Part shown: positions 1 to 64,000 of the stretch, one piece after another | How the letters are laid out: each line of letters begins with the position of its first letter | Numbering within the stretch: position 1 is the stretch's first letter | Virus record (IMG/VR): IMGVR_UViG_3300037264_006630 | Span: 62,001-126,000 of that record | From: a virus | DNA: 64,000 bases | Reading direction: 5' to 3' (one strand) | Translations under genes and position numbers: made by a program | Notes under the pieces: generated by a model | Told to the model about the DNA's origin: nothing | Databases searched by the model: none | The model's input: only the letters and a program-made list of their open reading frames with translations

Positions 1-1
1 A

Positions 2-48
2 TCGGGCTTGACGGTGGCGCGGGCGAGGTGCATGTTCAAGGCGTAGAG
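2..48 (+). CDS. C-terminal end of an upstream gene (partial)
   Basis: Frame 2 reads through fourteen codons (SGLTVARARCMFKA) to TAG at 46-48. Third codon positions are almost all G or C, as in the real genes nearby. A strong hairpin follows 15 nt later, which suits the end of a transcription unit. The minus strand is also open here, so the assignment is tentative. No function can be inferred. Confidence 0.3.
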
Positions 49-63
49 CCCTGTCAGCGCGAG

Positions 64-90
64 GTGGCCCCGGATGATCTCCGGGGCCAC
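64..90 (+). terminator. Hairpin, probable intrinsic terminator
   Basis: A perfect 10-bp stem (GTGGCCCCGG / CCGGGGCCAC) closes a 7-nt loop and is followed by TGGCCTTTTC, a weak T tract. It separates the gene end at 48 from the new transcription unit at 132. The stem is symmetric, so it could also act on leftward transcripts. Confidence 0.6.
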
Positions 91-94
91 TGGC

Positions 95-131
95 CTTTTC
101 GGCGTCACACCTGGGCGGTATCCTCACGGGC
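95..131 (+). promoter_or_regulatory. Type C-like promoter for the SLOG gene
   Basis: TATCCT at 119-124 lies exactly 7 nt before the ATG at 132, the spacing seen at the other leaderless starts in this window. The upstream hexamer at 95-100 (CTTTTC, 18-bp spacer) is a poor match to the CTTGCG seen at the other type C sites. Confidence 0.45.
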
Positions 132-602
132 ATGCGGCTCATCGTCGCTGGCTCGCGGTGGATCCCGGAGGGGGTCGCGCTCCTGATCGTGGACGCGATG
201 ATCCGGGTCCACGATCTGCGCCCGACGGTCATCCTGTGCGGCAAGGCCCGCGGCCCGGACACCGCCGGTGAGACCTGGGCCAAACAGCGCGGCGTGAAGG
301 TGGGCTACTACCCGGCGCTCTGGGGGATGTACGGCAACGGCGCCGGGCCGGAGCGGAATGAGCGGATGGCGATCGACGGGACCGACATGGTGGCGCTCTG
401 GGACGGTCATTCGACCGGCACCGCGGACATGATCACCCGCGCCCGCAAGCGCTACGGCGACCTCCACGTCCACATCGCCAGACTCGAGCCGAGCCCGGCG
501 ACGGCCGCGCGGTTGGACGAGGAACGGCGGGCGAAGGCGCGAGCTCGCCGGAAGCCACGGCCGCGTGCGGCGGATCTCGCGGCGGCGCCGGCACCCGCGT
601 AG
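132..602 (+). CDS. cpYpsA-related SLOG (DUF2493-like) protein
   Basis: This 156-residue protein looks like a nucleotide-binding SLOG-fold protein of the YpsA/DUF2493 kind. It opens with MRLIVAGSR. GKARGPDTAGETWA (37-50) is the usual G-R-G-x-D loop, and AGPERNERM (71-79) and WDGHSTGTADMI (90-101) follow the family pattern. A basic, Ala-rich tail follows residue 120. Such proteins are common in phages and are thought to bind nucleotides or NAD-type ligands; their phage role is unsettled. The start is placed by the 7-nt spacing from the TATCCT box. The promoter of the next gene lies inside its last codons. Confidence 0.85.
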   Translation: MRLIVAGSRWIPEGVALLIVDAMIRVHDLRPTVILCGKARGPDTAGETWAKQRGVKVGYYPALWGMYGNGAGPERNERMAIDGTDMVALWDGHSTGTADMITRARKRYGDLHVHIARLEPSPATAARLDEERRAKARARRKPRPRAADLAAAPAPA

Positions 603-612
603 CCTCCGGCGC
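576..612 (+). promoter_or_regulatory. Type C promoter
   Basis: CTCGCG (576-581), an 18-bp spacer, TAGCCT (600-605) and then exactly 7 nt to ATG at 613 match the late-type promoters at 58.8, 60.7 and 63.3 kb. The predicted transcript is leaderless. Confidence 0.55.
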
Positions 613-1002
613 ATGTCCTCCAACACCCAGCTCCGCACGGACTTCCTGGCGATCCACACCGCGGTCGCCACCTTGCCGGTCCCGACCGACGCTACCGGCG
701 GCGTCGCCGTGCCGCCCGAGTGGACGAACGAGCGGGCGTCCTCGATCTTCCTGCGGTTCACGAAGGCCGCCGCCGCCATGTCACTGGCCGCAGTCCAGGT
801 CGCGATCTTCATGGACGACGGCAACTGGTACCGGACCGGACCCATCCTGAACGGCGGCACCGCCATCGTCCTCACCGACGCCGGCTACGTCGTCGAGGTC
901 CCCGTCATGCTCAAGTCAGCCAAGCGGATCTCGGTGGTGGGTACGCCGACCGGGGCCGGCACGTTCACGGTCGCCGCCGCCGTGGTCGCCACCCAATACT
1001 GA
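613..1002 (+). CDS. Probable virion structural protein
   Basis: A 129-residue protein with no family I can name. It is rich in small residues and beta-prone stretches and ends in an Ala/Val run (FTVAAAVVATQY). Composition resembles the small head-associated proteins at 61.1-62.0 kb. Its promoter is of the same type C as the confirmed head genes, which supports a structural role. ATG 613 is chosen because it lies 7 nt from the -10 box; in-frame sequence upstream is Arg-rich and looks non-coding. Confidence 0.7.
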   Translation: MSSNTQLRTDFLAIHTAVATLPVPTDATGGVAVPPEWTNERASSIFLRFTKAAAAMSLAAVQVAIFMDDGNWYRTGPILNGGTAIVLTDAGYVVEVPVMLKSAKRISVVGTPTGAGTFTVAAAVVATQY

Positions 1003-1020
1003 CGGTCGGATGGGCACCCC

Positions 1021-1440
1021 TCAGGGGTACGTGATGGTGGCGGTGTAGTGGCTGTAGCAGTGACCACCCTCCTCCGGGGAGATGACCTCGGCCGTCTCCG
1101 CGTAGAAGTCGATCCGCATGAAGTCGTGCTCGCCGATCTTGGAACCGAAGACGTGCGGGCAGATCCAGGTGCAGGTGGGCGACGGCCAGTTGGGCACGCA
1201 CTGCCAGTAGCAGAACGGCACGCCCTCCCAGGCGCCCGGCCTCGGCTCGCCGACGATCTGCGGCGTGTCGGTGTCGAGGTCGACCACCTCGAGCTCGTAC
1301 TGGTAGGTCGCCGCCGAGTAGAGGCAGGTCGTGTAGTCGATGCCGAGATCGACCTCGGCGGTCGGGGGCCAGGCCGCCGCCGTTCCGGTGGTGAGAGTGA
1401 GGACTGCGAGGGCTGCGATGACGATTCGTGAGGTCTTCAT
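1021..1440 (-). CDS. Secreted six-cysteine protein
   Basis: The 139-residue product starts with a classical Sec signal peptide: MKTSR, then a hydrophobic core (IVIAALAVLTLT), then TGTAAA with probable cleavage after residue 23. No lipobox is visible. The mature part is acidic, aromatic and has six cysteines (TTCLY, FCYWQC, TCTWIC, HCYS), so three disulfides are plausible. I know no family match. It could be a secreted host-modifying or superinfection factor, or a morphon. The Met at residue 1 here is preferred over a Met 12 codons upstream because it begins the signal peptide and sits 7 nt from a promoter-like hexamer. Confidence 0.8.
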   Translation of the reverse strand: MKTSRIVIAALAVLTLTTGTAAAWPPTAEVDLGIDYTTCLYSAATYQYELEVVDLDTDTPQIVGEPRPGAWEGVPFCYWQCVPNWPSPTCTWICPHVFGSKIGEHDFMRIDFYAETAEVISPEEGGHCYSHYTATITYP

Positions 1441-1477
1441 GGCTGACGCTTTCTCACCCGTAGGGGTGGGAGTCAAG
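1441..1477 (-). promoter_or_regulatory. Type C-like promoter for the secreted protein
   Basis: On the minus strand CTTGAC (1472-1477), an 18-bp spacer holding an ACCC-CTAC-GGGT hairpin, GAAAGC (1448-1453) and 7 nt precede the ATG. The -10 match is poor, but spacing and spacer hairpin match the late-type promoters. Confidence 0.4.
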
Positions 1478-1543
1478 AAGCCGCGAGCAACGTGTTCGCG
1501 ACCGCCATCAAGACGCTACCCACTCGCCCGAGCGAACAGCCGA

Positions 1544-1837
1544 TCAGCGCCGCTGGCGCTTGCCGGTGGCCTTGGACTCGGACTCGCGGGCCATCTCGAC
1601 GAACGCCTCATCCCAGGTCTTGCCGGCGAGGATGCGGCGCAACTGCTCCTCGTAGTACCGCGCGGTCTCGGACCGGGCGCTCAGGAGCTCGGCTCGGTCG
1701 TCTTCGACGTCGGCGGCCTGCCCATCCTCGTCGGCGTTGTCCTTGGCTTCCTTGGCCAACTTCGAGATCTGGTCGCGCAGCCAGGAGGGATCGTTGACGC
1801 GGACGGCGGGGTCGGTTGGGGCGGCGGGCTTGGCCAT
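1544..1837 (-). CDS. Hypothetical acidic, helical protein
   Basis: 97 residues, highly charged, with a predicted long helix (WLRDQISKLAKEAKD, then E/D-rich sequence) and a basic tail (KATGKRQRR). It is the last gene of a leftward operon that starts at 3770. Start ATG 1837 lies 2 nt after the stop of the preceding gene. No function can be assigned. Confidence 0.75.
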   Translation of the reverse strand: MAKPAAPTDPAVRVNDPSWLRDQISKLAKEAKDNADEDGQAADVEDDRAELLSARSETARYYEEQLRRILAGKTWDEAFVEMARESESKATGKRQRR

Positions 1838-1839
1838 GG

Positions 1840-2349
1840 CTACACCTCCTCCGTGTCGGGCAGCGACCAGCCGGTGATCTCGATCGAGACGTTGTCGGGG
1901 CCGCCGGGCGTCACGTCCGAGTAGTAGGTCCCGCGGTGGTGCTTGAGGTTGATGGCGCGCGTGCCGAAGGCGCGGTGGAGCCGGTCGAGCGCGTCGAAGG
2001 TGATGAGGTGGGTGTTGCAGGAGTCGACGTGGACGGAGAGGACTTCGGTGGTGACCGAGCCGAAGACGGCGCCCCCGATCCCGATGGCCTCGCCGATGCG
2101 TCGCTGGACCTCGGGGTCGAGCTGCTCGAGCCGGGCTCGCTCCGCCTTGGCCGCCTCCCAGGCGACCCGCGCGGTCTCCCACTTGAGCACCTCGGCCGCA
2201 CGCTCGGCGGCGACGCGGTGCCGCGGCTGGCACTTCGCGACGCAGAGGTAGCGACCGGCCTCCGGCATCCAGGGGGAGTCGGGGACGTGGCACTCTTGGC
2301 AGGTGTCAGTGGAGTCGGCGAGGGCAGGATCGAAGGTGGCGGCGGACAT
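1840..2349 (-). CDS. Hypothetical protein with N-terminal Cys cluster
   Basis: 169 residues. CQEC near residue 17 and C-x3-C in YLCVAKC resemble a zinc-knuckle. A charged helical stretch (RAAEVLKWETARVAWEAAKAE) follows, then a compact C-terminal domain (LHRAFGTRAINLKHHRGTYY). Start ATG 2349 lies 2 nt after the upstream stop. Role unknown. Confidence 0.75.
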   Translation of the reverse strand: MSAATFDPALADSTDTCQECHVPDSPWMPEAGRYLCVAKCQPRHRVAAERAAEVLKWETARVAWEAAKAERARLEQLDPEVQRRIGEAIGIGGAVFGSVTTEVLSVHVDSCNTHLITFDALDRLHRAFGTRAINLKHHRGTYYSDVTPGGPDNVSIEITGWSLPDTEEV

Positions 2350-2351
2350 GG

Positions 2352-2861
2352 TCACTCCGAGTCGGGGATGGCGGGGACGAGCAGCACGAGCTTGTGCAGG
2401 TCGGGGAAGTTGAGACGCGAGCCGTACCAGTCCGGCTTCTTGGACTCGTTGTCGTGACGCAGCCACTGCTCCATGTAGGGGGCGCCGCGACCGTCGGTGC
2501 GAATGCGGTAGGTGGTGGTCCAAGCGCCCTTCCGGTTCACCGCCCACATCGAGCCGTTGGCGAACTCGTGGCGGTCGATCACGTCGAGCAGCCGGAGCGG
2601 CGCGGGCTGCTCGGTGGTGGCACTCGCGACCGGCGCCGGGGTGGGTTGAAGGCTCCGCTGGTGAACCTCCAGCGCGGTGGCGATCGCATCGAGGCAGGCC
2701 CGGTCGTCGTTGTCGCGGCGCGTGGCCTGGTCGCTGCGCAGCCACGCCAACGCGATGCCGATGGCCTCGGCGCCGAAGACCTCGGCCAGCGCGATCACCT
2801 CCAGCACGAGCTCGTAGAACCGGAGCGCGTTGCGTGTGGTGAGGTTGGGGATGGGCGTCAC
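2352..2861 (-). CDS. Hypothetical protein
   Basis: 169 residues: a helical N-terminal half (RFYELVLEVIALAEVFGAEA), a Pro/Ala linker (PTPAPVASATTEQPAP) and a mixed C-terminal domain ending LVLLVPAIPDSE. ATGA overlap with the upstream gene indicates translational coupling. No family is recognised. Confidence 0.75.
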   Translation of the reverse strand: MTPIPNLTTRNALRFYELVLEVIALAEVFGAEAIGIALAWLRSDQATRRDNDDRACLDAIATALEVHQRSLQPTPAPVASATTEQPAPLRLLDVIDRHEFANGSMWAVNRKGAWTTTYRIRTDGRGAPYMEQWLRHDNESKKPDWYGSRLNFPDLHKLVLLVPAIPDSE

Positions 2862-3088
2862 GGCCGGACCTCGACAGTGCCGACGATGGGGCCGTTGATG
2901 GTGTGGCAGGGGATGAGCCCACGGACACCGGCCGCTTGCGCGGCGGCACGGCAGACCTCGCGGAGCTCGTCGTCGAAGGCGAACATGTCGGCCTCCTCCC
3001 GCGATAGGAGCACTCCGGGCATGCCGTTGGTGAGGACCCAGCGCCCATCGACGCGGGTCCAGTTGACGTTGACGACTTCGATCTTCAC
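2858..3088 (-). CDS. Hypothetical small protein (GTG start)
   Basis: 76 residues beginning MKIEVVNVNWTRVDGRWVL. The GTG at 3088 overlaps the upstream TGA in a GTGA junction, which decides the start. It has a short beta-rich N-terminus and a helical EEADMFAFDDELREVCRAA segment. Function unknown. Confidence 0.7.
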   Translation of the reverse strand: MKIEVVNVNWTRVDGRWVLTNGMPGVLLSREEADMFAFDDELREVCRAAAQAAGVRGLIPCHTINGPIVGTVEVRP

Positions 3089-3396
3089 GACGCCAGCACT
3101 TTCTCGATCGCCTCGGCCAGCGCGACGACGCGCGCGAGGATGGTGACCCGCTTGTGGGCGTACCCGATCGGCTCGTGGCCGTGCGAGAAGATCAGGGAGA
3201 CCTCCATCGGGCGCCCATCGCGGTCGTCGCCGATGCGCATCTCGATGAGCGTCACCCGCTCCAGCACCCACTTCACGAAGGTGGTGTGGCCGTTGGTCAG
3301 ACTGAGCCGGAGGTTGTCGCCCGGGTTCTGCGAGGCGCCACCATCGACGTCGATGAGCGCCAAGATCTGTTCGACTTGGGCGGGCGTCGGGTTCAC
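3085..3396 (-). CDS. Hypothetical protein, paralogue of its upstream neighbour
   Basis: 103 residues. The last 40 (VSLIFSHGHEPIGYAHKRV then VVALAEAIEKVLA) align by eye with the end of the next gene (VGVTLMYASGSRAELVKV then VLALAAALEAVLA), so the two look like tandem duplicates. GTG start at a GTGA overlap. Confidence 0.7.
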   Translation of the reverse strand: MNPTPAQVEQILALIDVDGGASQNPGDNLRLSLTNGHTTFVKWVLERVTLIEMRIGDDRDGRPMEVSLIFSHGHEPIGYAHKRVTILARVVALAEAIEKVLAS

Positions 3397-3770
3397 GCCA
3401 GCACCGCCTCGAGCGCGGCGGCGAGCGCGAGAACGATCTGGTGGAGCGCGGCGACCTTGACCAGCTCGGCGCGCGAGCCGGAGGCGTACATGAGGGTGAC
3501 CCCCACGCGGGGATTGTCGCGGGTGACCTCGGCCGGAGTGCGGAGGGTGATGGCGGCGTGGTCGGCCGTCTCGCACCAGACCGAGGCGTCGGACCGGTAG
3601 CGAACCTCGACACGCTCACCGCGCGCGAAGGCGTCACGCATCATCGCGGCGTCGATCAGTGCCCCGTTGTGGTCGTACAGCCAGGGCTCTTTGGCGAGGA
3701 GCAGCATCACGAGGTTGACCTGGTTGTCGGTCGGGACGGCGGACGCGATCGTGGGCTGCGGTGCGTTCAT
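3393..3770 (-). CDS. Hypothetical protein, first gene of a leaderless operon
   Basis: 125 residues. It begins MNAPQPT; the MN start is imposed by the operator overlapping the start codon. The C-terminal half is similar to the following gene. It heads a six-gene leftward operon (3770 to 1544) in which all junctions overlap or touch. Confidence 0.75.
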   Translation of the reverse strand: MNAPQPTIASAVPTDNQVNLVMLLLAKEPWLYDHNGALIDAAMMRDAFARGERVEVRYRSDASVWCETADHAAITLRTPAEVTRDNPRVGVTLMYASGSRAELVKVAALHQIVLALAAALEAVLA

Positions 3771-3806
3771 ACACACGTTGATACGCACGAAACGCGCGCT
3801 CGTCAA
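3766..3806 (-). promoter_or_regulatory. Type A leaderless promoter with IR1 operator
   Basis: Minus strand: TTGACG (3801-3806), N17, TATCAA (3778-3783), 7 nt, ATG at 3770. The IR1 operator arms are TTCGTGCG (3784-3791) and TGTATGAA (3766-3773), separated by 10 bp and covering the -10 and the start codon. Confidence 0.75.
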
Positions 3807-3857
3807 GCACCATGATCGACCGAGTTGCAGGGCCTCCGATCTGGTAGCGTCGTGCGC

Positions 3858-4103
3858 GTGAAGCCTGCCGGCTCGGTGTGCCGCCTGACCTACCAGACGC
3901 CCGAGGTGGTTGAGGTTGGCGACGCCATCGTGACCGCTACGACCGGCCGGGCCTACCTCGTGATCGCCGCCAGGCGGATGCGGTCGAAGAAGCCCGGGAT
4001 GTGGATGCTCGACTGCATCGTGGCCGACGAGCTGCCGCCGGATGGCGTTCGGGTTCACCCGCTGGTCTGGTGGAGCCGAGAGCGTAAGACGCCTCGCCGG
4101 TGA
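3858..4103 (+). CDS. Hypothetical small basic protein
   Basis: 81 residues from a GTG at 3858. The core (VVEVGDAIVTATTGRAYLVIAARR) looks like a small KOW/SH3-like beta barrel followed by WMLDCIVADELPP. A TAGCGT box lies 7 nt before the GTG, as at other leaderless starts here, but without a clear -35. An earlier start at 3825 is possible. It lies alone between leftward operons. Confidence 0.6.
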   Translation: MKPAGSVCRLTYQTPEVVEVGDAIVTATTGRAYLVIAARRMRSKKPGMWMLDCIVADELPPDGVRVHPLVWWSRERKTPRR

Positions 4104-4229
4104 CCACCCGATGCGCGCCTGCGCCCCGCGCATTCCCGCCACGCCGTGACTTCCGGGCACGGCCCGAATGTGCTATCTGGGCGACCCTCCGTTCACCCTG
4201 CTGGCATGAGTGGAGCAGGGAGCAGCGCC

Positions 4230-4403
4230 ATGGACCACCGCACCGAGGACGAGAACACCCTGCCGCGCTCGGCGGCGCCGCGATCAGATGGCCAGCGGCT
4301 GGAGGCCAAGAGCGGCTTGCGGCGGCGCCTGCGGCGGACGACCCTCGGCGTCCTGCTCCGCAGCGACGAGGCGCTACGCGCGCTTCTCGAGGCTCTGCGC
4401 TGA
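4230..4403 (+). CDS. Possible small basic protein
   Basis: 57 residues (MDHRTEDENTL to LRALLEALR) with the SD-like AGGGAG 9 nt upstream. An in-frame ATG at 4206 would add 8 residues. The 3' end overlaps the opposing gene by 30 bp. It has normal codon composition but no recognised family. Confidence 0.4.
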   Translation: MDHRTEDENTLPRSAAPRSDGQRLEAKSGLRRRLRRTTLGVLLRSDEALRALLEALR

Positions 4404-5441
4404 TGCCCCGTGGCCTTCGCCGCACTTGTTGACATCGACGCCCGCTGGCCAGCCGCTCCGCCAGAAGACCGGTGGCCGGGCGCCGGGGGCCTCGCAGCGG
4501 TCGCTCAGGAGCATCAGGTTGTGGCACAGGCACATGAGGACGAGCTCGTTCATCTGGCTCGTGAGCATCCGCGACATGAAGGCGTGGCCGAGGTGCCGCT
4601 TGATCTTGCTGACCGTTGGCCCGTCTCCGCACGCCGTCGACTGCGTGGTTGCGGCCAAGGCGACGATGACCCCGGTCCGGTCGCAGATCTCCAGGGTCAC
4701 CTCCACCCAGGTCTTCTTGTGGTAGTCCCGCTGGAAGGCGCCGCGTTCGATCCGCGTGTAGTCCCGCTCGTCTCGTTGCACCGCGGCCGATTCGGCGAGG
4801 AGTGCGGTGAAGACCGGAGTCATGTCCTCGCCAGCCAAGTAGCGCTCGTAGGCCGTGTGGCCCAGCGGGCGCCAGCCGCGCGGACGGAGGTTGATCGCTT
4901 CGATCGCCATCTCCCGGCCGCTCAGGCGCATGTACACTCGCGCTCCAACCAAGTAGACGATCTCGGCCGGGGGCACGCGAGGGCGTCCGCGCTTGGCGGG
5001 TGCCTTGGGGATGCCAGCGCAGAGATGCTCCATCAGGCCGAGAACCGTAGCGTCGTCGGCGGTGAGGGGGCCGTAGACGGTGTCCCGGGCCGGGGCGCTG
5101 GGGAGCGTTGGTGCCGCATCGGCCGAGGGTGGGGCATGGAACAGATGCGCGTGCTCGGGACGGATCGGCTCGTCACCCTCGCTCTCGGCCGACGCGGCGA
5201 TGAAGTCGAGGATCGCATCGAAGCGGGCCAGCGCCAGCCGGCCTCGCTCACTCTCGTCGTTCAGTACGCCATCGCGCATGTGGACCAGCGAGATGATCGT
5301 GTCGCGCGTGATCCCCTGCTCGGGCTCCGGGTCGCGAGCGACGTAGCCGCGCCGCTGGAGCTCGGCAAGGATCTCCTCCTCGGTCATGGGACCGGAGTCC
5401 TGCACGACGCGGAGGATGTGTTCCTGGAGTGACGCTGCCAT
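4374..5441 (-). CDS. Transposase-derived protein lacking the catalytic core
   Basis: 355 residues. Residues 1-75 look like a winged helix of the HARE-HTH kind (LQEHILRVVQDSGPMTEEEI). Residues 151-215 match the N-terminal part of DDE transposases (RGRPRVPP, YMRLSGREM, TAYERYLAGEDMTPV), and 278-312 match their extreme C-terminus (SKIKRHLG, NELVLMCLCHNLMLL). The roughly 150 residues that normally carry the second and third catalytic acids are absent, and no terminal inverted repeats flank the gene. It is coupled (ATGA) to phage genes, so it behaves as a domesticated phage gene, perhaps a DNA-binding protein, not a mobile element. Confidence 0.7.
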   Translation of the reverse strand: MAASLQEHILRVVQDSGPMTEEEILAELQRRGYVARDPEPEQGITRDTIISLVHMRDGVLNDESERGRLALARFDAILDFIAASAESEGDEPIRPEHAHLFHAPPSADAAPTLPSAPARDTVYGPLTADDATVLGLMEHLCAGIPKAPAKRGRPRVPPAEIVYLVGARVYMRLSGREMAIEAINLRPRGWRPLGHTAYERYLAGEDMTPVFTALLAESAAVQRDERDYTRIERGAFQRDYHKKTWVEVTLEICDRTGVIVALAATTQSTACGDGPTVSKIKRHLGHAFMSRMLTSQMNELVLMCLCHNLMLLSDRCEAPGARPPVFWRSGWPAGVDVNKCGEGHGASAQSLEKRA

Positions 5442-5623
5442 CAGGCCCTCATGCCGGTGATGAAGTCGACCCGCAGGGAGCCGCGGCTGGCAACCACCCA
5501 GGGCTTCGCGCCCGGCCGGAGCCAGAGGAACCAGTGCGAGGTGGTGAGGCCGGCGAGCTCGGCGCGCGCGACGACCTCGAGCGCCTTGCGGTAGATGAAC
5601 GGCCGGTGCCAGCGCGGGCTCAC
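5441..5623 (-). CDS. Hypothetical small basic protein
   Basis: 60 residues from GTG at a GTGA overlap; Trp/Arg-rich (PRWHRPFIYRK, HWFLWLRPGAKPW). It ends in an ATGA overlap with the transposase-derived gene. Function unknown. Confidence 0.65.
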   Translation of the reverse strand: MSPRWHRPFIYRKALEVVARAELAGLTTSHWFLWLRPGAKPWVVASRGSLRVDFITGMRA

Positions 5624-5892
5624 ACCACGCAGTCCCGGTGCCGGCGCACGAACGCCGCGAGGATGTAGCGCCGGAGGAGTCGCCCGGGGTCGTTGTCGGG
5701 AGCGGCCAGCGTGCTGGCGACCCCGCAGGTGCAGAGCCACCCGCGCTCCGTCACCCGGACGTGGCCGAGCTTGGTCTCCTCGCGCATGCGCGCGAGGATG
5801 AGGGCGGGCTGGGTGTTGGCGAAGATGCCAGCGTTCCCGATCTTGGCGTCGTCGCGTTCGCGCCGCGTGGGACCGCGACGATGGTCGGTCAC
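5620..5892 (-). CDS. Hypothetical protein
   Basis: 90 residues from GTG (GTGA overlap with the LuxR-type gene). The centre (GHVRVTERGWLCTCGVAS) holds a CTCG pair; the C-terminus is basic and helical (LLRRYILAAFVRRHRDCVV). No family is recognised. Confidence 0.65.
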   Translation of the reverse strand: MTDHRRGPTRRERDDAKIGNAGIFANTQPALILARMREETKLGHVRVTERGWLCTCGVASTLAAPDNDPGRLLRRYILAAFVRRHRDCVV

Positions 5893-6179
5893 GTCCCGCG
5901 CACGACGCCGCCATCCGGCGTCCAGCGGTCGGCCTGCGCGATCTCGCCGGAGCGCAGCGCCAGACGCGCGAGGTCGGCGTTGTTGCGGATGCCGAACGAC
6001 TTCGTCTTCTGCAAGACGTGGCCGCGGTGGGTGTCGACCGTCTTGACGGAGGTGCCGAGCCACTGGCCGATCTCCCGGTTGGTGGCGCCCAGCGCCAGGG
6101 CCAGGAAGACCTCGTGCTCGCGCTGGGACAGGGTGCCGATGGCTTCGAGCTCGGTGGTGGGCGGGGTGCGCTTCTTCAT
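5889..6179 (-). CDS. LuxR/GerE-type HTH regulator, stand-alone
   Basis: 96 residues that are almost only a LuxR-type helix-turn-helix: LSQREHEVFLALALGATNRE (17-36) and IGQWLGTSVKTVDTHRGHV (37-55). No receiver or ligand domain is present, as in GerE. Such proteins bind short palindromic sites as dimers, so it is one candidate to bind the IR1 or IR2 palindromes; that link is inference. An SD-like GAGGA precedes the ATG, and it is coupled to the gene downstream. Confidence 0.85.
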   Translation of the reverse strand: MKKRTPPTTELEAIGTLSQREHEVFLALALGATNREIGQWLGTSVKTVDTHRGHVLQKTKSFGIRNNADLARLALRSGEIAQADRWTPDGGVVRGT

Positions 6180-6233
6180 CTTCGGTTCCTCGGTCTTGGT
6201 GATGTCGGTGGTTATTAGGTCGGAGACGATCGG

Positions 6234-7685
6234 TCAGGCCCGCGACTGGAAGAACGCGGGGTCGCGTCGGGCGAGGTCCATGCCGAGCGCGCCGAGCTTG
6301 GTGGCCATGTCGTGGTAGCCGCTCTCGAGGTGGTGCCCTCCCTCGTGCGCCATCTCGTGGATGAGCAGGTCGTCGACCTCGACGCAGGGGCCGTGCTGGA
6401 ACCATGTCGACCCGAGCTTGCTGCGGTTGAGGGTGAGCACCGGCACCTTGCCGCGCAGCCATGTCGCGGCGGACGAGAGGTTGGGGCCGTCGATGACACG
6501 GACCCGGATGTGGAGGTCGAGCAGGCGCGAGGCCAGCGCGGAGGCGTAGCCGACCGCGCGCTGGTAGTGCTCGGGCAGGTCGTCGAACGGGATGGTGGTG
6601 TAGTCGTCGCTGGGCTTGGGGCTGGGGAAGACCTGGCCGGCGGGCTTGGCGAGCTCGTGCGCCTTGATCTTCGCCCACGTCGCGCCGGCCTCGGCGCCGC
6701 CGCGGATGGTCGCGTAGCCGGCCGCCACCGCCTTGTGGTTGGCTTCGGGGTCGGAGGCGTCGAAGATGACGCGCTTGTCGCCGTACTTCGCGTCGAGGTA
6801 CTTGTCCACGGCCTCCGCGGTCACGGCATCGTGCTGCACCGCCTCCGCCACCCATGGCGCGGTGAAGTCCTTGGGCGACATCTCCTTGGCGACCTGGTTG
6901 AGGACCAGGGTCTGCACCTTGACCACGTAGGCCGGCGCCACCGCGTCGCGGTCGAGCCCCTGGGGCAGCTTCTGGCACACGTCGATCGTCCAGCCGCCGT
7001 CGATCTCCGTGACCGGGATGCCCAGCTCGCAGAGCCACGCTTGGCCCTCGGCCGTGTGGACGTTGACCGCGGTCGAGCGGTCGCGGCGCGTGAGCCGCCC
7101 GGCACCGTCGGTCACCTCGGTCTGGAGCCGGGCCTCGAAGAGATGACGCGGCTCGCGGTAGGGGACGACCAGGGCCGGTTCGTCGTCGATGCGGATCGTG
7201 AGGGTCACGTCCATGGGCACGAGCAGGATGGCGAGCCGGGCCTGGACGTCGCGCAGCTCGGCGCGGGTCATGGGCATGCGGCCCGTGAAGGCCGACCCGA
7301 CCTCGGTCTTCCGGGTGAGGCGCCTGCGGCCGTCCTTGTTGAAGCCGAATCCGCCCTTGGTGCTGATCACCGTGGCCTCTTCGCAGAGCGCCAGGACCAT
7401 CTTGCAGCCGGCGTTGAACCGGCCGCGCTTCTCGGGGTCGTCGCCGCGCAAGCTGGTGGCGAACAGGGTGTGGATGTCCGACAGCCGCTGGAAGCCCTGC
7501 GGGTCGTCGTCCGTGACAGTGAGCCAGACCTGGGGCACGCCGGTGATCGCGGTGATCTCCACCGAGACGTTCTGGGCCTTGGTGTCGAGCGCGTTCTGGA
7601 TGAGCTCGTAGAGCGCCCACGCGCGCCCGCGGCGCTCGAGCAGGCGGGCCAGTCCTTCGCGGTCGGTGTCGAACCAGTCGTTCAT
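6234..7685 (-). CDS. GHKL ATPase fused to a zinc metallopeptidase-like domain
   Basis: 483 residues. The N-terminus has a Bergerat ATP-binding fold: ELIQNALD (27-34, N box), DDDPQGF (59-65) and GRFNAGCKMVL (88-98), like HSP90, MutL and histidine kinases. The C-terminus has HEMAHEGGHH (about 443-452), an HExxH zinc site with a third possible His ligand, preceded by a probable active-site helix (VDDLLIHEM). The roughly 250 residues between are unassigned. I infer an ATP-gated peptidase or chaperone, possibly acting on host proteins. ATG 7685 is preferred over an upstream Met because the extension looks non-coding. Confidence 0.85.
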   Translation of the reverse strand: MNDWFDTDREGLARLLERRGRAWALYELIQNALDTKAQNVSVEITAITGVPQVWLTVTDDDPQGFQRLSDIHTLFATSLRGDDPEKRGRFNAGCKMVLALCEEATVISTKGGFGFNKDGRRRLTRKTEVGSAFTGRMPMTRAELRDVQARLAILLVPMDVTLTIRIDDEPALVVPYREPRHLFEARLQTEVTDGAGRLTRRDRSTAVNVHTAEGQAWLCELGIPVTEIDGGWTIDVCQKLPQGLDRDAVAPAYVVKVQTLVLNQVAKEMSPKDFTAPWVAEAVQHDAVTAEAVDKYLDAKYGDKRVIFDASDPEANHKAVAAGYATIRGGAEAGATWAKIKAHELAKPAGQVFPSPKPSDDYTTIPFDDLPEHYQRAVGYASALASRLLDLHIRVRVIDGPNLSSAATWLRGKVPVLTLNRSKLGSTWFQHGPCVEVDDLLIHEMAHEGGHHLESGYHDMATKLGALGMDLARRDPAFFQSRA

Positions 7686-7711
7686 TGGCGTCTCGTTTCG
7701 TGGGGGTGGGG

Positions 7712-8011
7712 TCAGTGGTACATGCCGAGGACGGCGATGACCGCGAGGAGTTGATGTTGCAGGCACGCGTCATCGCGGTCGAAGTCGGCTCGCAACTGCA
7801 CGGCGATGGCTTCGGTGGCGCAGGGGACGAGCACCTCGTACTCATTGACGATGATCTCGCTGGTGTCGTAGCGGCGGGAGTAGGGATGGACGCAGGCTGC
7901 CAGCGCGTGCGCCGCCTGCATGTTGCCGATGCGCTTGCTGCCCGTGATGCGGACCGCGACACGATGGCCGGCCCCCTCGCGACGATCGATCGTGGTCTGG
8001 ATGAAGATCAT
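7712..8011 (-). CDS. Hypothetical protein of a tandem paralogous set
   Basis: 99 residues. Its C-terminal part (YEVLVPCATEAIAVQLRADF, then LLAVIAVLGMYH) resembles the genes at 8471 (DLLIECDSHRAARDLQDAI) and 9064 (NVLIKCKSHEHAKEIAAVI). ATGA overlap with the preceding gene. Confidence 0.7.
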   Translation of the reverse strand: MIFIQTTIDRREGAGHRVAVRITGSKRIGNMQAAHALAACVHPYSRRYDTSEIIVNEYEVLVPCATEAIAVQLRADFDRDDACLQHQLLAVIAVLGMYH

Positions 8012-8313
8012 GGCGGGTACGCTCCGAGGACGGTGAGGAGCGCGCCGAGGGTGGCGACGTGCTTGGTGGTGTCGGCGTTGAAGCGGTCGACGAACTCGTG
8101 GGCGCCGCCCATCGTCGTCTGCATCGAGTAGAGCAGGACCGCGACTCGACCGATCTCCACGATGACGTTCGACGAGAACCGGCGCAGGTCGTCGAAGACG
8201 ATCGTCGCGACCAGATGCGCAGCGATCCCCGGGACTCCGGTGCCGGCGATGTCGAGACAGATGGCCGAGTGCCCGTAGTCCCCGTGGTTGATGGAGGCGC
8301 GGATGGTGATCAC
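8008..8313 (-). CDS. Hypothetical protein of a tandem paralogous set
   Basis: 101 residues from a GTG fixed by a GTGA overlap. It shares the closing LGALLTVLGAYPP pattern with its neighbours (AVIAVLGMYH, ALAVLGCAS). A predicted hydrophobic helix (RVAVLLYSMQ) lies mid-protein. Function unknown. Confidence 0.65.
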   Translation of the reverse strand: MITIRASINHGDYGHSAICLDIAGTGVPGIAAHLVATIVFDDLRRFSSNVIVEIGRVAVLLYSMQTTMGGAHEFVDRFNADTTKHVATLGALLTVLGAYPP

Positions 8314-8471
8314 CGCGGCCCCCGCAGCCTCTCGCGCACGAGCAGCACCAGCGCGGGCGTGCAGGCGGCGAGCGCGAAGACCAGCGGCCAGCCGTCGATC
8401 TCGCGGGACAGTCCGACCGGCAACAGGGCCAGCGGCACGACCGCGAGCACGAGCCAGCGCCGACGCGGCAT
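8310..8471 (-). CDS. Small membrane protein, two hydrophobic segments
   Basis: This 53-residue gene fits exactly between its neighbours: TGATG with the upstream stop and GTGA with the downstream start. It begins MPRRRW, then LVLAVVPLALLPVGL (about 7-21), then PLVFALAACTPALVLLV (29-45) and a basic tail. A small inner-membrane protein is likely; a holin or lysis-accessory role is possible but unsupported by neighbours. Confidence 0.7.
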   Translation of the reverse strand: MPRRRWLVLAVVPLALLPVGLSREIDGWPLVFALAACTPALVLLVRERLRGPR

Positions 8472-9067
8472 CACGAGCTACCTCCGCTGGTGACACGCTG
8501 CCAGTCCTCGATGGGCACCAGGATCCCCTGGAAATGGGGCGTGTGGTTCCAGGGGGAGTCGCGAAGTTGCTCCCAGGCGGTGGCCGTCTTCGTCCACAGC
8601 AGGGGGTGGCTCTTCGGGTCGATGAGCGCCGTCCGGTAGGTGCGGCCTCGATCGCCCGTGTACTCGACCCCCATGGAGCCGCTCCCGAAGAGCGGGTGGT
8701 TGAGGAGCTGATGGAGTGCGCCGGAGATCCGGGCGACTGCCCCATGGGGCTGCGTCTGGTTGCACGCGTAGGCGGCGATGACCAGGGCTTGAACCAGGAG
8801 CGCCGGCTGGAGCCCGTCGATGGCGTCCTGGAGATCGCGCGCGGCGCGGTGCGAATCGCACTCGATGAGCAGGTCGCCGCCGCCGTTGACCCGACGCGGG
8901 AAGCGCTTCGGGAAGCCGTTGCCGTCCTGGGCGTCCATGGCCGGCGCGATCGCGGCGACGATGAAGGCGGCGAGTTGCGTGGAGGCGACGTGATCGAAGC
9001 CCTCGCTGATGACCACTACCTGCGGCACGTCCTGGTGCGTGCAGGCGTAGACCCGCTGCGGCTTCAC
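8471..9067 (-). CDS. Hypothetical protein of a tandem paralogous set
   Basis: 198 residues from GTG at a GTGA overlap. The middle (GGGDLLIECDSHRAARDLQD, QALVIAAYACNQ) is the module shared with the 7712 and 9064 genes; residues after 120 (LNHPLFGSGSMGVEYTGDRG) form a separate unassigned domain. Confidence 0.7.
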   Translation of the reverse strand: MKPQRVYACTHQDVPQVVVISEGFDHVASTQLAAFIVAAIAPAMDAQDGNGFPKRFPRRVNGGGDLLIECDSHRAARDLQDAIDGLQPALLVQALVIAAYACNQTQPHGAVARISGALHQLLNHPLFGSGSMGVEYTGDRGRTYRTALIDPKSHPLLWTKTATAWEQLRDSPWNHTPHFQGILVPIEDWQRVTSGGSS

Positions 9068-9369
9068 GACGCGCACCCGAGGACTGCGAGGGCGGCGCGC
9101 ACGTAGTCGGCGAACGACGGGATGGCGTTGATGACGGCGGCGATCTCCTTGGCGTGCTCGTGGCTCTTGCACTTGATGAGCACGTTCTTGGTGTCGGCCG
9201 GAATGACTGGCTCCTCCACGCCGCTGAGGTGATGTACGGTGCGCCAGACGCCGGCGGCGACGGCGTGGGCGGCGACGGCGCGCGGAACGCCGATCCCGAC
9301 CAGGTTGTCGTGGGTGATGAACACGCCGCTGCCGAGCGCGATGGCTTCGATGCGGGGGCGCGTCGTCAC
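9064..9369 (-). CDS. Hypothetical protein of a tandem paralogous set
   Basis: 101 residues, GTG start. The C-terminal NVLIKCKSHEHAKEIAAVI module is shared with downstream genes. The GTG overlaps the stop of a ten-codon leader ORF that carries the predicted leaderless start, so expression probably depends on reinitiation. Confidence 0.7.
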   Translation of the reverse strand: MTTRPRIEAIALGSGVFITHDNLVGIGVPRAVAAHAVAAGVWRTVHHLSGVEEPVIPADTKNVLIKCKSHEHAKEIAAVINAIPSFADYVRAALAVLGCAS

Positions 9370-9398
9370 GGGGACGCCTCGGGCTGCGTTGGTTTCAT
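9366..9398 (-). CDS. Ten-residue leader peptide
   Basis: MKPTQPEASP then TGA. The ATG is 7 nt from the -10 box of a type A promoter and lies in the IR1 operator; the TGA overlaps the next gene's GTG (GTGA). It closes with Ser-Pro before stop, like the leader at 28484. A coupling or attenuation role is inferred. Confidence 0.5.
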   Translation of the reverse strand: MKPTQPEASP

Positions 9399-9434
9399 GC
9401 GCTTCATCGTACGCACGAAGCCGTGCGAGGTCAA
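9394..9434 (-). promoter_or_regulatory. Type A leaderless promoter with IR1 operator
   Basis: Minus strand TTGACC (9429-9434), N17, TACGAT (9406-9411), 7 nt, ATG 9398. IR1 arms TTCGTGCG (9412-9419) and CGCATGAA (9394-9401). It should drive the leftward operon from 9369 to 4374. Confidence 0.75.
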
Positions 9435-9459
9435 GAGGTTTACTCAGGCTTCCCGGCGA

Positions 9460-9636
9460 TCAGGTGAGGTAGCCGCCGCGGAAGTCGACGGGGGCGCCCT
9501 CGGGGTCGATGCGCTCGGCGCGCCGGCGCAGGCGGGTGACAGCGTGCTTGGCGGTGCGGCGGCGACGCGCGGCCTTCTTCGAGGTGCGGGCGATGAGACG
9601 GGTGGCAGCGGCGATGGACTCGGGCTTGAGGGCCAT
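9460..9636 (-). CDS. Hypothetical small, very basic protein
   Basis: 58 residues with an Arg/Lys-rich centre (TSKKAARRRRTAKHAVTRLRRRAER), suggesting nucleic-acid binding. SD-like GAGGAAA precedes the ATG. It is the last gene of the unit starting near 10133. Confidence 0.7.
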   Translation of the reverse strand: MALKPESIAAATRLIARTSKKAARRRRTAKHAVTRLRRRAERIDPEGAPVDFRGGYLT

Positions 9637-9662
9637 GGCGTTTCCTCGGGTGCGACGGGTGG

Positions 9663-9956
9663 TCAGCGGGGGACGGTGTGGCTGGCGATGAAGTCGCTGG
9701 CGATGATGCGGAGGGCCTCGTCCACCAGTGCGGCGATGTTGGTGCAGATCCACCGCTGGCCGAAGTCGATGTAGATGCCGTTCTTGAGGTCGGCCTCCAT
9801 CAAGGTCTTGAGGCACCACGACCCTGCGGTATCGTCGATCTTGAGCCCCGGGCCGCCGCCGAATCGGTCAGCGGTGATCTGGGCGGTGTGCTCGTACTTG
9901 CCGCGGGTGTCCGCGCAGTGGGCGACGGTGGTGAGCTTGAAGGGGAGGGTCAGCAT
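9663..9956 (-). CDS. Hypothetical protein
   Basis: 97 residues from ATG 9956 (MLTLPFKLTTVAHC), preceded by AGGACG. The reading frame stays open to an ATG at 10133, which sits 14 nt from the type B core. A leaderless start there would add 59 Arg/Pro-rich residues that look untypical of coding sequence. I prefer 9956 with a roughly 175-nt leader. Function unknown. Confidence 0.65.
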   Translation of the reverse strand: MLTLPFKLTTVAHCADTRGKYEHTAQITADRFGGGPGLKIDDTAGSWCLKTLMEADLKNGIYIDFGQRWICTNIAALVDEALRIIASDFIASHTVPR

Positions 9957-10133
9957 GGTCGTCGTCCTGGGTGCGGGGTCGTGGCCGGGTCGCGGGGCGG
10001 TATCTTTCCTCGGTCCGTCGGGGGCGACCCTGTGCAGAGCACCTGGGCGGTGATGCGGGATCCTCGTTCCCCCGACGGCCGCTCGACAGAGCCTCTGGGC
10101 GAGGATGCCGAGTACCGCCCGCCGCCCGTCCAT

Positions 10134-10313
10134 GTCCGAGTGATAGAGCACGTCGCGTGCCGATTCGTGCGCTCGTCGAAGTGTGCGAACCGGCTAGGAC
10201 GGCCACGGTCCGGAGTGTCGCTGGCGACGACAAAATCGGTGGCCCCGAGACGGTGGCGGCTCGATTGTCGTTCGATGCCGGATGGTTAGCCTCGGTGTCG
10301 CCGCCGACGACAG
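10134..10313 (-). promoter_or_regulatory. Type B promoter with IR1 and two IR2 palindromes
   Basis: Minus strand: GG at 10161-10160 and GC after exactly 10 nt, then 14 nt to an ATG at 10133. IR1 arms occupy 10164-10189. IR2 (GTGTCGCTGGCGACGACA, 10215-10232) is centred 63 bp upstream of the GG. A second copy lies at 10296-10313. The remaining sequence to 10331 holds no gene I can see. Confidence 0.65.
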
Positions 10314-10331
10314 TGCGACGGGTTGGCGCGG

Positions 10332-13300
10332 TCAGGCCGCCAGGACTTCGTGCGCCAACTCCAAGAGGAAGTTGCCCCCGCCCGCATCGAACTGCGCCAA
10401 GCCGCCAGCCTCGTCGCCGTCGACCAGCTCGGCCGCTCGCATCTTCCGGGCGATCAGGTCGGTCGCTGTCGCCTGCATCGTGCCGGCGTAGGCCAGGAAC
10501 ACGACCCGCACGGGCTTGATCTGCCCGAGCCGCCAACTCCGGCGGATCGACTGGCGCAGCGTGTTGATGCTGTACTCGATCCCGTACTGGACGATCGTGT
10601 TGGCGAACATCAGGTCCAGTCCCGTCTCGACCAACCTCCCGTTGGTGAACATCACATCGAAGCCGTCCTCGCAGCGATCGCGCATCCACTGCTCCCGCTT
10701 CTCGGGATCGACGCTCGAGTCGAGTTGGACGACACGCAGGCCAGAGGCTTCGAGCGCGGCACGGACGCGGGGACGGGCATCGCGGCGCTGGGTCTGGGTG
10801 AAGAACACCAGCACCTTGCGACCCTTGGCGTGCTCCTCGCGCACCAGCGCGATCAGCTCATCGTCCTTGGGGTAGGAGTCCGGCTCGATTGCCGGGGCCG
10901 ACGCCAGGAGGTCGCCGCGCTCACCGTCGTCGTCGGTGTCGTAGATCTCCTCGCTCTGGTCCGGGCGATCGGGGTAGCCGAGGCACGCCTGGAGGTAGGC
11001 GCCGAGCGCCTTGGGGTGCTTGCGGATCAGCTTCTTCAACTTGCCCTGGAGGTCGGCAACCGCCGCGAGGACGGCCGGGTCCGGCTGCACCAAGCGCACT
11101 TCCTCGGTGTAGTCGGGCAGCTCGAGCCGCAGGTCCCGGAGCTTGACGAACACCGTGAAGGGCAAGAGCAGCGGGATCATGGCCGGCGACATGCCTGGGA
11201 TCTCGCGGATGCGCCCGCCGGTGGTGCCCTTCCGGTAGCCGTACGTGCTGGTGCGCTCCTCCTCCTTGTAGACCGTCTCGAAGAGGCCGTGATGCTCGAC
11301 GAAGGTCGCGCAGTCGGTGTGCTTGTACGTGCGGCGGAACGTCGGGGAGAGGCGGAAGAGCAGGTGGAAGATTGAGGACGCCCGGCCGCCGTAGAGCGTG
11401 CCGGTCATGACCAGCACCTTCCGCGCGCTCGAGATCAGTTGGTGGACGGCGCGCGCCTGGTCGGTCTCCCCCTTCGCGTGCTGGTGCGCTTCGTCGACCA
11501 CCAGCACGTAGCGGCGCGCGTAGTGGTCGTGGATGTAGGCCGCCAGCGGCCAGCGCTTGGTGCCCTTGTTCGTGATCGGCACGACCTGCCAGAGCGGGCT
11601 GCGGCACTCGCTGCACTTCGCCTGGACCTTCCGGTCGATGACCTTCACCTCGGCGCCGCATGCCGGGCAGGCGGCGAAGCTTCGGCGCTCCGTGACCATC
11701 TCCGTGCTGGTCTTGTACGGCCACTCGGTCGATCGGGTGGACACCTCGCGCTCGACGATCTCGCTACCCCGGGTCCAGGCCGACTCCCAGCGGCACCCGA
11801 GCTTGGCGACCTCCTTGCTCAAGACCAAGTAGGTGGCCGTCGGGGAGGCAAAGAACGCATCCACGTCCGCCAACTTCCGGGCGATCATCGCGACGCCGCG
11901 CCGGCCAGTGATGGCCGTGATCTCGCGGACCCACTTGCGGGTGAGATGGGTCGGGCAGACGACCACGACCTTCCGCGCGTGCGCCAACTCGGTGGCGACG
12001 GTGGCCACGCTCGTCTTGCCGCACCCCATTTCGCCGCACAGGATCACCTCCTTGTGCCTGCGCCAGCGGTGAACCACGGCCGCCGCCGCCTCGCGCTGGA
12101 TCGGGAGGATCTCTGGCTCGTCCCGGCCGGGCAGGATTCCAGGCGCGGACAGGCCAGTGAAGTCGTAGGCGTCGAGGTCGCTCGGCTTGAACTGCGGGAC
12201 GTGCGCAGCGAGGATGCCGGCCGCCAACTCGTCGCCGTGCTGCGCGAACCAAGCGCTGGTCTTGGGCTGGTCGTCCTCGACTTGCCACGAATCGAGCACG
12301 CCGGTCTTGAGGTCGAGCACCGAGAGGTACGAGGCGATGCGCTCGCGCACGGTCCGCTCGCCCTCGCCCTGGATCTCGACGGTGGTCTTCACGCTCCCGC
12401 CCTTCACGAGCAACCCCCGAGGGATCGGAGCCACCGGATCGCCGCCGCAGGTGGCGGCGCAACCGCCGGACATGTCGGTGAGCTCGAGCCCGTTCAGGGC
12501 GCCGGCCGCCAGGAGCATCGCTTGGTGACCAGGCCGCGGCGCGAGTAGCGGCGCCAGCTCGTGCGCGGCACCCTCGCCGGTGTGGGCGATCCACTGCTGC
12601 GACAGCCACGCGCCTTCATCGTCGGCGGGCGCGTAGCTCTCAGGCGCGCGGCCGATCAGATCGACCTTCGCGGCGATGACCGGGACGCGGATCGGATAGG
12701 GCTCGGCGTCGACCAGCGAGGGCAGACCGTCGGGGTCGTCGAAGCACTCCACGTTGCCGTAGCCGTAGGTCGAGTTGGTGCGCTGCGCGAAGACCACGAC
12801 TTGATCGAAGGCGGTGACCTCGGGGGCCGGGAAGGCGTAGGCACGGATCGACGAGTAGTGGTTCCGCATGAAGGTGCGGAAGGACTCGATGCGCAGGAGC
12901 TTCCGCGGCACGATGTAGATCAGCAAACCGTAGGGGGCGAGGAAGCGAGTCGTCGCGCGCAGGAATTCGATCTCCTGGCGCATGTTGGCGCCCGTCTCGT
13001 CGGTGCCCTCGTCGTACGGTGGGTTGAGGAACAGGATCCCGAACGGCCGCGCCGCCCGGTCCGGCTCGTGCGTGTCGGGGTTGAGCGCTTTGCCCTTGCC
13101 GTCGAGCACGGCGAGCTGGTGGTAGGAGCCGTGCCGCACCCAGATCATCACGCGAGCAGCCATCGCCGCCCGCTCCTGGTGCAGCTCGATGCCGTACGTG
13201 ACAGCGCCCCACAACTTGCCCAGCGCCGCGGCGGCGTACCCCTCGCCAGCGCAGGGATCGAGGAGCGCAGTGCCGGCCGATTCCGGGTCGAGCCGAACGA

Positions 13301-13376
13301 TGCGCCCGATCATCTGGGTCGGGCGGTCCGGGGTCGGGTAGTAGAGCGCCTTGGCGACGGCTTCGAGGCGCGCCAT
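10332..13376 (-). CDS. Adenine methyltransferase (DUF6094-like) fused to SNF2-type helicase
   Basis: 1014 residues. The N-terminus starts with the YYPTP of DUF6094-type methyltransferases and has SAM motif I (DPCAGEG, 40-46) and the N6-adenine motif LNPPYD (117-122). From about 420 a superfamily-2 helicase begins: Walker A GEMGCGKTS (448-456), a Cys4 zinc ribbon (C570, C573, C588, C591), DEAH (628-631), TGT (658-660) and the SNF2 motif VI RRSWRLGQ (945-952). Both catalytic motifs look intact. A coupled DNA-modification and translocase function is likely (protection of phage DNA, or replication). It follows 13377 without overlap. Confidence 0.9.
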   Translation of the reverse strand: MARLEAVAKALYYPTPDRPTQMIGRIVRLDPESAGTALLDPCAGEGYAAAALGKLWGAVTYGIELHQERAAMAARVMIWVRHGSYHQLAVLDGKGKALNPDTHEPDRAARPFGILFLNPPYDEGTDETGANMRQEIEFLRATTRFLAPYGLLIYIVPRKLLRIESFRTFMRNHYSSIRAYAFPAPEVTAFDQVVVFAQRTNSTYGYGNVECFDDPDGLPSLVDAEPYPIRVPVIAAKVDLIGRAPESYAPADDEGAWLSQQWIAHTGEGAAHELAPLLAPRPGHQAMLLAAGALNGLELTDMSGGCAATCGGDPVAPIPRGLLVKGGSVKTTVEIQGEGERTVRERIASYLSVLDLKTGVLDSWQVEDDQPKTSAWFAQHGDELAAGILAAHVPQFKPSDLDAYDFTGLSAPGILPGRDEPEILPIQREAAAAVVHRWRRHKEVILCGEMGCGKTSVATVATELAHARKVVVVCPTHLTRKWVREITAITGRRGVAMIARKLADVDAFFASPTATYLVLSKEVAKLGCRWESAWTRGSEIVEREVSTRSTEWPYKTSTEMVTERRSFAACPACGAEVKVIDRKVQAKCSECRSPLWQVVPITNKGTKRWPLAAYIHDHYARRYVLVVDEAHQHAKGETDQARAVHQLISSARKVLVMTGTLYGGRASSIFHLLFRLSPTFRRTYKHTDCATFVEHHGLFETVYKEEERTSTYGYRKGTTGGRIREIPGMSPAMIPLLLPFTVFVKLRDLRLELPDYTEEVRLVQPDPAVLAAVADLQGKLKKLIRKHPKALGAYLQACLGYPDRPDQSEEIYDTDDDGERGDLLASAPAIEPDSYPKDDELIALVREEHAKGRKVLVFFTQTQRRDARPRVRAALEASGLRVVQLDSSVDPEKREQWMRDRCEDGFDVMFTNGRLVETGLDLMFANTIVQYGIEYSINTLRQSIRRSWRLGQIKPVRVVFLAYAGTMQATATDLIARKMRAAELVDGDEAGGLAQFDAGGGNFLLELAHEVLAA

Positions 13377-13919
13377 CTAGCGAAGCTCCCCGGCGACCAG
13401 GGCATCGCGGACGATCGGCTCCCAGACCTCGCGCTTGGTCGCCACATGCCAGACCTCGCGCCCGTGGCCGGTGACCTCGGTGATGGCGCCGCGCGCGCGG
13501 CCGATGTCCCAGAGCGGCTCACGCCACGCCGCGCGCAGCGGAACCGGGCACCAGCGCGCCAGCCGGTCGAAGTAGCGGCGCTCGGCGTCCGGCCCGGTCT
13601 GGTAGACGTACCCCAGGTCCGGCGCGTTGTGGCCGAGCTGCTGGTGGAAGATCACGCAGTGCAGAAGCCCGCGCTCGAGGGGGGGGTTCACGGTGGTGTA
13701 GGACGCCCGCTCGGACTTCGCGATGTAGGTGTCGCCGACCTGGATCGACTCCCGGCGCCCGCGCCGGCCGACCACCGACAGGGTGGCCCATGCTGCACGC
13801 ACCGCGTTGCGGGGGCCGAACATGGAGATCAGCACCAACTCGGACCGGTAGCCGTTGCCGGTCACGCGCAGCGCGTCGGCATGGCAGGTGAGCGCGCCTT
13901 TGATTGCGAGGAGGATCAT
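13377..13919 (-). CDS. Hypothetical protein upstream of the methyltransferase-helicase
   Basis: 180 residues from ATG 13919, with an SD-like GAGG absent. It contains GRRGRRESIQVGD and a His-containing stretch (LLHCVIFHQQLGHNAPD) but no motif I can name. Its stop abuts the next ATG, so the products may act together. Confidence 0.7.
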   Translation of the reverse strand: MILLAIKGALTCHADALRVTGNGYRSELVLISMFGPRNAVRAAWATLSVVGRRGRRESIQVGDTYIAKSERASYTTVNPPLERGLLHCVIFHQQLGHNAPDLGYVYQTGPDAERRYFDRLARWCPVPLRAAWREPLWDIGRARGAITEVTGHGREVWHVATKREVWEPIVRDALVAGELR

Positions 13920-13957
13920 GGGTAGTCCAGGTATCACGTTGTCGGTGGAGCCCCGCC

Positions 13958-14203
13958 TCAGATGGCGCGGCGAACGAAGCGGATGTCCCGGGCGATCACG
14001 TCGCCGATGCGGTAGACGCCGTGCTGCACCGCAGCCAGGCCAGCGACGCTCATCACCACGGTCCCGTCCGCGATCGACTTCACCCGAGCGGTCACGTCCC
14101 GGCCCGCGTAGTCCTCGAAGACGCACAGACAGCCGGGCTCGAGGTCGGGCGCGATGGTCAGGTGGGCAGCGAGCTCGGGGGCCAGGATCGTCGCGTCGGG
14201 CAT
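13958..14203 (-). CDS. Hypothetical protein with SH3/KOW-like core
   Basis: 81 residues. The centre (DYAGRDVTARVKSIADGTVVMSVAG) has the alternating strands of a small barrel. ATG 14203 is fixed by a 13-nt distance to the type B core. It heads the operon that includes the methyltransferase-helicase. Confidence 0.7.
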   Translation of the reverse strand: MPDATILAPELAAHLTIAPDLEPGCLCVFEDYAGRDVTARVKSIADGTVVMSVAGLAAVQHGVYRIGDVIARDIRFVRRAI

Positions 14204-14303
14204 GTCAGGGTGTACTGCACGCGCGGTGCCACTTCGTGCGCGCGTGCAAGTGTACGAAAGCCCCACGCACGGGCCCCCGTGGGGGTGTCATCACGGACGA
14301 CAC
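14204..14303 (-). promoter_or_regulatory. Type B promoter with IR1 and IR2
   Basis: Minus strand TGGCAC-N5-GTGCA with GG-N10-GC; the -24 GG is at 14230-14229 and GC is 13 nt from ATG 14203. IR1 arms are TTCGTACA and CGCACGAA (14233-14258). IR2 at 14285-14303 is centred 64 bp upstream of the GG. Confidence 0.75.
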
Positions 14304-14527
14304 TCGCGCGATCCGGCTGGAAATCAGCCGCGAGAATACGCAACAAGTGAAGCATCCACGCGATGTTGCCACCAGGGCGTCGTCGCCACCGACACCGCGT
14401 GACAGGCGGTCACGGCGTCTCCTAACCACGCGGATTGTGGCGGCGGTCGGGCGCTGGTTTCGAGGCCGATCGGCGGCGGCGCGACGAGGTTACGCGCGCT
14501 TATACGGGAGCGCAAACGCCGTGACTT
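14304..14527. other. Divergent intergenic region
   Basis: No convincing gene lies between the divergent promoters. A further IR2-like half-palindrome (GTCGTCGCCACCGACAC) starts near 14379, and TTACGCGC with GCGCAAA near 14493-14518 is a degraded IR1-like pair. The rest is featureless GC-rich sequence. Confidence 0.4.
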
Positions 14528-14554
14528 GGCCCGCCGACTGCAATACAACTCGGC
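14528..14554 (+). promoter_or_regulatory. Type B core promoter, weak operator
   Basis: TGGCCC-N5-CTGCAA has GG at 14528-14529 and GC at 14540-14541 (10 nt between), then 13 nt to ATG 14555. No good IR1 abuts it. Confidence 0.6.
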
Positions 14555-14824
14555 ATGACCACGACGCCGAACGAGGCCGCGCCGCCCACCTTCTTCATCG
14601 TCACCGAGGACGGCAACGTCGATGCGCCGGACGTCGACTCCTTCCTCATGGCGGCGAAGATCCTCGGCCACGAGCCCACCGGCGCCCTGCGCCAGCGCGG
14701 CTCGATCCCGCTCCGGCCGGTGCTGCTCGGCCAGCCAACGTTCAAGACCCTCGCCGGCCCCATGTTCGACGGTGGCCGCATCCGCTACGAGACGATCAAG
14801 ATGAACGAGCGCCTCGCGACCTGA
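14555..14824 (+). CDS. Hypothetical protein
   Basis: 89 residues (FFIVTEDGNVDAPDVDSF; PTGALRQRGSIPLRPVLLGQ). Leaderless start predicted. It is followed after 10 nt by the next gene, so the two likely form an operon. No family known. Confidence 0.7.
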   Translation: MTTTPNEAAPPTFFIVTEDGNVDAPDVDSFLMAAKILGHEPTGALRQRGSIPLRPVLLGQPTFKTLAGPMFDGGRIRYETIKMNERLAT

Positions 14825-14834
14825 GCCCCACCCC

Positions 14835-15203
14835 ATGAGCAACCCCGACCCCGACCGCCTCGCGCTCACCTTCATGCTGGGCGCGGCGACGCGCGCAGGC
14901 GACTACCAGTTGGTGTCCGACGTGGCCCGTGCGCTCCTCGGCAACCCCGAGCTACGCGCCGCTTGCCTCGCCAGGAACGCCGCCAACGTGGTCAGGGTGC
15001 GTGCCCTGATGGCTCTCCGCTTCGAGCCCTGCGACGCCGCCTGCCCCGGCTGGGCCCTCATGAACGAGACCACGCACCCCGAGATCCAGCGCTGTGCCGC
15101 CTGCTTCTATGGCGTCAAGGGACCAACCGACGATGACGTGGGCGCGCTGCCCGAGGCGCAAGCGGCGCTGGCGCAGTACCAGCACAACGACAGCGAGGAC
15201 TGA
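14835..15203 (+). CDS. Hypothetical protein with two Cys pairs
   Basis: 122 residues. PCDAAC and RCAAC (late in the protein) could bind zinc. The N-terminal half is helical (LALTFMLGAATRAGDY). The next gene starts 2 nt after its stop. Confidence 0.7.
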   Translation: MSNPDPDRLALTFMLGAATRAGDYQLVSDVARALLGNPELRAACLARNAANVVRVRALMALRFEPCDAACPGWALMNETTHPEIQRCAACFYGVKGPTDDDVGALPEAQAALAQYQHNDSED

Positions 15204-15205
15204 CC

Positions 15206-15454
15206 ATGAACGCCAAGCTCCTGACCGTCGCAGACGTAGCCGCCTACGTGGTCGAACGGCCCTTCATCCCCAACCAGATCGCCGTCCTGATCCAAGACGG
15301 CAAGGCGCCGATCGACATCATCACCTGGCTGCGCGCCGGCATCCGGGCGGCCGGCGACACGGTCAACCCGATCGCCCTGCTCCACTGGCTGGAGCGCACC
15401 TTCCCGCAGGCGTGGCCGCCGTGCCTGCCGGCCACCGAGTTCACCGAGATCTGA
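15206..15454 (+). CDS. Hypothetical protein, AddVAxYV-type N-terminus
   Basis: 82 residues beginning MNAKLLTVADVAAYVVERPF, reminiscent of excisionase-like HTH openings but without a clear second helix. Ends in a Trp/Pro-rich tail (TFPQAWPPCLPATEF). Function unknown. Confidence 0.65.
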   Translation: MNAKLLTVADVAAYVVERPFIPNQIAVLIQDGKAPIDIITWLRAGIRAAGDTVNPIALLHWLERTFPQAWPPCLPATEFTEI

Positions 15455-15465
15455 GCCGCCACCGT

Positions 15466-15520
15466 CTCGCGCGCTCCATCGAGTGTGTGAACTGGCACCC
15501 GAAGTGCAATGCATCCGACC
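15466..15520 (+). promoter_or_regulatory. Type B promoter with IR1
   Basis: TGGCAC-N5-GTGCAA with GG at 15494-15495 and GC at 15506-15507; 13 nt to ATG 15521. IR1 arms CTCGCGCG (15466-15473) and TGTGTGAA (15484-15491). No IR2 is evident upstream, where a gene is present. Confidence 0.65.
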
Positions 15521-16426
15521 ATGACCAACACGACGATCCCGGCCGCGACCGCCGATCACCCCATCGCGAAGTGGTACACGGGCAAGGCCCGCCAGATCAT
15601 CCTGACCTTCGTCCTCCCCACGCTGGCGGAGGCCGAGGCTCTCGGCTACTGGCCGCCCAACACCAGCCGGAAGGTCGCCGCCGCCCTCAACAAGCAGACG
15701 GTGGCGGCGAGGTTCGGCAAGTCGCAGGAGCGCTACACCGGCGGCGGCCACAGCGACAGGTCGCCCGACCTGCTCTCCAACATCGGCGCCCCGGACGCGC
15801 ACCACGCCGAGACCGGATGGCAGCTCGTCCACGCGATGCAGTTCGGGCAAGTCGGCTACGCGCCCAAGGCGCTCGCCCTGGTCGAGAAACTGCGGCCCTA
15901 CGCCACGACGCCGGCGGCTGTGGCTGCGCTCGAGACGGCCGCGCAGTGGGCCCGGGACTTCGCCCCGATCGGAGAGCTGCTCGCCATCCTGGACGCCACC
16001 CGCCCGCGCCCCACGATCGTCCTCGGCTCGCTCTCCCCGACCGTCGCTGGCAACGTGGGAAAGCTGATGGGGATCGACTTCGCAACGATCGTCTACCCGA
16101 AGATCGAGTGGTCTTACAAGTGGATGGAGGTGATGGTGAAGGGGAAGCCGGTGCGGGCTCGCGTGAGCGTCGCGACGATCATCTGGCCGGACGGCACGCG
16201 TCACGACGTGTCGCGCTACGCCCACGGGTCCAAGTCGGGCAACGACCAGTGCCACGCCTGCGGCCACGCCATCTTCGACGGCTTCAACTGGTGCCCCCTC
16301 GTCGCCACCACCGCGGACGGTCCCGTGTCCCTGTGGGTCGGCCGGGACTGCGCCCGCAAGCTCTTTGCGGTCGACGTGAAGGGCGACGCGCTCTACGACC
16401 GCACCGCCGTCTCCGCCCCGGTGTGA
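15521..16426 (+). CDS. Zinc-ribbon protein, probable nucleic-acid binder
   Basis: 301 residues. The C-terminal CHACGHAIFDGFNWCPLVA followed by LWVGRDCARKLFA is a CxxC plus VGRxC pattern also seen in the 41579 gene (CDHCDVDRRR, VGRQCLAAFLG). Proteins with this pattern recur in phages and plasmids and are thought to bind nucleic acid. ATG 15521 is preferred over 15509 by distance to the promoter core. Confidence 0.7.
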   Translation: MTNTTIPAATADHPIAKWYTGKARQIILTFVLPTLAEAEALGYWPPNTSRKVAAALNKQTVAARFGKSQERYTGGGHSDRSPDLLSNIGAPDAHHAETGWQLVHAMQFGQVGYAPKALALVEKLRPYATTPAAVAALETAAQWARDFAPIGELLAILDATRPRPTIVLGSLSPTVAGNVGKLMGIDFATIVYPKIEWSYKWMEVMVKGKPVRARVSVATIIWPDGTRHDVSRYAHGSKSGNDQCHACGHAIFDGFNWCPLVATTADGPVSLWVGRDCARKLFAVDVKGDALYDRTAVSAPV

Positions 16427-16492
16427 ATCTGGGACACGGGGTGTCGGTGGTGACGACAGGTAGCCGGCAACGCCGCGCGTTCACTGGAGAAA
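16427..16492. other. Intergenic sequence with an IR2 copy
   Basis: Contains GTGTCGGTGGTGACGACAG near 16451-16469, an IR2-type palindrome too distant (about 140 bp) from the downstream core to match the usual spacing. No gene seen. Confidence 0.5.
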
Positions 16493-16521
16493 ACACCCGG
16501 TATCCATAGGATTCCGGGTGT
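16493..16521 (+). terminator. Hairpin, possible terminator
   Basis: A 13-bp stem with one mismatch (ACACCCGGTATCC / GGATTCCGGGTGT) closes an ATA loop, just 3' of the 15521-16426 gene and 5' of the next promoter. No U tract follows. Confidence 0.5.
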
Positions 16522-16523
16522 GG

Positions 16524-16629
16524 GTGTCGGTGGCGACGACACTCCGGACGCCGCGTCCTCCCCGGGCGCCACGTTTCGTGCGCTTCCACGCGTGTGCAAA
16601 CTGGCCCGCACCCTGCAATACACCCAGAC
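16524..16629 (+). promoter_or_regulatory. Type B promoter with IR1 and IR2
   Basis: IR2 (GTGTCGGTGGCGACGACAC, 16524-16542), IR1 (TTCGTGCG 16575-16582, TGTGCAAA 16593-16600), core TGGCCC-N5-CTGCAA with GG at 16603-16604, and 13 nt to ATG 16630. IR2 centre is 70 bp from the GG, slightly longer than at other sites. Confidence 0.75.
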
Positions 16630-17049
16630 ATGACCACCTCGACGATCTGCGGTACCTGCGGCTGCGACACCACGGCCACCGATGGTCGGGTTGCCTGCTC
16701 CGCCTGCAAGCCGTCGTTCGCCCGGGTCACCCTGACGCTCCCGACCGGCACGGTCGAGCATGCCGAGTTGGCGATGTACGCCTGGTGCGGCGGCGGCACC
16801 CTCACCACCGCGCGCTTCACCGTCTGCGGTCTCGAGTTCGTGGCTCGTCGCTTCTGGCGTCGGGACATGGGCTGCGCTGGCATCGAGCTCTACACCGTCT
16901 GCCGCGGCGGCCTCGGGTCGGAGGATCCGATCGAGGGCTACTACTGCGACGCCAAGACCGACCCGGCGTCGCGCCGCGCCAAGTACCTCATCGCGGCGGG
17001 TCTGGCCGGGACCTCCGATCGCCCCCTGGATCTCGACCTCGCGGCCTGA
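16630..17049 (+). CDS. Hypothetical Cys-rich protein with zinc ribbon
   Basis: 139 residues. The N-terminus CGTCGC and CSACK form a C-x2-C...C-x2-C ribbon; further cysteines lie in WCGGG, TVCGL, GCAG, VCRGG and YYCDA. The C-terminus is Asp/Leu-rich. Role unknown. Confidence 0.7.
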   Translation: MTTSTICGTCGCDTTATDGRVACSACKPSFARVTLTLPTGTVEHAELAMYAWCGGGTLTTARFTVCGLEFVARRFWRRDMGCAGIELYTVCRGGLGSEDPIEGYYCDAKTDPASRRAKYLIAAGLAGTSDRPLDLDLAA

Positions 17050-17083
17050 CCCGCTGGCACGCAGCATGCTCAAGAGGAAAACC

Positions 17084-17398
17084 ATGGCCCGCATCGCTTT
17101 CGACCCCGCCGCCTACGCCCGCCTCTGCCGCCTCGCCACCGCTCTCCAGCGGCTCGTGCAGCGCTGGGAAGGCTACGCGGCCGACGCCCGGGACGATGCT
17201 ACCGAGGCCCGCTGGGTGCTCAACCTGGCGACCGCCCGCGCCTTCCAGCGCGACGTGCGCGCCGACCTCCTGACGGAGACCATCCGGAGCGAGATGGAGC
17301 CCCGACTCCTGACGCGCGCCGTCTACTCCGGCCCGGCTCCGGACCGCTGCAACAGCCGCGAGATCGACGCCGCGCCCTACGTCGCCGACGTTCGCTAA
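17084..17398 (+). CDS. Hypothetical helical protein
   Basis: 104 residues (YARLCRLATALQRLVQRW; ATARAFQRDVRADLLTET). The SD GAGGAAAA selects ATG 17084 over one 18 nt upstream. No family recognised. Confidence 0.7.
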   Translation: MARIAFDPAAYARLCRLATALQRLVQRWEGYAADARDDATEARWVLNLATARAFQRDVRADLLTETIRSEMEPRLLTRAVYSGPAPDRCNSREIDAAPYVADVR

Positions 17399-17407
17399 CC
17401 AACCCCC

Positions 17408-17447
17408 TTGACCGCGCACGGTTCGTGCGTATGATGGTGTGTATGAA
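17408..17447 (+). promoter_or_regulatory. Type A leaderless promoter with IR1 operator
   Basis: TTGACC (17408-17413), N16, TATGAT (17430-17435), 7 nt, ATG 17443. IR1 arms TTCGTGCG (17422-17429) and TGTATGAA (17440-17447). It should drive the long coupled operon to about 25450. Confidence 0.8.
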
Positions 17448-17793
17448 CGCAGCGCAGTTGCAGCCCGTCACGTTCGCGACCGTCATCACCGCGATGACCG
17501 TCGACATCCTCCTGGGCATGACCGACGCCGAGCTCATCGCGGCCTGCACGGACCCGACGAGCCCGGCCTACAAGTTCGTCACCGACACCGACCGGTCCCA
17601 CGCCGAGGAGCAGCTCCGGCTTCGCGCGCCGCAGACGATCGACGAGTTCCGCAACCGCCGCACCCGCAACGCGGCCGTGGACGCCGCGACCCGCGCCGCC
17701 GAGTACCTCCGGTCCCGCCTGGCGGCCCGATGCCGTTCGTGCTGGCGCGTGATCGTCGCTCGCGGACTCTCCACCGAGGAGCGATCGTCGTGA
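17443..17793 (+). CDS. Hypothetical protein
   Basis: 116 residues starting MNAAQLQPVT, the MN start common to type A genes. It is mostly helical (GMTDAELIAACTD; TRAAEYLRSRLAARCRSC). GTGA overlap with the next gene. Confidence 0.7.
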   Translation: MNAAQLQPVTFATVITAMTVDILLGMTDAELIAACTDPTSPAYKFVTDTDRSHAEEQLRLRAPQTIDEFRNRRTRNAAVDAATRAAEYLRSRLAARCRSCWRVIVARGLSTEERSS

Positions 17794-18407
17794 CCCTCTC
17801 TCTCGACGCGCCCGGCATGGCGCACACCTCTGACGGACCCGCCAGCCATCCGGGTGCGGCGCCCCTGTCCGCCGCTTCCGCGGAGGTGTGCGCCCCCTCG
17901 GGCTCGTCGATCGTCGGGTCCGTCGCGCTGTTCACTTACAACTGCGACCGCTCCGACGGTTCCAATCACGTCGAATGGCGGAGGCGCACCGGCCAGCGCG
18001 TCACGGTCGTGGCGCTCGACGCCCCCGCCGACGGATGGGCGCGCTCCACCCGCGAGGAGCGGATCGCGGCGGCGATGCCGTTCACCTACACGGTGCGGTG
18101 GGCGGATGGCTTCGAGGGCTCCGTGTTCGAGGACGAGATCTTGCCGGCCGCGGCCAGCGCTCCGGGCGTGATCGTCGGTCGCATCGGCCCCGCCCCCCGC
18201 CCGCCCGTCACCATTGACGCCTCCGTGCTCGCCCTGGTCCGCGCGCCGGTCCACCTGCGCGAGCGCCAGGCCCTCGGCACCTCCTACGCATCCGTGCGCC
18301 AGCTCGCCAGGCTGTCCCGCGCCGACGTCGCCGACGCGCTGGGCTGCGACGAGCAGCGCCTGGCCGACTTCGAGGCCGGGTCGATCCCGATCGACCGGAG
18401 GGGCTGA
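17790..18407 (+). CDS. Hypothetical protein with C-terminal Cro/CI-like HTH
   Basis: 205 residues from GTG. The last 45 residues (SVRQLARLSRADVADALG, CDEQRLADFEAGS) resemble an XRE-type helix-turn-helix. The remainder (SSIVGSVALFTYNC; FTYTVRWADGFEGSVFED) is unassigned. It could be a regulator; the HTH call is by eye. Confidence 0.65.
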   Translation: MTLSLDAPGMAHTSDGPASHPGAAPLSAASAEVCAPSGSSIVGSVALFTYNCDRSDGSNHVEWRRRTGQRVTVVALDAPADGWARSTREERIAAAMPFTYTVRWADGFEGSVFEDEILPAAASAPGVIVGRIGPAPRPPVTIDASVLALVRAPVHLRERQALGTSYASVRQLARLSRADVADALGCDEQRLADFEAGSIPIDRRG

Positions 18408-18409
18408 CC

Positions 18410-18601
18410 ATGTGCACGCCCGACCCCGACGACCTCACCACCGACCCGACGCCGGCGCTGCTCGCGGCCGAGCTCGACTGCTCGCTCAACGACCAGGCCG
18501 ACGAACTGGCCGCGCGCGCCACGTCGCGGCGCGACTTCCTCTACCGCGTCGCCGCGGTGGCCGTGCTGATCGCGGCGGCCGTCGCGTACCGACTCACCTG
18601 A
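18410..18601 (+). CDS. Small tail-anchored membrane protein
   Basis: 63 residues: an acidic N-terminal region, then RRDFLYR and one hydrophobic segment VAAVAVLIAAAVAYRL at the very C-terminus. Starts 2 nt after the upstream stop. Role unknown. Confidence 0.65.
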   Translation: MCTPDPDDLTTDPTPALLAAELDCSLNDQADELAARATSRRDFLYRVAAVAVLIAAAVAYRLT

Positions 18602-18615
18602 CCCCGAGGATTTCC

Positions 18616-18924
18616 ATGCCCACCGAGATCACCACCCACGGCGCGAACCCGATCGAGTTCTCCGGCGACATGGAAGGCTACATCGTCGTCGACGAGGCGA
18701 AGGCCGCGATCGCTCGCTGCCCGAAGTGCTCGGAGTGCCCCGACCGCGGCCACCACTGGCTGATCGGGTGCATGGATCCAGACGACGACGAAGCCGTCGC
18801 GGAATTCAAGGCGTCGCATCCGCAGGTCAAGCCAACGCGCGGGCTGCTCGAGGCGCACGTCGCCTGCAAGCACTGCCCCGCGGTCCGCCGCTACGACGAC
18901 CGCCGCGATTCGGAGCGCCCGTGA
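18616..18924 (+). CDS. Hypothetical zinc-binding protein
   Basis: 102 residues with CPKCSEC, GCMD and CKHC, likely a small zinc ribbon. SD-like GAGGA upstream of ATG 18616. GTGA overlap with the next gene. Confidence 0.7.
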   Translation: MPTEITTHGANPIEFSGDMEGYIVVDEAKAAIARCPKCSECPDRGHHWLIGCMDPDDDEAVAEFKASHPQVKPTRGLLEAHVACKHCPAVRRYDDRRDSERP

Positions 18925-19427
18925 CCGCCCCCGACCTCACCGCCGCGCTTGCCCTCGCCGAGGAGGTGGAGCGGCTCGACGATCCGCGCAAGGTTCCCGC
19001 CTCGCCGTGGATCGTCAACAGGTTCGACAACGACGAGGGCGGCGTCGACTACCAGATCCAGTCCGAGGGCACGGCGCCCGACGGCGGCACCGACGGCTCC
19101 ATCGTCGGCTGGTGCGATGAAGTCGAACTGAAGGGCCGTGCCCGTCACACCGCCACGCTCATCGCTGCCTACCGCACCGCCGCCCCCGCACTGGCCGCCA
19201 CCCTCCGCACGCACGCCCCGGTGCTGCGCGCGGTCGCGGAATGGGTCGCGGCGCACCGTGCCTGCGATGCGGCGGGTGAGGAGTGCAGAGCCACGGAGCG
19301 CGGTGGCGTCGCTGCCGGGTTCGATTCGTTGGCCGCCACGCGCGAGCGGTGGAGCGCCGCCAAGCGCCGCCTGACGATCGCCGATGCCGCGCTGTTCGCC
19401 GCCGCGGCCGGGATGGTGTCGCCGTGA
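18921..19427 (+). CDS. Hypothetical protein
   Basis: 168 residues from GTG. It is helical with an internal beta patch (WIVNRFDNDEGGVDYQIQSE) and two cysteines (RACDAAGEEC) near residue 120. No family recognised; coupled on both sides. Confidence 0.7.
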   Translation: MTAPDLTAALALAEEVERLDDPRKVPASPWIVNRFDNDEGGVDYQIQSEGTAPDGGTDGSIVGWCDEVELKGRARHTATLIAAYRTAAPALAATLRTHAPVLRAVAEWVAAHRACDAAGEECRATERGGVAAGFDSLAATRERWSAAKRRLTIADAALFAAAAGMVSP

Positions 19428-19804
19428 CGCCGGCAGAGCGGGATGCGGTGCGCTACCTAGCGCGGTGCATCGTCGACTGCGAGACGCCGATCCGTGGCCG
19501 CCGCGAACTGGCCCGCGCCGTCCTCGCGTTCGTGCCTCCTGACGGCGCCGGACCGCCGCCCGGGATGCGCGTCTTCTACGACGGCCAGATCAAGATCTAC
19601 GACCACCGCGAGCGCAAGGGTCCGACGCTCATCCTCGACGACACCGACTCCGAGCGCCTCGCATGGGCGCTGCTCGCCGCCGTCGCCAAGGCACGAGACG
19701 CATGCACGAGAGGTGACCGCGGTCCGTACCGATGCCGCGCGGTCCCGGATCGCATCGACGTGATCGCCCGCCTCCGCACCATCCGCGCCGGCGGTGGCGC
19801 GTGA
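19424..19804 (+). CDS. Hypothetical protein
   Basis: 126 residues from GTG at a GTGA overlap. It includes MRVFYDGQIKIYDHRERKGP and a helical C-terminus with ACTRGDRGPYRCRA. Function unknown. Confidence 0.65.
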   Translation: MTPAERDAVRYLARCIVDCETPIRGRRELARAVLAFVPPDGAGPPPGMRVFYDGQIKIYDHRERKGPTLILDDTDSERLAWALLAAVAKARDACTRGDRGPYRCRAVPDRIDVIARLRTIRAGGGA

Positions 19805-20286
19805 CCGCCATCCTCTCGCCGTGCCGCCTCTACCGCTACCGACTCGAGCGCGAGTTGACGCCGCGCCTCGACACGTTCATGAGCGCCGTCGCGATCCTCA
19901 TGCTCAACCCGTCAGTGGCCGCCGAGACCGTAGACGACCCGACGGTCCGCCGGTGCATGGGGTTCGCGACAGCGTGGGGATTCCGGCGCCTGATCGTCGG
20001 CAACGCCTACGGTCTGCGATCGACGGACCCCCGCGGGCTGTGGGCTTCTGCCGATCCGGTCGGCCCTGACAACGATGCGCACGTCGAGCAAATCGCCCGC
20101 GACGCCGATCTCGTCGTCTGCGCATGGGGCGCGCACGCCAAGCCTGGTCGCGTCGCGGCCGTGCTCGCGGCGATCGGTCGCGCCGGCAGGACGCCACACG
20201 CCCTCCGGCTCACCGCCGCTGGTGCGCCCGGCCACCCGCTCTACCTGCCGGGGTCACTCCTACCGTTCGAGTGGGCCGCGCCATGA
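19801..20286 (+). CDS. DUF1643 family protein
   Basis: 161 residues matching the DUF1643 pattern: YRYRLER (11-17), LMLNPSVA (33-40), DDPTVRRCMGFA (45-56), VGNAYGLRSTDP (66-77), GPDND, WGAHAK and a closing GHPLYLPG. DUF1643 proteins are widespread in bacteria and phages; their biochemical role is not established. GTG start fixed by overlap. Confidence 0.85.
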   Translation: MTAILSPCRLYRYRLERELTPRLDTFMSAVAILMLNPSVAAETVDDPTVRRCMGFATAWGFRRLIVGNAYGLRSTDPRGLWASADPVGPDNDAHVEQIARDADLVVCAWGAHAKPGRVAAVLAAIGRAGRTPHALRLTAAGAPGHPLYLPGSLLPFEWAAP

Positions 20287-20343
20287 CGCCGAGCAAGCGC
20301 ATGGTGATGCGCGCGATCGCGAATGACCGAGGAGCAACCGACT

Positions 20344-22821
20344 ATGACCCACGCCGACGACATCGAGACGATCCGCAACCACAACCCGCACACGTCCGTC
20401 ACCACGGCCGTCGAGGCGCTGTGCCGCATCGTGCTCGATCACGCGGTGGCCCTGACGCGCGTGTCAGATCTGGCCCAGCCGATCGACGCTATCGCCGCGC
20501 GCGACGTCGAGATCCTCGGGCTGCGCGGGGCGCTCGCGGTCGCGCGCGCGGCGCACGCCGACGCGATCGACCGGCTCGCCGGCGAGGGAGCCCGCCTCTC
20601 CGACCTGCTCGCCACCGCCACGAGCGCCTGCCAGCAGAACGCCGGGGCGCTCGACCGGGCGCGCAATGATGCCGCCGTCCTGCGCGCCAACATGGCGGGC
20701 GTGCGTGCCGACAGGGCCCGGATCACCGCCGAGCGCGACGAGGCCCGCGCCTCGCTCGACCGGGTGCTGCGCGAGTCGGCGGAGGTGCGCGACCGCCTCG
20801 CCGCGCGCGTGGCGGAACTGGAGGCGCCCCCGCCGCTCGACGTGTACCCGCCGCGCACCTACGCCGGCCTCATCGCCGAGACCGCGCCGAGCGATGAGGA
20901 GATACTCGCTGCGTACGACACGGCGAGCAGGAGCGCGCGGGCCGATGACCCGGGCATCGCAGGCGTTCGCGCCGTCGCCGATCTCGTCCGCGCCCGCCTC
21001 GCACCCGCGCCGGTGCTGACCGCGGTGGCACTCGGCCGTGCCATCTCGGCCGCGCACGAGGACGCGGTTGCACGGTGGGCCGGCGCCGACCCGAAGGCAC
21101 GAGAGGCCGCGACGATGACGCTGATCGCGGGCAACGACGTGATGCGGCACCTCGGGGCCGTGCATGTCGCGGCGCCCGCGCCCGAGGCGGACGATCTGCG
21201 CGACCGCATCCGCACGATCGCCGACGAGGCGTTCGGCCCGTTCCCGACGGCCTCGGCGGACGAGGCGCTGACGGCGATCGAGCGCGGGATCGCCAAGATG
21301 CGGCAGACCGCCCCGGCGGCGCTCACGGCGGTGCGGCTGACGGGCGCCATGCGGTCCTGGGCCGCGAGCGGCGGGTGCTGGCGCGAACTCGAAGGCACCG
21401 GACCTGCGTCACCGTATGCAGCCACCGAGAGCGCGGCACGGGGCATCCTCGCCCGCCTCGGCCCGATGACGCTGCCGAGTCGCGTCGATCTGGGCCCGGT
21501 CTCGGTGCAGCCCGGGCATCTCGCCGAACCCGCATGCCCGCCGCAATCGGTCTTGCTCATCCGCGGCGGCGTCGAGTATGTGATGGACGCGCACGACGCC
21601 TGCGCCCTCGGCGCGACGCTGACGGCGGTTGGCCGGCGCGTGCTCGGGCTGGATGCCCCGGTGACGCTGCCGACGGGCGCGCGGACGGAGTGGACCGCCT
21701 CCGACGAGGACGGCGAGGACGGCTGCCAGTTTCGCAGCGTCGGCCCGTTCACGCTGCGCGTGACGAACGGCGGCCACTGGCGCGAGTCGATCCGTGGCAA
21801 CATCGGGAAGCAGTCGATGGCCGACGAGAACGGCCGCAGTGCCGCGACCGCGCGTGCCAACGCCGACGCCTGGTCCGCTGCCACCCTCGCCGCGATGGCG
21901 CGGGACGAGGGGCAGGCGACGGGCGCATCGGTCACTTCGCCGACGCCCGTCGAAGGTGCCGCTGCCTGCCATGATGACGGGTGTGGCTGGTCCGGGTCCA
22001 TGGCCGACCTCGAGATCGCCGTCGGCGGCGTGACGCACTGCCCGCGCTGCTACTCGACTGCGATCGAGGAGCGCCCCAGCGCCGCCCCGCCGGTGACGCC
22101 GGTGCAGGGCGAGCCGGTGACGTGGGCCGCGCGGCTGCCTGGCGGCGAGTTGCTCTGCCACGATGACACCGTCGTGACGTACGAGAGCCGCGAGATGGTC
22201 GAGATGACCGCGAGCGCGTTCCGCACCGGCGGCGTGCCCGTCCCGCTCTACACCAGCCCGCCCGCCCCGGTCGCGCACGTCCCGGTGCAGGCGATGAGGG
22301 ACGCGCTCGCGCTGGCCGGGCGGGTGACGATCCCGCCGCCGAATCTCGAGGCTGGCATCGAAGACCGCGCCATCTACATGCGGCTGCGGGGCGTCGCTGA
22401 CGCTGCGGACCGAGCCGTCCCGGTCGCGCCGTCGGTCGTGACCGGGGATCCGTCGCCCAACGCCTGGCGGACCGAGTACCTGCACCACCCAGACCCGCGG
22501 ATCGAAGCCGCGGTGAGCGAAGGCATGGTCGACGATCTCGCCCGTGACGCCACTGCCAGGGCGTGGGCGCATCACGTCGTCGCCGAGTTCGCGCAGCTAA
22601 TCCAACCGGAGCCCCTGGACTTCATTGCGGCACGCACCATCCTCGCCTACCTCGCGGACGCGCCGACGGAGTGGGCCGTCCTGGATGCGTCGGGCAACGT
22701 GCGCGGCTACTTCGACAGCAAGGAGGTGGCTGATCGACAGTCGCCGCCGCCAGGCCAGGGGCGTGTCGAGTACACCGTGATCCCGATCTACGTCCGGCGG
22801 TTGGGCGGGGGCAGCCGGTGA
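20344..22821 (+). CDS. Large modular protein with coiled coil, zinc ribbon and Ea22-like repeats
   Basis: 825 residues. The N-terminal 170 are a coiled coil (ALDRARNDAAVLRANMAG). A Cys pair set (CHDDGCGW then HCPRCY, about residues 540-575) looks like a zinc ribbon. It is followed by a module ending VPLYTSPPAPV, typical of lambda Ea22/Ead-like proteins, and a helical C-terminus. ATG 20344 has GAGGAG 9 nt upstream; an ATG at 20323 is in frame. The size and mosaic build suggest assembly from shuffled phage modules. Role unknown. Confidence 0.75.
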   Translation: MTHADDIETIRNHNPHTSVTTAVEALCRIVLDHAVALTRVSDLAQPIDAIAARDVEILGLRGALAVARAAHADAIDRLAGEGARLSDLLATATSACQQNAGALDRARNDAAVLRANMAGVRADRARITAERDEARASLDRVLRESAEVRDRLAARVAELEAPPPLDVYPPRTYAGLIAETAPSDEEILAAYDTASRSARADDPGIAGVRAVADLVRARLAPAPVLTAVALGRAISAAHEDAVARWAGADPKAREAATMTLIAGNDVMRHLGAVHVAAPAPEADDLRDRIRTIADEAFGPFPTASADEALTAIERGIAKMRQTAPAALTAVRLTGAMRSWAASGGCWRELEGTGPASPYAATESAARGILARLGPMTLPSRVDLGPVSVQPGHLAEPACPPQSVLLIRGGVEYVMDAHDACALGATLTAVGRRVLGLDAPVTLPTGARTEWTASDEDGEDGCQFRSVGPFTLRVTNGGHWRESIRGNIGKQSMADENGRSAATARANADAWSAATLAAMARDEGQATGASVTSPTPVEGAAACHDDGCGWSGSMADLEIAVGGVTHCPRCYSTAIEERPSAAPPVTPVQGEPVTWAARLPGGELLCHDDTVVTYESREMVEMTASAFRTGGVPVPLYTSPPAPVAHVPVQAMRDALALAGRVTIPPPNLEAGIEDRAIYMRLRGVADAADRAVPVAPSVVTGDPSPNAWRTEYLHHPDPRIEAAVSEGMVDDLARDATARAWAHHVVAEFAQLIQPEPLDFIAARTILAYLADAPTEWAVLDASGNVRGYFDSKEVADRQSPPPGQGRVEYTVIPIYVRRLGGGSR

Positions 22822-23037
22822 ACGCCCACGAACGGCGCGCATGGCGCTCGCTGGTCGATCTCGGCGCCAGGGAACTGGAGCTCGGCGGCCTCCAGGCGCT
22901 GGACCTCTCGACGGTGCGCGTCCGTTCCGATAGCGCGTGTTCGACCTTCATCGACGCGATCATCAACGTCGCCGGCCGCTCCGGCACCCGTGGTCACCGA
23001 CGACAAGAACCCCAAGGCCCCGGAGCCCATCCGATGA
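22818..23037 (+). CDS. Hypothetical protein, frameshifted near its 3' end
   Basis: GTG start at a GTGA overlap. It reads MNAHERRAWRSLVDLG to IDAIINVAG in frame 1; beyond about 22973 only the +1 frame looks coding (PAAPAPVVTDDKNPKAPEPI) and ends at TGA 23035, overlapping the next ATG. One surplus base in the GCCGGCC around 22970-22976 would explain this. It may be an assembly error or a true lesion. Confidence 0.5.
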
Positions 23038-23313
23038 CCACCGGCATCTTCACCCCCCAAGGAGTGCGAGTGCCCGCTCGACCACTCCATCACCAAGCTC
23101 GGGCACTGCCGGACCTGCCCGCACTACGGCACCGAGAGCGACACGCGGATGGAGCCGCTGATCGCCTGCGCTCCCGGCTGCGGGCCCCGTCTACACGTCG
23201 ATGGGACCCCGCACGACTTCGACTACGCGACCTATGCCGACGAGCGGACGAGCTACGGCGTCTGTCGGTGCGGCTTCGACTCGATGTCCGAGTCGCTCTG
23301 GGAGGGACCATGA
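23034..23313 (+). CDS. Zinc-ribbon protein, frameshifted at a C6 run
   Basis: ATG 23034 (ATGA overlap) reads MTTGIFTP, then a run of six C (23053-23058) puts the frame out. Removing one C continues KECECPLDHSITKLGHCRTC and later APGCGPRLHVDG, VCRCGFDS, ending SLWEGP at TGA 23311. The restored 92-residue protein has eight cysteines and is likely zinc-binding. Homopolymer error, +1 frameshifting or decay are the options. Confidence 0.55.
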
Positions 23314-23798
23314 GCATCGTCGATGATCCGAATTTTCAGGCATTGGTCCAGGAGTCCGTTCTCGGCGAGATCGTGGGAAGCACTGCCGCGGTCATCGCCA
23401 TCTTCGGACAGACTCCCGTGACCGACCGCCGATCCGAAGTCCTGAACGCCGCCGCCGAGGTCGTGGAAGCCTCGGTCGCCGCCGACCTGCTCGGCAAGGA
23501 CCATCCGAGCATCGTGGCCGAAGCGGCGTGGATCCGCGCTGGCATGCCGCCGCGTGAACCCGTCGCACCTTCGCGTCTTCGCCTGGAGGACGTGATGCGC
23601 GAGGTCGCGGTCATCGAAGGCGACATCGCCAACGGGACCACGGTCTACACCTCGACTCGCCGCATGGCCGAGTTCCTCCGGGCCATCGAACCGCACCTGG
23701 CCGCGATCGAGCGCGCGGCGCTCTCCGAGTCCGACGTGGAGATCCTCGATGCGGTCGAAGGACTGCGGGACGAGATCGATCTGGAGACCAACCCGTGA
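23310..23798 (+). CDS. Hypothetical helical protein
   Basis: 162 residues from ATG at an ATGA overlap (MSIVDDPNFQALVQESVLGE). It is open upstream in the same frame only because of the two frameshifts before it. N-terminus slightly resembles that of the capsid protein at 63345 (MSILDTPYYRSLVQDNL), probably by chance. Function unknown. Confidence 0.7.
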   Translation: MSIVDDPNFQALVQESVLGEIVGSTAAVIAIFGQTPVTDRRSEVLNAAAEVVEASVAADLLGKDHPSIVAEAAWIRAGMPPREPVAPSRLRLEDVMREVAVIEGDIANGTTVYTSTRRMAEFLRAIEPHLAAIERAALSESDVEILDAVEGLRDEIDLETNP

Positions 23799-24034
23799 CC
23801 GGCCTCTTCGGCCTCGGCGAGCGCGTGGTATGGACGCTCATCGCCCGCGGCGTCCCCCGCCAGCAACAGGGCATCATCACCCAGGTGGTGCCGGCCGGTG
23901 AGCGGCCGGTCGGGATGAAGCGCGGCCTGCCGCGCGACCACGAGTCATACGCCGTCACCGCCAGCGGGGTGCTCTACTGGCCGACGATCGACGCCCTCGC
24001 GCCGGCCCCGGCGCTGACCTCCGGCCGGGTGTGA
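23795..24034 (+). CDS. Hypothetical small protein, SH3-like
   Basis: 79 residues from GTG (GTGA). ERVVWTLIARG and ESYAVTASGVLYWPTI suggest a compact beta barrel of the KOW/SH3 type common among small phage proteins. Confidence 0.65.
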   Translation: MTGLFGLGERVVWTLIARGVPRQQQGIITQVVPAGERPVGMKRGLPRDHESYAVTASGVLYWPTIDALAPAPALTSGRV

Positions 24035-24522
24035 TGCTGGCGATCGACGACGTGAAGGATCTGGCGGTCCGGTTCTGCACCTACCCGGCGGCCGACCGGC
24101 AGATCATGCGCGTCTGGTCGCCGCCGCTGGGCTACGCCCACGAGATCGGCCACCTGCTCATCTCGACATCGGAAGATCGAGCGCAACTCTGGTACGGGCT
24201 CGGTGAGCCGGGAGGAGTGCCCGACCACGAGTTGGACGCGGAAGCTCCGGCCGTCGAGCTCGCGGCCTCCATCGTCCACGCCTGGATCGTCGTGGCCACC
24301 GACTGGTTCCGCCGGCGCCGGAGCAACCGCGCCGACCTGCGGCTCTCGATCAGCCCGCGCGATCCGCTGTCCGATTCGGCGTTCGCGCCCGAGTTCTTCT
24401 ACGAACCCGACGAGTGGCGTCGCGCCCGCGACCTGCTCACCGCCCGCGGGCTCCGAGCTCGCGACGTGCAGACCAAGACGGCCCTCAGGCGGACCATCAT
24501 CCGCACCCTGGAGACGACATGA
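24034..24522 (+). CDS. ImmA/IrrE-like metallopeptidase candidate
   Basis: 162 residues. YAHEIGHLL (34-42) is an HExxH site in the context typical of ImmA/IrrE peptidases, followed about 30 residues later by a Glu/Ala-rich helix (ELDAEAPAVELAASIV) where the third ligand normally lies. ImmA-type enzymes cleave phage repressors. GTG 24031 is an alternative start. No CI-like substrate is adjacent, though an HTH protein lies in the same operon. Confidence 0.6.
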   Translation: MLAIDDVKDLAVRFCTYPAADRQIMRVWSPPLGYAHEIGHLLISTSEDRAQLWYGLGEPGGVPDHELDAEAPAVELAASIVHAWIVVATDWFRRRRSNRADLRLSISPRDPLSDSAFAPEFFYEPDEWRRARDLLTARGLRARDVQTKTALRRTIIRTLETT

Positions 24523-25013
24523 ACCACCAGCGCAAGCGCGACCCCAACCACTGGCTCTCGAGGATCGAAGACCTCAAGCCCGGCGACCCGTGCGACGTGC
24601 GCGGCGGCCTCGATGGTCGCTGGTACCCGGGCGTCGTCGAGGTCAACGGCGGCGCCCACTACTGGCGCGTGCGGGTCGCCGGCTACGCCGCCAAGCAGCG
24701 GCTCTACAAGTCGTTCCTCGCGGCCTCCCAGCGAACCGGCCGCTTCGACCCGCCTGACCGACTGATGGAGGCGGTCCGCGCGCTGCCCGACACCACGCTC
24801 CTGCCGCGCCTGGCGATGGAGATGCGGACGCCGCTCCTGGACGCGCTCGCGATGGGGCGCCGCGAGGACGACGTGTTCTCGCCGTACATCGAGAACGTCC
24901 GGTGCCGCGGCCAGCTCGATGCGTGGCCACCGGGCGGGGGAGAGCAAGCTCCGCCGCCGCACCGCAAGCCGTTCGAGGACGAGGTGTGGGCGGTGGTCTG
25001 GGGGCCGACGTGA
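24519..25013 (+). CDS. Hypothetical protein with N-terminal Tudor/SH3-like part
   Basis: 164 residues from ATG (ATGA). LKPGDPCDVRGGLDGRWYPG and WRVRVAGYAAKQRL look like a small barrel; the rest is helical and Arg-rich, ending PFEDEVWAVVWGPT. Unassigned. Confidence 0.65.
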   Translation: MNHQRKRDPNHWLSRIEDLKPGDPCDVRGGLDGRWYPGVVEVNGGAHYWRVRVAGYAAKQRLYKSFLAASQRTGRFDPPDRLMEAVRALPDTTLLPRLAMEMRTPLLDALAMGRREDDVFSPYIENVRCRGQLDAWPPGGGEQAPPPHRKPFEDEVWAVVWGPT

Positions 25014-25450
25014 GCGACGATCCCAAGCCGTTCACGGTCATCGACCTGAACACCACCGCAGGCGTCTACGACCGAGAGGCGCGCGCGTACCTCATGCGCC
25101 ACCCGGCGCCGACCATCCCGGACGTGGTGGTGCGGCGCATCCTCGAGCGGAACCCCGGAAGCCGGCGCGAGCCGCCGACGGAGCGGCAGGTCTGGGAGTA
25201 CGATGTCGCCTGCCCGCATGGGTGCCACGGACTGATCCACTTCCGCTGGATGGAGGTCGTCCCGATGGATCTGATCGGCTACGAGCGGGACCGGGCCTCG
25301 CGCGAGCGCTACGAGCAGCAACGCCGGCACGAGGCCGAGGTGGCGCGCCTGACCGCAGCGCTCGAGCTGGCCAACCGCGAGCGCGCCGCGCTCCGGTCCA
25401 AGGTCGTGAAGCAGGCACATCGCCGCAGCAAGCGCGACCGCGGGTACTGA
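25010..25450 (+). CDS. Hypothetical protein with C-terminal coiled coil
   Basis: 146 residues from GTG. CPHGCHG mid-protein; residues 90-140 form a basic coiled coil (RRHEAEVARLTAALELANRE). Last gene of the operon from 17443. Unassigned. Confidence 0.65.
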   Translation: MSDDPKPFTVIDLNTTAGVYDREARAYLMRHPAPTIPDVVVRRILERNPGSRREPPTERQVWEYDVACPHGCHGLIHFRWMEVVPMDLIGYERDRASRERYEQQRRHEAEVARLTAALELANRERAALRSKVVKQAHRRSKRDRGY

Positions 25451-25468
25451 CGCTGCGGCGATCGGAGG

Positions 25469-25509
25469 TTGACGGCGGCGGCGTTCGTGCGTATGTTCAG
25501 GCGCATGAA
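25469..25509 (+). promoter_or_regulatory. Type A leaderless promoter with IR1 operator
   Basis: TTGACG (25469-25474), N17, TATGTT (25492-25497), 7 nt, ATG 25505. IR1 arms TTCGTGCG (25484-25491) and CGCATGAA (25502-25509). Drives the mom operon. Confidence 0.75.
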
Positions 25510-25684
25510 ACCCGCGAAGCCGACCACGATCGTGGTGACCGAGCGTCACAACGTCTTCCAAGCCTGCATCAAGGACAGTCCCGAGATCTGGGAGGCTGGA
25601 GCGACTCGTGCCGATGCGATCGGCAAGTTGATCATCGCGCGAGCCGAGCGCTTCTTCGGCATCACCATCCAGATCGAGGCGTGA
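25505..25684 (+). CDS. HicB-like small protein
   Basis: 59 residues. TIVVTERHNVFQACIKDSPE followed by IWEAGATRADAIGKLI and FGITIQIE matches a minimal HicB/UPF0150-like fold (ribbon, then the A-x3-A-IG helix). No HicA toxin lies next to it, so it is more likely an orphan fold member than an antitoxin. It heads the operon containing mom. Confidence 0.6.
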   Translation: MKPAKPTTIVVTERHNVFQACIKDSPEIWEAGATRADAIGKLIIARAERFFGITIQIEA

Positions 25685-25688
25685 CCCG

Positions 25689-25982
25689 GTGAGCATCCTG
25701 GACGCGGACGTTCAACTGAACGCGGTGGCGCTGGCAGACGGATGGCAGTCGACGCCGCGTCAGCGCACCGAGGCCGCTCGCATCTGCGCGATGGTGGCGT
25801 CGTCCGGTCACCGTCACAGAAAGCTGGGCGAGCACGCGCGGGCGGCGATCGGTGCCAGCCACGCCGCTCTCAAGCTGGCGAGGGACGTGGTGTTCTGGTC
25901 GGTCTGCCTCGGGAAGGCCAGCGACAGCAAGCGCGAGACGTTCGCGCGCGCCGAAGCTATGCTGCGCACGGTGCAGCCGTGA
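25689..25982 (+). CDS. Hypothetical helical protein
   Basis: 97 residues from GTG 25689, 4 nt after the upstream stop. Helical throughout (AALKLARDVVFWSVCLGKAS). Its TGA overlaps the mom start (GTGA), so it may be needed for Mom expression, as the small com gene is in phage Mu; no sequence likeness to Com was seen. Confidence 0.65.
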   Translation: MSILDADVQLNAVALADGWQSTPRQRTEAARICAMVASSGHRHRKLGEHARAAIGASHAALKLARDVVFWSVCLGKASDSKRETFARAEAMLRTVQP

Positions 25983-26794
25983 CCGTCAGCCAGCGCTGGC
26001 AGGGCGGCCGGACGAGCTACAAGCCGCCGGGCCCGCCGTTCGTCCCCGCGATCCACGAGGTCGCGTTCATCGATCGCACGGCTGCGCGGCGGTTCACCCT
26101 CGAGCATCACTACGCGGACACGGTGCCGGCTTGGGTCTACAGCGTCGGCCTGTGGCGCCGCGGGGCGCTGGTCGGCGTCGCGATGTTCAGTCAGCCGGCG
26201 GCGCAAGCCGTCCTCGACATCCTGCCCGACGGCCGCGAGAGCGGGACCGAGCTCGGGCGGCTGGTGCTCACGCCCGAGGTGGAGACCAACGGCGAGACGT
26301 GGTTCATCAAGCGCGCTTTCGCGCTCGCTCACCGGCACGGCTACGAGCACGTCATGTCGTACGCCGACCCGCTCGAGCGGACTACCAGCGACGGGACGTT
26401 GGTGAAGCCCGGCCACGTTGGGCTGATCTATCAGGCGCACAACGGCATCTACACCGGCCGAGGTCGCGGCCGTCCGTTGTGGCTCCTGCCGTCGGGGCAG
26501 GTCTTGAACGAGCGCTCGATCTCCAAGTCAAAGGCCGGTCACCGAGGGGCGAGCACGGCGATCGGGAAGCTCGTCCAGTTCGGCGCGCCGCGGCCCGGGG
26601 ACGGAGACGATGTCGCCGCCTGGGTCGCCGAGTGGGTGCCGCGGCTGTGCCGTCGCGTCTCGCATCCAGGGAATTACCGGTACGTGTGGCCGCTCGGCGG
26701 CGACTCGCGCGCCCGCCGCGCGCTGGTCCGGCACCTCGCCGAGCGCGGCATCCCCGACAACCTCGAGCGCCCTCGCGCCGTGGAGGCAGCATGA
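25979..26794 (+). CDS. mom: Mom-type adenine modification protein
   Basis: 271 residues. Motifs of the phage Mu Mom family are clear: HHY (43-45), ELGRLVL (91-97), NGETWFIKRAF (104-114), SYADPLERTT (127-136) and PGHVGLIYQAHN (144-155). Mu Mom converts adenine in DNA to N6-carbamoylmethyladenine with a GNAT-like fold and protects phage DNA from restriction. The same role is expected here. Residues beyond 190 (HPGNYRYVWPLGG) also match. GTG start by GTGA overlap; expression is probably translationally coupled. Confidence 0.9.
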   Translation: MTVSQRWQGGRTSYKPPGPPFVPAIHEVAFIDRTAARRFTLEHHYADTVPAWVYSVGLWRRGALVGVAMFSQPAAQAVLDILPDGRESGTELGRLVLTPEVETNGETWFIKRAFALAHRHGYEHVMSYADPLERTTSDGTLVKPGHVGLIYQAHNGIYTGRGRGRPLWLLPSGQVLNERSISKSKAGHRGASTAIGKLVQFGAPRPGDGDDVAAWVAEWVPRLCRRVSHPGNYRYVWPLGGDSRARRALVRHLAERGIPDNLERPRAVEAA

Positions 26795-27264
26795 ACCGCG
26801 TCATCGACTTCATCGGCACCGCCCTTCACCCGCAGATCGCGGCGCGCACCCACTGCCTCCGGTTCGTCGACATGGTCCACGGTGCCGAGGCGTTCATCTT
26901 CCTCGACGAGCAAGACCGGCTGATGCTCCGGCGGCTGGGCAACCTCTACTCCTGGCCGCCCCTGAACGACTGGCACGCCGGCGCGATGATGTACGCGCTC
27001 GGCGAGTTGGTCGAGCACGACGGCAAGGGCAACCCGACGGCGCGCCCGCGCGGCCGGTTCGAGAGCGCCTTCCAGATCCTCCACTGCGGCGTGGAGCCCG
27101 TGTACCTCGGCAACATGTCCTTGCGGGAGGCTGGCGCCCGCTTCACCCAGGTCGCCTACCGCTGCCCGGCGTGCCTCCAGGAGTTCCTGCTCGTGGACCA
27201 GATCAACCTCAACACGCCCGAGGGCCAGGCCGCGATCAACGTGCTGCACGACGCGGTGGAGTAG
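26791..27264 (+). CDS. Hypothetical protein following mom
   Basis: 157 residues from ATG (ATGA overlap with mom). It includes WPPLNDWHAGAMMYALGELV and a late CPAC pair (YRCPACLQEFLLV). Unassigned; coupling to mom may be only positional. Confidence 0.7.
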   Translation: MNRVIDFIGTALHPQIAARTHCLRFVDMVHGAEAFIFLDEQDRLMLRRLGNLYSWPPLNDWHAGAMMYALGELVEHDGKGNPTARPRGRFESAFQILHCGVEPVYLGNMSLREAGARFTQVAYRCPACLQEFLLVDQINLNTPEGQAAINVLHDAVE

Positions 27265-27273
27265 ACTCCGCCG

Positions 27274-28014
27274 GTGGGCGACGCGACGGACATCGGCATC
27301 GCCCGGAAGGCGCGCGACGCTGCGGCCGAGGTGGAGCAGCTCCGCGAGAGCAACGCGGCCCTCGCCGCGCAGCTCGATGCATACCGGGCGAACATGCCGG
27401 GGACAGCGCTGCCCGACGCCAAGGACACGCCGCACGGCTGGCGTTGCGGCAACGGGCATCCGTCCATCCTCGTCGACTCGAACAAGCGGAAGGTGACCTG
27501 CCGATACTGCGGCGCAGTGCTCGATGCGTTCACCGTGCTCTTGGAGTTCGCGACCGAGGAGCGCCGCTTCTGGAACGAGAACGAGCACGCGAAGCGCGAG
27601 CACGACCGCGTCAAGGCGCAGACAGAGTCGATGAAGGAGGCCATCGCCGCGGTGCATCGCGAGCGTCAGCGCGTCGAGTGCCCTCGCGGGTGCGGCGCGA
27701 AGATCGTCGCTGACTCGTGCGTGACCGGCGGCATCACGGCCCACGACTGCTACAAGCGGCGGGCGAAGGACGGCAAGGTGCCGCGTTTCACGGAGGAGCG
27801 CTGGCGCGCCGTCGTCGTCGACAAAGCGACGCGCTGGTGCGACCGCGTGACGGCAACGCGCTCGGCGACTGAACATGGTGGGAACGTCGAGGAGTTCAAG
27901 GGGCCGATCGGCGACAAGGCCGAGCGCGCGGCCGAGCGAGTCGCCGCGTTCACGAAGCAAGAGGCCGAGCGCGCCGCCGCGAGGCCACGCCGGACTCGGT
28001 CGCCCCGCACCTGA
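27274..28014 (+). CDS. Coiled-coil zinc-ribbon protein
   Basis: 246 residues from GTG. N-terminal coiled coil (AEVEQLRESNAALAAQLD), then WRCGNGHPSILVD and VTCRYCG as a zinc ribbon, later CPRGCG, and a basic Ala/Arg C-terminus. Possibly nucleic-acid binding. Last accessory gene before the packaging module. Confidence 0.7.
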   Translation: MGDATDIGIARKARDAAAEVEQLRESNAALAAQLDAYRANMPGTALPDAKDTPHGWRCGNGHPSILVDSNKRKVTCRYCGAVLDAFTVLLEFATEERRFWNENEHAKREHDRVKAQTESMKEAIAAVHRERQRVECPRGCGAKIVADSCVTGGITAHDCYKRRAKDGKVPRFTEERWRAVVVDKATRWCDRVTATRSATEHGGNVEEFKGPIGDKAERAAERVAAFTKQEAERAAARPRRTRSPRT

Positions 28015-28053
28015 CCTTGCGGGTGTTGCCCGGAAATCGGACCGTGGCCGCCG
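28010..28053 (+). promoter_or_regulatory. Type C-like element
   Basis: CCTGACCTTGCG (28010-28021), a CGGG-TGTTG-CCCG hairpin and AATCGG precede the first gene of the packaging cluster. The hairpin spacer is nearly identical to those at 28430 and 58790. The -10 assignment is uncertain. Confidence 0.4.
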
Positions 28054-28443
28054 ATGTCCTCGGCGCTCAACCCGGCGATCCGCCGCCGCCTCCATGCCAT
28101 CGGCCTGGTGAACGAGCGCGACCGGCTGATCCTCTTCCTGCGGGCGATCGTGAACCGGGCGATCCGCTGCTACGAGAACGAGTTCCTGGAGGACGGCTAC
28201 GCCTTGGTGCAGCGCTGCGCTGAGATCTTCGTCGGTGACACCGCCGATCTCGGCGCCTTCTCCTGGTTCGGCATCCGCGACGGCGGTGACCTGATCGCGG
28301 TGCCCTGGCTCATCGCGCCTGGCCCCGACCGCGGCCTGATCGTGCCGGACGTGGGCGAGCTGGCGCGCTTGATCTTGAGCGGTGGCACACGTCGGGAGTG
28401 GCTAAGGCCGCGGGACCTGGAATTTACGGGTGATGCCCGGTAG
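28054..28443 (+). CDS. Hypothetical protein upstream of terminase
   Basis: 129 residues (RDRLILFLRAIVNRAIRC; GYALVQRCAEIFVGD). Position just before the terminase genes under a late-type element suggests a packaging-associated or late protein, but no family is recognised. Confidence 0.65.
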   Translation: MSSALNPAIRRRLHAIGLVNERDRLILFLRAIVNRAIRCYENEFLEDGYALVQRCAEIFVGDTADLGAFSWFGIRDGGDLIAVPWLIAPGPDRGLIVPDVGELARLILSGGTRREWLRPRDLEFTGDAR

Positions 28444-28451
28444 CCTGGATC
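28416..28451 (+). promoter_or_regulatory. Type C promoter
   Basis: CTGGAA (28417-28422), N18 with a CGGG-TGATG-CCCG hairpin, and TAGCCT (28441-28446), overlapping the end of the upstream gene. It should drive the terminase-portal unit. Confidence 0.5.
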
Positions 28452-28516
28452 GTGGAATGCGGTTTCCGGGCCAACACGATGTGATGCAGGAGGGGGCGCG
28501 CAAGCGCTCGCCTTGA
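28452..28516 (+). CDS. Two chained ten-residue leader ORFs
   Basis: GTG 28452 encodes VECGFRANTM and stops at TGA 28482, which overlaps ATG 28484 (TGATG). That second ORF encodes MQEGARKRSP and ends one base before the GTG at 28518. The arrangement resembles the other leader peptides in this window; translation is unproven. Confidence 0.35.
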
Positions 28517-28517
28517 C

Positions 28518-29240
28518 GTGCCGCGCGCCAAGGCCACGGCCGAGTCGAAGACCAAGGACCCGGGCGCGATCGTCACGGCGAAGCGGCAGAAGCTCGCCGC
28601 CAAGATCGCCGAGAAGGGGCCACCGTCGGTCTTCCAGCGGGGCGGCCGGCTGGTGCAGGTGCAGTTGCTGCTCGCCGAGTCGGTGAGCGAGCCGGAAATC
28701 GTCCGCTGGCTCACCACCGAGATCACCCCAGCGATGGTGACCGCCGCCGCCGCCGAGGGGCGCGCGCTCACCGTGAAGCCGTGGAAGGTGACCCCGGCGA
28801 CGGCGCGCGACTACATCAAGTCGGCCTGGCGCGAGTGGCAGGAAGACGAGCGCGCACCGCTGGGCAAGGTCCGCACCCTCGATCGCCAGCGCATCCTTCA
28901 CGTCTACCGGACCGCCCTCAAGGACGGCAACCTGATCGTGGCCCTGCGCGCGGCCGAGTCCGTGGCCCGGATGAACGGCTCGTTCGTGCCGCAGCTCGAG
29001 GCCCCGGTTGGGGTGGACATGGAAGCCGACGAGGCGGCGGAGGCGATCGAGCACGGCTACGCGACGCTCCTGCTCGCGCGGCGCCGCGGCGCGCTCTCGT
29101 TCAAGCAGACCGCCAACGCCATCGACGTGCCAGCCGGCGGCGATGCCGGTGATGATGCGCTCGAGGTGGAGGTCAAGGACGCGCTGTCGGCTGCGCCGCC
29201 GGTGCCTGTGGTCGAGCCCCCGCTGGGGAGCGCGAACTGA
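28518..29240 (+). CDS. terS: Probable terminase small subunit
   Basis: 240 residues directly upstream of the large subunit (TGATG overlap). Residues about 50-120 contain a helical DNA-binding-like region (EPEIVRWLTTEITPAM, then WKVTPATARDYIKSAWREW) typical of small-subunit HTH domains. The C-terminus is acidic and Pro-rich. The call rests mainly on position and the HTH-like pattern. GTG start. Confidence 0.65.
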   Translation: MPRAKATAESKTKDPGAIVTAKRQKLAAKIAEKGPPSVFQRGGRLVQVQLLLAESVSEPEIVRWLTTEITPAMVTAAAAEGRALTVKPWKVTPATARDYIKSAWREWQEDERAPLGKVRTLDRQRILHVYRTALKDGNLIVALRAAESVARMNGSFVPQLEAPVGVDMEADEAAEAIEHGYATLLLARRRGALSFKQTANAIDVPAGGDAGDDALEVEVKDALSAAPPVPVVEPPLGSAN

Positions 29241-30820
29241 TGGGCGCCGCCGCGAAGAAGAAGCCGGCGGCGAGGCCGGAGCGGAAGTCGCACGCCGCCG
29301 CCAAGCACGAGCGCGGCTCGCGCGCCGACGTGATCGCCGCTGGCGCCAAGACCAAGCAGGCGACCGACGCGGTGCTGGTCCGCGCAGCTCGCCGCGACCC
29401 GGCGGTCTTCAACCAGTACGTCCTCCGGGACGAGTCGACCAACCGACCGATCCTGCTCTGCGACATGCACGCGGAGTGGCAAGACCTGCTCACCGCGCAT
29501 CCCCGCGTCGTGATCTGGTCGGGCACAGAGCAAGGAAAATCGGTTCAGTTGTCGGTGGGCCGGGTGCTGTGGGAGATCGGCAAGAACCCTTCGCTGCGCG
29601 TACTCATCGTCTGCGCCGCGCAGAGCGTCGCCAAGAACATCGTCGAGTCGATCCGCCGCTACATCGAGCAGTCGATCGAACTCGCCGCGGTCTTCCCGCA
29701 CTTGAAGAAGGGCAAGATCTGGAAGCAGTCCGAGATCACCGTGGCGCGGCCTGGCCAGTCGCGCGACCCGACGGTCAAGGCCGTGGGCTACGGGAGCAGG
29801 TCGGTGCTCGGCTCGCGCGTCGATCTGGTGGTCTGCGACGACTACCTGAACGATCAGAACACCGCGACCGAGAAGCAGCGCAAGCAGGCTTACTCCTGGC
29901 TCAAGTCGATCGTCGAGGGCCGCAAGACCCCCAACGCTCGGTGGTGGTTCATCGGCAACACCTGGCATGTGCGCGACGCGATGCACATGTACGCCAAGGA
30001 GCCGGGCACGGTCTCAAGGAAGTACCCGATCCTAGACGAGCACGGCAAGCCGCGCTGGGCCGAGCGCTGGCCGATCGAACGCTACTTGCAGGAGCGTGCG
30101 AACCGCGGTCCGGTCGCCGCCGCGCAGTCGCTCGACTGCATCGCTGCCAACGACAACTCGGTCTACTTCCCGATCAAGAGCATCTGGCCGGCGCTCGTCA
30201 AGGGTGACGGGTTCACCCTGCACCCGACCTTCCCGCCGCACCTCTCCCACGAGGGCTGGGCGACGTACACCGGCGTCGACCTCGCGTTCTCCGAGGAGAG
30301 CGACTCCGACGACACTGCGATCGTGACCATCTCCGTCGACCCCAAGGGGGAGTGCCGCATCCTCTGGATCGACGCGGGGAAGTGGACCGGGCCGGAGATC
30401 ATCGACCGCGTCATCGACCACCACAACCGCTACGGGTCGATCGTCTGGGTCGAGGACAACGCCGGTCAGATCTACATCAAGCAGGGGGTCAGCGAGCGGA
30501 AGATCTCGGTGCCGGTTCGCGGCCACACCACCACCGCGACCAACCGCCTCCACCGCCGGACCGGCATCGCCTCTCTCGCGGTCACCATGCAGAACGGACG
30601 CTACCTGATCCCGAACCGCAACGCCGGGAAGGTTGATCCCGTCGCCGCTGGCCTGGGGGCGCTGATCCTGGCTCCCGAGATCAAGAAGCTGATCGCCGAG
30701 ATGATGGAGTGGTCACCGGAGTCGCACACCGGCGACCGCTTGCAGGCGCTCTGGATCGCCACGCTGGCCGCCAACAAGCACGGCTCGACCGCCGTGGTGA
30801 AGAAGCCGAGGGGGACCTGA
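29240..30820 (+). CDS. terL: Terminase large subunit
   Basis: 526 residues. The ATPase has GTEQGKS (95-101) as Walker A, CAAQSVAKNI after it, and LVVCDD (196-201) as Walker B; the RNase H-like nuclease begins GVDLAF (345-350) with the first catalytic Asp and continues WVEDNAGQ. TerL cuts concatemeric DNA and pumps it through the portal into proheads. Length fits the family. Basic N-terminal 30 residues precede the core. Confidence 0.92.
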   Translation: MGAAAKKKPAARPERKSHAAAKHERGSRADVIAAGAKTKQATDAVLVRAARRDPAVFNQYVLRDESTNRPILLCDMHAEWQDLLTAHPRVVIWSGTEQGKSVQLSVGRVLWEIGKNPSLRVLIVCAAQSVAKNIVESIRRYIEQSIELAAVFPHLKKGKIWKQSEITVARPGQSRDPTVKAVGYGSRSVLGSRVDLVVCDDYLNDQNTATEKQRKQAYSWLKSIVEGRKTPNARWWFIGNTWHVRDAMHMYAKEPGTVSRKYPILDEHGKPRWAERWPIERYLQERANRGPVAAAQSLDCIAANDNSVYFPIKSIWPALVKGDGFTLHPTFPPHLSHEGWATYTGVDLAFSEESDSDDTAIVTISVDPKGECRILWIDAGKWTGPEIIDRVIDHHNRYGSIVWVEDNAGQIYIKQGVSERKISVPVRGHTTTATNRLHRRTGIASLAVTMQNGRYLIPNRNAGKVDPVAAGLGALILAPEIKKLIAEMMEWSPESHTGDRLQALWIATLAANKHGSTAVVKKPRGT

Positions 30821-31124
30821 TGAACGACATCGAACGAGCTCGTGATCGCCGGGACGACAAGGCGGGCCCCTGGGAGGTCTGCCGGATCATGTGCCTGGTG
30901 TGCCAGTTCCGGTACGTGAGCGTCCACCCGCTGTACAAGAACGACGAGGGCGATCTGGTCGACCTCACGACACTCCAGTGCGCGCGCTGCAAGGAGCGCA
31001 TGAGCGCGGTCCTGCCGATGCCCGACGAGCCACCGCCCGGCGACTCCGACGCCCCGCCCGACGAGCCAGCGACAGACGTTGCCGCTGGCGCCAGCGTCGG
31101 CGACTCTCCCACCCGGAGCACGCC

Positions 31125-31143
<19 letters not shown>
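30820..31143 (+). CDS. Hypothetical zinc-ribbon protein
   Basis: 107 residues between terL and the portal gene. CLVCQF and CARCKE form a Cys4 ribbon; the C-terminal 45 residues are Pro/Asp-rich. It overlaps the portal start by 19 bp. A packaging accessory role is possible. Confidence 0.7.
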
Positions 31144-33178
<2,035 letters not shown>

Positions 33179-33182
<4 letters not shown>

Positions 33183-33346
33183 GCCACATCGAGCGGGTTA
33201 TCCGCATGCCGGCGCCGTCGCCCAAGGCGGCGGTGATCGAGGTGGTGATGATCGAGAGGCGGCCCGGTCGCTTCAGGGCCTGGGTCGCGAAGCTGCTCGT
33301 GCGGCTGGCCGGGCGCATCGCGGGGATGCGCGTCCGGATCATCTGA
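33179..33346 (+). CDS. Hypothetical small basic protein
   Basis: 55 residues from GTG at a GTGA overlap with the portal gene. An amphipathic basic helix (FRAWVAKLLVRLAGRIAGMR) makes up the C-terminal half; DNA or membrane contact is possible. It stops 7 nt before the opposing gene ends, leaving no terminator. Confidence 0.6.
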
Positions 33347-33352
33347 GCGCGG

Positions 33353-33595
33353 CTACTTCGGGACGAGCATCGACAGGCGCTTGGCCAGGCTAAACCCGCC
33401 GTCGCGCTGGTCGAGGAGCGAGCGGGCCGCGCGGCAGGCGTCCTGGTACTGACCGGGGTAACGCTCCGGATCGCGGCCCGCCGCACGCATGAGCCGCTGG
33501 ATCTCGGCCGCGAGCTCGTCGTCACTGGCGCCGTGTGGGAAGTCGCCGTCGTCGAGGTCGACGAGGATGCACCACATCTTCAAGTCGAGGCGCAT
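33353..33595 (-). CDS. Hypothetical protein
   Basis: 80 residues (MWCILVDLDDGDFPHG; DELAAEIQRLMRAAGRDPER). Last gene of the leftward operon from 34127, one base after the upstream stop. Unassigned. Confidence 0.7.
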   Translation of the reverse strand: MRLDLKMWCILVDLDDGDFPHGASDDELAAEIQRLMRAAGRDPERYPGQYQDACRAARSLLDQRDGGFSLAKRLSMLVPK

Positions 33596-33596
33596 T

Positions 33597-34127
33597 CTAC
33601 TTGCCGTCTGCCGCCGCGAAGTCGATGCCGATCACGGTCCAGCGCTCGCCGTCGATCTCGACGGTGTGCAGGCGGTCATCGATGAACCGGGACGCCCCGC
33701 GCAGGATGCGGATCACGGTGGCCAAGCGCTTGCGCGCGAGGAGGGCGAACACCTTGGCGATCGCGGTGTCCGCGTCCCGCCATCGCGCTCGCCGCACCTC
33801 GATGTCGGCCGTGGCGCCGGCGTCGATGGCCTGCCGGTAGGCGGTGATGTGGGCCAGGTAGCAGGAGCGGATGAGGTCGATCGCCTGGGCGGCTGGCACC
33901 ATCTCGTAGTAGGCGTCACCGCCGATCCAGACGTGACCCTCGGGGATGGGACCGCCGGGTGCGTCGTCGGCGGGCCCGCGGATGATGACCAAGTCCCGTC
34001 CGGGCGGACAGACGTTCATGTCGAAGAGGATGCGCGAGAGCCAGGTGGAGAGGGAGCGCAGGTCGTCCACCGACGGGGAGGTGAAGGGCGGCCCCGGGAA
34101 CGCGATCACGCCGTCGTCAGGTTTCAT
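33597..34127 (-). CDS. Hypothetical protein
   Basis: 176 residues from a leaderless ATG. A Pro/Gly-rich centre (GPADDAPGGPIPEGHVWIGG) and a helical region with IAKVFALLARKRLATVI are visible. Unassigned. Confidence 0.7.
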   Translation of the reverse strand: MKPDDGVIAFPGPPFTSPSVDDLRSLSTWLSRILFDMNVCPPGRDLVIIRGPADDAPGGPIPEGHVWIGGDAYYEMVPAAQAIDLIRSCYLAHITAYRQAIDAGATADIEVRRARWRDADTAIAKVFALLARKRLATVIRILRGASRFIDDRLHTVEIDGERWTVIGIDFAAADGK

Positions 34128-34163
34128 ACACACCATGATGCGCACGAAGTTGGGCGTGGTCAA
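34123..34163 (-). promoter_or_regulatory. Type A leaderless promoter with IR1 operator
   Basis: Minus strand TTGACC (34158-34163), N17, CATCAT (34135-34140), 7 nt, ATG 34127. IR1 arms TTCGTGCG (34141-34148) and TGTATGAA (34123-34130). The promoter overlaps the 3' end of the upstream gene by a few bases. Confidence 0.75.
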
Positions 34164-34848
34164 GCGGGTTGGGCGAGCGAGCGCAGGGCTTCGAGGAAGG
34201 GGACGAGGTGCTCGTTGTGCATGAGGGGGAGGGAACTGTCTATCGAATCGGCGCCGACGGCGCCGGCCCAGCGAACCCGATCGGGCGGACCGACGCGGCC
34301 GATGTGGCACGGCAGCCCGCGTGCGTGCGCGAACCGGACCCAGGCGGCGCCGGTCTCGAGCTTCCACGCGGTGTCGCCCCGACGAAGACCCCGCCGTAGC
34401 ACTGCTCGTCGATCGCCGCACCCACCTCGTCCTCGGTCATGCCGTTCTGGACGGCGACGTAGGCCGGGACGCGCGGATCGATGTCATCGCGCCAGTAGGC
34501 CGAGAAGGCGAGCGATGCGGCTCCGGCGGCGACCATGTCCGGGACCACGATGAAGGCTGGCGGCGGCACCGGCGCGGTCTCGGGGTAGTCGAGGTGGATG
34601 GCGATCCGGCGCATGTCGAACCGCGAGGGCATGATCGCCGCGGACGCCTCGCCGAGCGGCTGGCCGGCGGCACACCAGTCGGCGTAGGTCCGGCAGTCGT
34701 GGAACCAGCCGTGCTCGGTGCGGCGCGGGTTCATCTCGCCGCGCTGGGTGCATTCCCCGATGCTGGCGTCGGCGAGCTGGCGGACCATCTCGGGCACGCG
34801 GCGCCGAGGGTTCCAGCGGGTCTGGCCGACGTAGGCTTGGAGGGTCAC
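34160..34848 (-). CDS. Hypothetical protein, frameshifted at a G4 run
   Basis: GTG 34848 reads MTLQAYVGQTRWNPRRR and runs normally to CYGGVFVG, then a G4 run (C4 on the plus strand, 34377-34380) throws the frame off into Pro/Ser/Arg-rich nonsense. Adding one G restores GDTAWKLETGAAWVRFAHAR to LEALRSLAQPA, ending at 34160. The joined product is about 229 residues. The unrepaired reading would end at 34240. Assembly error or real lesion. Confidence 0.6.
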
Positions 34849-35030
34849 GAAACGTGCTCGTCCGCGGTCGCGAGGATGAGGTTCGGGACTCCATCGGCGA
34901 ACACGTACTCGCGGATCTCGCGGGTCTTGGTGCGACGGATGAGCCGGCCCTTGATGCCGTGCTCTCGGGCGAAGGCCAGCGCCTGGGCAGCGGTGCCATG
35001 GGTGAAGTCGGGCAGGTTCGCGGTGGTCAT
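34845..35030 (-). CDS. Hypothetical small protein
   Basis: 61 residues (AQALAFAREHGIKGRLIRRT; EYVFADGVPNLILATADEH), from ATG 35030 at 14 nt from the type B core. GTGA overlap with the frameshifted gene downstream. Confidence 0.7.
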   Translation of the reverse strand: MTTANLPDFTHGTAAQALAFAREHGIKGRLIRRTKTREIREYVFADGVPNLILATADEHVS

Positions 35031-35086
35031 GCTCTGGAAGAGATGCACGTCGAGGGCCACTTCACGCGCTCGGTGAGGTGTGCGAA
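35031..35086 (-). promoter_or_regulatory. Type B promoter with IR1
   Basis: Minus strand TGGCCC-N5-GTGCAT, GG at 35058-35057 and GC 14 nt from ATG 35030. IR1 arms TTCGCACA and CGCGTGAA (35061-35086) overlap the last codons of the PP-loop gene. No IR2 seen. Confidence 0.65.
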
Positions 35087-35991
35087 GCAGCGGCGGGGCC
35101 GGGCTCGAGGTAGCCGCAGCCGGCCGCCTTGGTCGCGCGTACCGCCCGGCCGCAGACCTTGCAGGGCTTGCGGTCGCGCTGCGGGGTGTAGGGCGTGGCG
35201 ACCCAGCGATCGAGCGGCGTGCCGGTCTGGGTCTTCGAGTTGTAGGCCATGATCGAGAGCTTGCGGCCGTTCTTCGCGGTGGGCGGCTTGTCGGCCTCGA
35301 GCTTGACGACCCGGGCAAACTGCTCGGGCAGGTCGACGGCGAAGCGCTGCCAGTCGCCCTTGGTGCCGTAGGGGCAGAACACGCAGGCGGACTTGCGCGG
35401 AACCGGGAAGCCGGCGCGCCGCACGAGATCCTCGCACGCGCAACGGCAGAGGCCGCGCTCGATCAGCGGGAAGCGGTTGCGGCGGATCGCGCCGCCCGGC
35501 CGGCGGCGGCGACGGCCGCCCGCGTTCGGATCCTTGTCTGCGCGGGATTCCTCGCCGCGCTCGAACCCGATCCAGACCTCGACCTCTTGGCCGGGGTACC
35601 GATCGTCGAGCCAGCTCTCGAAGCGCTCGACCTTGGCGACGGTGGTGCAGATCCGGTTCGGCCCGGCCATCGGGATCTGCTTCCGCGCGCGCAGCCACGC
35701 GAACAGGCTGCGCGCGTCGCGGACCGGGTAGTTGCTGTGGTCGATGCACACGAACTCGATCCCGTGGCGCGCGCACAGCGGCCGCACCACCTCGTCGATG
35801 TGGCGGTAGGTGCCGGGCCACTCGCCTGGATCGTCGGGGTGGCCGACGTCGATGAACACCACGACGTCGATCCGCTCGCCGCGCGCGATGCCCTCGACGA
35901 GCATGGCGAAGCTGTCGAGGCCACCGCCGAGCGAGAGCACGACGGGGCGGCGCCGGAGCCCCAGGTCGACGGTGAAGTCGAGCTGGTTCAC
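35062..35991 (-). CDS. PP-loop ATPase, PAPS reductase-like
   Basis: 309 residues from GTG (GTGA). VVLSLGGGLDSFAML (17-31) is the PP-loop; HSNYPV and ICTTVAKVERFESW follow the pattern of adenine-nucleotide alpha-hydrolases. A CVFCPYGTKGDW segment and a C-terminal CKVCGRA...GCGY ribbon provide cysteines for metal or sulfur chemistry. These enzymes activate a substrate by adenylylation or reduce sulfonucleotides. In a phage a DNA- or RNA-modifying role, or interference with sulfur transfer, is possible. One of three PP-loop genes in the window. Confidence 0.8.
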   Translation of the reverse strand: MNQLDFTVDLGLRRRPVVLSLGGGLDSFAMLVEGIARGERIDVVVFIDVGHPDDPGEWPGTYRHIDEVVRPLCARHGIEFVCIDHSNYPVRDARSLFAWLRARKQIPMAGPNRICTTVAKVERFESWLDDRYPGQEVEVWIGFERGEESRADKDPNAGGRRRRRPGGAIRRNRFPLIERGLCRCACEDLVRRAGFPVPRKSACVFCPYGTKGDWQRFAVDLPEQFARVVKLEADKPPTAKNGRKLSIMAYNSKTQTGTPLDRWVATPYTPQRDRKPCKVCGRAVRATKAAGCGYLEPGPAAASHTSPSA

Positions 35992-36218
35992 GATGTCTCG
36001 TACAACTTGAGCGCGAGCTCGAGCGCTACGCCGCCGCGGGTGCGGTAGGCCGCGAGCACCGCGGACTTGACGGTCGGCCCGGTGCAGTCCTCGCCCCCGC
36101 CGGGGAGCGGGACTACCGGCGCGAGGTCGTGGATCGGACATGGCCCGTGCGGCGGGTGCGAGTGGCACGGGGTCTTGCCGGACCGCGCCATCGAGCAACA
36201 CATGCAGGTGACGATCAC
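35988..36218 (-). CDS. Hypothetical Cys-rich small protein
   Basis: 76 residues from GTG (GTGA both ends). CMCCS, PCHSH, PCPIH and EDCTG give six cysteines and three histidines, a likely metal site. Coupled to the PP-loop gene, so a shared function is plausible. Confidence 0.65.
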   Translation of the reverse strand: MIVTCMCCSMARSGKTPCHSHPPHGPCPIHDLAPVVPLPGGGEDCTGPTVKSAVLAAYRTRGGVALELALKLYETS

Positions 36219-36634
36219 GACACCGCTCCGAGCTCGCCGCTGGTGTCGTCGACCGCGCCGCGCTTGACCAGCGCGCGGGCGATCTCGATCGGGCCGACCC
36301 AGCGCAGGCAGTAGCGCATCCGCTCGGAGGCGCTCTCGAACCGCACGTCCGTGGTGTTGCCCGGAGCCCACCGGACGATGCCCCAATCGAGATCATCGGT
36401 GCCGTCGTCGATCGCGTTGGGGTTCATGTGGCCGATGGTGACCGGGACTCCGTCATCCGGGTCGATGGCGTGGAGGATGCCGAAGTCCTGAATCTCGGCG
36501 ATCGCCAGACCGGCGATCTTGTGGCGGTCGAGCAGGCGACCCAGGGCGGGGACGCCCGTGTAGAGCTCGCGCTTCATGGCGTCGAGAGTGGGGATCACGG
36601 GGAGGCCAGCGGTGGTGAGGGTGGCGGTGTTCAT
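36215..36634 (-). CDS. Hypothetical protein
   Basis: 139 residues (PALGRLLDRHKIAGLAIAEI; DDLDWGIVRWAPGNTTDVRF). ATGA and GTGA overlaps on both sides. Unassigned. Confidence 0.7.
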   Translation of the reverse strand: MNTATLTTAGLPVIPTLDAMKRELYTGVPALGRLLDRHKIAGLAIAEIQDFGILHAIDPDDGVPVTIGHMNPNAIDDGTDDLDWGIVRWAPGNTTDVRFESASERMRYCLRWVGPIEIARALVKRGAVDDTSGELGAVS

Positions 36635-36900
36635 GAGCGGCGGCCCTTCCCGGTCTTCCGGGTCTTGGCGGTGAGGATGGTGTACGCCTCGAGCGGCGTC
36701 AGGCGCGTCCCGTCGGCGGCGATGCAGCGCTCGGCGAGCCAGCGCACGGCGCCGCGCTTGGACTTGAGGGTCTTGCTCTCGACGCCGGTGAGGGCGAGCC
36801 AGCCGGCGTTGGTCTGGGTCATGCCGGTCGACCGGCTCTCGTTGTTGCCGAGGTCTTCGGTGGTGAGGCCGGGCCTGGTCGTGGTCGCCGTCGTGTCCAT
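36631..36900 (-). CDS. Hypothetical basic protein
   Basis: 89 residues with a helical core (GAVRWLAERCIAADGTRLTP) and basic tail (KTRKTGKGRRS). Heads the PP-loop operon under a type B promoter. Confidence 0.7.
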   Translation of the reverse strand: MDTTATTTRPGLTTEDLGNNESRSTGMTQTNAGWLALTGVESKTLKSKRGAVRWLAERCIAADGTRLTPLEAYTILTAKTRKTGKGRRS

Positions 36901-36996
36901 GCCGAGGAGTATTGCACGGCCGGTGCCACTTCACGCGCATCAGCAGACGCACGAACGACGGCCGGCTTCCGTCCGGAGTGTCGTCGGCGACGACAC
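36901..36996 (-). promoter_or_regulatory. Type B promoter with IR1 and IR2
   Basis: Minus strand TGGCAC-N5-GTGCAA, GG at 36927-36926, 13 nt from GC to ATG 36900. IR1 TTCGTGCG/CGCGTGAA at 36930-36955. IR2 is the perfect GTGTCGTCGGCGACGACAC (36978-36996), centred 60 bp from the GG. Confidence 0.8.
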
Positions 36997-37121
36997 TCGC
37001 TCCGGATTCGGTCGCGGAACCGACGATCCGGAGGCGGATCCACCTGCGACCACGCTGCGTTGGCCGCCGCCTGTCGCCGTGGCCGACACCCCTGTGTCCG
37101 CAACGCCACACTCCCGGCGGG
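36997..37121. other. Intergenic spacer
   Basis: No gene seen. An interrupted repeat (GACACCCCTGTGTC near 37085-37098) could be a weak hairpin downstream of the 37122-37403 gene. Confidence 0.35.
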
Positions 37122-37403
37122 TCAGCCGACGATGACCGGATAGGTGGCGTTGTGCGCGAGACCGTTGTGCCAGGCGGCCTTGGCCCTGGCTGCTTCGAGG
37201 TCCCAGGCCCACGTCTCGACGTTGAACGCGAGCAGGATCGCGGGCGTGTCGGTCGAGACGAAGTAGACCAGGGTGTCCCGGTTGGTGAAGTTGAGGACGT
37301 AGCCGCGCGCGAGCGCCGCGTCCTGGACGGCGGCGCGGCGGGCCTTCTTCGAGCCACGCCGCGGCACGGTGGCGACGGCGGCTCTGATCTCGTCGGCGGT
37401 CAC
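37122..37403 (-). CDS. Hypothetical protein
   Basis: 93 residues from GTG (GTGA). RRGSKKARRAAVQDAALARG then VLNFTNRDTLVYFVSTD suggests a small alpha/beta fold with a basic first helix. Last gene of its operon. Confidence 0.7.
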   Translation of the reverse strand: MTADEIRAAVATVPRRGSKKARRAAVQDAALARGYVLNFTNRDTLVYFVSTDTPAILLAFNVETWAWDLEAARAKAAWHNGLAHNATYPVIVG

Positions 37404-37723
37404 TTGTCACCCAGGGCGTCGAGCCGGGCAGCCTCGGCCTCGTGGAGTGCGGTGGTGGCGGCGCGGTACGCTGCCAGGGCACGGTCCAGGCGGACGCGCT
37501 CGGGCGGGTGGAAGGCGGAGCGGTCGAAGGTCAGCCGGCTCCGCTGGACCATGGCGATGTCGCCGCCGCGCGACACGCACAGGTAGTGATTGCGCACGTA
37601 TACGCGCGCGCCGATCGACGGCTTGGACCAGCGCCTCGCCGGGAAGCCCTCGGCTGCGAGGGCGGCGACGAGGCGGTCGGCGTGCCCCTCGGCTTCGGCG
37701 AGGTCGGTCTGGACGGGGCTCAC
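37400..37723 (-). CDS. Hypothetical protein
   Basis: 107 residues from GTG. A central beta patch (SIGARVYVRNHYLCVSRGGD) is flanked by helices; the C-terminus is a short coiled coil. Unassigned. Confidence 0.65.
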   Translation of the reverse strand: MSPVQTDLAEAEGHADRLVAALAAEGFPARRWSKPSIGARVYVRNHYLCVSRGGDIAMVQRSRLTFDRSAFHPPERVRLDRALAAYRAATTALHEAEAARLDALGDK

Positions 37724-38001
37724 GACATCCCCATCAGGTTCGCGGCCTCGGCGTCGGTGAGGATGATGTCGGTGCCGCAGTCCAGGTAGGCGTGCTTGCC
37801 GGTGCTCGGTTGCCAGCAATAGAGCAGGCGGGCCCCGGTGCGCGTGGTGAACGGGACCTCGGTGCCGCCGCACGCCGGAATCCAGGGGCCCTGCGCCTTG
37901 CGCGCATCGGCCGCGTCGAGCAACTCGACGAGCGTACGCTGGCGCGGTCCGAAAAAGGGGTACGGCTCAATCGGGCGGTCGGGGGTGGCGTCGGTCATCA
38001 T
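37720..38001 (-). CDS. Hypothetical protein
   Basis: 93 residues starting MMTDATPDRPIEPYPFFG. TRTGARLLYCWQPSTGKHAY looks like a compact beta domain. Either of two adjacent Met codons could be the start; the type B spacing favours 38001. Confidence 0.7.
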   Translation of the reverse strand: MMTDATPDRPIEPYPFFGPRQRTLVELLDAADARKAQGPWIPACGGTEVPFTTRTGARLLYCWQPSTGKHAYLDCGTDIILTDAEAANLMGMS

Positions 38002-38056
38002 GGTCGAGATGCTTTGCACGCGGTGTGCCGTTCGTGCGCCTAATGATGTGTACGAT
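38002..38056 (-). promoter_or_regulatory. Type B promoter with IR1
   Basis: Minus strand CGGCAC-N5-GTGCAA, GG at 38029-38028, GC 14 nt from ATG 38001. IR1 right arm CGCACGAA is perfect; the other arm is ATCGTACA (38031-38056). It lies in the gap after the 38056 gene. No IR2. Confidence 0.65.
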
Positions 38057-38484
38057 CAGGCGGCCAGAAGCTCCGCGCTCTCATCGTCCCAGGTGCGCTC
38101 GAGGTCCCACGCCGCCGAGCCGCGGACCCAGGTGTTGCCGCGGTGGTCGGCGCGCGCGGCCAGCGCGGTCACCAGCAGCTCGTGTCGGTCGGCATCCCGC
38201 AGCCGCGCCCGCTCGACCCGACGGCGGATCGTGCGGCGGTTGTCGGCCCGGAAGACCTCGACGGAGCGGATGTACTCCGACATGAAGTCACTCTCGCCGC
38301 GGAGCAGCCGCTCCATCTCGCGCACTGCGGCGCCCGCGGTCGGGAAGCGGCCGGTGGTGATGATCCGGAAGCCGGCGGGAACGACCGCGTAGGAGGTGTC
38401 CCGTAGCCAGGGCCGATCGACCACCGTCACCGCGACGCAGTGGTAGTTGCCGGTCCCGAACCCGGTGGTGATCGAGCCGCTCAC
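38056..38484 (-). CDS. Hypothetical protein
   Basis: 142 residues from GTG. Beta-rich start (GNYHCVAVTVVDRPWL; PAGFRIITTGRFPTAG), then a basic helical half (RRTIRRRVERARLRDADRHE). Unassigned. Confidence 0.7.
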   Translation of the reverse strand: MSGSITTGFGTGNYHCVAVTVVDRPWLRDTSYAVVPAGFRIITTGRFPTAGAAVREMERLLRGESDFMSEYIRSVEVFRADNRRTIRRRVERARLRDADRHELLVTALAARADHRGNTWVRGSAAWDLERTWDDESAELLAA

Positions 38485-38858
38485 TTGGCCCGTTCCGCGC
38501 GGAAGCGGCAGTCCCGGGCCCGGTCCGCCCACGAGGTGAGACCGGTCTCCGTCGCCGCCCGATCGAGCCGCGCGGCCAGCGCCACCAGCTCGTCGCGGCT
38601 GGCGCTGTAGTCGCGCCGCGACGCCTGCTCGTACCACTCGTTGACGCCGAGCTCACCCAGGGTCGCCGCGTAGGCCAAGCCCTCGCTGCGGGTGATGACC
38701 TCGCCCCGCTCGTCCCGCAGGAGGTCGCCGAACTCGTCGGTCGTCTCGCTTGGCGCCAGCGCCGCCTCCATCATCGCGGCCCCGTGCCAGTCGGCCGAGG
38801 TGCGGCGCTCGATGTGGAGGGAGCGGAGCTGGGCCAGCGTCAGGAGCGTCGTGGTCAT
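38481..38858 (-). CDS. Hypothetical helical protein
   Basis: 125 residues (LTLAQLRSLHIERRTSADWH; DELVALAARLDRAATETG). Leaderless ATG under a type B promoter; GTGA overlap with the gene downstream. Confidence 0.7.
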   Translation of the reverse strand: MTTTLLTLAQLRSLHIERRTSADWHGAAMMEAALAPSETTDEFGDLLRDERGEVITRSEGLAYAATLGELGVNEWYEQASRRDYSASRDELVALAARLDRAATETGLTSWADRARDCRFRAERAK

Positions 38859-38912
38859 GCCTCGATCATAAGCACGCGGCGTGCCGTTCGTGCGCTTGTT
38901 CATGTGCGCGAA
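38859..38912 (-). promoter_or_regulatory. Type B promoter with IR1
   Basis: Minus strand CGGCAC-N5-GTGCTT, GG at 38885-38884, GC 13 nt from ATG 38858. IR1 arms TTCGCGCA and CGCACGAA (38887-38912). No IR2 at the usual distance. Confidence 0.65.
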
Positions 38913-39119
38913 ATCTGGTCGCAGGTCCGCTGTTCGGGCTCGATCTCCCCTTGATTCATGCCGCCCCACCCCATCTCGAGGCGTGTAGATCCGAGCGGTT
39001 GCATCCCAGGTGTGACGGCGTGGCGCGCTGACTGCGGCGGCGACAGGCGCGCGCCAACCCGGCGTGACTGCCAGTCTTTACGCCGCCGGACGCGGCCCCT
39101 ACGGTCGAAATCGTGGCGA
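38913..39119. other. Divergent intergenic region
   Basis: About 200 bp between divergent promoters. No gene, no clear hairpin and no further operator copies are visible. Confidence 0.4.
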
Positions 39120-39219
39120 GTGTCGTCGGTGGTGACAGGGGCAGCGCCGGCGTGGGTGTGGTGTTTCGTGCGCTTGGACGTGCGCACGAAGTGGCACGTA
39201 GCATGCTCTACATCCAGAC
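39120..39219 (+). promoter_or_regulatory. Type B promoter, best example
   Basis: IR2 GTGTCGTCGGTGGTGACAG (39120-39138); IR1 with perfect arms TTCGTGCG (39165-39172) and CGCACGAA (39183-39190); core TGGCACG-N4-ATGCT with GG at 39193-39194; GC is 13 nt from ATG 39220. IR2 centre is 64 bp from the GG. Confidence 0.8.
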
Positions 39220-39762
39220 ATGACCCCGACGACGAGCCCCGACGGCCAGTACCTCTCCACCGCGGACCGTTGCCGCCTTGCCCTCAAGACCGCTGGCTTC
39301 AAGTCCAAGCAGGTCACGGTCCGGTCGGACGGCGGCTCCATCTACGTCACCATCCGGACCGCGGACGTGTCGATCACCGCAGTCACCGCGATCGTCAACG
39401 AGTTCGTGGTGGTCTACCGCGACCACGGCCCCTCGCAGGAGATCCTCACCGGCGGCACCAGCGTCTACACCAAGTACGCCCCGGAGGCGCTGGCCCCGCT
39501 CAAGGCCGAGATCACCGCCATCCTCATGGCGACCCCGGCCCGCATCGCCGTCGCCATCGGCCCGCACCATGCGTACTGGTCGCCGGACTACGGCACGACC
39601 GCAACCCCCGATCGCAACTCGACCATCCACACCACGACCGCGATGGTCGTCGGCTCGCAGATGACGCTGCGCGCCAGCGGCCTGGACTTCGGCGCCGAGC
39701 AGCTCGCCACCGACCTGCTCGCCCGCGGGATCAAGACCCTGGCGCCGGAGGTGACGGCGTGA
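39220..39762 (+). CDS. LPD29-like protein
   Basis: 180 residues. ALKTAGFKSKQVTVRS and GGSIYVTIRTADVSITAV followed by TGGTSVYTKY match the pattern of the large-polyvalent-protein-associated domain 29, a short alpha/beta module common in phages and conjugative elements and of uncertain function. GTGA overlap with the next gene. Confidence 0.7.
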   Translation: MTPTTSPDGQYLSTADRCRLALKTAGFKSKQVTVRSDGGSIYVTIRTADVSITAVTAIVNEFVVVYRDHGPSQEILTGGTSVYTKYAPEALAPLKAEITAILMATPARIAVAIGPHHAYWSPDYGTTATPDRNSTIHTTTAMVVGSQMTLRASGLDFGAEQLATDLLARGIKTLAPEVTA

Positions 39763-39986
39763 TCGCCCAACTCGGCCTCTGCCCCGCGTCCACCGCTCGC
39801 CTCGAGCCGATCGAGGAAGCCTTCCCGCTCTGGTCCACCACCTGGCACAAGGGCGACCTCTGCACCGTCGTCGGTCACGACTCCGAGTCGTACCCGGAGC
39901 CGATGGTCAGGGTCGTCTTCGACGACGGCCGACCGGGGCCCGGCATCTTCAAGCGCACCGAGCTCGGCTACCGGGCGGGGTCGTGA
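39759..39986 (+). CDS. Hypothetical small protein, KOW-like
   Basis: 75 residues from GTG. WHKGDLCTVVGHDSESYPEP and MVRVVFDDGRPG suggest a small barrel. Coupled both sides. Confidence 0.65.
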   Translation: MIAQLGLCPASTARLEPIEEAFPLWSTTWHKGDLCTVVGHDSESYPEPMVRVVFDDGRPGPGIFKRTELGYRAGS

Positions 39987-40330
39987 AGATCACCCTGACC
40001 CTGTGGTCGTGCTGGTGCGGCGACGGCAACCACGACCGCAACGGGTCGACCTGCTCTCGCACCCCTGACGGCTCCACCGTCGCCGTGACGGTGCCCTACG
40101 ATGACGCCCCGCACGCCGAGGCCGATACCGCCTGCCCCGTCTGCAAGGCCCCGGCGCCCATCCTGGTGGCCGGTACGGGCAAGCGGATCGTCAACGATCG
40201 AGAGGTCCACGCCGACGGGTACCACCTCGCCTGCAAGGCTCATCTGGGGCTGCTCGTCGCCAAGCCTGACACCCTGTTCGGACTCGAGGAGGATCGCCGC
40301 GTCCTCCACGGTCGCCCCCGCGTCTACTGA
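39983..40330 (+). CDS. Hypothetical Cys-containing protein
   Basis: 115 residues from GTG. CWCGDG, CSRT, CPVCK and LACKAH provide metal-ligand candidates in a split ribbon arrangement. Unassigned. Confidence 0.65.
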   Translation: MKITLTLWSCWCGDGNHDRNGSTCSRTPDGSTVAVTVPYDDAPHAEADTACPVCKAPAPILVAGTGKRIVNDREVHADGYHLACKAHLGLLVAKPDTLFGLEEDRRVLHGRPRVY

Positions 40331-40360
40331 CCTGGCTCGTTCCTCGCAACAAGATCCCGC

Positions 40361-40921
40361 ATGACCACCGACCCAGCCTCTCTCGTGATCGGCATCCGCT
40401 CCCTCAAGGTCCAGCGCCGGCTCTCCGAGGAGACCCTGTGCTTCTCGGCCACCATCGTGGTCAACGGCAAGGCCGCCGGCGAGGCGACCAACCGGGGCTC
40501 CGGCGGGGCGACCGACATCCACATCAAGTCGCCCGAGCTACGCGAGGCAGCGGGCGCGTGGGCTCAAGCCTACTACGCCAACCCCGCGGCCGACGCCGAC
40601 CCCGAGCGGCGCGAACTGGCCGAGGGCAAGGGCGCCGCGTGGTGTCTCGAGCTCTACATCGACTACCTCGTCTACGCTGAGGACGGGCGCCGCGAGGCCG
40701 AGAAGGAAGCCAAGAAGCTCAAGCAGATCGACGCGAAGAACGGCGCCTTGTTCGCGGCCAAAGGCTTCGGCTGGATGGTGCGGCTCACCGGCGACGGCGT
40801 CATCCGCTGGATTCCCATGCGAGAGGCTGCCGAGCAAGCCAGCGTCGTGGCGCAGACCGTCGCCAAGCACCAGATCGCGACCGTCAAGGAGGTCGTCCTC
40901 CTGTCCACCGCGCCGGTCTGA
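40361..40921 (+). CDS. Hypothetical protein
   Basis: 186 residues. N-terminal beta region (CFSATIVVNGKAAGEATNRG) then a charged helix (EDGRREAEKEAKKLKQID) and a small C-terminal domain. Thirty nt separate it from the upstream gene, with no clear SD. Unassigned. Confidence 0.7.
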   Translation: MTTDPASLVIGIRSLKVQRRLSEETLCFSATIVVNGKAAGEATNRGSGGATDIHIKSPELREAAGAWAQAYYANPAADADPERRELAEGKGAAWCLELYIDYLVYAEDGRREAEKEAKKLKQIDAKNGALFAAKGFGWMVRLTGDGVIRWIPMREAAEQASVVAQTVAKHQIATVKEVVLLSTAPV

Positions 40922-41044
40922 CCCGCGGGAGTGTGGCGCTGGGGATACGGGGTGTCAGCCACGACGACAGATGATGGCCAAGTCAACGCAACCGCTGGCT
41001 GGAATGCTCGTCGAGCGCACGGAATCGCCGCGGATCTAGGCCGA
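40922..41044. other. Intergenic sequence with an IR2 copy
   Basis: GTGTCAGCCACGACGACAG near 40950-40968 is an additional IR2-type palindrome, about 155 bp upstream of the next core. No gene seen. Confidence 0.5.
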
Positions 41045-41140
41045 GTGTCGTCGCCGACGACACTCCGGACTCGGGTCCCCCGCGTTTCGTGCGCCTGAAC
41101 GTACGCGCGAACCGGCACGCCGACTGCAATACACCTCGAC
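41045..41140 (+). promoter_or_regulatory. Type B promoter with IR1 and perfect IR2
   Basis: IR2 GTGTCGTCGCCGACGACAC (41045-41063), IR1 TTCGTGCG (41086-41093) and CGCGCGAA (41104-41111), core GGCACG-N4-CTGCAA with GG at 41114-41115, 13 nt from GC to ATG 41141. IR2 centre is 60 bp from GG. Confidence 0.8.
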
Positions 41141-41530
41141 ATGCCCACGACGACCAACGAGTTCGAGACGATCACCACGGTCACCAGCGCGGACGGCCTG
41201 ACCACCATCGTCTACCGGCCCCCGAACACCGACAGCGAGCGGGCTCGCCGCGCGATGGCATGCACCCGTCTCAACTGGAACGTCACCCGCAACGCCCCGG
41301 GCGGCTGGGTCACCGCCAACGTCACCGTCTCCACCGCGGGCGCCAAGGGCTTCCGGGTCGGCTGGTGCGGCAACCGCGGCAACGGCTGGGGCAAGAACTA
41401 CGGCCGGTGCTTCAAGCTCGAGGCCGACGCGCTCACCTTCGCCGGCATCAAGGCCAGCCAGATGTTCTCGTGGGCCGAGCGCCAGGAGGGCAAGCCCTCG
41501 CGCCCCATCGTCCTCGCCACCATGCACTGA
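41141..41530 (+). CDS. Hypothetical protein
   Basis: 129 residues. GWVTANVTVSTAGAKGFRVG and WCGNRGNGWGKNYGRCFKL suggest a beta-rich fold with two cysteines. Monocistronic by promoter positions. Unassigned. Confidence 0.7.
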   Translation: MPTTTNEFETITTVTSADGLTTIVYRPPNTDSERARRAMACTRLNWNVTRNAPGGWVTANVTVSTAGAKGFRVGWCGNRGNGWGKNYGRCFKLEADALTFAGIKASQMFSWAERQEGKPSRPIVLATMH

Positions 41531-41543
41531 CCGCCGCTTCCCG

Positions 41544-41583
41544 TTGACCTCGCCAGTTTCGTGCATATCATGGAGTGTATGAA
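41544..41583 (+). promoter_or_regulatory. Type A leaderless promoter with IR1 operator
   Basis: TTGACC (41544-41549), N16, TATCAT (41566-41571), 7 nt, ATG 41579. IR1 arms TTCGTGCA (41558-41565) and TGTATGAA (41576-41583). Confidence 0.75.
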
Positions 41584-42949
41584 CATGACGCCCGACGCCG
41601 TTTACGTCCCCGCGCACGCGCTCGCGTCGATCCGCGCCGCGCTCGACAAGGCCACCAACGCCGACCGCCGCCACGCCACGCGCCTCAACCTCGCGGTTCC
41701 GGCCGCGCCGGTTCTCACCGTCGGTGAGGAGCGCCAGGTCCGCGAGTGCTGCGCCTGCCGCCACCAGGCCACCGACATCACGCAGTGGATGTCGGCCTGC
41801 TGCACCGCGCCGGCCCGCCTGCTCACCCTGGTCCCCGTGACGATCAGCGCGCCGCGCCCGACCTGCGGCGCCTGGGAGTTGCTCGCGGTGGTCGAGCGCC
41901 AGCCGGCCGACTTCGAGGGCAAGCCATCGCCGAACCTCCTGCGCCGCGTCCCCGGCTCGACCGAAGATCTAGATCTCGGGCGCTGGCGCACCGGCGACGC
42001 CACCCACTGCGACCACTGCGACGTGGATCGCCGCCGGAACGAGACCTTCCTGGTGCTCTCGCTCGAGAACGGCGAGATCAAGCAGGTCGGCCGCCAGTGC
42101 CTCGCCGCCTTCCTCGGCGACCAGTCCTACGAGTCGATCATCCGTCGCCTCGCCTGGCGCGAGTTGCTCACCGACGGTGGTGACGACGGCGAGGGCGGGT
42201 ACGGTGGTGGTGGTCGCTGGGGCGAGCCGGCGCCTGACATCGAGACGGTGCTGGCGCTCACCGCGACGGTCATCCGCAACGACGGCTGGCTGTCGAAGAC
42301 CGCCGCGCGCGAGCGCTTCGACGGGATCCGGGCGACCGCGGACCAGGTCTACTCGCTGCTCAACCCGCCGCGCGAGGGTGAGCAGCTCCGCGAGTGGCGC
42401 AAGGAGATCGTCCGCCTGGCCCCGCAGCCGACCGACATGGAGCACGCGACGGCGGCGCTCACCTGGGTTCGCGACATGGCCCCGACCTCGGACTACGACT
42501 GGTCGATCCACACCGCCGGCCGGCTCACCCACGTCGAGCACTTCGGGATCGTCTGTTCGATCGTTCCGGCCTACGACCGCGTGATCGGTCGCGAGATCGA
42601 GAAGCGCACCCGGCGCGCCGCAGTACCGGCCTCGGTCCACGTCGGTGCCGTCGGCGAGAAGCTCTCCGCCACCGGCATCTGCGAGAGCGCCCGCGCCGTT
42701 CCCGGCGACCAGTGGGGCACCCGGACTGTGATCACGATCGTGGCCGCCGATGGCGCGGTGGTGCAGTGGTGGAAGTCCGGGATCGTCGATGAGGTCATCG
42801 CGGGCCGCACCGTCACCATCACCGGCAAGGTGAAGAGCCACGGCCAGTACGACGGCCGCGCGATCACCACTCTCACCCGCTGCAAGCTGGTGGTGCTGCC
42901 CGAGGCAGCGCCCGACTGCGGCGGCGAGCAGACGGCGGTGGCGTCGTGA
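41579..42949 (+). CDS. Zinc-ribbon and OB-like protein, probable nucleic-acid binder
   Basis: 456 residues. Two Cys clusters occur: CCACRHQ...SACC (about 56-77) and HCDHCDVDRRRNETFLVLS with VGRQCLAAFLG (about 141-180). The C-terminal 90 residues (GTRTVITIVAADGAVVQWW, then GKVKSHGQYDGRAITTLTRC) look like an OB-type barrel. Similar proteins occur widely in phages; binding to ssDNA or a replication role is plausible but unproven. Shares the CxxC plus VGRxC element with the 15521 gene. Confidence 0.75.
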   Translation: MNMTPDAVYVPAHALASIRAALDKATNADRRHATRLNLAVPAAPVLTVGEERQVRECCACRHQATDITQWMSACCTAPARLLTLVPVTISAPRPTCGAWELLAVVERQPADFEGKPSPNLLRRVPGSTEDLDLGRWRTGDATHCDHCDVDRRRNETFLVLSLENGEIKQVGRQCLAAFLGDQSYESIIRRLAWRELLTDGGDDGEGGYGGGGRWGEPAPDIETVLALTATVIRNDGWLSKTAARERFDGIRATADQVYSLLNPPREGEQLREWRKEIVRLAPQPTDMEHATAALTWVRDMAPTSDYDWSIHTAGRLTHVEHFGIVCSIVPAYDRVIGREIEKRTRRAAVPASVHVGAVGEKLSATGICESARAVPGDQWGTRTVITIVAADGAVVQWWKSGIVDEVIAGRTVTITGKVKSHGQYDGRAITTLTRCKLVVLPEAAPDCGGEQTAVAS

Positions 42950-43188
42950 GCTCGGCCCTGTTGCAGCCGCGAGCCGGCATCATCGTCGTGCGGGTCGGGC
43001 AGCTCGTCGTGGCCGGCAACGACTCCTACCAACTCGTCGCCCTGGGCGGCGTCTACGGCGAGGAGGTGCGGCTCTTGGGCAACAAGCCCTACCGGAAGTC
43101 CCGCGCCAAGCCGCTCGGCTGGCGTCGGACCGCGCCACGTCGGCGCACCTGTCGTCCGTGCCGACAGCCGGATGCCAAGGCCGCGTAG
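42946..43188 (+). CDS. Hypothetical small basic protein
   Basis: 80 residues from GTG (GTGA). A beta N-terminus (GIIVVRVGQLVVAGNDSYQL) precedes a very basic tail with a CRPC pair. Unassigned. Confidence 0.65.
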   Translation: MSSALLQPRAGIIVVRVGQLVVAGNDSYQLVALGGVYGEEVRLLGNKPYRKSRAKPLGWRRTAPRRRTCRPCRQPDAKAA

Positions 43189-43241
43189 CGGCAAGAGATA
43201 CCGTCGTGAATCCACAGAGAACACAGGTTGATCACAGGGCA

Positions 43242-43382
43242 CTGTCGTCGCGGACGACACTCCGGACCGCCGCGCGGGACGAGATCGTGCGCACTTGGAG
43301 GCGCGTGAACTTGGCACCGCTCATGCTCTACACCGGGCTGTTCGGTCGTCGAGCCGCCAACGTCTACAGGAGGACACGAGCC
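43242..43382 (+). promoter_or_regulatory. Type B promoter with a real 5' UTR
   Basis: IR2 CTGTCGTCGCGGACGACAC (43242-43260), IR1 ATCGTGCG (43284-43291) and CGCGTGAA (43302-43309), core TGGCAC-N5-ATGCT with GG at 43313-43314. Unlike all other type B sites the ATG is about 55 nt further on and has the strong SD AGGAGG. Confidence 0.75.
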
Positions 43383-43883
43383 ATGATCTGGGTACACCGC
43401 GACCTACTGCCACCCGCCGTACATGTCATCGTCTCGGGCTGCACTGCGCGTCACGGCGCTGCGGCCGGTATCGCCACCACGTGGGCATCCCAGATCGTGC
43501 AGCGGCGAGGCGCCGACCCGCAGGCGCACATTTTCGCGGGCATGGCGCCCGACGAGCCCATCACCACGATCGGCGTGGCGCGCGGCGTCTCCGCGACGGC
43601 GGCGGCAGGCCGGGTCGTCACGGTGCTGCCGGGCGAGCGCGACCCCGCCGACCGCTCGTGGCTCCGCGAGCTGGCCGCGATGGCGCCGGCGTCCCCCGTC
43701 GGACTCGCGATCGTCGCGATCGTCGACGCCTGGGATTGGGCGGATCGCACGCCCCACGACACCTGCACCGAGTCCGAGGCGCGGGCGCTGGGCCTGCACA
43801 TCGGCTACCCAGGCGAGCGGCACGTCGCCTACCCGGAGGCGATGGGCGTCCGCCTGATCCCGGACCATCCGCCGCAGTGCTGA
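43383..43883 (+). CDS. Hypothetical protein, nucleotide-fold-like
   Basis: 166 residues. HVIVSGCTARHGAAAGIATTWA near the N-terminus and MAPDEPITTIGVARGVSATA recall a Rossmann-like or SLOG-related layout but no diagnostic motif is complete. AGGAGG SD, 11 nt before ATG. First gene of the operon to 45991. Confidence 0.65.
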   Translation: MIWVHRDLLPPAVHVIVSGCTARHGAAAGIATTWASQIVQRRGADPQAHIFAGMAPDEPITTIGVARGVSATAAAGRVVTVLPGERDPADRSWLRELAAMAPASPVGLAIVAIVDAWDWADRTPHDTCTESEARALGLHIGYPGERHVAYPEAMGVRLIPDHPPQC

Positions 43884-43911
43884 CCGACCCCGACCCCGAG
43901 GAGATCCTGAC

Positions 43912-44376
43912 ATGAGCTACACCTACACCGTCGCGTCCTACCAGGCCGCTGTCGCGCTGTCGCGGCAGATCGTCGATACCGAGCGTGAGGCAGCCGACGC
44001 CGTCAGCGCCGAGCTCGTGGATGCGACGTACGCGACTCGCTACGCTGACAGCCACGCGCTCTATGCCCGCGTCTCGACGTGGCTCGGCCGGTCGCTCGGC
44101 GCCCGCCCCATGCGCGACACCGTCGACGCGATGGTGCGCGAGGATCCGCGATGCGCCCGCTACGCCGTCGCGCTCGCCGACGCGCGCGAGTTCGCGCGAC
44201 ACAGCGACGCCGACATCGGCAGGGGCGCGCACCTGGCGTACCTGGTCGTGCTCCGACTCGCGCGCCGCAACGCCGCGTGGCAGCCGGTCGCGGATGCGTG
44301 GCCGGATCACCTGCGAGAGCGTGGCCCGGTCGGCGAGCGCGACCCGGGCGCAGGCACCGGACACCGCGAGCGCTGA
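43912..44376 (+). CDS. Hypothetical helical protein
   Basis: 154 residues, nearly all helical (VALSRQIVDTEREAADAVSA; AYLVVLRLARRNAAWQPVAD). SD GAGGAG upstream. Unassigned. Confidence 0.7.
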   Translation: MSYTYTVASYQAAVALSRQIVDTEREAADAVSAELVDATYATRYADSHALYARVSTWLGRSLGARPMRDTVDAMVREDPRCARYAVALADAREFARHSDADIGRGAHLAYLVVLRLARRNAAWQPVADAWPDHLRERGPVGERDPGAGTGHRER

Positions 44377-44463
44377 CCGGCTATCGACGCCGGCGCGAGG
44401 CTGACGGCCTCGCAGCGCACCACACAGCGGCACCCGCCATCTGGCGCAGGCGCTGAGATCGAC

Positions 44464-44487
44464 ATGAGCACACCAGCGCCGGCATGA
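44464..44487 (+). CDS. Possible seven-residue leader ORF
   Basis: MSTPAPA then TGA, overlapping an in-frame upstream ATG (44484) of the next gene. It resembles the leader at 57697 (MNVRSPA) in size and Pro-Ala ending, but no promoter adjoins it. Confidence 0.25.
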   Translation: MSTPAPA

Positions 44488-44510
44488 CCGGCGCACGAAA
44501 GGCTACGACC

Positions 44511-44984
44511 ATGAGCACCCTGACCCCGCACCTCGACGCCCTCGCTCGCCTCCCCCGCTCCATCACCGACGGCCTCGCCGCGTGGATGTCCTCCGCGATC
44601 CGCGAGGCCGCGCAGGACGCCGACTACGACGAGGCGCCCGCCGACGTCGGCACCGCCTGCCGCGAGATCGCCGCGAGCATCACGACCCCCGACTGCCCCG
44701 TCACGCCGGGCGCCGTCCTCGCCGACCCGTGGCACGCCGCGCGGCTCGTCGTCTGTCGCCGCCTCGCCGCCGAGGGCTACGGGCTGCGCGGCGACGGGTC
44801 CGGCCGTGGCGTCGCCCACGAGTCGGTCATCGCGCAGCACCGGGCCGACGTGCTCGCAGGCTGGCCGGGCGCTCTCGTCGATCTGGCGTGGACCGGGCCG
44901 ACCTGCGCCGAGCGCGGGCCGCAGCAGTGGGAGACGGCGTACCGGATCGTCGAGCGCCCCGACGGCACGGCCGAGATCTCGTGA
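44511..44984 (+). CDS. Hypothetical protein
   Basis: 157 residues (ARLPRSITDGLAAWMSSAIR; GALVDLAWTGPTCAERG). SD-like GAAAGG favours ATG 44511; ATG 44484 would add nine residues. GTGA overlap with the next gene. Confidence 0.7.
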   Translation: MSTLTPHLDALARLPRSITDGLAAWMSSAIREAAQDADYDEAPADVGTACREIAASITTPDCPVTPGAVLADPWHAARLVVCRRLAAEGYGLRGDGSGRGVAHESVIAQHRADVLAGWPGALVDLAWTGPTCAERGPQQWETAYRIVERPDGTAEIS

Positions 44985-45169
44985 CCTCCGACGTCGACGC
45001 CCTCGCCATCGCCCGCACCCACCGCATCGACGCCGGCACCCCGGCCGACGAGGGCGAGGCGGCGGACCTGCGGGTCATCGAGCGGATCGCCGCGCTCGAT
45101 CTCGTCGAGCCCGCGCCTGGCTGGATCGATCGCGCCGTCGCGCGGTGGCGCAACACCACCCGCAAGTAG
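44981..45169 (+). CDS. Hypothetical small protein
   Basis: 62 residues from GTG. LAIARTHRIDAGTPADEGEA then a helix ending VARWRNTTRK. Unassigned. Confidence 0.65.
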   Translation: MTSDVDALAIARTHRIDAGTPADEGEAADLRVIERIAALDLVEPAPGWIDRAVARWRNTTRK

Positions 45170-45206
45170 CCATCAACCGTCACCGACAACGACAGGAAAC
45201 CAAACG

Positions 45207-45620
45207 ATGACCACTCAGACCATCGCTCCCGCCCGCCTCTGGCCGTCCTCCGATCACCGCTGGGAGATCCCCGCGCGCCCGTCGTCCAACCCCGACGCGG
45301 CAGTGTACGACATGCTCGTCGACGTCCTCCACGACATCGACCTCATCGCCGCGCAGTGCCCCGACGGCGCCGCGACCGGGTGGCTCGCGCTGCGCACGAC
45401 GGTCCGCGATCGGATCGACGTCGTGGCGCACGCGCCGACCGCGCCGGTGCAGCGCTCGCTCACCAGCGGCGACCGCGTCCGGCGAACCGACGTCGCCGAC
45501 GTGCGCGGCAGGATCACCAGCACCCGCACCAGCGGTGGCGTGTCGTACGCGGTCGTCCGGTACGACGGCGGCATGAACACGGCCGAGTTGCCGACGGCCC
45601 TGTTGGAGCGCGCGTCGTGA
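45207..45620 (+). CDS. Hypothetical protein with KOW/Tudor-like C-terminus
   Basis: 137 residues. The last 60 (SGDRVRRTDVADVRGRITST, then YAVVRYDGGMNTAELPT) look like a small binding barrel. SD CAGGAAA upstream of ATG. Confidence 0.7.
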   Translation: MTTQTIAPARLWPSSDHRWEIPARPSSNPDAAVYDMLVDVLHDIDLIAAQCPDGAATGWLALRTTVRDRIDVVAHAPTAPVQRSLTSGDRVRRTDVADVRGRITSTRTSGGVSYAVVRYDGGMNTAELPTALLERAS

Positions 45621-45991
45621 CGCTGGTGGCACGGACGGAATGGGAGGCGCTCATCCGAGCCGAGGGGATCGATCCGCCGCCGATGGGAGACGGGTTCACG
45701 CGCTGGGCGCCGACGGGCGACCCGGCGCCGGGTGCGCTGTCGCGCCTCGTGTCGACCGGCCTCATCGTGCGCTCGGATGGCACCGCCGTCATGGTCACGG
45801 CGCTGCCGACCATGGAGGACCACGGCATGCTCAAGGCTCACACGGGCGCCGGGGCATTCGCTCGCATGTACCCCGGTCGCGCGACGCCGCTGGACGCGAT
45901 CGGCGCGCTGGGATGGGACGCCTACTGCGAGCTGCTCATCACCGGACCGCCCTCGCGGACGCCGCCGGGTGGCGAACCACGCAAAAAGTAG
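45617..45991 (+). CDS. Hypothetical protein
   Basis: 124 residues from GTG (GTGA). DGTAVMVTALPTMEDHGMLK in the middle; basic tail GGEPRKK. Unassigned. Confidence 0.65.
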   Translation: MTLVARTEWEALIRAEGIDPPPMGDGFTRWAPTGDPAPGALSRLVSTGLIVRSDGTAVMVTALPTMEDHGMLKAHTGAGAFARMYPGRATPLDAIGALGWDAYCELLITGPPSRTPPGGEPRKK

Positions 45992-45994
45992 CGG

Positions 45995-46093
45995 GTGTCG
46001 TCGGCGACTACAGGCCGGCGACCACTCCGGAACCAGACTTCGCACACCTGCACGAGCGCACGAACCGGCACACCCCGTGCAGTACCAGGCACC
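45995..46093 (+). promoter_or_regulatory. Type B promoter with IR1 and IR2
   Basis: IR2 GTGTCGTCGGCGACTACAG (45995-46013), IR1 TTCGCACA (46039-46046) and CGCACGAA (46057-46064), core CGGCAC-N5-GTGCA with GG at 46067-46068, 13 nt from GC to ATG 46094. IR2 centre is 63 bp from GG. Drives the ibrA-ibrB operon. Confidence 0.8.
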
Positions 46094-47029
46094 ATGATCA
46101 TCACCGTCCAGTTCGCGTTCACCTGCCGTATCTGTGGTCGTCGCGGTGCAGCGGGGTCGCAGGCCGAGTGGAGCAAGGCCGGGGGCACGGCGCACACGAG
46201 CTGCGCCGCCAAGTCGGCCCCGGCGCCCAAGGCGAAGTCCGCACGCAAGCCGGCTGCCCCGCGCCCGGCACCGCGGGTTCCGCAGGCCGGTGAGATCGAG
46301 ATCTCGCGCAAGGGCGACCGCCACGGCCGCTACACCGTTGGCGAGACGATCTACGCGGCCAAGGTCAACGGCGGTGGTGGCGATGGCCACTACTGGACGG
46401 TGGTCGCCGAGGGCTTCTCGCGCGCGAACGAGGACATGGGTCACTACGACGACTTCTGTTGGGCGACCGTGCGCCCGGCGACCGATGCCGAGGTCGCGCC
46501 GGTGGCGGCGCGCCGCGCGGCGGCGGATGCCGCGAAGTCCGCTGCGGCGGTGGCCGCGGGTGGGATGGTCGCGCTGGCGCGCGTCGGCCAGGCGGTCACC
46601 GAAGGCACCTGCCTGTCGCTGGTGGCCGTCGAGGCGCACCGCGTCGTGATGGCGGGCGCCTCCAAGATCTCGACGGTCAAGGACCGCTCGACCACGACCA
46701 CCTGGTTCCGCACTGTCGACGGTACGCTGGTGCGCGAGTCGCACGGCTACGACGACCATCGCCAGTGCGCGTACATCACGGCCGAGGCGCTGCTCGCGTC
46801 GGTGGCCGCCCAGGTCGACGCGGACGCCGATGACCTGCCGCTGGCCGACTCGCTGCGCAACGTCGCCAGCCGCTACAGCTACCCGGTCCACCGCGCCCGC
46901 GTCTGGCTCGCCGCCTCGCGCGGCGAGACGGTCCCGGTGGAGGTCGTGCCGCCGACCCTCGAGCCGCGCGAGTTGGAGACGGACGCCGATGTCCTGGCGA
47001 TGTCGGCCCAGATGGGAGCCTCCCTGTGA
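46094..47029 (+). CDS. Hypothetical protein with N-terminal zinc motif
   Basis: 311 residues. FTCRICGRRGAAG with a later HTSC suggests a zinc finger, then a Lys/Ala/Pro linker, then a domain with YWTVVAEGFSRANED. It ends with a helical acidic region. Leaderless start. First gene of the ibrA-ibrB operon. Confidence 0.7.
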   Translation: MIITVQFAFTCRICGRRGAAGSQAEWSKAGGTAHTSCAAKSAPAPKAKSARKPAAPRPAPRVPQAGEIEISRKGDRHGRYTVGETIYAAKVNGGGGDGHYWTVVAEGFSRANEDMGHYDDFCWATVRPATDAEVAPVAARRAAADAAKSAAAVAAGGMVALARVGQAVTEGTCLSLVAVEAHRVVMAGASKISTVKDRSTTTTWFRTVDGTLVRESHGYDDHRQCAYITAEALLASVAAQVDADADDLPLADSLRNVASRYSYPVHRARVWLAASRGETVPVEVVPPTLEPRELETDADVLAMSAQMGASL

Positions 47030-47445
47030 CGATCACGGTCGACGACTCCACCGTCCACTGCGGCGCCATCCGGCACCTCTGCGCGACCAAGCGTACCGCA
47101 CAGATCACGGCGGCCACGCTCGCGCTCCGTGACGCTGGGTGGACCGTCGTTGGTCCCGCGTCTGGCCTCGGCTACCGCCGCCCCCTCGCGCTGCCTGGCG
47201 AGCGCATGTGCCAGCCGCTCGACGGGTCGCTCGCTGACCAGCGCGCACAGGGCTTCACCGTGTGGCGCCACGACGGCTCCATCAACCCTGACACCGGTGT
47301 TGGCCCGCGCACCGCCGCGCGAGCGATCACGATCGACGCCTGCGCCGGTCTGCCTCTGCTCGTGACCGAGGAGCGCGGCGATGTCGCCGAGGCGCGCGAG
47401 ATCATCGAGTGGTACATCGGGTCGATCGTGCAGGCCAACCCGTGA
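47026..47445 (+). CDS. Hypothetical protein
   Basis: 139 residues from GTG. CGAIRHLCATKRTAQITAAT and EERGDVAEAREIIEWYIGSI are visible; no motif recognised. Coupled both sides. Confidence 0.65.
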   Translation: MTITVDDSTVHCGAIRHLCATKRTAQITAATLALRDAGWTVVGPASGLGYRRPLALPGERMCQPLDGSLADQRAQGFTVWRHDGSINPDTGVGPRTAARAITIDACAGLPLLVTEERGDVAEAREIIEWYIGSIVQANP

Positions 47446-48032
47446 CCGTCGGCCGCCTCAAGATCCTCCGCATCGAGGTGGATGGGCACTTCCGCGGCTC
47501 GTCGGATGTGCCCCGCCCCTGGGTGGCGCAGATCGACGGGCCGGACGCTCGCTGGGGCCTGGCTCGCACGTTCATTCAGTGCCTGCGCGACTGGCGTGGC
47601 GCTCACCGCGCGAACAGCGGCAACCTCTACGGCGTGGTCGCGGCGTTCCCGCTCCACGACGGCAAGCTCTACGAGGTGTGCCGCCTGCGCGGCAAGTCGA
47701 GCAAGCGCCACGTCGCGCGCGAGTTCTGGCGCGTGGTCGACGGCAAGATGGTCGAGCTCGAGCCGAGCGAGGCGCTCGCTCTTGCCGATGGCTACGATGG
47801 CCCCGCGGTCGAGCACACGGTCGCCGACGGGACCAAGGTGGCGCTCGTCACCGGGCTCGGGACCCCGACGCCGCTCGGGTTCGTGATGGCGGACGGCCGG
47901 CGCCTGTTCCGGCTGCGCGACGGCCACATCCACGAGGTCATGACCGACACCGGCCGCGAGCTCCTCGCGGTGCGAGACGGCGATGTCGCGTCCATCTCGG
48001 ACATGGAGGCGTTGGCGTGGCTGATGCGATGA
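47442..48032 (+). CDS. Hypothetical protein
   Basis: 196 residues from GTG. Beta-rich (YGVVAAFPLHDGKLYEVCRL; PLGFVMADGRRLFRLRDGHI). ATGA overlap with the IbrA-like gene. Unassigned. Confidence 0.7.
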   Translation: MTVGRLKILRIEVDGHFRGSSDVPRPWVAQIDGPDARWGLARTFIQCLRDWRGAHRANSGNLYGVVAAFPLHDGKLYEVCRLRGKSSKRHVAREFWRVVDGKMVELEPSEALALADGYDGPAVEHTVADGTKVALVTGLGTPTPLGFVMADGRRLFRLRDGHIHEVMTDTGRELLAVRDGDVASISDMEALAWLMR

Positions 48033-49243
48033 AGCGACCGATCGGGATCGACGTCCTCGCCGCCGCTCGCCAGCGGATCGCGTGGGTGTTCGACGCCTTC
48101 CCGCGGATCTACCTGTCCGGCCCCAGCGGCAAGGACTCGTCGGTGATGATGCACCTGGTCTGCCAGGAGGCGCGTCGCCGCGGTCGGCGGGTGGGCGTGC
48201 TGTTCCTCGATCTCGAGGCGCAGTACCGCCTCACCATCGACCACGTCCGCGACATGTTCGCGCTCTACGCCGACGTGATCGATCCGTTCTGGGTCGCCCT
48301 GCCGCTCAACCTGCGCAACGCGGTGAGCCAGATCGCCCCGTTCTGGACGTGCTGGGATCCTGCGGCCGAGCCGCTCTGGGTGCGGCCCCGGGAGCCGGGC
48401 AGCATCGCCGACCCCGAGCGCTTCCCGTTCTACCGCCACGCGATGGAGTTCGAGGAGTTCGTCGAGGGGTTCGGCAACTGGTACGCGGGCGACGAGGCGT
48501 GCGCGTGCTTCGTCGGCATCCGCGCCAACGAGTCGCTCAACCGCTGGCGGGCGATCGTCCGGCGCCGGAAGTCGCGGCTCGAGGGCCGCGCCTACACCAC
48601 CTGGCGCGGTGACCAGCTCGTGAACGTCTACCCGATCTACGACTGGCGCACCGAGGATATCTGGACCTACGTCGGCCGCGAGCGCGCGGCCTACAACCGC
48701 ATCTACGACGGCATGCACCAGGCCGGGATGTCGATCCACCAGATGCGGATCTGCCAGCCCTACGGGGATGACCAGCGCCGGAGTTTGAACCTTTACCACG
48801 TCCTCGAGCCCCTCACCTGGACCCGCGTCGTCGCGCGCGTGGCCGGCGCCAACCAGGGCGCGCTCTACGCCGGCAAGCGCGGCAACATCCTCGGCAACGG
48901 CAACATCGTGCTGCCCGCCGGCCACACCTGGCAGAGCTTCGTGGAGTTCCTGCTCGCCTCGATGCCGCAGGCCGAGGCAGACAACTACCGCGACAAGATC
49001 GCGGTGTTCATCCAGTGGTGGCGCAACCGGTACGGCCTCGAGATGACCGAGGACGACGACCCCGATCTGGTCGGCACGTACAAGCGCCAGCCGACGTGGA
49101 AGCGGGTGGCCAAGGTCATCCTCAAGAACGACTTTCTCTGCAAGGGTCTGAGCTTCTCGCAGCAACGCAGCGAGCCGAGCTCGTACGACCGGTACAAGAA
49201 GCTGATGCGCGACCGCCGCGCGAGATGGGGCATCTACGCATGA
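48029..49243 (+). CDS. IbrA-like PAPS reductase-family protein (DUF3440)
   Basis: 404 residues. IYLSGPSGKDSSVMMHL (27-43) is the PP-loop; FLDLEAQYRLTIDHV, GIRANESLNRWRAI, YPIYDWRTEDIWTYV and RICQPYGDDQRRSLNLYH follow the DUF3440 pattern of IbrA. It is the usual length. IbrA is encoded next to the ParB-like IbrB, as here with one small gene between. The pair was described as regulators of immunoglobulin-binding proteins in E. coli prophages; biochemistry is unresolved. I infer sulfonucleotide or DNA-modification-type chemistry. Confidence 0.85.
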   Translation: MKRPIGIDVLAAARQRIAWVFDAFPRIYLSGPSGKDSSVMMHLVCQEARRRGRRVGVLFLDLEAQYRLTIDHVRDMFALYADVIDPFWVALPLNLRNAVSQIAPFWTCWDPAAEPLWVRPREPGSIADPERFPFYRHAMEFEEFVEGFGNWYAGDEACACFVGIRANESLNRWRAIVRRRKSRLEGRAYTTWRGDQLVNVYPIYDWRTEDIWTYVGRERAAYNRIYDGMHQAGMSIHQMRICQPYGDDQRRSLNLYHVLEPLTWTRVVARVAGANQGALYAGKRGNILGNGNIVLPAGHTWQSFVEFLLASMPQAEADNYRDKIAVFIQWWRNRYGLEMTEDDDPDLVGTYKRQPTWKRVAKVILKNDFLCKGLSFSQQRSEPSSYDRYKKLMRDRRARWGIYA

Positions 49244-49614
49244 CCGACGACAAGGACAAGAACGGCATCCCGCTGGACCTCGTGCGCGCTGCGCGCCGCG
49301 AGGAGTCGCTCCGCGGACGGGTCCACCTGTGCAGCACCCGCCGCGAGCCGCTCCTGGTCGATGGGCAGGTGGTCGGCTTCGTCACTCCGCGCCAGGTCGG
49401 CGACGCCTGGCGGCACGGCCCGATCTACGTGGCCCCGGGCTTCCGCAGTCGGGGACTCGTGGCCGCCTACTACGCCTCCCACCCGGAGCGGATCTGCGTG
49501 GCGTTCGTCGCCGACAGTAACCGCTCGTCGCGGTCTGCGCACGTCGCGGCTGGGTTCGCCAACTGGCGCCGCGGCAAGGACGGCTGGTTCATGCGGCGGG
49601 AGGCGCAGCCGTGA
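49240..49614 (+). CDS. GNAT-like acetyltransferase
   Basis: 124 residues, short for the fold. PIYVAPGFRSRGLVAAYY is the acetyl-CoA loop region and FVADSNRSSRSAHVAAGF the C-terminal GNAT pattern. It lies between IbrA-like and IbrB-like genes with 4-bp overlaps, so it may modify the same target or substrate. ATG start (ATGA). Confidence 0.75.
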   Translation: MTDDKDKNGIPLDLVRAARREESLRGRVHLCSTRREPLLVDGQVVGFVTPRQVGDAWRHGPIYVAPGFRSRGLVAAYYASHPERICVAFVADSNRSSRSAHVAAGFANWRRGKDGWFMRREAQP

Positions 49615-50240
49615 TCGAGGCCCTGACCGAGCAGCTCTGCGCCGAGCTCGCGCAGCTCGACGAGGACGCGCGGATCGACGCACTCAACGCCGTGCGCACC
49701 GCCCTGCACGCGGTGTCGCCGCTGCGCGCCGAGCCGGTCGACCTGGTGCTGTGGGTCCGGGCCGAGCAGGTCCGCGGCAACGACTACAACCCCAACAGCG
49801 TAGCGCCGCCCGAGATGCGGCTCCTCCAGCACAGCGTCCTGGCCAACGGCTTCACCATGCCGATCGTCACCCATGAGATCGACGACGGCGTGACCGAGGT
49901 GGTCGATGGGTTCCACCGCCACCGCATCGGCAAGGACACCCCGGAGATCCGCACGCGCTGTCACGCCCGCCTGCCGGTCACCCGGATCCGCGCCGACCGC
50001 GCCGACACCGGCGCCCGCATCGCCGCCACCATCGAGCACAACCGCGCCCGCGGTGAGCATCAGGTCGGCCGCATGAGCGAGATCGTCCGCATGCTGTACC
50101 AGCAGGGCTGGAGCGAGACGCGGATCATGAAGGAGTTGGGGATGGAGGCCGACGAAGTGTTGCGCCTCAAGCAGATGACCGGGCTCGCTGACCTGTTCGC
50201 GGGCCGTGAATTCTCCGAGGCATGGGAGCCGAACGAATGA
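49611..50240 (+). CDS. IbrB-like ParB-domain protein
   Basis: 209 residues. NDYNPNSVAPPEMRLLQHS (57-75) and EVVDGFHRHRIG (96-107) are the ParB/Srx-type nucleotide-binding core; GARIAATIEHNRARGEHQ and an HTH (GWSETRIMKELGMEADEV) follow as in IbrB. ParB-fold proteins bind CTP or act as ATP-dependent enzymes. Its pairing with the IbrA-like protein supports the call. Confidence 0.85.
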   Translation: MIEALTEQLCAELAQLDEDARIDALNAVRTALHAVSPLRAEPVDLVLWVRAEQVRGNDYNPNSVAPPEMRLLQHSVLANGFTMPIVTHEIDDGVTEVVDGFHRHRIGKDTPEIRTRCHARLPVTRIRADRADTGARIAATIEHNRARGEHQVGRMSEIVRMLYQQGWSETRIMKELGMEADEVLRLKQMTGLADLFAGREFSEAWEPNE

Positions 50241-50461
50241 CCGACCGCATCCGCCACCTCACCGTCCTGCTCGAGCAGGACACCCGCACCGACGATCTCG
50301 AACCGATCATCGCCGCCATCTCCCACATCCGCGGCGTCGCCAAGGTGACGCCCGGCCAGCCGGTGAACATGAGTGACTACATCGCCCGCGAGACCGCCAA
50401 GCGCGAACTCGGCGTGCAGCTCTTGGCGATCGTCTTCCCGAAGCAGGAGCCGCGGTCGTGA
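50237..50461 (+). CDS. Hypothetical small protein
   Basis: 74 residues from ATG (ATGA). DDLEPIIAAISHIRGVAKVT resembles a small ferredoxin-like fold; the tail is basic. Unassigned. Confidence 0.65.
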   Translation: MTDRIRHLTVLLEQDTRTDDLEPIIAAISHIRGVAKVTPGQPVNMSDYIARETAKRELGVQLLAIVFPKQEPRS

Positions 50462-50652
50462 GCGGCAAGATCGGAGTCGGTTCAGTGGTCCTCTTGAATG
50501 GCGCCCATTGGACCGTGGAGGAGGTGTTCAACGCGCACGGACACGATGCGGCGCACTTGGTCCGGGACGCGGGCGGCCAGCCGCAGCGTGCGCTGGCCGT
50601 GCCGCTGGATGGGTTGGCCGCCGTCGATGTCGCCGTCCCGGTCAAGGAGTGA
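50458..50652 (+). CDS. Hypothetical small protein, SH3-like
   Basis: 64 residues from GTG. GVGSVVLLNGAHWTVEEVFN suggests a small barrel. Coupled upstream. Confidence 0.65.
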   Translation: MSGKIGVGSVVLLNGAHWTVEEVFNAHGHDAAHLVRDAGGQPQRALAVPLDGLAAVDVAVPVKE

Positions 50653-50654
50653 CC

Positions 50655-50993
50655 ATGCCCGAGCCGATCAGCCTAACCCCGCCGGCCGCCGCCTGCGCCA
50701 TCCTCACCATCACCACCGACCGCGGCACCATCGAGGCGTGGGTCGTCTTCGACGATCTCCACACCGCGCAGGCACGCTTCGTCGAAGCGCCGACCTGGCC
50801 CGAGGCCACGAAGTACATCATGCAGGCGGACGGCAACACCTCCGCGGTCGCGGGTCGCGGGCGCCGCTGGTACGTCGTCCGCGACAGCGGCGAGGTCACG
50901 CCCTGGCACCTGGCCCCGGCCGAGCTCACCTACGCCGCCGACCTGCGCCGCGCCTGCGAGGCCGCGCTGGTCATGAACGGCTCGCACTCGTGA
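50655..50993 (+). CDS. Hypothetical protein
   Basis: 112 residues (ACAILTITTDRGTIEAWVVF; YVVRDSGEVTPWHLAPAELT). Starts 2 nt after the previous stop. Last gene of the ibrA-ibrB operon. Unassigned. Confidence 0.7.
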   Translation: MPEPISLTPPAAACAILTITTDRGTIEAWVVFDDLHTAQARFVEAPTWPEATKYIMQADGNTSAVAGRGRRWYVVRDSGEVTPWHLAPAELTYAADLRRACEAALVMNGSHS

Positions 50994-51011
50994 TGCGCCA
51001 CCTCGTCACGC

Positions 51012-51205
51012 CTGTCGTCGGCGCCGACACCTGCACCGCAAGCCCGCAGGCCGGCACGTCGTTCGAGGGACTGGCGAGATCGCGCACGGTCACCATCCGT
51101 TCCGCGCTGTCGCCGCCAGCGACACCCGGCCCCGATCGCCCCCAGCATCCGCGCCACCTTCCGTCCACCGCCAACCTGGCACCCCTCGTGCTCTACACCT
51201 CCACC
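51012..51205 (+). promoter_or_regulatory. Type B core with distant IR2
   Basis: IR2 CTGTCGTCGGCGCCGACAC (51012-51030) lies about 158 bp from the core TGGCAC-N5-GTGCT (GG 51178-51179, GC 51190-51191); 14 nt to ATG 51206. No convincing IR1 abuts it. The frame from 50993 stays open here but looks non-coding. Confidence 0.55.
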
Positions 51206-51364
51206 ATGACCAACGCCTCGACCGACACCAGCACGCCGCCCGCGGAGCCCACGCCCGCTGCCACCGAGCGGCGGCCGAGCCCGCCCTTCCCGTTCATCGA
51301 CATCAGCGGGGCCGCCGAAGCCAGGGCCGCCGTGGGTCAGCCCGTCCCGCCCGGAGTCAACTGA
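51206..51364 (+). CDS. Hypothetical Pro/Thr-rich small protein
   Basis: 52 residues (NASTDTSTPPAEPTPAATER; PFPFIDISGAAEARAAVGQP). Leaderless ATG set by the type B spacing. Mostly disordered. Unassigned. Confidence 0.6.
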   Translation: MTNASTDTSTPPAEPTPAATERRPSPPFPFIDISGAAEARAAVGQPVPPGVN

Positions 51365-51365
51365 G

Positions 51366-51635
51366 ATGCCCGAGTCCAAGCCCAAGAAGCTCCGCGCCGA
51401 GGTCGCCGCTCGCGCAGCCCACGGCACCCGCCAGGCCATCCCCGTCATCACCGATGTGGCGCCGGTGCCGAAGCGCCACCTGACCCTGCCGGACGTCGTT
51501 CGCGAGGTCACCCACCGCGGTCGGTTCACGGTGACCCAGATCGCCGGCGCCATCGGCGTCTCGGCCGGGTCAGTCCGGTTCTCTGAGATCGCCACCGAGG
51601 TCGGCAAGGTCCCCGGCTACCGGCCGCTCCGGTAA
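51366..51635 (+). CDS. Hypothetical protein with C-terminal HTH-like segment
   Basis: 89 residues. A basic N-terminus (ESKPKKLRAEVAARAAHG) and FTVTQIAGAIGVSAGSVRFS, which resembles a helix-turn-helix. Possible small regulator. Starts one base after the upstream stop. Confidence 0.6.
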   Translation: MPESKPKKLRAEVAARAAHGTRQAIPVITDVAPVPKRHLTLPDVVREVTHRGRFTVTQIAGAIGVSAGSVRFSEIATEVGKVPGYRPLR

Positions 51636-51788
51636 CCGCTCCCCGTTCACGCGCTCCAGCCTGGCCTTCCCCAGCGGGCGCCCGGGGCTGTCGATGGGAC
51701 CTCACCTGTCGATAGCACCCCTCACCCGGGTTTGGTAGCTGACCTCGGAGGTCAGACTGGAACGCGCGAGCAGCCAAGGATTACGATC
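51636..51788 (+). promoter_or_regulatory. Leader region with direct repeats and a palindrome
   Basis: CTGTCGATGG and CTGTCGATAG lie 20 bp apart, and CTGACCTC-G-GAGGTCAG (51739-51755) is a perfect palindrome. A 14-codon ORF (MGPHLSIAPLTRVW, 51694-51738) stops just before it. This could be an operator, attenuator or terminator; it matches none of the three promoter types. Confidence 0.45.
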
Positions 51789-52070
51789 ATGCCCACCACC
51801 AAGACCCTCACTCACCCGACGATCCACCTGAACGGCTCCGGCCGCCAGCACCTCCTGGACGGCTACAGCAACGCGCGCGACAAGGTCCGCGAGCTCGAGT
51901 CCGCGCTCATGGCGGCGGCGCCCAACGGCCGCGACTACTACCCGCAGGGCGAGTCCGCGATCGGCCGTGCCATCGCCGAGCACTGCTCGCGCCTGGACCG
52001 CCTCCGGGCGCTCGATGCCGAGTTGGCCGAGCTCCAGCAGGCCGTGGCCGACGCGTCGGGTCGCCGGTGA
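51789..52070 (+). CDS. Hypothetical coiled-coil protein
   Basis: 93 residues (YSNARDKVRELESALMAAAP; LRALDAELAELQQAVADASG). SD-like AAGGATT upstream. Unassigned. Confidence 0.7.
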   Translation: MPTTKTLTHPTIHLNGSGRQHLLDGYSNARDKVRELESALMAAAPNGRDYYPQGESAIGRAIAEHCSRLDRLRALDAELAELQQAVADASGRR

Positions 52071-52273
52071 TGTCGGCCCTGTTCTACCGGCTGCACCAGA
52101 CCGGACGCGGCGCGCGCGACTTCACCGAGCGGTACGAGGCGATCGCGCAGTGGCGGCACGCAACCACCCAGGTGGAGGACGGCGAGAGCACCAGCCTCTA
52201 CGCGGTCCGGGAGAGCAAGAACGAGGAGGAGCTCCTGGCTCACTACCAGCCGGTCCCGCACCGGATGGTGTAG
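52070..52273 (+). CDS. Hypothetical small protein
   Basis: 67 residues (SALFYRLHQTGRGARDFTER; EEELLAHYQPVPHRMV). TGATG overlap; a GTG at 52067 is an alternative start. Unassigned. Confidence 0.65.
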   Translation: MSALFYRLHQTGRGARDFTERYEAIAQWRHATTQVEDGESTSLYAVRESKNEEELLAHYQPVPHRMV

Positions 52274-52293
52274 CTATGCAACTTCTGCGGACT

Positions 52294-52389
52294 GGAGTCG
52301 GCGACGACAGTTGAGCCGCTACTCCGGACCAGCCTTCGCGCACATGAACGTGCGCACGAACGGCACGCCGCGTGCTGTAGTATCCGGGC
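52294..52389 (+). promoter_or_regulatory. Type B promoter with IR1 and partial IR2
   Basis: Partial IR2 (GAGTCGGCGACGACAG near 52295-52310), IR1 TTCGCGCA (52335-52342) and CGCACGAA (52353-52360), core CGGCAC-N5-GTGCT with GG at 52362-52363, 14 nt from GC to ATG 52390. Confidence 0.7.
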
Positions 52390-53544
52390 ATGCAAGCGCT
52401 CCTGAACATCACGACGACGAGGCCCGGCCGCACTGACCGTGGCGTCATCGACGATGACGCGGTTGCGGCGCTGCTCGCCGCCAACGCGCCGGTGGCGATC
52501 GGCGTGTCGGGCGGGAAGGACTCCTGCGCCTGCGCGCTGAAGACCATCGAGCACCTCGACGCGATCGGTCACACCGGCCCCCGCGTCCTGGTCCACAGCG
52601 ACTTGGGCCGGGTGGAGTGGGCGGATTCGGGCCCCACCTGCGAGCGGCTGGCCGCCCACCTCGGCCTCGAGTTGCTGACCGTCCGTCGCGAGGCTGGCGA
52701 CATGATGGACCGCTGGCTCGTCCGCTGGTCCAACAACTGCGAGCGCTACCGCACCCTCCGGTGCGTGAAGAAGATCCTGCCCTGGTCGACGCCGGCCATG
52801 CGGTTTTGCACCAGCGAGATGAAGACCGCCGTCATCTGCCGTGCCCTGGTGGCGCGCTTCCCGGGCCAGACCATCGTGTCGGCCAGCGGCATCCGCCGCG
52901 AGGAGAGCGCCCGACGGAAGAAGGCGCCGATCTCCAAGCCGCAGAAGAAGCTGACCAGCACGACCCGCTGCACCACCGGCCTGGACTGGAACCCGATCCT
53001 CGAGTGGACCAAGACCGACGTGTTCGCCTTCTGCGCTGACCGCGGCTTCGCGATGCACGAGGCGTACGCCACCTACGGGGTGACGCGGGTGAGCTGCGTG
53101 TTCTGCATCATGTCGAGCGCCGACGACCTCGTGGCCTCGGCCGCGTGCCTGGGCAACCAGGACGTCTTCCGCGAGATGGTCGACCTGGAGATTCGCAGCA
53201 CCTTTGCCTTCCAGGGCGGCAAGTGGCTGGCTGATTCTGCACCCCACCTGCTCGACGCCGACCGCCGCGCGGCCCTCGTGGTCGCCAAGGAGCGTGCAGC
53301 CCGGCGAGTGGCGGCGGAGAGCCGGATCCCCAAGCACCTCCTCTTCACCAAGGGCTGGCCCACCGTCATGCCCACCGCGGAAGAGGCGGTGATGCTGTGC
53401 GAGGTTCGCTCCGAGGTGGCCGCGCTGCTCGGCCTCACCATCGAGTACACCGAGCCCGCGGCGCTACTCGGGCGCTACCGCGAGCTGATGGCGATGAACG
53501 CGGCAAAGGTGCAGGTCGATGACGAGGACGACGACGACGCTTGA
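52390..53544 (+). CDS. PAPS reductase-family PP-loop protein
   Basis: 384 residues. VAIGVSGGKDSCACALK (35-51) has a canonical SGGKDS; HSDLGRVEW, RFCTSEMKT, SGIRREESARR, NPILEWTKTDVFAF and VSCVFCIMSS follow the phage PAPS-reductase-like family. The C-terminus is acidic (DDEDDDDA). Such phage proteins are common; the substrate is unknown. Its TGA lies inside the -35 of the next promoter. Confidence 0.85.
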   Translation: MQALLNITTTRPGRTDRGVIDDDAVAALLAANAPVAIGVSGGKDSCACALKTIEHLDAIGHTGPRVLVHSDLGRVEWADSGPTCERLAAHLGLELLTVRREAGDMMDRWLVRWSNNCERYRTLRCVKKILPWSTPAMRFCTSEMKTAVICRALVARFPGQTIVSASGIRREESARRKKAPISKPQKKLTSTTRCTTGLDWNPILEWTKTDVFAFCADRGFAMHEAYATYGVTRVSCVFCIMSSADDLVASAACLGNQDVFREMVDLEIRSTFAFQGGKWLADSAPHLLDADRRAALVVAKERAARRVAAESRIPKHLLFTKGWPTVMPTAEEAVMLCEVRSEVAALLGLTIEYTEPAALLGRYRELMAMNAAKVQVDDEDDDDA

Positions 53545-53581
53545 CCATCGCACGTTTCGTGCGTATGGTCGTGTGTATGAA
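53541..53581 (+). promoter_or_regulatory. Type A leaderless promoter with IR1 operator
   Basis: TTGACC (53541-53546), N17, TATGGT (53564-53569), 7 nt, ATG 53577. IR1 arms TTCGTGCG (53556-53563) and TGTATGAA (53574-53581). Confidence 0.8.
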
Positions 53582-54275
53582 CGCAACGCAGTCGCGGAAC
53601 CATCGCGCCGCGGCCCGGGAGATCCGGGACCGCCGGTCCCCCATGCCCAACATTTCGACCGATGATCGCACCCTGGTCACCGCTGCTCGGCGCCCCGTGG
53701 CCACCTGCCCGCCCGGCTACAGCGTGTCGGTCGGCAAGGGCGGGACGTTCCTGCCGTACAGGGGAGACCAGTCGTGGGGCTGGTGCGGTGGCGTTCACCA
53801 GTCCAGGGAGTCCGCCGTGGGCGAAGCCTGGGACCACTACGATCGCCAGGTCACCCCCGTCGATCGGCGCACCGGCATGGTCGAGATCGACGGGGTGTGG
53901 CAGTGCCGTGCCCCCGGCGAGTTCGCGCGCCGCCTGACGCGGAAGGGCGCGGCGTCCTGGCTCGCCAAGCGCGGACTCAACCCCGACGGCACCCCGATCG
54001 CGACGCCCGCCGATACCGAGGCCGCCGCCAAGGTGATGGCCTACGCCGACCGTCACGTCGCCAACCGCGGCCTCAAGCCGACCTTCCCCGCCCTCTGGCC
54101 GTGCGATCGCACGGTGCTGGACGCCTGGCCGGTCGTGGACGTCAACCACCCCAACCCGACCATCAAGACCGAGATCGCCCACTTCACCACCCGCGCGCTC
54201 GCGATGGCCGCCGTTGCCGCGGCCGAGGCGAAGCACGCCGACGTGATCACCGCGCAGCGCGGCCGAGGCGAATGA
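53577..54275 (+). CDS. Hypothetical protein
   Basis: 232 residues starting MNATQSRNHRAAAREIRD. ATCPPGYSVSVGKGGTFLPY and GMVEIDGVWQCRAPGEF form a beta-rich middle; RKGAASWLAKRG is helical. Heads the operon to 57664. Unassigned. Confidence 0.7.
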   Translation: MNATQSRNHRAAAREIRDRRSPMPNISTDDRTLVTAARRPVATCPPGYSVSVGKGGTFLPYRGDQSWGWCGGVHQSRESAVGEAWDHYDRQVTPVDRRTGMVEIDGVWQCRAPGEFARRLTRKGAASWLAKRGLNPDGTPIATPADTEAAAKVMAYADRHVANRGLKPTFPALWPCDRTVLDAWPVVDVNHPNPTIKTEIAHFTTRALAMAAVAAAEAKHADVITAQRGRGE

Positions 54276-54487
54276 CGCCACCGGTCATAATCGCCGTCGT
54301 GTTCGGCGGGTTGCTCTACACGTTCATCGGTGCGGCCTTGGCGCTGTTCCGGTCCCGCGGCGCAGGGCGCGGCATCTGGGATGGAGCCTTCACGGCTGCC
54401 GTTTGGCCAGTGCTGATCTATCTCGTCTGGATGACCATCGTGATCCGTTGCATCGAGCGCATGTTCGCTTCGACGAAAGGCCGCTGA
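54272..54487 (+). CDS. Small two-helix membrane protein
   Basis: 71 residues from ATG (ATGA). PVIIAVVFGGLLYTFIGAAL (4-23) and FTAAVWPVLIYLVWMTIVI (about 39-57) are transmembrane segments, with a basic loop between (FRSRGAGRG). Holin-like topology, but no endolysin is nearby; a membrane-accessory role is equally possible. Confidence 0.65.
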   Translation: MTPPVIIAVVFGGLLYTFIGAALALFRSRGAGRGIWDGAFTAAVWPVLIYLVWMTIVIRCIERMFASTKGR

Positions 54488-54489
54488 CC

Positions 54490-54660
54490 ATGGCACGCAG
54501 AACCAGCATCCAGCCCAAGGACACGCACTGGCCGCCGGCCGGTGTCCGCGACATCCGGCCTGACGACCCGATGAACGCGGGGCCCCTGACCATCCGTCTC
54601 GGCAACCAGTTCGCCGCTGCCTTCGCGAAGATGAAGGCCAAGCAAGGAGCCAGTCAGTGA
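54490..54660 (+). CDS. Hypothetical small protein
   Basis: 56 residues (MARRTSIQPKDTHWPPAG; RLGNQFAAAFAKMKAKQG). GTGA overlap with the next gene. Unassigned. Confidence 0.6.
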   Translation: MARRTSIQPKDTHWPPAGVRDIRPDDPMNAGPLTIRLGNQFAAAFAKMKAKQGASQ

Positions 54661-55043
54661 TCACCTACGGCATCATCTACGCCATCGTCGCCGTCGTCGT
54701 GGTGTGCGGTCTCATCCTCGCCACCGACTACACCGTCGACCGGCTCAAGCTCCTGGCCCGCGGCATCCTCTGGCCGGTCACGCTCTTCCAGATCCTCTAC
54801 CTGTTCATCGCGGGCGTCGTCTGGCACCGGCGGATCAGCGGTCCGCACAAGCGTCTCCAGGTCGCCTACGCGGACTGGCAGACCGCCAACGCAAAGACGT
54901 TCGTGCGGCGGTCCTTCCACGAGTTCGTGCGCGACGTGTACTGCCAGCGGCGGATCTCGGGCGCTGTCGATCCGGTCCCGTCCGAGAGCTTGCTGGCCGA
55001 CGCCAAGCGCTGGATCGATCTCGAAGTCAGGCGCCCGAAGTGA
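54657..55043 (+). CDS. Membrane protein with two N-terminal TM segments
   Basis: 128 residues from GTG. IIYAIVAVVVVCGLILATDY (5-24) and GILWPVTLFQILYLFIAGVV (36-55) are transmembrane; the remaining 70 residues are soluble and basic. With the 54272 gene it forms a small membrane-protein pair. Role unknown. Confidence 0.7.
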   Translation: MITYGIIYAIVAVVVVCGLILATDYTVDRLKLLARGILWPVTLFQILYLFIAGVVWHRRISGPHKRLQVAYADWQTANAKTFVRRSFHEFVRDVYCQRRISGAVDPVPSESLLADAKRWIDLEVRRPK

Positions 55044-55375
55044 GCGGCATCGTCATCCAGGACCACGTTGGCAAAGACGGCACCCGCTCGGCGCTGATCG
55101 TCGACACCTCGCGCACCGAGGAGTTGGGCGGCCCGGTCATCCTCGCGGCCGTGCCCGAGGCGCAGGTGCTCGGGCTCTACGATGCGATCGGCAAGTGGCT
55201 CTACGTGGAGGTGGTGGTCCAGGAAGTTGGCAACGTGAGGTTGGTCAGGAATGCTCTCGGGCTCTGGGGAGTGCTTGTCAGCAACCCCTACGGTATCTGC
55301 GCCCCCTGTCGCTACGAGACGTCCGAGAGGGTCGCGCGTGAGGAGTTCCATCAGCGGACCAGAGGGACGCCGTGA
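55040..55375 (+). CDS. Hypothetical protein
   Basis: 111 residues from GTG. TRSALIVDTSRTEELGGPVI and WLYVEVVVQEVGNVRLVRNA suggest a beta fold; CAPCRYE may bind metal. Coupled both sides. Confidence 0.65.
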   Translation: MSGIVIQDHVGKDGTRSALIVDTSRTEELGGPVILAAVPEAQVLGLYDAIGKWLYVEVVVQEVGNVRLVRNALGLWGVLVSNPYGICAPCRYETSERVAREEFHQRTRGTP

Positions 55376-56379
55376 CGCCGCTGATGGAGCGTGCGCTCAT
55401 CGAGCTCGCCGGCCGCGTCGATCCGGCCGTCCGCGGCGTGGTCGCCTTCTCGCTCGGCTTGAAGTCGCGCGCACTGGTGACGCCGTTCTGCAAGCTCGAG
55501 GACGAACGACTGATCGAGCGCACCGGCGACTCTGACCACTGGCGGATCACCGAGAAGGGCCTGGCCTACGCCGTCCACGGCATCGCCGACACCCCGGCGG
55601 GCATCGTCGCGCGCTACCGAGCCCTCGTCGATGCCCGGGAGGCAGTGGTTCCGCCCGTCCGTGATGCGCGCCAGGTCGCCGCCGATGCGCGCCTCGCCGA
55701 TCTCATCGCCGCCGCGGCCCGGGACGGCGACCTGACGGAGACCGACCTCGCGGGCGTCATGGTCGGCCTGCCGATGTCCAGGCTCGGCACCATGGCCGAG
55801 TACATCACCCGCATGGTGATCGAGTTGCGCCGCCGCCGCGAAGCCGTCGCCACCCAGGCGCCAGCGGCGTACCAGGTGGTCGGTGTGGCCGGGAACGAGC
55901 TGCTAACGACCTCGTCCGCGGACACGGCCGCGGCGCGGGTGCGCGATGCGGGACAGGGCGCAACGGTTCGTCCGCTCTACACCGCCGCATCGATCGGTCC
56001 CGACGACTCGCCGCTCATGGAGGAACTGCGCCAGCATCGCGAGCGCGTCGAGGATGCGAGGCTGGGCGCGATCGCGACAGGCACGCCGGAAGGTGTGGGT
56101 CCGGCGGAACCGTGGGACCAAGCCGAGCTCGAAGCGTTCGCCGAAGAGGTGACGCTGCTCGACGGCGTGCAGATGGCGATGTTCAACGGCTCCGCCGTGG
56201 CCAGCCTCGCCTGCGAGGTTCTGCGCAGCCGGCGCGCGCTCTCTGACCCGGCGCTCCAACCGCCGTGGCTACCCGACCTGCTCGCGATGTTCGGCTGGCA
56301 AGGCGGGACGTACAGTCAAGCTCTCGCCGAGGTGCGCCGACTGCGTGCCTTCGAGCTCGCCGCCCCGAAGGGATCCTGA
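55372..56379 (+). CDS. Winged-helix plus Ea22-like module protein
   Basis: 335 residues from GTG. Residues 1-70 (LGLKSRALVTPFCKLEDERL, then WRITEKGLAYA) look like a winged helix. The middle contains a module ending VRPLYTAAS, the same element as in the 20344 and 56382 proteins. A helical C-terminus follows. Possibly regulatory. Confidence 0.65.
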   Translation: MTPLMERALIELAGRVDPAVRGVVAFSLGLKSRALVTPFCKLEDERLIERTGDSDHWRITEKGLAYAVHGIADTPAGIVARYRALVDAREAVVPPVRDARQVAADARLADLIAAAARDGDLTETDLAGVMVGLPMSRLGTMAEYITRMVIELRRRREAVATQAPAAYQVVGVAGNELLTTSSADTAAARVRDAGQGATVRPLYTAASIGPDDSPLMEELRQHRERVEDARLGAIATGTPEGVGPAEPWDQAELEAFAEEVTLLDGVQMAMFNGSAVASLACEVLRSRRALSDPALQPPWLPDLLAMFGWQGGTYSQALAEVRRLRAFELAAPKGS

Positions 56380-56381
56380 CC

Positions 56382-57359
56382 ATGCCACCCACCCTGCTCG
56401 AGCTCTACGATCGCCTCATGACGATGGAGGGCACCGACATCCGCAACGAGGTCGCCACCCTGTGCGGGATCATGAGCGGCATCGAGGGCCGGGTGGAGAA
56501 GATGCGGCGCGGCTTCGTGCCGCTCTCCGACCTCGAAGACTGGAAGGAGCGCGCGAGGGAGGCGGGAAGCCGCCACCAGATGTTCGCGTTCGCGCTCGAC
56601 GGCATCGGCAAGATGGTCGGCGTGGCCATCGACCAGGAAGAGGGCTGGACGCACGAGGACATCGACCGGCTGGAGGCCGCGGTGTCGGCGGCGCTCCGTG
56701 ATGCCGGCATCGCCGATGCAGGCGGGATCACTGCGGGCCGACTGGCCGGGGCGTGGGCTCGGATGGAAGGCGACCCGGCGCACGCCGACAAGGACCCGAT
56801 CGATCGGGCCGGCGTGGTGCTGGGCCAGCTCAGACACAAGCCAGCGGCCACGGTCGAGACGCCGACCCAACAGCCGTACGGCTACGTCGTCACCAAGGCC
56901 CGGCCCGGCGCGTCCTTCACGACCAGCAAGGCCATCGCCGATGGGATGGTGAAAGCCCGGGACGGTGCCGAACTCGTCACGGTCTACACGGCGCCGATGC
57001 CGCCGCAGCCGTTCGCTCCGGCCAAGCGCTCCCGGCCGAGCTGCACCAACTGCCTCATCGCCAACCGCGATGACATCGACCACCGCACGGTCGACTGCCC
57101 GCATCAGACCCTCACCGTCCTCGTCGCGCTGGCTTCCCCGGACTTCATTCAGCGCCGGTTCCACGTCCGCTGTCTGATCGGCTCAAGCGACGGCCCTGCC
57201 TTCGCGCGGATCCGCTGCGGACCCAGCGGTGTACTTCAACTCGCGTGGTCCGACTCCCCCACGCGCGAGCCATGCTCCTGGGAGTTGCTCGACTGGACCG
57301 CAGACCTCATCGCCGCCGAGCAGGTCTCCTTCGTCCCGGCTCCGCCGGAGGATGCGTGA
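56382..57359 (+). CDS. Protein with Ea22-like module and Cys-rich C-terminus
   Basis: 325 residues. Helical N-terminal half; YGYVVTKARPGASFTTSKAI through LVTVYTAPMPPQPF is the shared module; CTNCLIA, DCPHQ and RCLIG follow. The C-terminal 80 residues are beta-rich. Unassigned role. Confidence 0.7.
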   Translation: MPPTLLELYDRLMTMEGTDIRNEVATLCGIMSGIEGRVEKMRRGFVPLSDLEDWKERAREAGSRHQMFAFALDGIGKMVGVAIDQEEGWTHEDIDRLEAAVSAALRDAGIADAGGITAGRLAGAWARMEGDPAHADKDPIDRAGVVLGQLRHKPAATVETPTQQPYGYVVTKARPGASFTTSKAIADGMVKARDGAELVTVYTAPMPPQPFAPAKRSRPSCTNCLIANRDDIDHRTVDCPHQTLTVLVALASPDFIQRRFHVRCLIGSSDGPAFARIRCGPSGVLQLAWSDSPTREPCSWELLDWTADLIAAEQVSFVPAPPEDA

Positions 57360-57664
57360 GCGAGGCGCCGCTGGTCGGCGGCGACCTGCACGTCTCCGCG
57401 GTCTGGTACGGCCAGAACACCGAGCGTGCGACCCGCGACGGCATGGTCTCCCTGACGCTGTCGACGCCAATCGGCGATCTGCACCAAGACCTGGGGCCGC
57501 TGTCCGCCGTCTCCTTCGGTCGCGCGCGGTCGATCGCCGACCGGCTGGGGGCGCACTTCGTGGTCCACCACGCGCTGGTCGCACTGGTCACGTCGTGGGG
57601 CTGCGATGTTTCGTGCCCCTGCGCCGACTGCTCGGCCAAGTCTCGGTCCGGCAAGCGTCCTTGA
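57356..57664 (+). CDS. Hypothetical protein with C-terminal CPCADC
   Basis: 102 residues from GTG. SAVWYGQNTERATRDGMVSL then helices, ending CDVSCPCADCSAKSRSGK, a likely metal site. Its TGA lies in the -35 of the next promoter. Confidence 0.65.
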   Translation: MSEAPLVGGDLHVSAVWYGQNTERATRDGMVSLTLSTPIGDLHQDLGPLSAVSFGRARSIADRLGAHFVVHHALVALVTSWGCDVSCPCADCSAKSRSGKRP

Positions 57665-57701
57665 CGCGCCAGACGTTCGCGCGTATCGATATGTGTATGA
57701 A
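57661..57701 (+). promoter_or_regulatory. Type A leaderless promoter with IR1 operator
   Basis: TTGACG (57661-57666), N17, TATCGA (57684-57689), 7 nt, ATG 57697. IR1 arms TTCGCGCG (57676-57683) and TGTATGAA (57694-57701). Confidence 0.75.
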
Positions 57702-57720
57702 CGTTCGGAGCCCCGCATGA
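57697..57720 (+). CDS. Seven-residue leader peptide
   Basis: MNVRSPA then TGA. The ATG is 7 nt from the type A -10 box; the TGA overlaps the next ATG (ATGA). Same layout as the leader at 9398. Confidence 0.5.
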   Translation: MNVRSPA

Positions 57721-58166
57721 GCAAGTCCACATCCACCAGCGCCCCCCGCCAGCGCCGCCGCCACGTCACGCCGCCGGGTGCCACCCCGCCGCCCGCCGCG
57801 CCGCGCCGCGCCGCCAAGCCCGCCATCGCGCCGCCGGTCGAGTGGGACCCGAGCCGCACGAGGATGGCCGGCAACAGCCGCATCCAGGTGCCGGCGACCG
57901 ACGAGCAGAAGACGCTGCTCAAGCGCGCCGCCGACGCGGCCGGCTTCGGCAACGTCCGCGCCACCGGCGGCATGGGCGCCTACATCGCCAACCGCGTCCT
58001 GGTGGTCGCCGCCGCCGAGCTGGCCGGCGAGGCGCCGCTGGTCCTGGGGGCCAAGGTCGCCGCCGACGCCAAGGCTCTCGCCGCCGCCGAGGGCTGCACC
58101 TCGGACGATCTCATCGCCAAGTCGCTCGATATGCTCCGCGCGGTGCGCGCCTCGGCCTCGCGGTGA
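57717..58166 (+). CDS. Hypothetical protein, possible DNA-binding
   Basis: 149 residues. Basic, Pro-rich first 45 residues, then SRIQVPATDEQKTLLKRAAD, which recalls ribbon-helix-helix antitoxin-like starts, then Ala-rich helices. GTGA overlap with the DnaA-like gene. Confidence 0.65.
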   Translation: MSKSTSTSAPRQRRRHVTPPGATPPPAAPRRAAKPAIAPPVEWDPSRTRMAGNSRIQVPATDEQKTLLKRAADAAGFGNVRATGGMGAYIANRVLVVAAAELAGEAPLVLGAKVAADAKALAAAEGCTSDDLIAKSLDMLRAVRASASR

Positions 58167-58774
58167 ACGACGCGCCGGACGACCAGCGGGCGGACAGGGA
58201 TCGGCGCCGCGCCGAGTGCATCCGCCTCAAGGTCTACCGGCGCACCGCGAGCGAGATCGATCTGGCTTGGCTCGCCCGCTGGGAGGTCAGCGCCACGGCC
58301 CGGCGCCCTCGGCACTCGCGCCCGCCGGTGGACATCGAGCCGGTGGTGAAGACGATCTGCCGCGACCACGGCGTGACGCTGGACGAGCTCCGCGAGAAAG
58401 GGCGGGCCCGTCGCCCCGAGGTCAAGCTGGCTCGGCGGCTTTTGGTACGGGCCCTCAACCTAGCTGGCAGCACGCCATCACAGATTGGCGAGGTGCTCGG
58501 GCGACCGGGGCCGATCGCGTCCAAGATGATCGGGAGGGCCAAGCATGCCGCGGGGCTCATCGACGACCGAGCCAATGCTCTCCTCATCGATGCGCGCGGT
58601 GCGGCGGCCGGCGAGGTGGTGATGCTGCCTGTCGTGGTGGGGTCGGAGGCGTGGTGCTACCTGGACCGGCTGGCCGAGATCGAGGAGATCACCGGTGCGG
58701 CGATCGCGAAGGCTGCCCTCCGCGCCGGGCTCGGTCTGCGGACGCGCACCGACCATGCCGTGGGGGCCGAGTAA
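58163..58774 (+). CDS. DnaA domain IV-like protein
   Basis: 203 residues from GTG. VVKTICRDHGVTLDELREKG, then EVKLARRLLVRALN and STPSQIGEVLGRPGPIASKM follow the DnaA C-terminal HTH. There is no AAA+ domain. Phages carry such modules in initiator-like or regulatory proteins. The C-terminal 70 residues are unassigned. Confidence 0.65.
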   Translation: MNDAPDDQRADRDRRRAECIRLKVYRRTASEIDLAWLARWEVSATARRPRHSRPPVDIEPVVKTICRDHGVTLDELREKGRARRPEVKLARRLLVRALNLAGSTPSQIGEVLGRPGPIASKMIGRAKHAAGLIDDRANALLIDARGAAAGEVVMLPVVVGSEAWCYLDRLAEIEEITGAAIAKAALRAGLGLRTRTDHAVGAE

Positions 58775-58782
58775 ACAGCGAC

Positions 58783-58820
58783 CTTGCGTTGCGGGTGACG
58801 CCCGGAACATCCTGCCTGGC
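58783..58820 (+). promoter_or_regulatory. Type C late promoter, leaderless
   Basis: CTTGCG (58783-58788), N19 with a CGGG-TGACG-CCCG hairpin, CATCCT (58808-58813), then exactly 7 nt to ATG 58821. Confidence 0.65.
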
Positions 58821-59243
58821 ATGGGCTCTCCCGTCGTTCACCGCAAGCGGAACTTCGCCACGAAGTCGATCGAGGAAGTGGCGTTCGATGTGATGTTCCG
58901 CGGGTTCCGCTGCACGAGCTGCGGCAACCCCAGGCCCTGCATCCGCATCCAGATGTTCTGCGCGATCGACGACCTGCCGCCGGTCTGGAAGGTCGCGGTG
59001 GAGCGGATGAAAGCGGCCGGCGAGCTGCGCACCGTGAACCTCAAGACGAGCGACCCGAACAAGCCCAAGCCCGGCATCCGGGTGGGTGAGGCGTACGCCT
59101 GCCATTCCTGCAAGCGCGAGCTCGAGATCGCGGCGGCCAGGGCGCCGAGCTTCTACGTGGTGGCGATCGATCGGCAGGAGCAGACGGCGGGCGCGCAGGT
59201 CCAGGGCGGGCTGATCCTGCTCCCCTCCCACGCCGGGGGGTGA
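58821..59243 (+). CDS. Hypothetical zinc-ribbon protein of the head cluster
   Basis: 140 residues. CTSCGNPRPC and FCAID, later CHSCKREL, suggest zinc. Late-type leaderless promoter and position before the minor head gene suggest a late function. Confidence 0.7.
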   Translation: MGSPVVHRKRNFATKSIEEVAFDVMFRGFRCTSCGNPRPCIRIQMFCAIDDLPPVWKVAVERMKAAGELRTVNLKTSDPNKPKPGIRVGEAYACHSCKRELEIAAARAPSFYVVAIDRQEQTAGAQVQGGLILLPSHAGG

Positions 59244-59246
59244 GGC

Positions 59247-60695
59247 GTGGACCTCAAGCGCTACCTCGCGATCCTCCGCGAGCAACGGCACCGGCTGGAG
59301 GTGATGGCGAGGGTCCAGGGGGTGGTGCCGCTCCGGGGGGTCTACGACGCGCTGCTCGCCACCATCGCCAAGGGGTCAGGCGGCGGGAAGATGGACCGAG
59401 GCCAGCAGATTGAGATCATGCAGCGCGCGCGGCAGGCGATGTCGCGGTTCGTCCGCTCCGGCGCCGACGTGCTCAACATCGCCGCGGCCCACGTCGTCAC
59501 CGCCACCGCCGGGCAGGCGTTCGGCGTGATGTCGGCGCTCGAGCGGGACCGGACAGGACGACCGCTGATCATGTCCGACCGTGCCCGCGACGCGATCGCG
59601 TCGGCAGGGCCCAAGCCCGGAACGCTCATCGGCGCGCACCAGCGCAGCCTCGCCAGGTACGGCGCCCACGTCGTCACCCGGATCGACGAGCAGGTGAGTG
59701 CCGGGCTGGCGCTGGGGGAGACGCACACCGAGGTCATCGACCGGGTGATGGGAGCAGCCGACCTCGAGTGGTACCAGGCCGACCGCATCGCGCGCACCGA
59801 GCTTTCCTACGCCGGCAACAGCGCGGCGCGCGCGGCGATCGGCAAGGAGCACGAGATCCTGGGCGATGTGTACTCGCAGTGGACCGAGAACGCCGACGAG
59901 GACGGGCGACCGCTGGACGACATCGTGTGCGTCGACTCGCTGGCGCTGCACGGTCAGATCGCCGGGCCCGGTCAACTCTTCGTCATGCCGCCTACCTCGG
60001 TCTACCCGGACGCTCGTGGGCGCACCGAGGTCCCCCTCAAGATGATCGGCATGACCTGGGCCCATCCGCCAAACCGTCCGAACGACCGCTCCGTGATCGG
60101 ACCCTGGCGTCCGCATTGGGCGACCCCAGGTTGGCGCTGGGAGGAAGAGGCCCGCATCGACAAGCGGAAGTCGCTCGAGGATGCCGAGCCGGGACAGGAA
60201 GAGCCGGCGAGCGAAGAAGACCTGGCCGCCGCGCGCCGGGTGCAGGTGCAGTCGGCCAAGGCGTTGGCGCAGACCCAGGGCGAGGCACCGCGTGGACTCA
60301 GTGGGCGTCCGCGCCAGCCGCCGGACGCTCCGGCTGTCCCGGGCGCCGCGCCGCGCCGCGCATCGGTCGCGGCTCCAGTCGTCGCTCCGCCCGGCGGCGG
60401 ACGATCGGCTCCTCCGGCCCGGACGATTCCCGCTGCCACGCCAGGTGCGCGGCCTACGCTGCTCCCGGCGCCGACCATCGCCGAAGGTCGCGCCCGCGCC
60501 TTGGAGTCGACGGGCACGCCGCAACAGCGCGCGCAGGAGTTCCTCCTGGATCGCGCCAAGCGGCGAGACTCCGCAGACGAGGCAATGCGGACGATCGACA
60601 AGATCGTGGCAGACGCGGCCTCTGCCGCCGCCAAGGATATGCCACCTCCGAAGCCATCACGGCCGCATCCCAAGCCGCCCAAGAAGGGCAAGTAG
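59247..60695 (+). CDS. Minor head / head morphogenesis protein (SPP1 gp7, Mu gpF-like)
   Basis: 482 residues from GTG. Residues about 171-195 (EWYQADRIARTELSYAGNSA) match the conserved core of the phage head-morphogenesis family, followed by YSQWTENADEDGRP and a Cys/His-containing segment. The C-terminal 180 residues are a Pro/Ala-rich low-complexity tail. These proteins bind the portal and assist prohead assembly. In related phages the gene directly follows the portal; here 26 kb separates them. Confidence 0.85.
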   Translation: MDLKRYLAILREQRHRLEVMARVQGVVPLRGVYDALLATIAKGSGGGKMDRGQQIEIMQRARQAMSRFVRSGADVLNIAAAHVVTATAGQAFGVMSALERDRTGRPLIMSDRARDAIASAGPKPGTLIGAHQRSLARYGAHVVTRIDEQVSAGLALGETHTEVIDRVMGAADLEWYQADRIARTELSYAGNSAARAAIGKEHEILGDVYSQWTENADEDGRPLDDIVCVDSLALHGQIAGPGQLFVMPPTSVYPDARGRTEVPLKMIGMTWAHPPNRPNDRSVIGPWRPHWATPGWRWEEEARIDKRKSLEDAEPGQEEPASEEDLAAARRVQVQSAKALAQTQGEAPRGLSGRPRQPPDAPAVPGAAPRRASVAAPVVAPPGGGRSAPPARTIPAATPGARPTLLPAPTIAEGRARALESTGTPQQRAQEFLLDRAKRRDSADEAMRTIDKIVADAASAAAKDMPPPKPSRPHPKPPKKGK

Positions 60696-60716
60696 ACCAC
60701 GCTCCGCACACTTGAC

Positions 60717-60750
60717 CTTGCGCGCGCTTCTGCGCGCTCGGCATCCTCCG
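60717..60750 (+). promoter_or_regulatory. Type C late promoter
   Basis: CTTGCG (60717-60722), N19 with a GCGCGC-TTCT-GCGCGC hairpin, CATCCT (60742-60747). The transcript has a short 5' UTR with the SD TAGGAGG (60759-60764 area) before ATG 60775. Confidence 0.65.
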
Positions 60751-60774
60751 GCGCAAGTAGGAGGATTGCCACCC

Positions 60775-61122
60775 ATGTTCCCCGCCGCATCGCCCATCGC
60801 GAGCCCCCTGATCGGGGGTGACCCCGCCGTCACTCCGGTCGCAGCCCCCCTGCCCGAGCCCGCCGCCGCCTGGTCGGAGGCCGCCGCGCAGGCGGTGAAG
60901 GACCACGCCGCCCTCATCGCGTCGGTCACCTCCGCGCTCGAGAACGCCGAGGAGAGCGACTTCTGCGAGAAGCCCGACGAGGATCTCATGAAGGCCGCGC
61001 TCGTCACCCTCACCGGCATGACCGCCGATCTGGCCAAGGTCGTCGAGGCAGCGAAGGTCGCCGTCGAGGACGAAGCCGAGGCCGCCGAGCAGGCTGCCGC
61101 GGAAGCCGCTCCCCCGGGCTGA
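60775..61122 (+). CDS. Hypothetical acidic head-cluster protein
   Basis: 115 residues: Pro/Ala-rich start, helical middle (HAALIASVTSALENAEESDF) and an acidic Ala/Glu-rich C-terminus. Strong SD TAGGAGG. Possibly an assembly cofactor. Confidence 0.7.
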   Translation: MFPAASPIASPLIGGDPAVTPVAAPLPEPAAAWSEAAAQAVKDHAALIASVTSALENAEESDFCEKPDEDLMKAALVTLTGMTADLAKVVEAAKVAVEDEAEAAEQAAAEAAPPG

Positions 61123-61124
61123 CC

Positions 61125-61508
61125 ATGGCCGACCTCGCCGACATCGCGCTTTGCGTCACCGCCGCTCGAGCCGTCACCTCGACGAGCCTGAGCGGTAGTC
61201 ATGCGAAGTACGAGGCCACCGAGGCGTTCGACCGCATCGAGACGCGCACCATCGACCTCGAAACCGACAGCCCCGAGAGCGTGGCCTTCGGTGATCTTCC
61301 GTCGGCGGCGCTCGTCATGCTCCAGTCTCCCGGGGGCAAGGTTCGCGCCCGCCTGACCTCGGCCGATGGGACCTTGCAGTCGGTCCCCGTCGACCCGGTG
61401 GCGTTCATCCTCTCCCTCACCGTCCCCATCACCGCCATCGACCTGACCCGGGTTGCCGGGTCTCCCACCGTCCGTGTCAGCGCCACCCTCGGCGCGCCAA
61501 CTGTCTGA
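61125..61508 (+). CDS. Probable virion structural protein
   Basis: 127 residues, beta-rich (ALVMLQSPGGKVRARLTSAD; FILSLTVPITAIDLTRVAG). Lies 2 nt after the preceding gene in the head cluster. Head decoration or fibre-base role possible. Confidence 0.7.
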   Translation: MADLADIALCVTAARAVTSTSLSGSHAKYEATEAFDRIETRTIDLETDSPESVAFGDLPSAALVMLQSPGGKVRARLTSADGTLQSVPVDPVAFILSLTVPITAIDLTRVAGSPTVRVSATLGAPTV

Positions 61509-61526
61509 CCTCACAGGAGCCCCGCC

Positions 61527-61970
61527 ATGCCGACCGAGTTCACCGTCACGTCCGCCCTCGAGCAGCTCAACCCCAACTACCTCGCGGACGCGCTCCGCAG
61601 GCTCCACATCGGGCTCCGCGAGGCCGGCGTCAAGGTGGCGGTCGCCGCCAGCGTGCAGACCCCGGCGGTCGGCCGCGGCACGATCGAGAGCCCCAAGGTC
61701 ACCGTGGCCACCGTCGTGGCGACCTTCGACCCGCCGATCGCGGCGGTGAAGGCGCTGCGCGTCACCTCGGGCGCGGCGACCGGCGGTCGCATCCTGCTCG
61801 ATGCCGCCGGCACCGCCGCGCAGATCGGCACCTCCGGCGTGTACGCGGCCGTCATCTCCGACGACGGCTCGACGATCACGTTCGAGGCCACCATCACCGG
61901 CTTCGTGATCTCGTACATCCCGCGCCTGTCGGCGGCCGACCTCGCCGCCAAGTTCTACCCCCTGACCTGA
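61527..61970 (+). CDS. Probable virion structural protein
   Basis: 147 residues, beta-rich with Ala/Thr/Val composition (VTSGAATGGRILLDAAGTAA; STITFEATITGFVISYIPRL). SD-like AGGAG upstream. Position suggests a head decoration protein; no family match recognised. Confidence 0.7.
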   Translation: MPTEFTVTSALEQLNPNYLADALRRLHIGLREAGVKVAVAASVQTPAVGRGTIESPKVTVATVVATFDPPIAAVKALRVTSGAATGGRILLDAAGTAAQIGTSGVYAAVISDDGSTITFEATITGFVISYIPRLSAADLAAKFYPLT

Positions 61971-62133
61971 TCGCTTCGGCGACTGGTCAGCGGTTCGACG
62001 CCGCACTCACCCCGAACACGTCAACCCTTCACCCCTGAACCGTCCGCTTCACCCACAGTCGTCTCGCTGTCTACGCTCACGCGAACAACGGCGGAACAAT
62101 CAGTTGGAAGAAACGGGACCCTGAAAGGCAAGC
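61971..62133 (+). promoter_or_regulatory. Leader of the scaffold-like gene
   Basis: 163 bp without a gene. GCTTCA (about 62048) and TCTACG (62072) with an 18-bp spacer may be a weak type C promoter. GAAAGG lies 8 nt before ATG 62134. Confidence 0.4.
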
Positions 62134-63270
62134 ATGACGGTCGCAGCCAACGCCACGGACCCTCCAGCCCAGCCTGCCCCGCCGCCACCGGCGAGTGCGG
62201 CCACGGCCGATCCCCCATCGCCAGTGGCCGCGCCCATCCCGCCCGAGAGCCAGCCCCAGGTCGTCTTCGAGGTCCCGCCCGTCTCGCCGGTTGTCCCGGC
62301 AGTCGTGGTGGCGCCCGCGCCGACCGAGGTGACGCCACCGCCCCAAGTCGTCCCGCCTCCCACGCCATCGCCCGAGTCGCCCCCGGTCACTGCGGTTCCC
62401 GCCGCTCCCGATCCGGATCTCGACGAAGACGACGTGAAGGAGGGCGCGGTCGCCAAGGGCGATGTCCTGACCGTCCCCCGCAAGTCGTTCAACGGACGCA
62501 TGTCGCGCGAGCGCCGCAAGGGACGCGAGGCCGCCGAAGAGAAGCTCCTCCAGCCAGTGCTGGCCGCGGGGTTCACCTCCTTCGCCGACGTTCTCGAGCA
62601 CGCCACGAAGTACAAGCAGCAACAGGCCAAGGCCAAGGAGATCCCCGTGACCGTTCCCGCAGTCGTTCCCATCCCCGATCCCGCGGCCATCGCCGCGACC
62701 ACCCAGCCGCCGGGCACGCCGCCGCCCCTGATCGCGCCCCCCCCGAGCGGTCAGCCGCCGGGCGACGGTCGCACCCTGTCGGCCGAGGAGCGCAAGAGCC
62801 AGCGGATGGCGCGCCAGCAGGCGGCGCAGGCCGAGGCCGATCGCAAGGCCGCGGTCGAGCGGTCCAACGCCGAAGTCGCCGCGGCCAAGGCCGAGACGGA
62901 CCGCATCAAGGCGCGGACCACGATCGGCTACAAGCTGGCCGCCGAGCGCCCGGTCGACATCGAGTTCGCGCTCGCGCGCTACGACACCCACGTCGCCACC
63001 CTGGACGACGCCGGCAAGGCGGCGCTCGCCACCACCGACGGCTGGAACAAGTGGATGGCCGACTTCAAGAAGGCCAACCCGTTCCTCTTCGCCTCGCCAG
63101 CGCCGACGCAGGTCCCGGCCACCACCGGCCCCGTCGTCATCCCGCCCCCGGCCCCCGGCCCCGCCGCGGTCGGCGCGGTCGCGGGCGACGGTGCCAAGAT
63201 CGACGCGCGCACCATGACCCCGGCGGCGTACGCGCAGCTCAAGCAGCAACGCGGCCTGGCCGCACGCTGA
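62134..63270 (+). CDS. Scaffold-like protein
   Basis: 378 residues. The first 95 are Pro/Ala/Val-rich; then a charged helix (RMSRERRKGREAAEEKLLQP) and a coiled coil (QQAAQAEADRKAAVERSNAE). The C-terminus is again Pro/Ala-rich with a final helix (YAQLKQQRGLAA). Location right before the capsid gene and coiled-coil composition suit a scaffolding protein; no protease motif is seen. Confidence 0.65.
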   Translation: MTVAANATDPPAQPAPPPPASAATADPPSPVAAPIPPESQPQVVFEVPPVSPVVPAVVVAPAPTEVTPPPQVVPPPTPSPESPPVTAVPAAPDPDLDEDDVKEGAVAKGDVLTVPRKSFNGRMSRERRKGREAAEEKLLQPVLAAGFTSFADVLEHATKYKQQQAKAKEIPVTVPAVVPIPDPAAIAATTQPPGTPPPLIAPPPSGQPPGDGRTLSAEERKSQRMARQQAAQAEADRKAAVERSNAEVAAAKAETDRIKARTTIGYKLAAERPVDIEFALARYDTHVATLDDAGKAALATTDGWNKWMADFKKANPFLFASPAPTQVPATTGPVVIPPPAPGPAAVGAVAGDGAKIDARTMTPAAYAQLKQQRGLAAR

Positions 63271-63276
63271 CCCGAC

Positions 63277-63310
63277 CTTGCGCGCGGTGATTTCGCGCTC
63301 GTAGCCTTTC
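63277..63310 (+). promoter_or_regulatory. Type C late promoter
   Basis: CTTGCG (63277-63282), N19 with a GCGCG...CGCGC hairpin, TAGCCT (63302-63307). A roughly 30-nt leader carries the SD GGAGAA before ATG 63345. Confidence 0.65.
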
Positions 63311-63344
63311 TCGCACCACCTCTCTTCACCTCCCGGAGAACCCC

Positions 63345-64000
63345 ATGAGCATCCTCGACACGCCGTACTACCGCTCGCTGGTGCAGGACAACCTGATCAT
63401 CGCCGAGTTCCAGTTGGCCCTCTTCCCCCTCCTCCAGTTCCGGGACGAGGCGCTGCCCGAGGCGTGGGGCGAGAACACCGGCGACACCAAGATCTTCACC
63501 GCCAACGGCCTGCTCCCGACGCGGACCGCGCCGATCCGGCAGGGTGACGAGCCGCCCGTGGCCAACTACGGCCGCGAGCAGTGGGCGGTGACCCAGCAGG
63601 CGTACGGCACGTCGATCGACACCAACGTGCCGACCGCGACCCAGGCGGCGGTGAACCTGCTCCTCCAGGACATCAAGGAGCTCGGCCGGGCGGCGGGCCG
63701 TTCGATCAACCAGATCGCGCGCAACGTGATGTACAACGCGGCGCTCTCCGGCCACACCGTCTGCTACGGCGGCTCGGGCGGTTCGACGGTCACCATCCCG
63801 GTGCTCCGCCTGAACGGCCTCACCCGCGCCCGGCGCCCCGACCTCGCGGCCGGCTCGCCCGTCCGCTACGACACGGTGTCGGTGAGCAACCCGCTCCCGA
63901 TCAGGTGGGGCGCGACCCTGTCCACCACCGCGCTCGTGGTCGGCTACACCCCGACCTTCACGGGCGACGAGATCGGGCCCGGCACCATCACGCTGGCCGT
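63345..64000 (+). CDS. Probable major capsid protein (partial, runs off the window)
   Basis: 218 codons are visible. It begins MSILDTPYYRSLVQDNLIIA; GENTGDTKIFTANGLLPTRT, NYGREQWAVTQQAYGTSIDT and DIKELGRAAGRSINQIARNV follow the N-arm and spine pattern of HK97-fold capsid proteins. Its position after a scaffold-like gene, its own late promoter and good SD support the call. The C-terminal half is outside the window. Confidence 0.75.
   Translation, partial: MSILDTPYYRSLVQDNLIIAEFQLALFPLLQFRDEALPEAWGENTGDTKIFTANGLLPTRTAPIRQGDEPPVANYGREQWAVTQQAYGTSIDTNVPTATQAAVNLLLQDIKELGRAAGRSINQIARNVMYNAALSGHTVCYGGSGGSTVTIPVLRLNGLTRARRPDLAAGSPVRYDTVSVSNPLPIRWGATLSTTALVVGYTPTFTGDEIGPGTITLA

What the first reader, a model, noticed from the sequence alone, without database searches (positions are those of the whole stretch)
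3766..57701. One 26-bp operator (IR1) shared by both promoter classes
TTCGTGCG-N10-CGCACGAA (arms often YGYAYGAA) occurs at 21 promoters on both strands. In type A it covers the -10 box to the start codon, so a bound dimer should block transcription. In type B it abuts the -24 element. One protein could therefore repress one gene set and activate or repress the other, acting as a developmental switch. The operator overlaps the coding start and forces the MN or MK protein start in type A genes.
Basis: partly seen in the sequence, partly recalled or inferred. Interest (0 to 1): 0.9.

Follow-up and report, generated by a model that had tools for sequence, protein, structure and literature searches.

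The report
One phage operator, two promoter classes
A large, unclassified bacterial virus carries the same 26-base palindrome at about 38 promoters of two quite different kinds, so one DNA-binding protein could probably switch most of its genes off together; the protein and the host are still unknown.

Summary
The window is part of a 184,943-bp, ~70% GC tailed-phage record with no close relative found. IR1 (TTCRYRCR-N10-YGYRYGAA) occurs 17 times perfectly in the window, 21 times with at most one mismatch (0 and 0.1 expected), and 30 times perfectly in the whole record. No other spacer from 0 to 40 gives more than one copy.

Both promoter classes hold up. Type A (24 sites, record-wide): TTGAC, then a TANNNT -10 inside IR1, then an ATG inside the right arm, so the mRNA should be leaderless. 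That ATG opens a predicted gene at 20 sites and, at three more, a 7-10-codon mini-ORF whose stop overlaps the next start. Type B (14 sites, only 72-114 kb of the record): IR1 centred at -40.5 beside a GG-N10-GC element that fits the sigma-54 -24/-12 consensus at 9-11 of 12 positions. Many also have a second palindrome, IR2, near -87 and again near -178, like an enhancer pair.

Most likely IR1 is the operator of one phage-encoded master repressor that blocks both classes, while sigma-54 plus an activator at IR2 drives type B. Activation of type B from IR1 is less likely. The binder was not identified. New variant of the dispersed-operator phage regulon.

The parts
3766..3791 (-). IR1, type A, leaderless promoter of gene 3393-3770
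9394..9419 (-). IR1, type A; ATG opens a 10-codon mini-ORF (MKPTQPEASP) whose stop overlaps the GTG of gene 9064-9369; operon holds the GerE protein
17422..17447 (+). IR1, type A, start of gene 17443-17793
25484..25509 (+). IR1, type A, start of gene 25505-25684; upstream of the gene run that leads to terminase and portal
34123..34148 (-). IR1, type A, start of gene about 33597-34127
41558..41583 (+). IR1, type A, start of gene 41579-42949
53556..53581 (+). IR1, type A, start of gene 53577-54275
57676..57701 (+). IR1, type A; ATG opens a 7-codon mini-ORF (MNVRSPA) whose stop overlaps the ATG of gene 57717-58166
10164..10189 (-). IR1, type B (sigma54-like core 10162 down to 10147)
14233..14258 (-). 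IR1, type B (core 14231 down to 14216), gene 13958-14203
15466..15491 (+). IR1 (1 mismatch), type B (core 15493-15508), gene 15521-16426
16575..16600 (+). IR1 (1 mismatch), type B (core 16602-16617), gene 16630-17049
35061..35086 (-). IR1, type B (core 35059 down to 35044)
36930..36955 (-). IR1, type B (core 36928 down to 36913), gene 36631-36900
38031..38056 (-). IR1 (1 mismatch), type B (core 38030 down to 38015), gene 37720-38001
38887..38912 (-). IR1, type B (core 38886 down to 38871), gene 38481-38858; divergent to 39165
39165..39190 (+). IR1 (perfect strict consensus), type B (core 39192-39207), gene 39220-39762
41086..41111 (+). IR1, type B (core 41113-41128), gene 41141-41530
43284..43309 (+). 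IR1 (1 mismatch), type B (core 43312-43327)
46039..46064 (+). IR1, type B (core 46066-46081), gene 46094-47029
52335..52360 (+). IR1, type B (core 52361-52376), gene 52390-53544 (PAPS-reductase-like)
14491..14516 (+). Degenerate, displaced IR1-like site at sigma54-like core 14527-14542, gene 14555-14824
41045..41063 (+). IR2 proximal palindrome (centre -85); distal copy at 40952-40970 (-178)
43242..43260 (+). IR2 proximal (-87); distal copy at 43149-43167 (-180)
36978..36996 (-). IR2 proximal (-85); distal copy at 37071-37089 (-178)
14285..14303 (-). IR2 proximal (-89); distal copy at 14377-14395 (-181)
16524..16542 (+). IR2 proximal (-95); distal copy at 16441-16459 (-178)
10215..10233 (-). 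IR2 proximal (-88); distal copy at 10295-10313 (-168)
51012..51030 (+). IR2 distal (about -182) of the IR1-less sigma54-like promoter with core 51177-51192
51177..51192 (+). Sigma54-like core with IR2 but no recognisable IR1; precedes HTH gene 51366-51635
5889..6179 (-). GerE/LuxR-type HTH protein, candidate regulator; binding to IR1 not shown
17790..18407 (+). Protein with weak C-terminal HTH_31 match, candidate only
51366..51635 (+). Small HTH-like protein behind the IR1-less type B promoter, candidate only

Best explanation
IR1 is the dispersed operator of one phage-encoded dimeric master repressor. At type A promoters (housekeeping-sigma -35/-10, leaderless) the repressor sits over the spacer, the -10, the start point and the start codon, and so blocks RNA polymerase. 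At type B promoters it sits at about -53 to -28, against the -24 element. There it keeps the sigma-54 holoenzyme off, or blocks contact with the activator. Type B promoters are driven by host sigma-54 and an enhancer-binding activator bound at the IR2 pair near -87 and -178. Loss of the repressor would release both gene sets, type B only where the activator is also active. Shown: the sites, their exact geometry, the two promoter classes and the keeping of the operator ATG as a start. Inferred: the protein, repression, sigma-54 dependence and the role of IR2.
For: Copies and spacing far above chance. The left arm is conserved in type A where neither promoter nor codons require it, and both arms are conserved in type B. 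14 of 16 leaderless TTGAC-TANNNT starts in the record carry IR1. The operator ATG starts a called gene at 20 of 24 sites and a coupled mini-ORF at 3 more. Type B cores match TGGCACG-N4-TTGCW at 9-11 of 12 positions in 14/14, against at most 8 upstream of called genes; the published consensus is TGGCAC and TGC 5-7 nt apart (PMC12316311). IR1 centres lie at -39.5 to -41.5 for 13 of 14 type B sites, IR2 at -85 to -95 and -167 to -182. IR2 with a 3-nt gap is enriched, and 17 of its 18 loose matches lie in 72-114 kb. Precedents for dispersed phage repressor sites: SPbeta MrpR/SPBRE (PMC10516654) and Cluster A stoperators (PMC9283540).
Against: No known repressor family, integrase or partition ParA was recognised in the genes scanned, so the phage may not be temperate. 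No sigma-54 or enhancer-binding protein is encoded and the host is unknown, so host sigma-54 is an assumption. IR1 arms 18 bp apart are wide for a simple HTH dimer. Several type B promoters have no clear IR2 pair. No relatives were found, so there is no evolutionary test.
Confidence: 0.6

Rival explanations
1. Dual switch: the IR1 protein represses type A and activates type B from about -40.5, like a class II activator or the phi29 p4 protein.
For: The IR1 centre at -39.5 to -41.5 in 13 of 14 type B sites is the classic class II activator position, and type B lacks a -35 box.
Against: The core is sigma-54-like, which is not normally activated from -41. The IR1-to-core gap varies by 2 nt. Type B often has its own IR2 pair, and cores without IR1 exist.
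Confidence: 0.15
2. IR1 is the target of a host regulator that the phage has adopted, so phage genes follow host physiology.
For: No obvious phage repressor was found; if type B uses host sigma-54, borrowing host regulation would be in character.
Against: The site is at background density in 398 Pseudomonadota genomes and very dense in the phage (30 per 185 kb). The true host phylum could not be tested.
Confidence: 0.15
3. Type B is not sigma-54: GGCNC-N6-TGCWNTA is read by a phage-modified polymerase, for example with the phage's sigma-region-4-like protein at record 171584-172225.
For: A Sigma70_r4 domain is present, and type B is confined to one region. No rpoN or activator is encoded.
Against: The match to the sigma-54 consensus and its GG-N10-GC spacing is very close in 14/14, and an enhancer-like IR2 pair is present at many of them.
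Confidence: 0.15
4. The repeats are chance palindromes or mobile repeats with no regulatory role.
For: None found.
Against: Expected count 0 to 0.1 against 17 to 21; locked to promoter and start position on both strands; inner arm positions vary almost only by transitions and the spacers differ, so they are not copies of one mobile repeat.
Confidence: 0.01

Closest known systems
SPbeta MrpR / SPBRE repressor system of Bacillus subtilis
   Same: One protein binds a repeated element in several promoters of a large phage genome (PMC10516654)
   Different: 15-bp motif; MrpR is a tyrosine-recombinase-fold protein; binder unknown here; no second promoter class of sigma-54 type is mentioned in the passages read
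Cluster A mycobacteriophage repressor and stoperators
   Same: Many repressor sites dispersed through one phage genome (PMC9283540)
   Different: Stoperators are asymmetric and act on elongation; IR1 is a 26-bp palindrome locked to promoters and start codons
P1 C1 operators and plasmid RK2 KorB operators (from own knowledge)
   Same: Dispersed operators of a global repressor
   Different: Different sites; no sigma-54 promoters; here no homologous repressor was recognised (a ParB-like protein exists at record 160947-162620, binding unknown)
Phage phi29 p4 (from own knowledge)
   Same: Precedent for one protein that represses early and activates late promoters
   Different: Here the second class has a sigma-54-like core and its own upstream palindromes, so activation from IR1 is not required
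Sigma-54 promoters with enhancer-binding proteins
   Same: TGGCAC-N6-TGCW, GG-N10-GC, dyad sites about 87 and 178 bp upstream
   Different: In a phage genome, with a 26-bp operator against the -24 element; activator and sigma factor not encoded by the phage

Membership tests
Dispersed-operator phage repressor regulon | Many near-identical operators at promoters across the genome | tested here: met
   30 perfect copies, 38 sites in all, both strands
Dispersed-operator phage repressor regulon | Operator overlaps core promoter elements | tested here: met
   -10 to start codon in type A; abuts -24 in type B
Dispersed-operator phage repressor regulon | A phage-encoded repressor that binds the operator | tested here: inconclusive
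   Several HTH candidates, none linked to IR1
Dispersed-operator phage repressor regulon | Temperate life style | tested here: inconclusive
   No integrase or ParA family in the Pfam scans at E <= 5e-4; three genes spanning fetched pieces and the shortest ORFs were not scanned in that batch
Sigma-54 promoter | GG and GC exactly 10 nt apart within TGGCAC...TGC | tested here: met
   14/14 type B, scores 9-11 of 12, control maximum 8
Sigma-54 promoter | Upstream activator sites at fixed distance | tested here: inconclusive
   An IR2 copy near -87 at 9 of 14 promoters, a distal copy too at 5 of these; the rest have none or only a distal one
Sigma-54 promoter | Host has rpoN and a cognate activator | not testable with these tools
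   Host unknown; the phage encodes neither
Leaderless promoter (type A) | Start codon at the transcription start, 5-9 nt after the -10 | tested here: met
   7 nt between TANNNT and ATG; 23/24 ATG, of which 20 open a called gene and 3 a coupled mini-ORF; the transcript start itself is not mapped

The most novel reading that the evidence does not exclude
A phage that runs a block of its genes from host sigma-54, enhancer-dependent promoters, and places them, together with nearly all its leaderless housekeeping-sigma promoters, under one master operator, so that a single phage repressor and a host physiological signal jointly gate the type B genes.
Probability: 0.5. Interest if true: 0.8.

Novelty: new variant of a known kind. 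Interest (0 to 1): 0.62.

Why it matters
Literature searches in the held library did not turn up a phage with a set of sigma-54 promoters; that is weak evidence, but such a phage would tie viral gene expression to host nitrogen, stress or developmental signals. An operator that contains the start codon of leaderless genes is also a compact design in which the repressor site dictates the first two amino acids, and the phage seems to get round this with tiny coupled ORFs. Both points can be tested directly with reporters.

Tried and rejected
Pattern scans of viral contigs for type A gave only isolated single hits in unrelated contigs, and for type B none. The one scan of genome contigs, and one of viral contigs, used a 9-nt spacer by my mistake, so their hits are irrelevant and say nothing about relatives. 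Terminase and capsid found no relatives in viral contigs; a 674-aa structural protein and a 4.7-kb stretch had no match in phages; terminase matched phages only at 23-25% identity in the best rows. A 58%-identical beta clamp led to contig G012, which shares nothing else. Host assignment by clamp or transposase gave only distant hits. Structure models of two HTH candidates were low in confidence, mean pLDDT 59 and 39, so no fold search was made. IR2 as terminators was rejected because the distance to the promoter is nearly constant and no T run follows. Rfam gave tRNAs only.
Full report
WHAT WAS CHECKED. The window is bases 62001-126000 of a 184,943-bp virus record, about 70% GC. It encodes a large terminase subunit, a portal-like protein, a major head protein, baseplate J, DnaB helicase and a beta clamp, so it is a tailed phage. 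With the degenerate arms TTCRYRCR and YGYRYGAA there are 17 perfect copies and 21 with at most one mismatch in the window, against 0 and 0.1 in shuffled sequence. The whole record has 30 perfect copies and none for the reversed control pattern. Only the 10-nt spacer is enriched: 30 pairs, against 0 or 1 for every other spacer from 0 to 40. In 398 Pseudomonadota genomes the same pattern is at background level, with 84 genomes having any match and at most 8 in 6.8 Mb.

TYPE A. Twenty-four sites lie across the record, eight of them in the window. Twenty have TTGAC 16-19 nt before a TANNNT-like box that lies inside IR1; the others have weaker -35 boxes. The right arm contains ATGAAC or ATGAAR in 23 of 24. 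Seven nt separate the -10 box from the ATG, so the transcript should start at or next to the ATG (inference). The ATG opens a called gene at 20 sites. At three more (record 5728; window 9394 and 57676) it opens an ORF of 7-10 codons whose stop overlaps the start codon of the next gene in GTGA or ATGA. This suggests, from sequence alone, that the operator's ATG is kept as a start even where the main protein does not begin MN or MK. A scan for leaderless TTGAC-TANNNT starts found 16 in the record against 0 or 1 by chance; 14 carry IR1, and one of the two exceptions lies before the beta-clamp gene pair.

TYPE B. Fourteen sites lie only between 72 and 114 kb of the record. IR1 is followed after 1-3 nt (13 sites; 11 nt at the degenerate site 14491) by GGCNC-N6-TGCW. 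GG and GC are exactly 10 nt apart in all 14, and the C, T and W positions of that core have no exception. I looked for GG and GC at this spacing, but the T, the second C and the W were not required. Scored against TGGCACG-N4-TTGCW, the 14 score 9-11 of 12, while the best match in the control windows upstream of called genes is 8. A 2025 survey gives the sigma-54 promoter as TGGCAC and TGC separated by 5-7 nt, says that Actinomycetota effectively lack rpoN, and notes many activators in Myxococcota (PMC12316311). The ATG lies 13-14 nt after the -12 C in the clear cases, again a very short leader.

IR2. A second palindrome, GTGTCGTC-N3-GACGACAC, lies upstream of most type B promoters. Its proximal copy is centred at -85 to -95 at 9 promoters; a distal copy lies at about -167 to -181, and the two copies of a pair are mostly 92-93 bp apart. 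Seventeen of 18 matches with at most 3 mismatches lie in the type B region, and only the 3-nt gap is clearly enriched (shuffles give 2-6 loose matches in the whole record, so the weaker copies count for less on their own). Near-constant distance argues for activator sites and against terminators of the upstream gene. At window 51177 a sigma-54-like core has an IR2 copy at about -182 and, by eye, a weaker one near -88, but no recognisable IR1; it precedes a small HTH-like gene, 51366-51635. Two more cores without IR1 lie at 17055 and 40333. So IR2 plus core looks like one unit and IR1 a separate addition.

MECHANISM. The simplest account is one repressor for both classes. In type A it covers the -10, the start and the first codons. 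In type B it covers about -53 to -28, the upstream edge of the sigma-54 polymerase footprint and the path between activator and polymerase (established knowledge of sigma-54 promoters; not tested here). Activation of type B from IR1 would suit the -40.5 position for a sigma-70 promoter, but not a sigma-54 one with its own enhancer-like pair. Steps shown: sites, geometry, two classes, start codon use. Steps inferred: protein, repression, sigma-54, IR2 as enhancer.

THE PROTEIN. The protein at 17790-18407 has a weak C-terminal HTH match; 51366-51635 has weak HTH matches only. Structure models of the last two were poor. No integrase, sigma-54 or enhancer-binding domain was recognised in the scanned genes. 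The record also encodes a ParB-like protein and a sigma-region-4-like protein. None can be tied to IR1 from sequence.

COMPARISON. As a layout this works like the dispersed repressor sites of SPbeta (MrpR, PMC10516654), cluster A mycobacteriophages (PMC9283540) and, from own knowledge, P1 and RK2. It is not filed as a member of any of these, because the repressor is unknown. What differs is the coupling of one operator to two promoter machineries and its fusion with the start codon. No comparable sigma-54 phage regulon came up in the held papers, which is weak evidence since most subscription papers are not held.

LIMITS. Genes were called with a home-made codon model. There is one genome and no relative. 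The host is unknown. The genome-collection scan was wasted on a wrong spacer.

Noticed in passing
window 51012-51192 and pairs listed under parts: IR2, a second palindrome GTGTCGTC-N3-GACGACAC, occurs in pairs about 93 bp apart upstream of type B promoters; binder unknown.
   Followed up: partly
window 9366-9398 (-), 57697-57720 (+); record 5749-5775 (+): Leaderless mini-ORFs of 7-10 codons inside or just after IR1, ending in an overlap with the next start codon (GTGA/ATGA).
   Followed up: yes
window 48029-50240: DUF3440/PAPS-reductase-like gene followed by a GNAT-like and a ParB-like gene, resembling an IbrA/IbrB pair (recalled, not tested).
   Followed up: no
window 25979-26794: Mom-like DNA modification protein (phrog_1384, E 7.5e-28; Pfam Mom).
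   Followed up: no
L007 11777-15991 (record 175777-179991): SNF2-type helicase interrupted by an intein with a LAGLIDADG homing endonuclease.
   Followed up: no
L001 18177-19403: SWIM plus DDE transposase gene with TGTATTAACACC / GTGTTAATACA inverted sequence upstream, probably an insertion.
   Followed up: no
type A and type B start regions: Shared codons after the start: ATGAACGCANCGCAG in several type A genes and ATGACCACGACG-like in many type B genes, perhaps an aid to leaderless translation.
   Followed up: no
L017-L020 (viral contigs): A single IR1-like palindrome over the -10 and ATG of an Xre-like HTH gene in an unrelated phage, with the same leaderless layout.
   Followed up: no

Follow-up and report, generated by a model that had tools for sequence, protein, structure and literature searches.

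Gene content of the locus

The window analysed here is a stretch of 64,000 nucleotides (64 kb) taken from a virus record of 184,943 bases, and phage terminase, portal-like and head genes are present in the same record. The sequence-only reading had described an IbrA-like gene, a gene of 124 residues and an IbrB-like gene in this order at 48029-50240, and all three open reading frames were found as claimed. The genes of the locus are as follows.

47442..48032, + strand: family Z protein, 196 aa from the likely start at 47442 (frame open from 47409), 4-bp overlap with IbrA
48029..49243, + strand: IbrA, PP-loop ATP pyrophosphatase/PAPS-reductase-like protein with DUF3440, ATG start, 404 aa
49240..49614, + strand: compact protein with predicted GNAT fold, W type, ATG start, 124 aa
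49611..50240, + strand: IbrB, ParB/sulfiredoxin-superfamily protein, GTG start, 209 aa
50237..50461, + strand: small ORF, 74 aa, next in the overlapping chain

The cassette is an extended form of IbrAB with the arrangement Z-IbrA-GNAT-IbrB. Membership of the 74-aa ORF in the module is not supported, as it is joined to IbrB by a 4-bp overlap only and gave no significant family match with the Pfam and PHROG profiles. Both the IbrA/GNAT and the GNAT/IbrB junctions are 4-bp overlaps (ATGA/GTGA), and the chain of overlapping genes runs on to both sides, from 46094 to 50461. The overlaps, previously taken to couple the three genes, are real, but they are ordinary in this DNA, where 41 of 105 same-strand junctions across the whole window have exactly this spacing, and they were discarded as a sign of coupling.

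IbrA of the window matches DUF3440 (PF11922, 1.3e-36) and PAPS_reduct (PF01507, 1.3e-13), with scores of 126.5 and 51.8 bits that exceed the respective cut-offs of 25 and 22.5, as well as phrog_2302 (1.9e-82). The conserved motifs GKDS, DxExQ, GIRxxES and YDWxxxDxW are present. Its PP-loop reads SGPSGKDS and not SFS(G/A)GKDS, such that GKDS of the motif SxSGGKDS is kept. Among the 216 IbrA proteins compared below, SGPSGKDS occurs only in the window and in locus L007, which are exactly the two cassettes with a W-type GNAT; as a PSGKDS loop is found in only one of the 215 others, the chemistry of the window IbrA may be altered. IbrB was recognised by its match to phrog_2159 (1.4e-64) and by its position one gene away from IbrA, the Pfam ParB_N match reaching only 0.019. 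The motifs NDYNPN, DGFHR and HNRARG are invariant across 14 relatives. No match to a solved structure was found by sequence for IbrA, the GNAT or IbrB of the window.

Two more PAPS-reductase-like PP-loop genes (phrog_424) are located in the window at 52390-53544 (+) and 35062-35991 (-), the former also weakly resembling BrxP/DndC/SspD, and to find three genes of this kind within 64 kb seems unusual. A large protein fusing a DUF6094 methyltransferase to an SNF2-type helicase is encoded at 10332-13376 (-).

Predicted structure of the middle protein

The description of the middle gene as GNAT-like is weak by sequence, as Pfam Acetyltransf_1 gave E=0.019 and 15.7 bits, below the cut-off of 20.7. 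A GNAT 46% identical to it occupies exactly the same position in L007 and also falls under the sequence cut-off (21.9 versus 22.7), and members elsewhere (L038, L205) pass the curated GNAT cut-offs. A score below the cut-off lowers the confidence of the sequence assignment only, since the cut-off is no structural requirement. Structure prediction supports the description. An AlphaFold model built on an alignment of the protein with its relatives is confident (pLDDT 90.4, pTM 0.79), and the best 50 structural matches listed for it by Foldseek and a second aligner are all GNATs, a fold defined by a mixed beta sheet in which strands 4 and 5 splay apart and which is flanked by helices. The best match is RimI (2cnm), with Z 11.9, 118 of 124 residues aligned and an rmsd of 2.6. 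A GNAT fold of the 124-aa protein is thus supported by the model. While the protein resembles RimI/Ard1-type GNATs in fold, it differs from them in its sequence (only 10–18% identity), its short acceptor-side region and a bulky residue in the CoA loop: of the loop R/Q-x-x-G-x-G/A it keeps R69-S-R-G72, with V74 standing where GNATs usually have G or A.

Compared with a profile of the GNATs from other IbrAB loci, here designated type G, the window protein scored 9.3 bits with an hhalign probability of 80%. The W type has the fold and the position of type G but another acceptor-side sequence, and it may be a diverged form of G or a separate recruit.

Recurrence of the GNAT in IbrAB loci

Relatives of IbrA and IbrB were collected from viral contigs and bacterial genomes, and 216 loci were retained after removal of duplicates, with the gene order A-B in 155 and B-A in 61. 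GNATs were recognised by profiles made from genes between IbrA and IbrB. When the three-gene order was sought in these loci, a GNAT was found in 28 of the 216 non-redundant loci, a share of 13% that is no census, the loci having been picked by similarity to the window IbrA and its relatives. The GNAT gene, far from being absent from all related cassettes, thus recurs; it lies between IbrA and IbrB in 27 of the 28, in both gene orders. The host contigs of the loci include Dactylosporangium, Streptomyces, Thiodictyon, Mailhella and Bacillota. The 28 layouts (A, IbrA; B, IbrB; G, GNAT) are distributed as follows.

Z-A-G-B: 8 loci
A-G-B: 7 loci
B-Y-G-A: 7 loci
Y-A-G-B: 2 loci
W type: 2 loci, the window and L007
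B-G-Y-A: 1 locus
B-Y-A-G: 1 locus

A tandem pair of GNATs, at 2468-2836 and 3507-3869, is found between IbrA and IbrB in L279.

The viral collection was also scanned with three GNAT alignments alone, no IbrAB query being used. These scans gave 31 loci on 30 contigs, corresponding to 27 clusters at 95% nucleotide identity, and 16 of the 30 contigs were absent from the set collected with IbrAB. IbrA and IbrB immediately adjoin the GNAT in 31 of 31 loci. In each of six bacterial genomes, where 11–65 candidates per genome were scored, a single match to the GNAT profile was obtained at E<=1e-6, always in the IbrAB locus. At 1e-10, 298 genomes from the order of Dactylosporangium gave one match and 395 from the family of Streptomyces gave two, all in IbrAB cassettes, and one of these three cassettes from 693 actinobacterial genomes is new; the stringent profile threshold of the genome scans is one that remote GNAT relatives away from IbrAB could escape. 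The W-type GNAT had no match in 396 actinobacterial genomes, a scan in which no positive control matched either.

These results bear on the explanation that the GNAT gene is mere cargo, unrelated to IbrA and IbrB and lying between them by chance. In INPHARED, 214 annotated phage records contain IbrA relatives and no record of any kind is matched by any of four GNAT queries, which speaks for such an explanation, but it is already contradicted by the recurrence of the GNAT in both gene orders and by its exclusive association with IbrAB in the viral scans, and it is hardly credible. The searches show that the GNAT, although optional, is dedicated to IbrAB as a partner and is no stray gene. Since GNATs of this kind turned up again and again in cassettes from phages and bacteria that are not related, and nowhere else in these searches, the GNAT very probably contributes to the function of IbrAB, whatever that may be, and the functional tie between acetyltransferase and IbrAB that was suggested from the window is strongly supported by the two sets of loci.

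Families Z and Y

Family Z is defined by a profile made from proteins encoded next to IbrA, and this profile gives 78.7 bits for the protein upstream of the window IbrA, a partner that the sequence-only reading had overlooked. The family is found beside IbrA in 45 of the 216 non-redundant loci, the window included, nearly always directly upstream. The window member is beta-rich and matches phrog_26647 (E=4e-5), a family of unknown function; its predicted model (pLDDT 74) gave no reliable fold match. Family Y, with the motif HTYxKWEC, is present in 90 of the 216 loci, either free-standing, in which case it is located between IbrB and IbrA in the examples below, or fused to the C-terminus of IbrB.

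L017, 4520-5980: family Y
L018, 4826-5971: family Y
L002, 5605-6003: family Y
L003, 5665-6090: family Y

Neither Z nor Y matches a Pfam family. The two occur together in none of the 216 loci, and we infer that they are alternative subunits. The third genes of Pseudomonas phage Amjad_SA and Microcystis phage Mwe-JY13, considered as possible GNATs, were found to belong to family Y. Clustering of the ORFs near the cassettes brought up no further conserved partner, the clusters consisting of shadow ORFs of IbrA/IbrB and of neighbours from enterobacterial chromosomes. In L005 (4608-5507, Mycobacterium phage Gaia gp104), IbrB carries an N-terminal extension annotated as ectoine-synthase-like (cupin).

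Gain, loss and divergence of the GNAT

The presence of the GNAT requires at least 19 changes of state on a fast tree of the 216 IbrA proteins, trees of this kind being noisy, and at least five on a tree of better quality for the 45 loci that have Z. In two supported sister pairs, L009/L010 and L101/L111, one member has the GNAT and the other lacks it. The term "inserted", applied earlier to the GNAT gene, is therefore apt insofar as it denotes an optional gene, present in some cassettes and missing from their sisters. Within GNAT-bearing loci, the divergence of the GNAT is correlated with that of IbrA (Mantel r 0.73, 0 of 2000 permutations), which indicates that the GNAT has mostly been inherited together with IbrA; it has often been lost and possibly regained. 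As 188 of the 216 cassettes have no recognised GNAT, the core function of IbrAB does not require one.

A gene gained or lost between sisters could be a regulator. The GNAT might switch IbrAB on or off by acetylating a protein, be it IbrA, IbrB or a different one, at a lysine or at the N-terminus, leaving nucleic acid untouched. Many of the closest solved structures are indeed acetyltransferases of protein N-termini or ribosomal proteins (RimI, Ard1, Naa50), and protein substrates have been inferred for RimI-like phage GNATs (PMC5512222). However, Z values of about 11–12 are common to GNATs with very different substrates, aminoglycoside and protein acetyltransferases alike, so structural similarity cannot tell the substrates apart, and regulation of this sort is considered unlikely. 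The optional distribution and the exclusive link to IbrAB would also fit a product of IbrAB that harms host or phage and is inactivated by the GNAT in the manner of an immunity acetyltransferase; MccE, the GNAT that confers immunity to microcin C7, belongs to the structural neighbours, as do many others. Such a role is very improbable, as the large majority of the loci manage without a recognised GNAT and we know of no toxicity of IbrAB.

The R-x-x-G sequence of the CoA loop is lost in about 6 of 26 GNATs (L009, L086, L190, L191, L204 and L048), and nearly all IbrAB-linked GNATs have a bulky residue at the G/A position that follows; for these reasons part of the family may be non-catalytic. 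The GNATs also diverge faster than their IbrA partners, with a mean identity of 26% versus 52%. These features are consistent with a subunit that has a structural and no catalytic role in an IbrA-GNAT-IbrB complex, its fold being kept while the cofactor site is being lost. About three quarters of the proteins nevertheless keep R-x-x-G, that of the window among them, and fast divergence alone is no proof of lost catalysis, so that a purely structural role appears distinctly unlikely.

Comparison with known systems

The two core proteins of the window are those of IbrA/IbrB, known as prophage activators in E. coli ECOR-9 and as YbdN/YbdM in E. coli K-12, and IbrA of E. coli phage PhiR5_2 is 46% identical to the window IbrA. 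The cassettes examined in E. coli phages and on enterobacterial chromosomes are bare IbrA-IbrB, whereas the window adds the GNAT and Z.

Identity with the Dnd/Ssp phosphorothioation systems was rejected, as the window IbrA scored 16.3 bits on the DndC model, far below the cut-off of 290.4, and no DndA/D/E or SspA/B/C homologue was detected among the cassette neighbours scanned. To our knowledge, Dnd has no GNAT. Mom of phage Mu is a GNAT-fold phage protein that modifies DNA and works without IbrAB; it is not among the best 50 structural matches of the window GNAT, which excludes nothing. Thymidylate synthase is a common mark of thymidine-hypermodifying phages, and none was found in the virus record; thymidine hypermodification was set aside for this reason, which bears on one chemistry only.

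ParB-superfamily proteins accompany the modifying enzyme in known DNA-modification systems: in Dnd, the ParB-superfamily protein DndB occurs with the PP-loop protein DndC, and in Dpd the ParB-like ATPase DpdB is paired with the base-modifying enzyme DpdA (PMC12839542). The Dpd enzyme is a tRNA-guanine transglycosylase, while that of IbrAB is a PP-loop protein, and Dpd has no GNAT. The substrates of GNATs include DNA besides proteins and small molecules (PMC5512222).

Proposed role of the cassette

The multi-step modification of a nucleic acid or protein that was suggested from the window is plausible. By analogy with Dpd and Dnd and with GNATs acting on DNA, it is tentatively proposed that IbrB engages a nucleic-acid target, which IbrA activates, and that the GNAT acylates the product, with Z and Y as alternative subunits. 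The PP-loop of IbrA would activate (adenylate) a site on the target, phage or host DNA being the first choice, and IbrB would engage the target or provide a nucleotide-dependent switch. The GNAT would then move an acyl group from a CoA donor onto the group installed by IbrAB, such that GNAT-bearing cassettes would produce a more elaborate modification, and Z or Y, never both, may determine specificity or assembly. The title of a study by Sandt (2002), as given in a citing paper (PMC10434257), reportedly concerns activation of the prophage eib genes by IbrAB in E. coli; this title points to gene regulation and names no modification, which counts against the proposal. The unusual PP-loop of the window IbrA, the loss of the CoA loop in some GNATs and the many cassettes with no recognised GNAT weigh against it as well. 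The wider claim of an undescribed system for nucleic-acid modification in phages and bacteria, built around IbrAB, with Z and Y as interchangeable subunits and an optional acyltransferase leading to a novel acylated nucleoside, is rather doubtful.

No description of a GNAT with IbrAB was found in the openly available literature, and as far as that literature goes neither the variant with the GNAT nor family Y or Z seems to have been described, while IbrAB itself is known but unexplained. Hundreds of phages and many bacteria, E. coli K-12 among them, encode IbrA and IbrB, for which there is no agreed function. The range of chemistries open to IbrAB is narrowed by a dedicated partner with an acyltransferase fold and by the two undescribed families that accompany it, and the close sisters with and without the GNAT (L009/L010 and L101/L111) constitute a ready comparison set.
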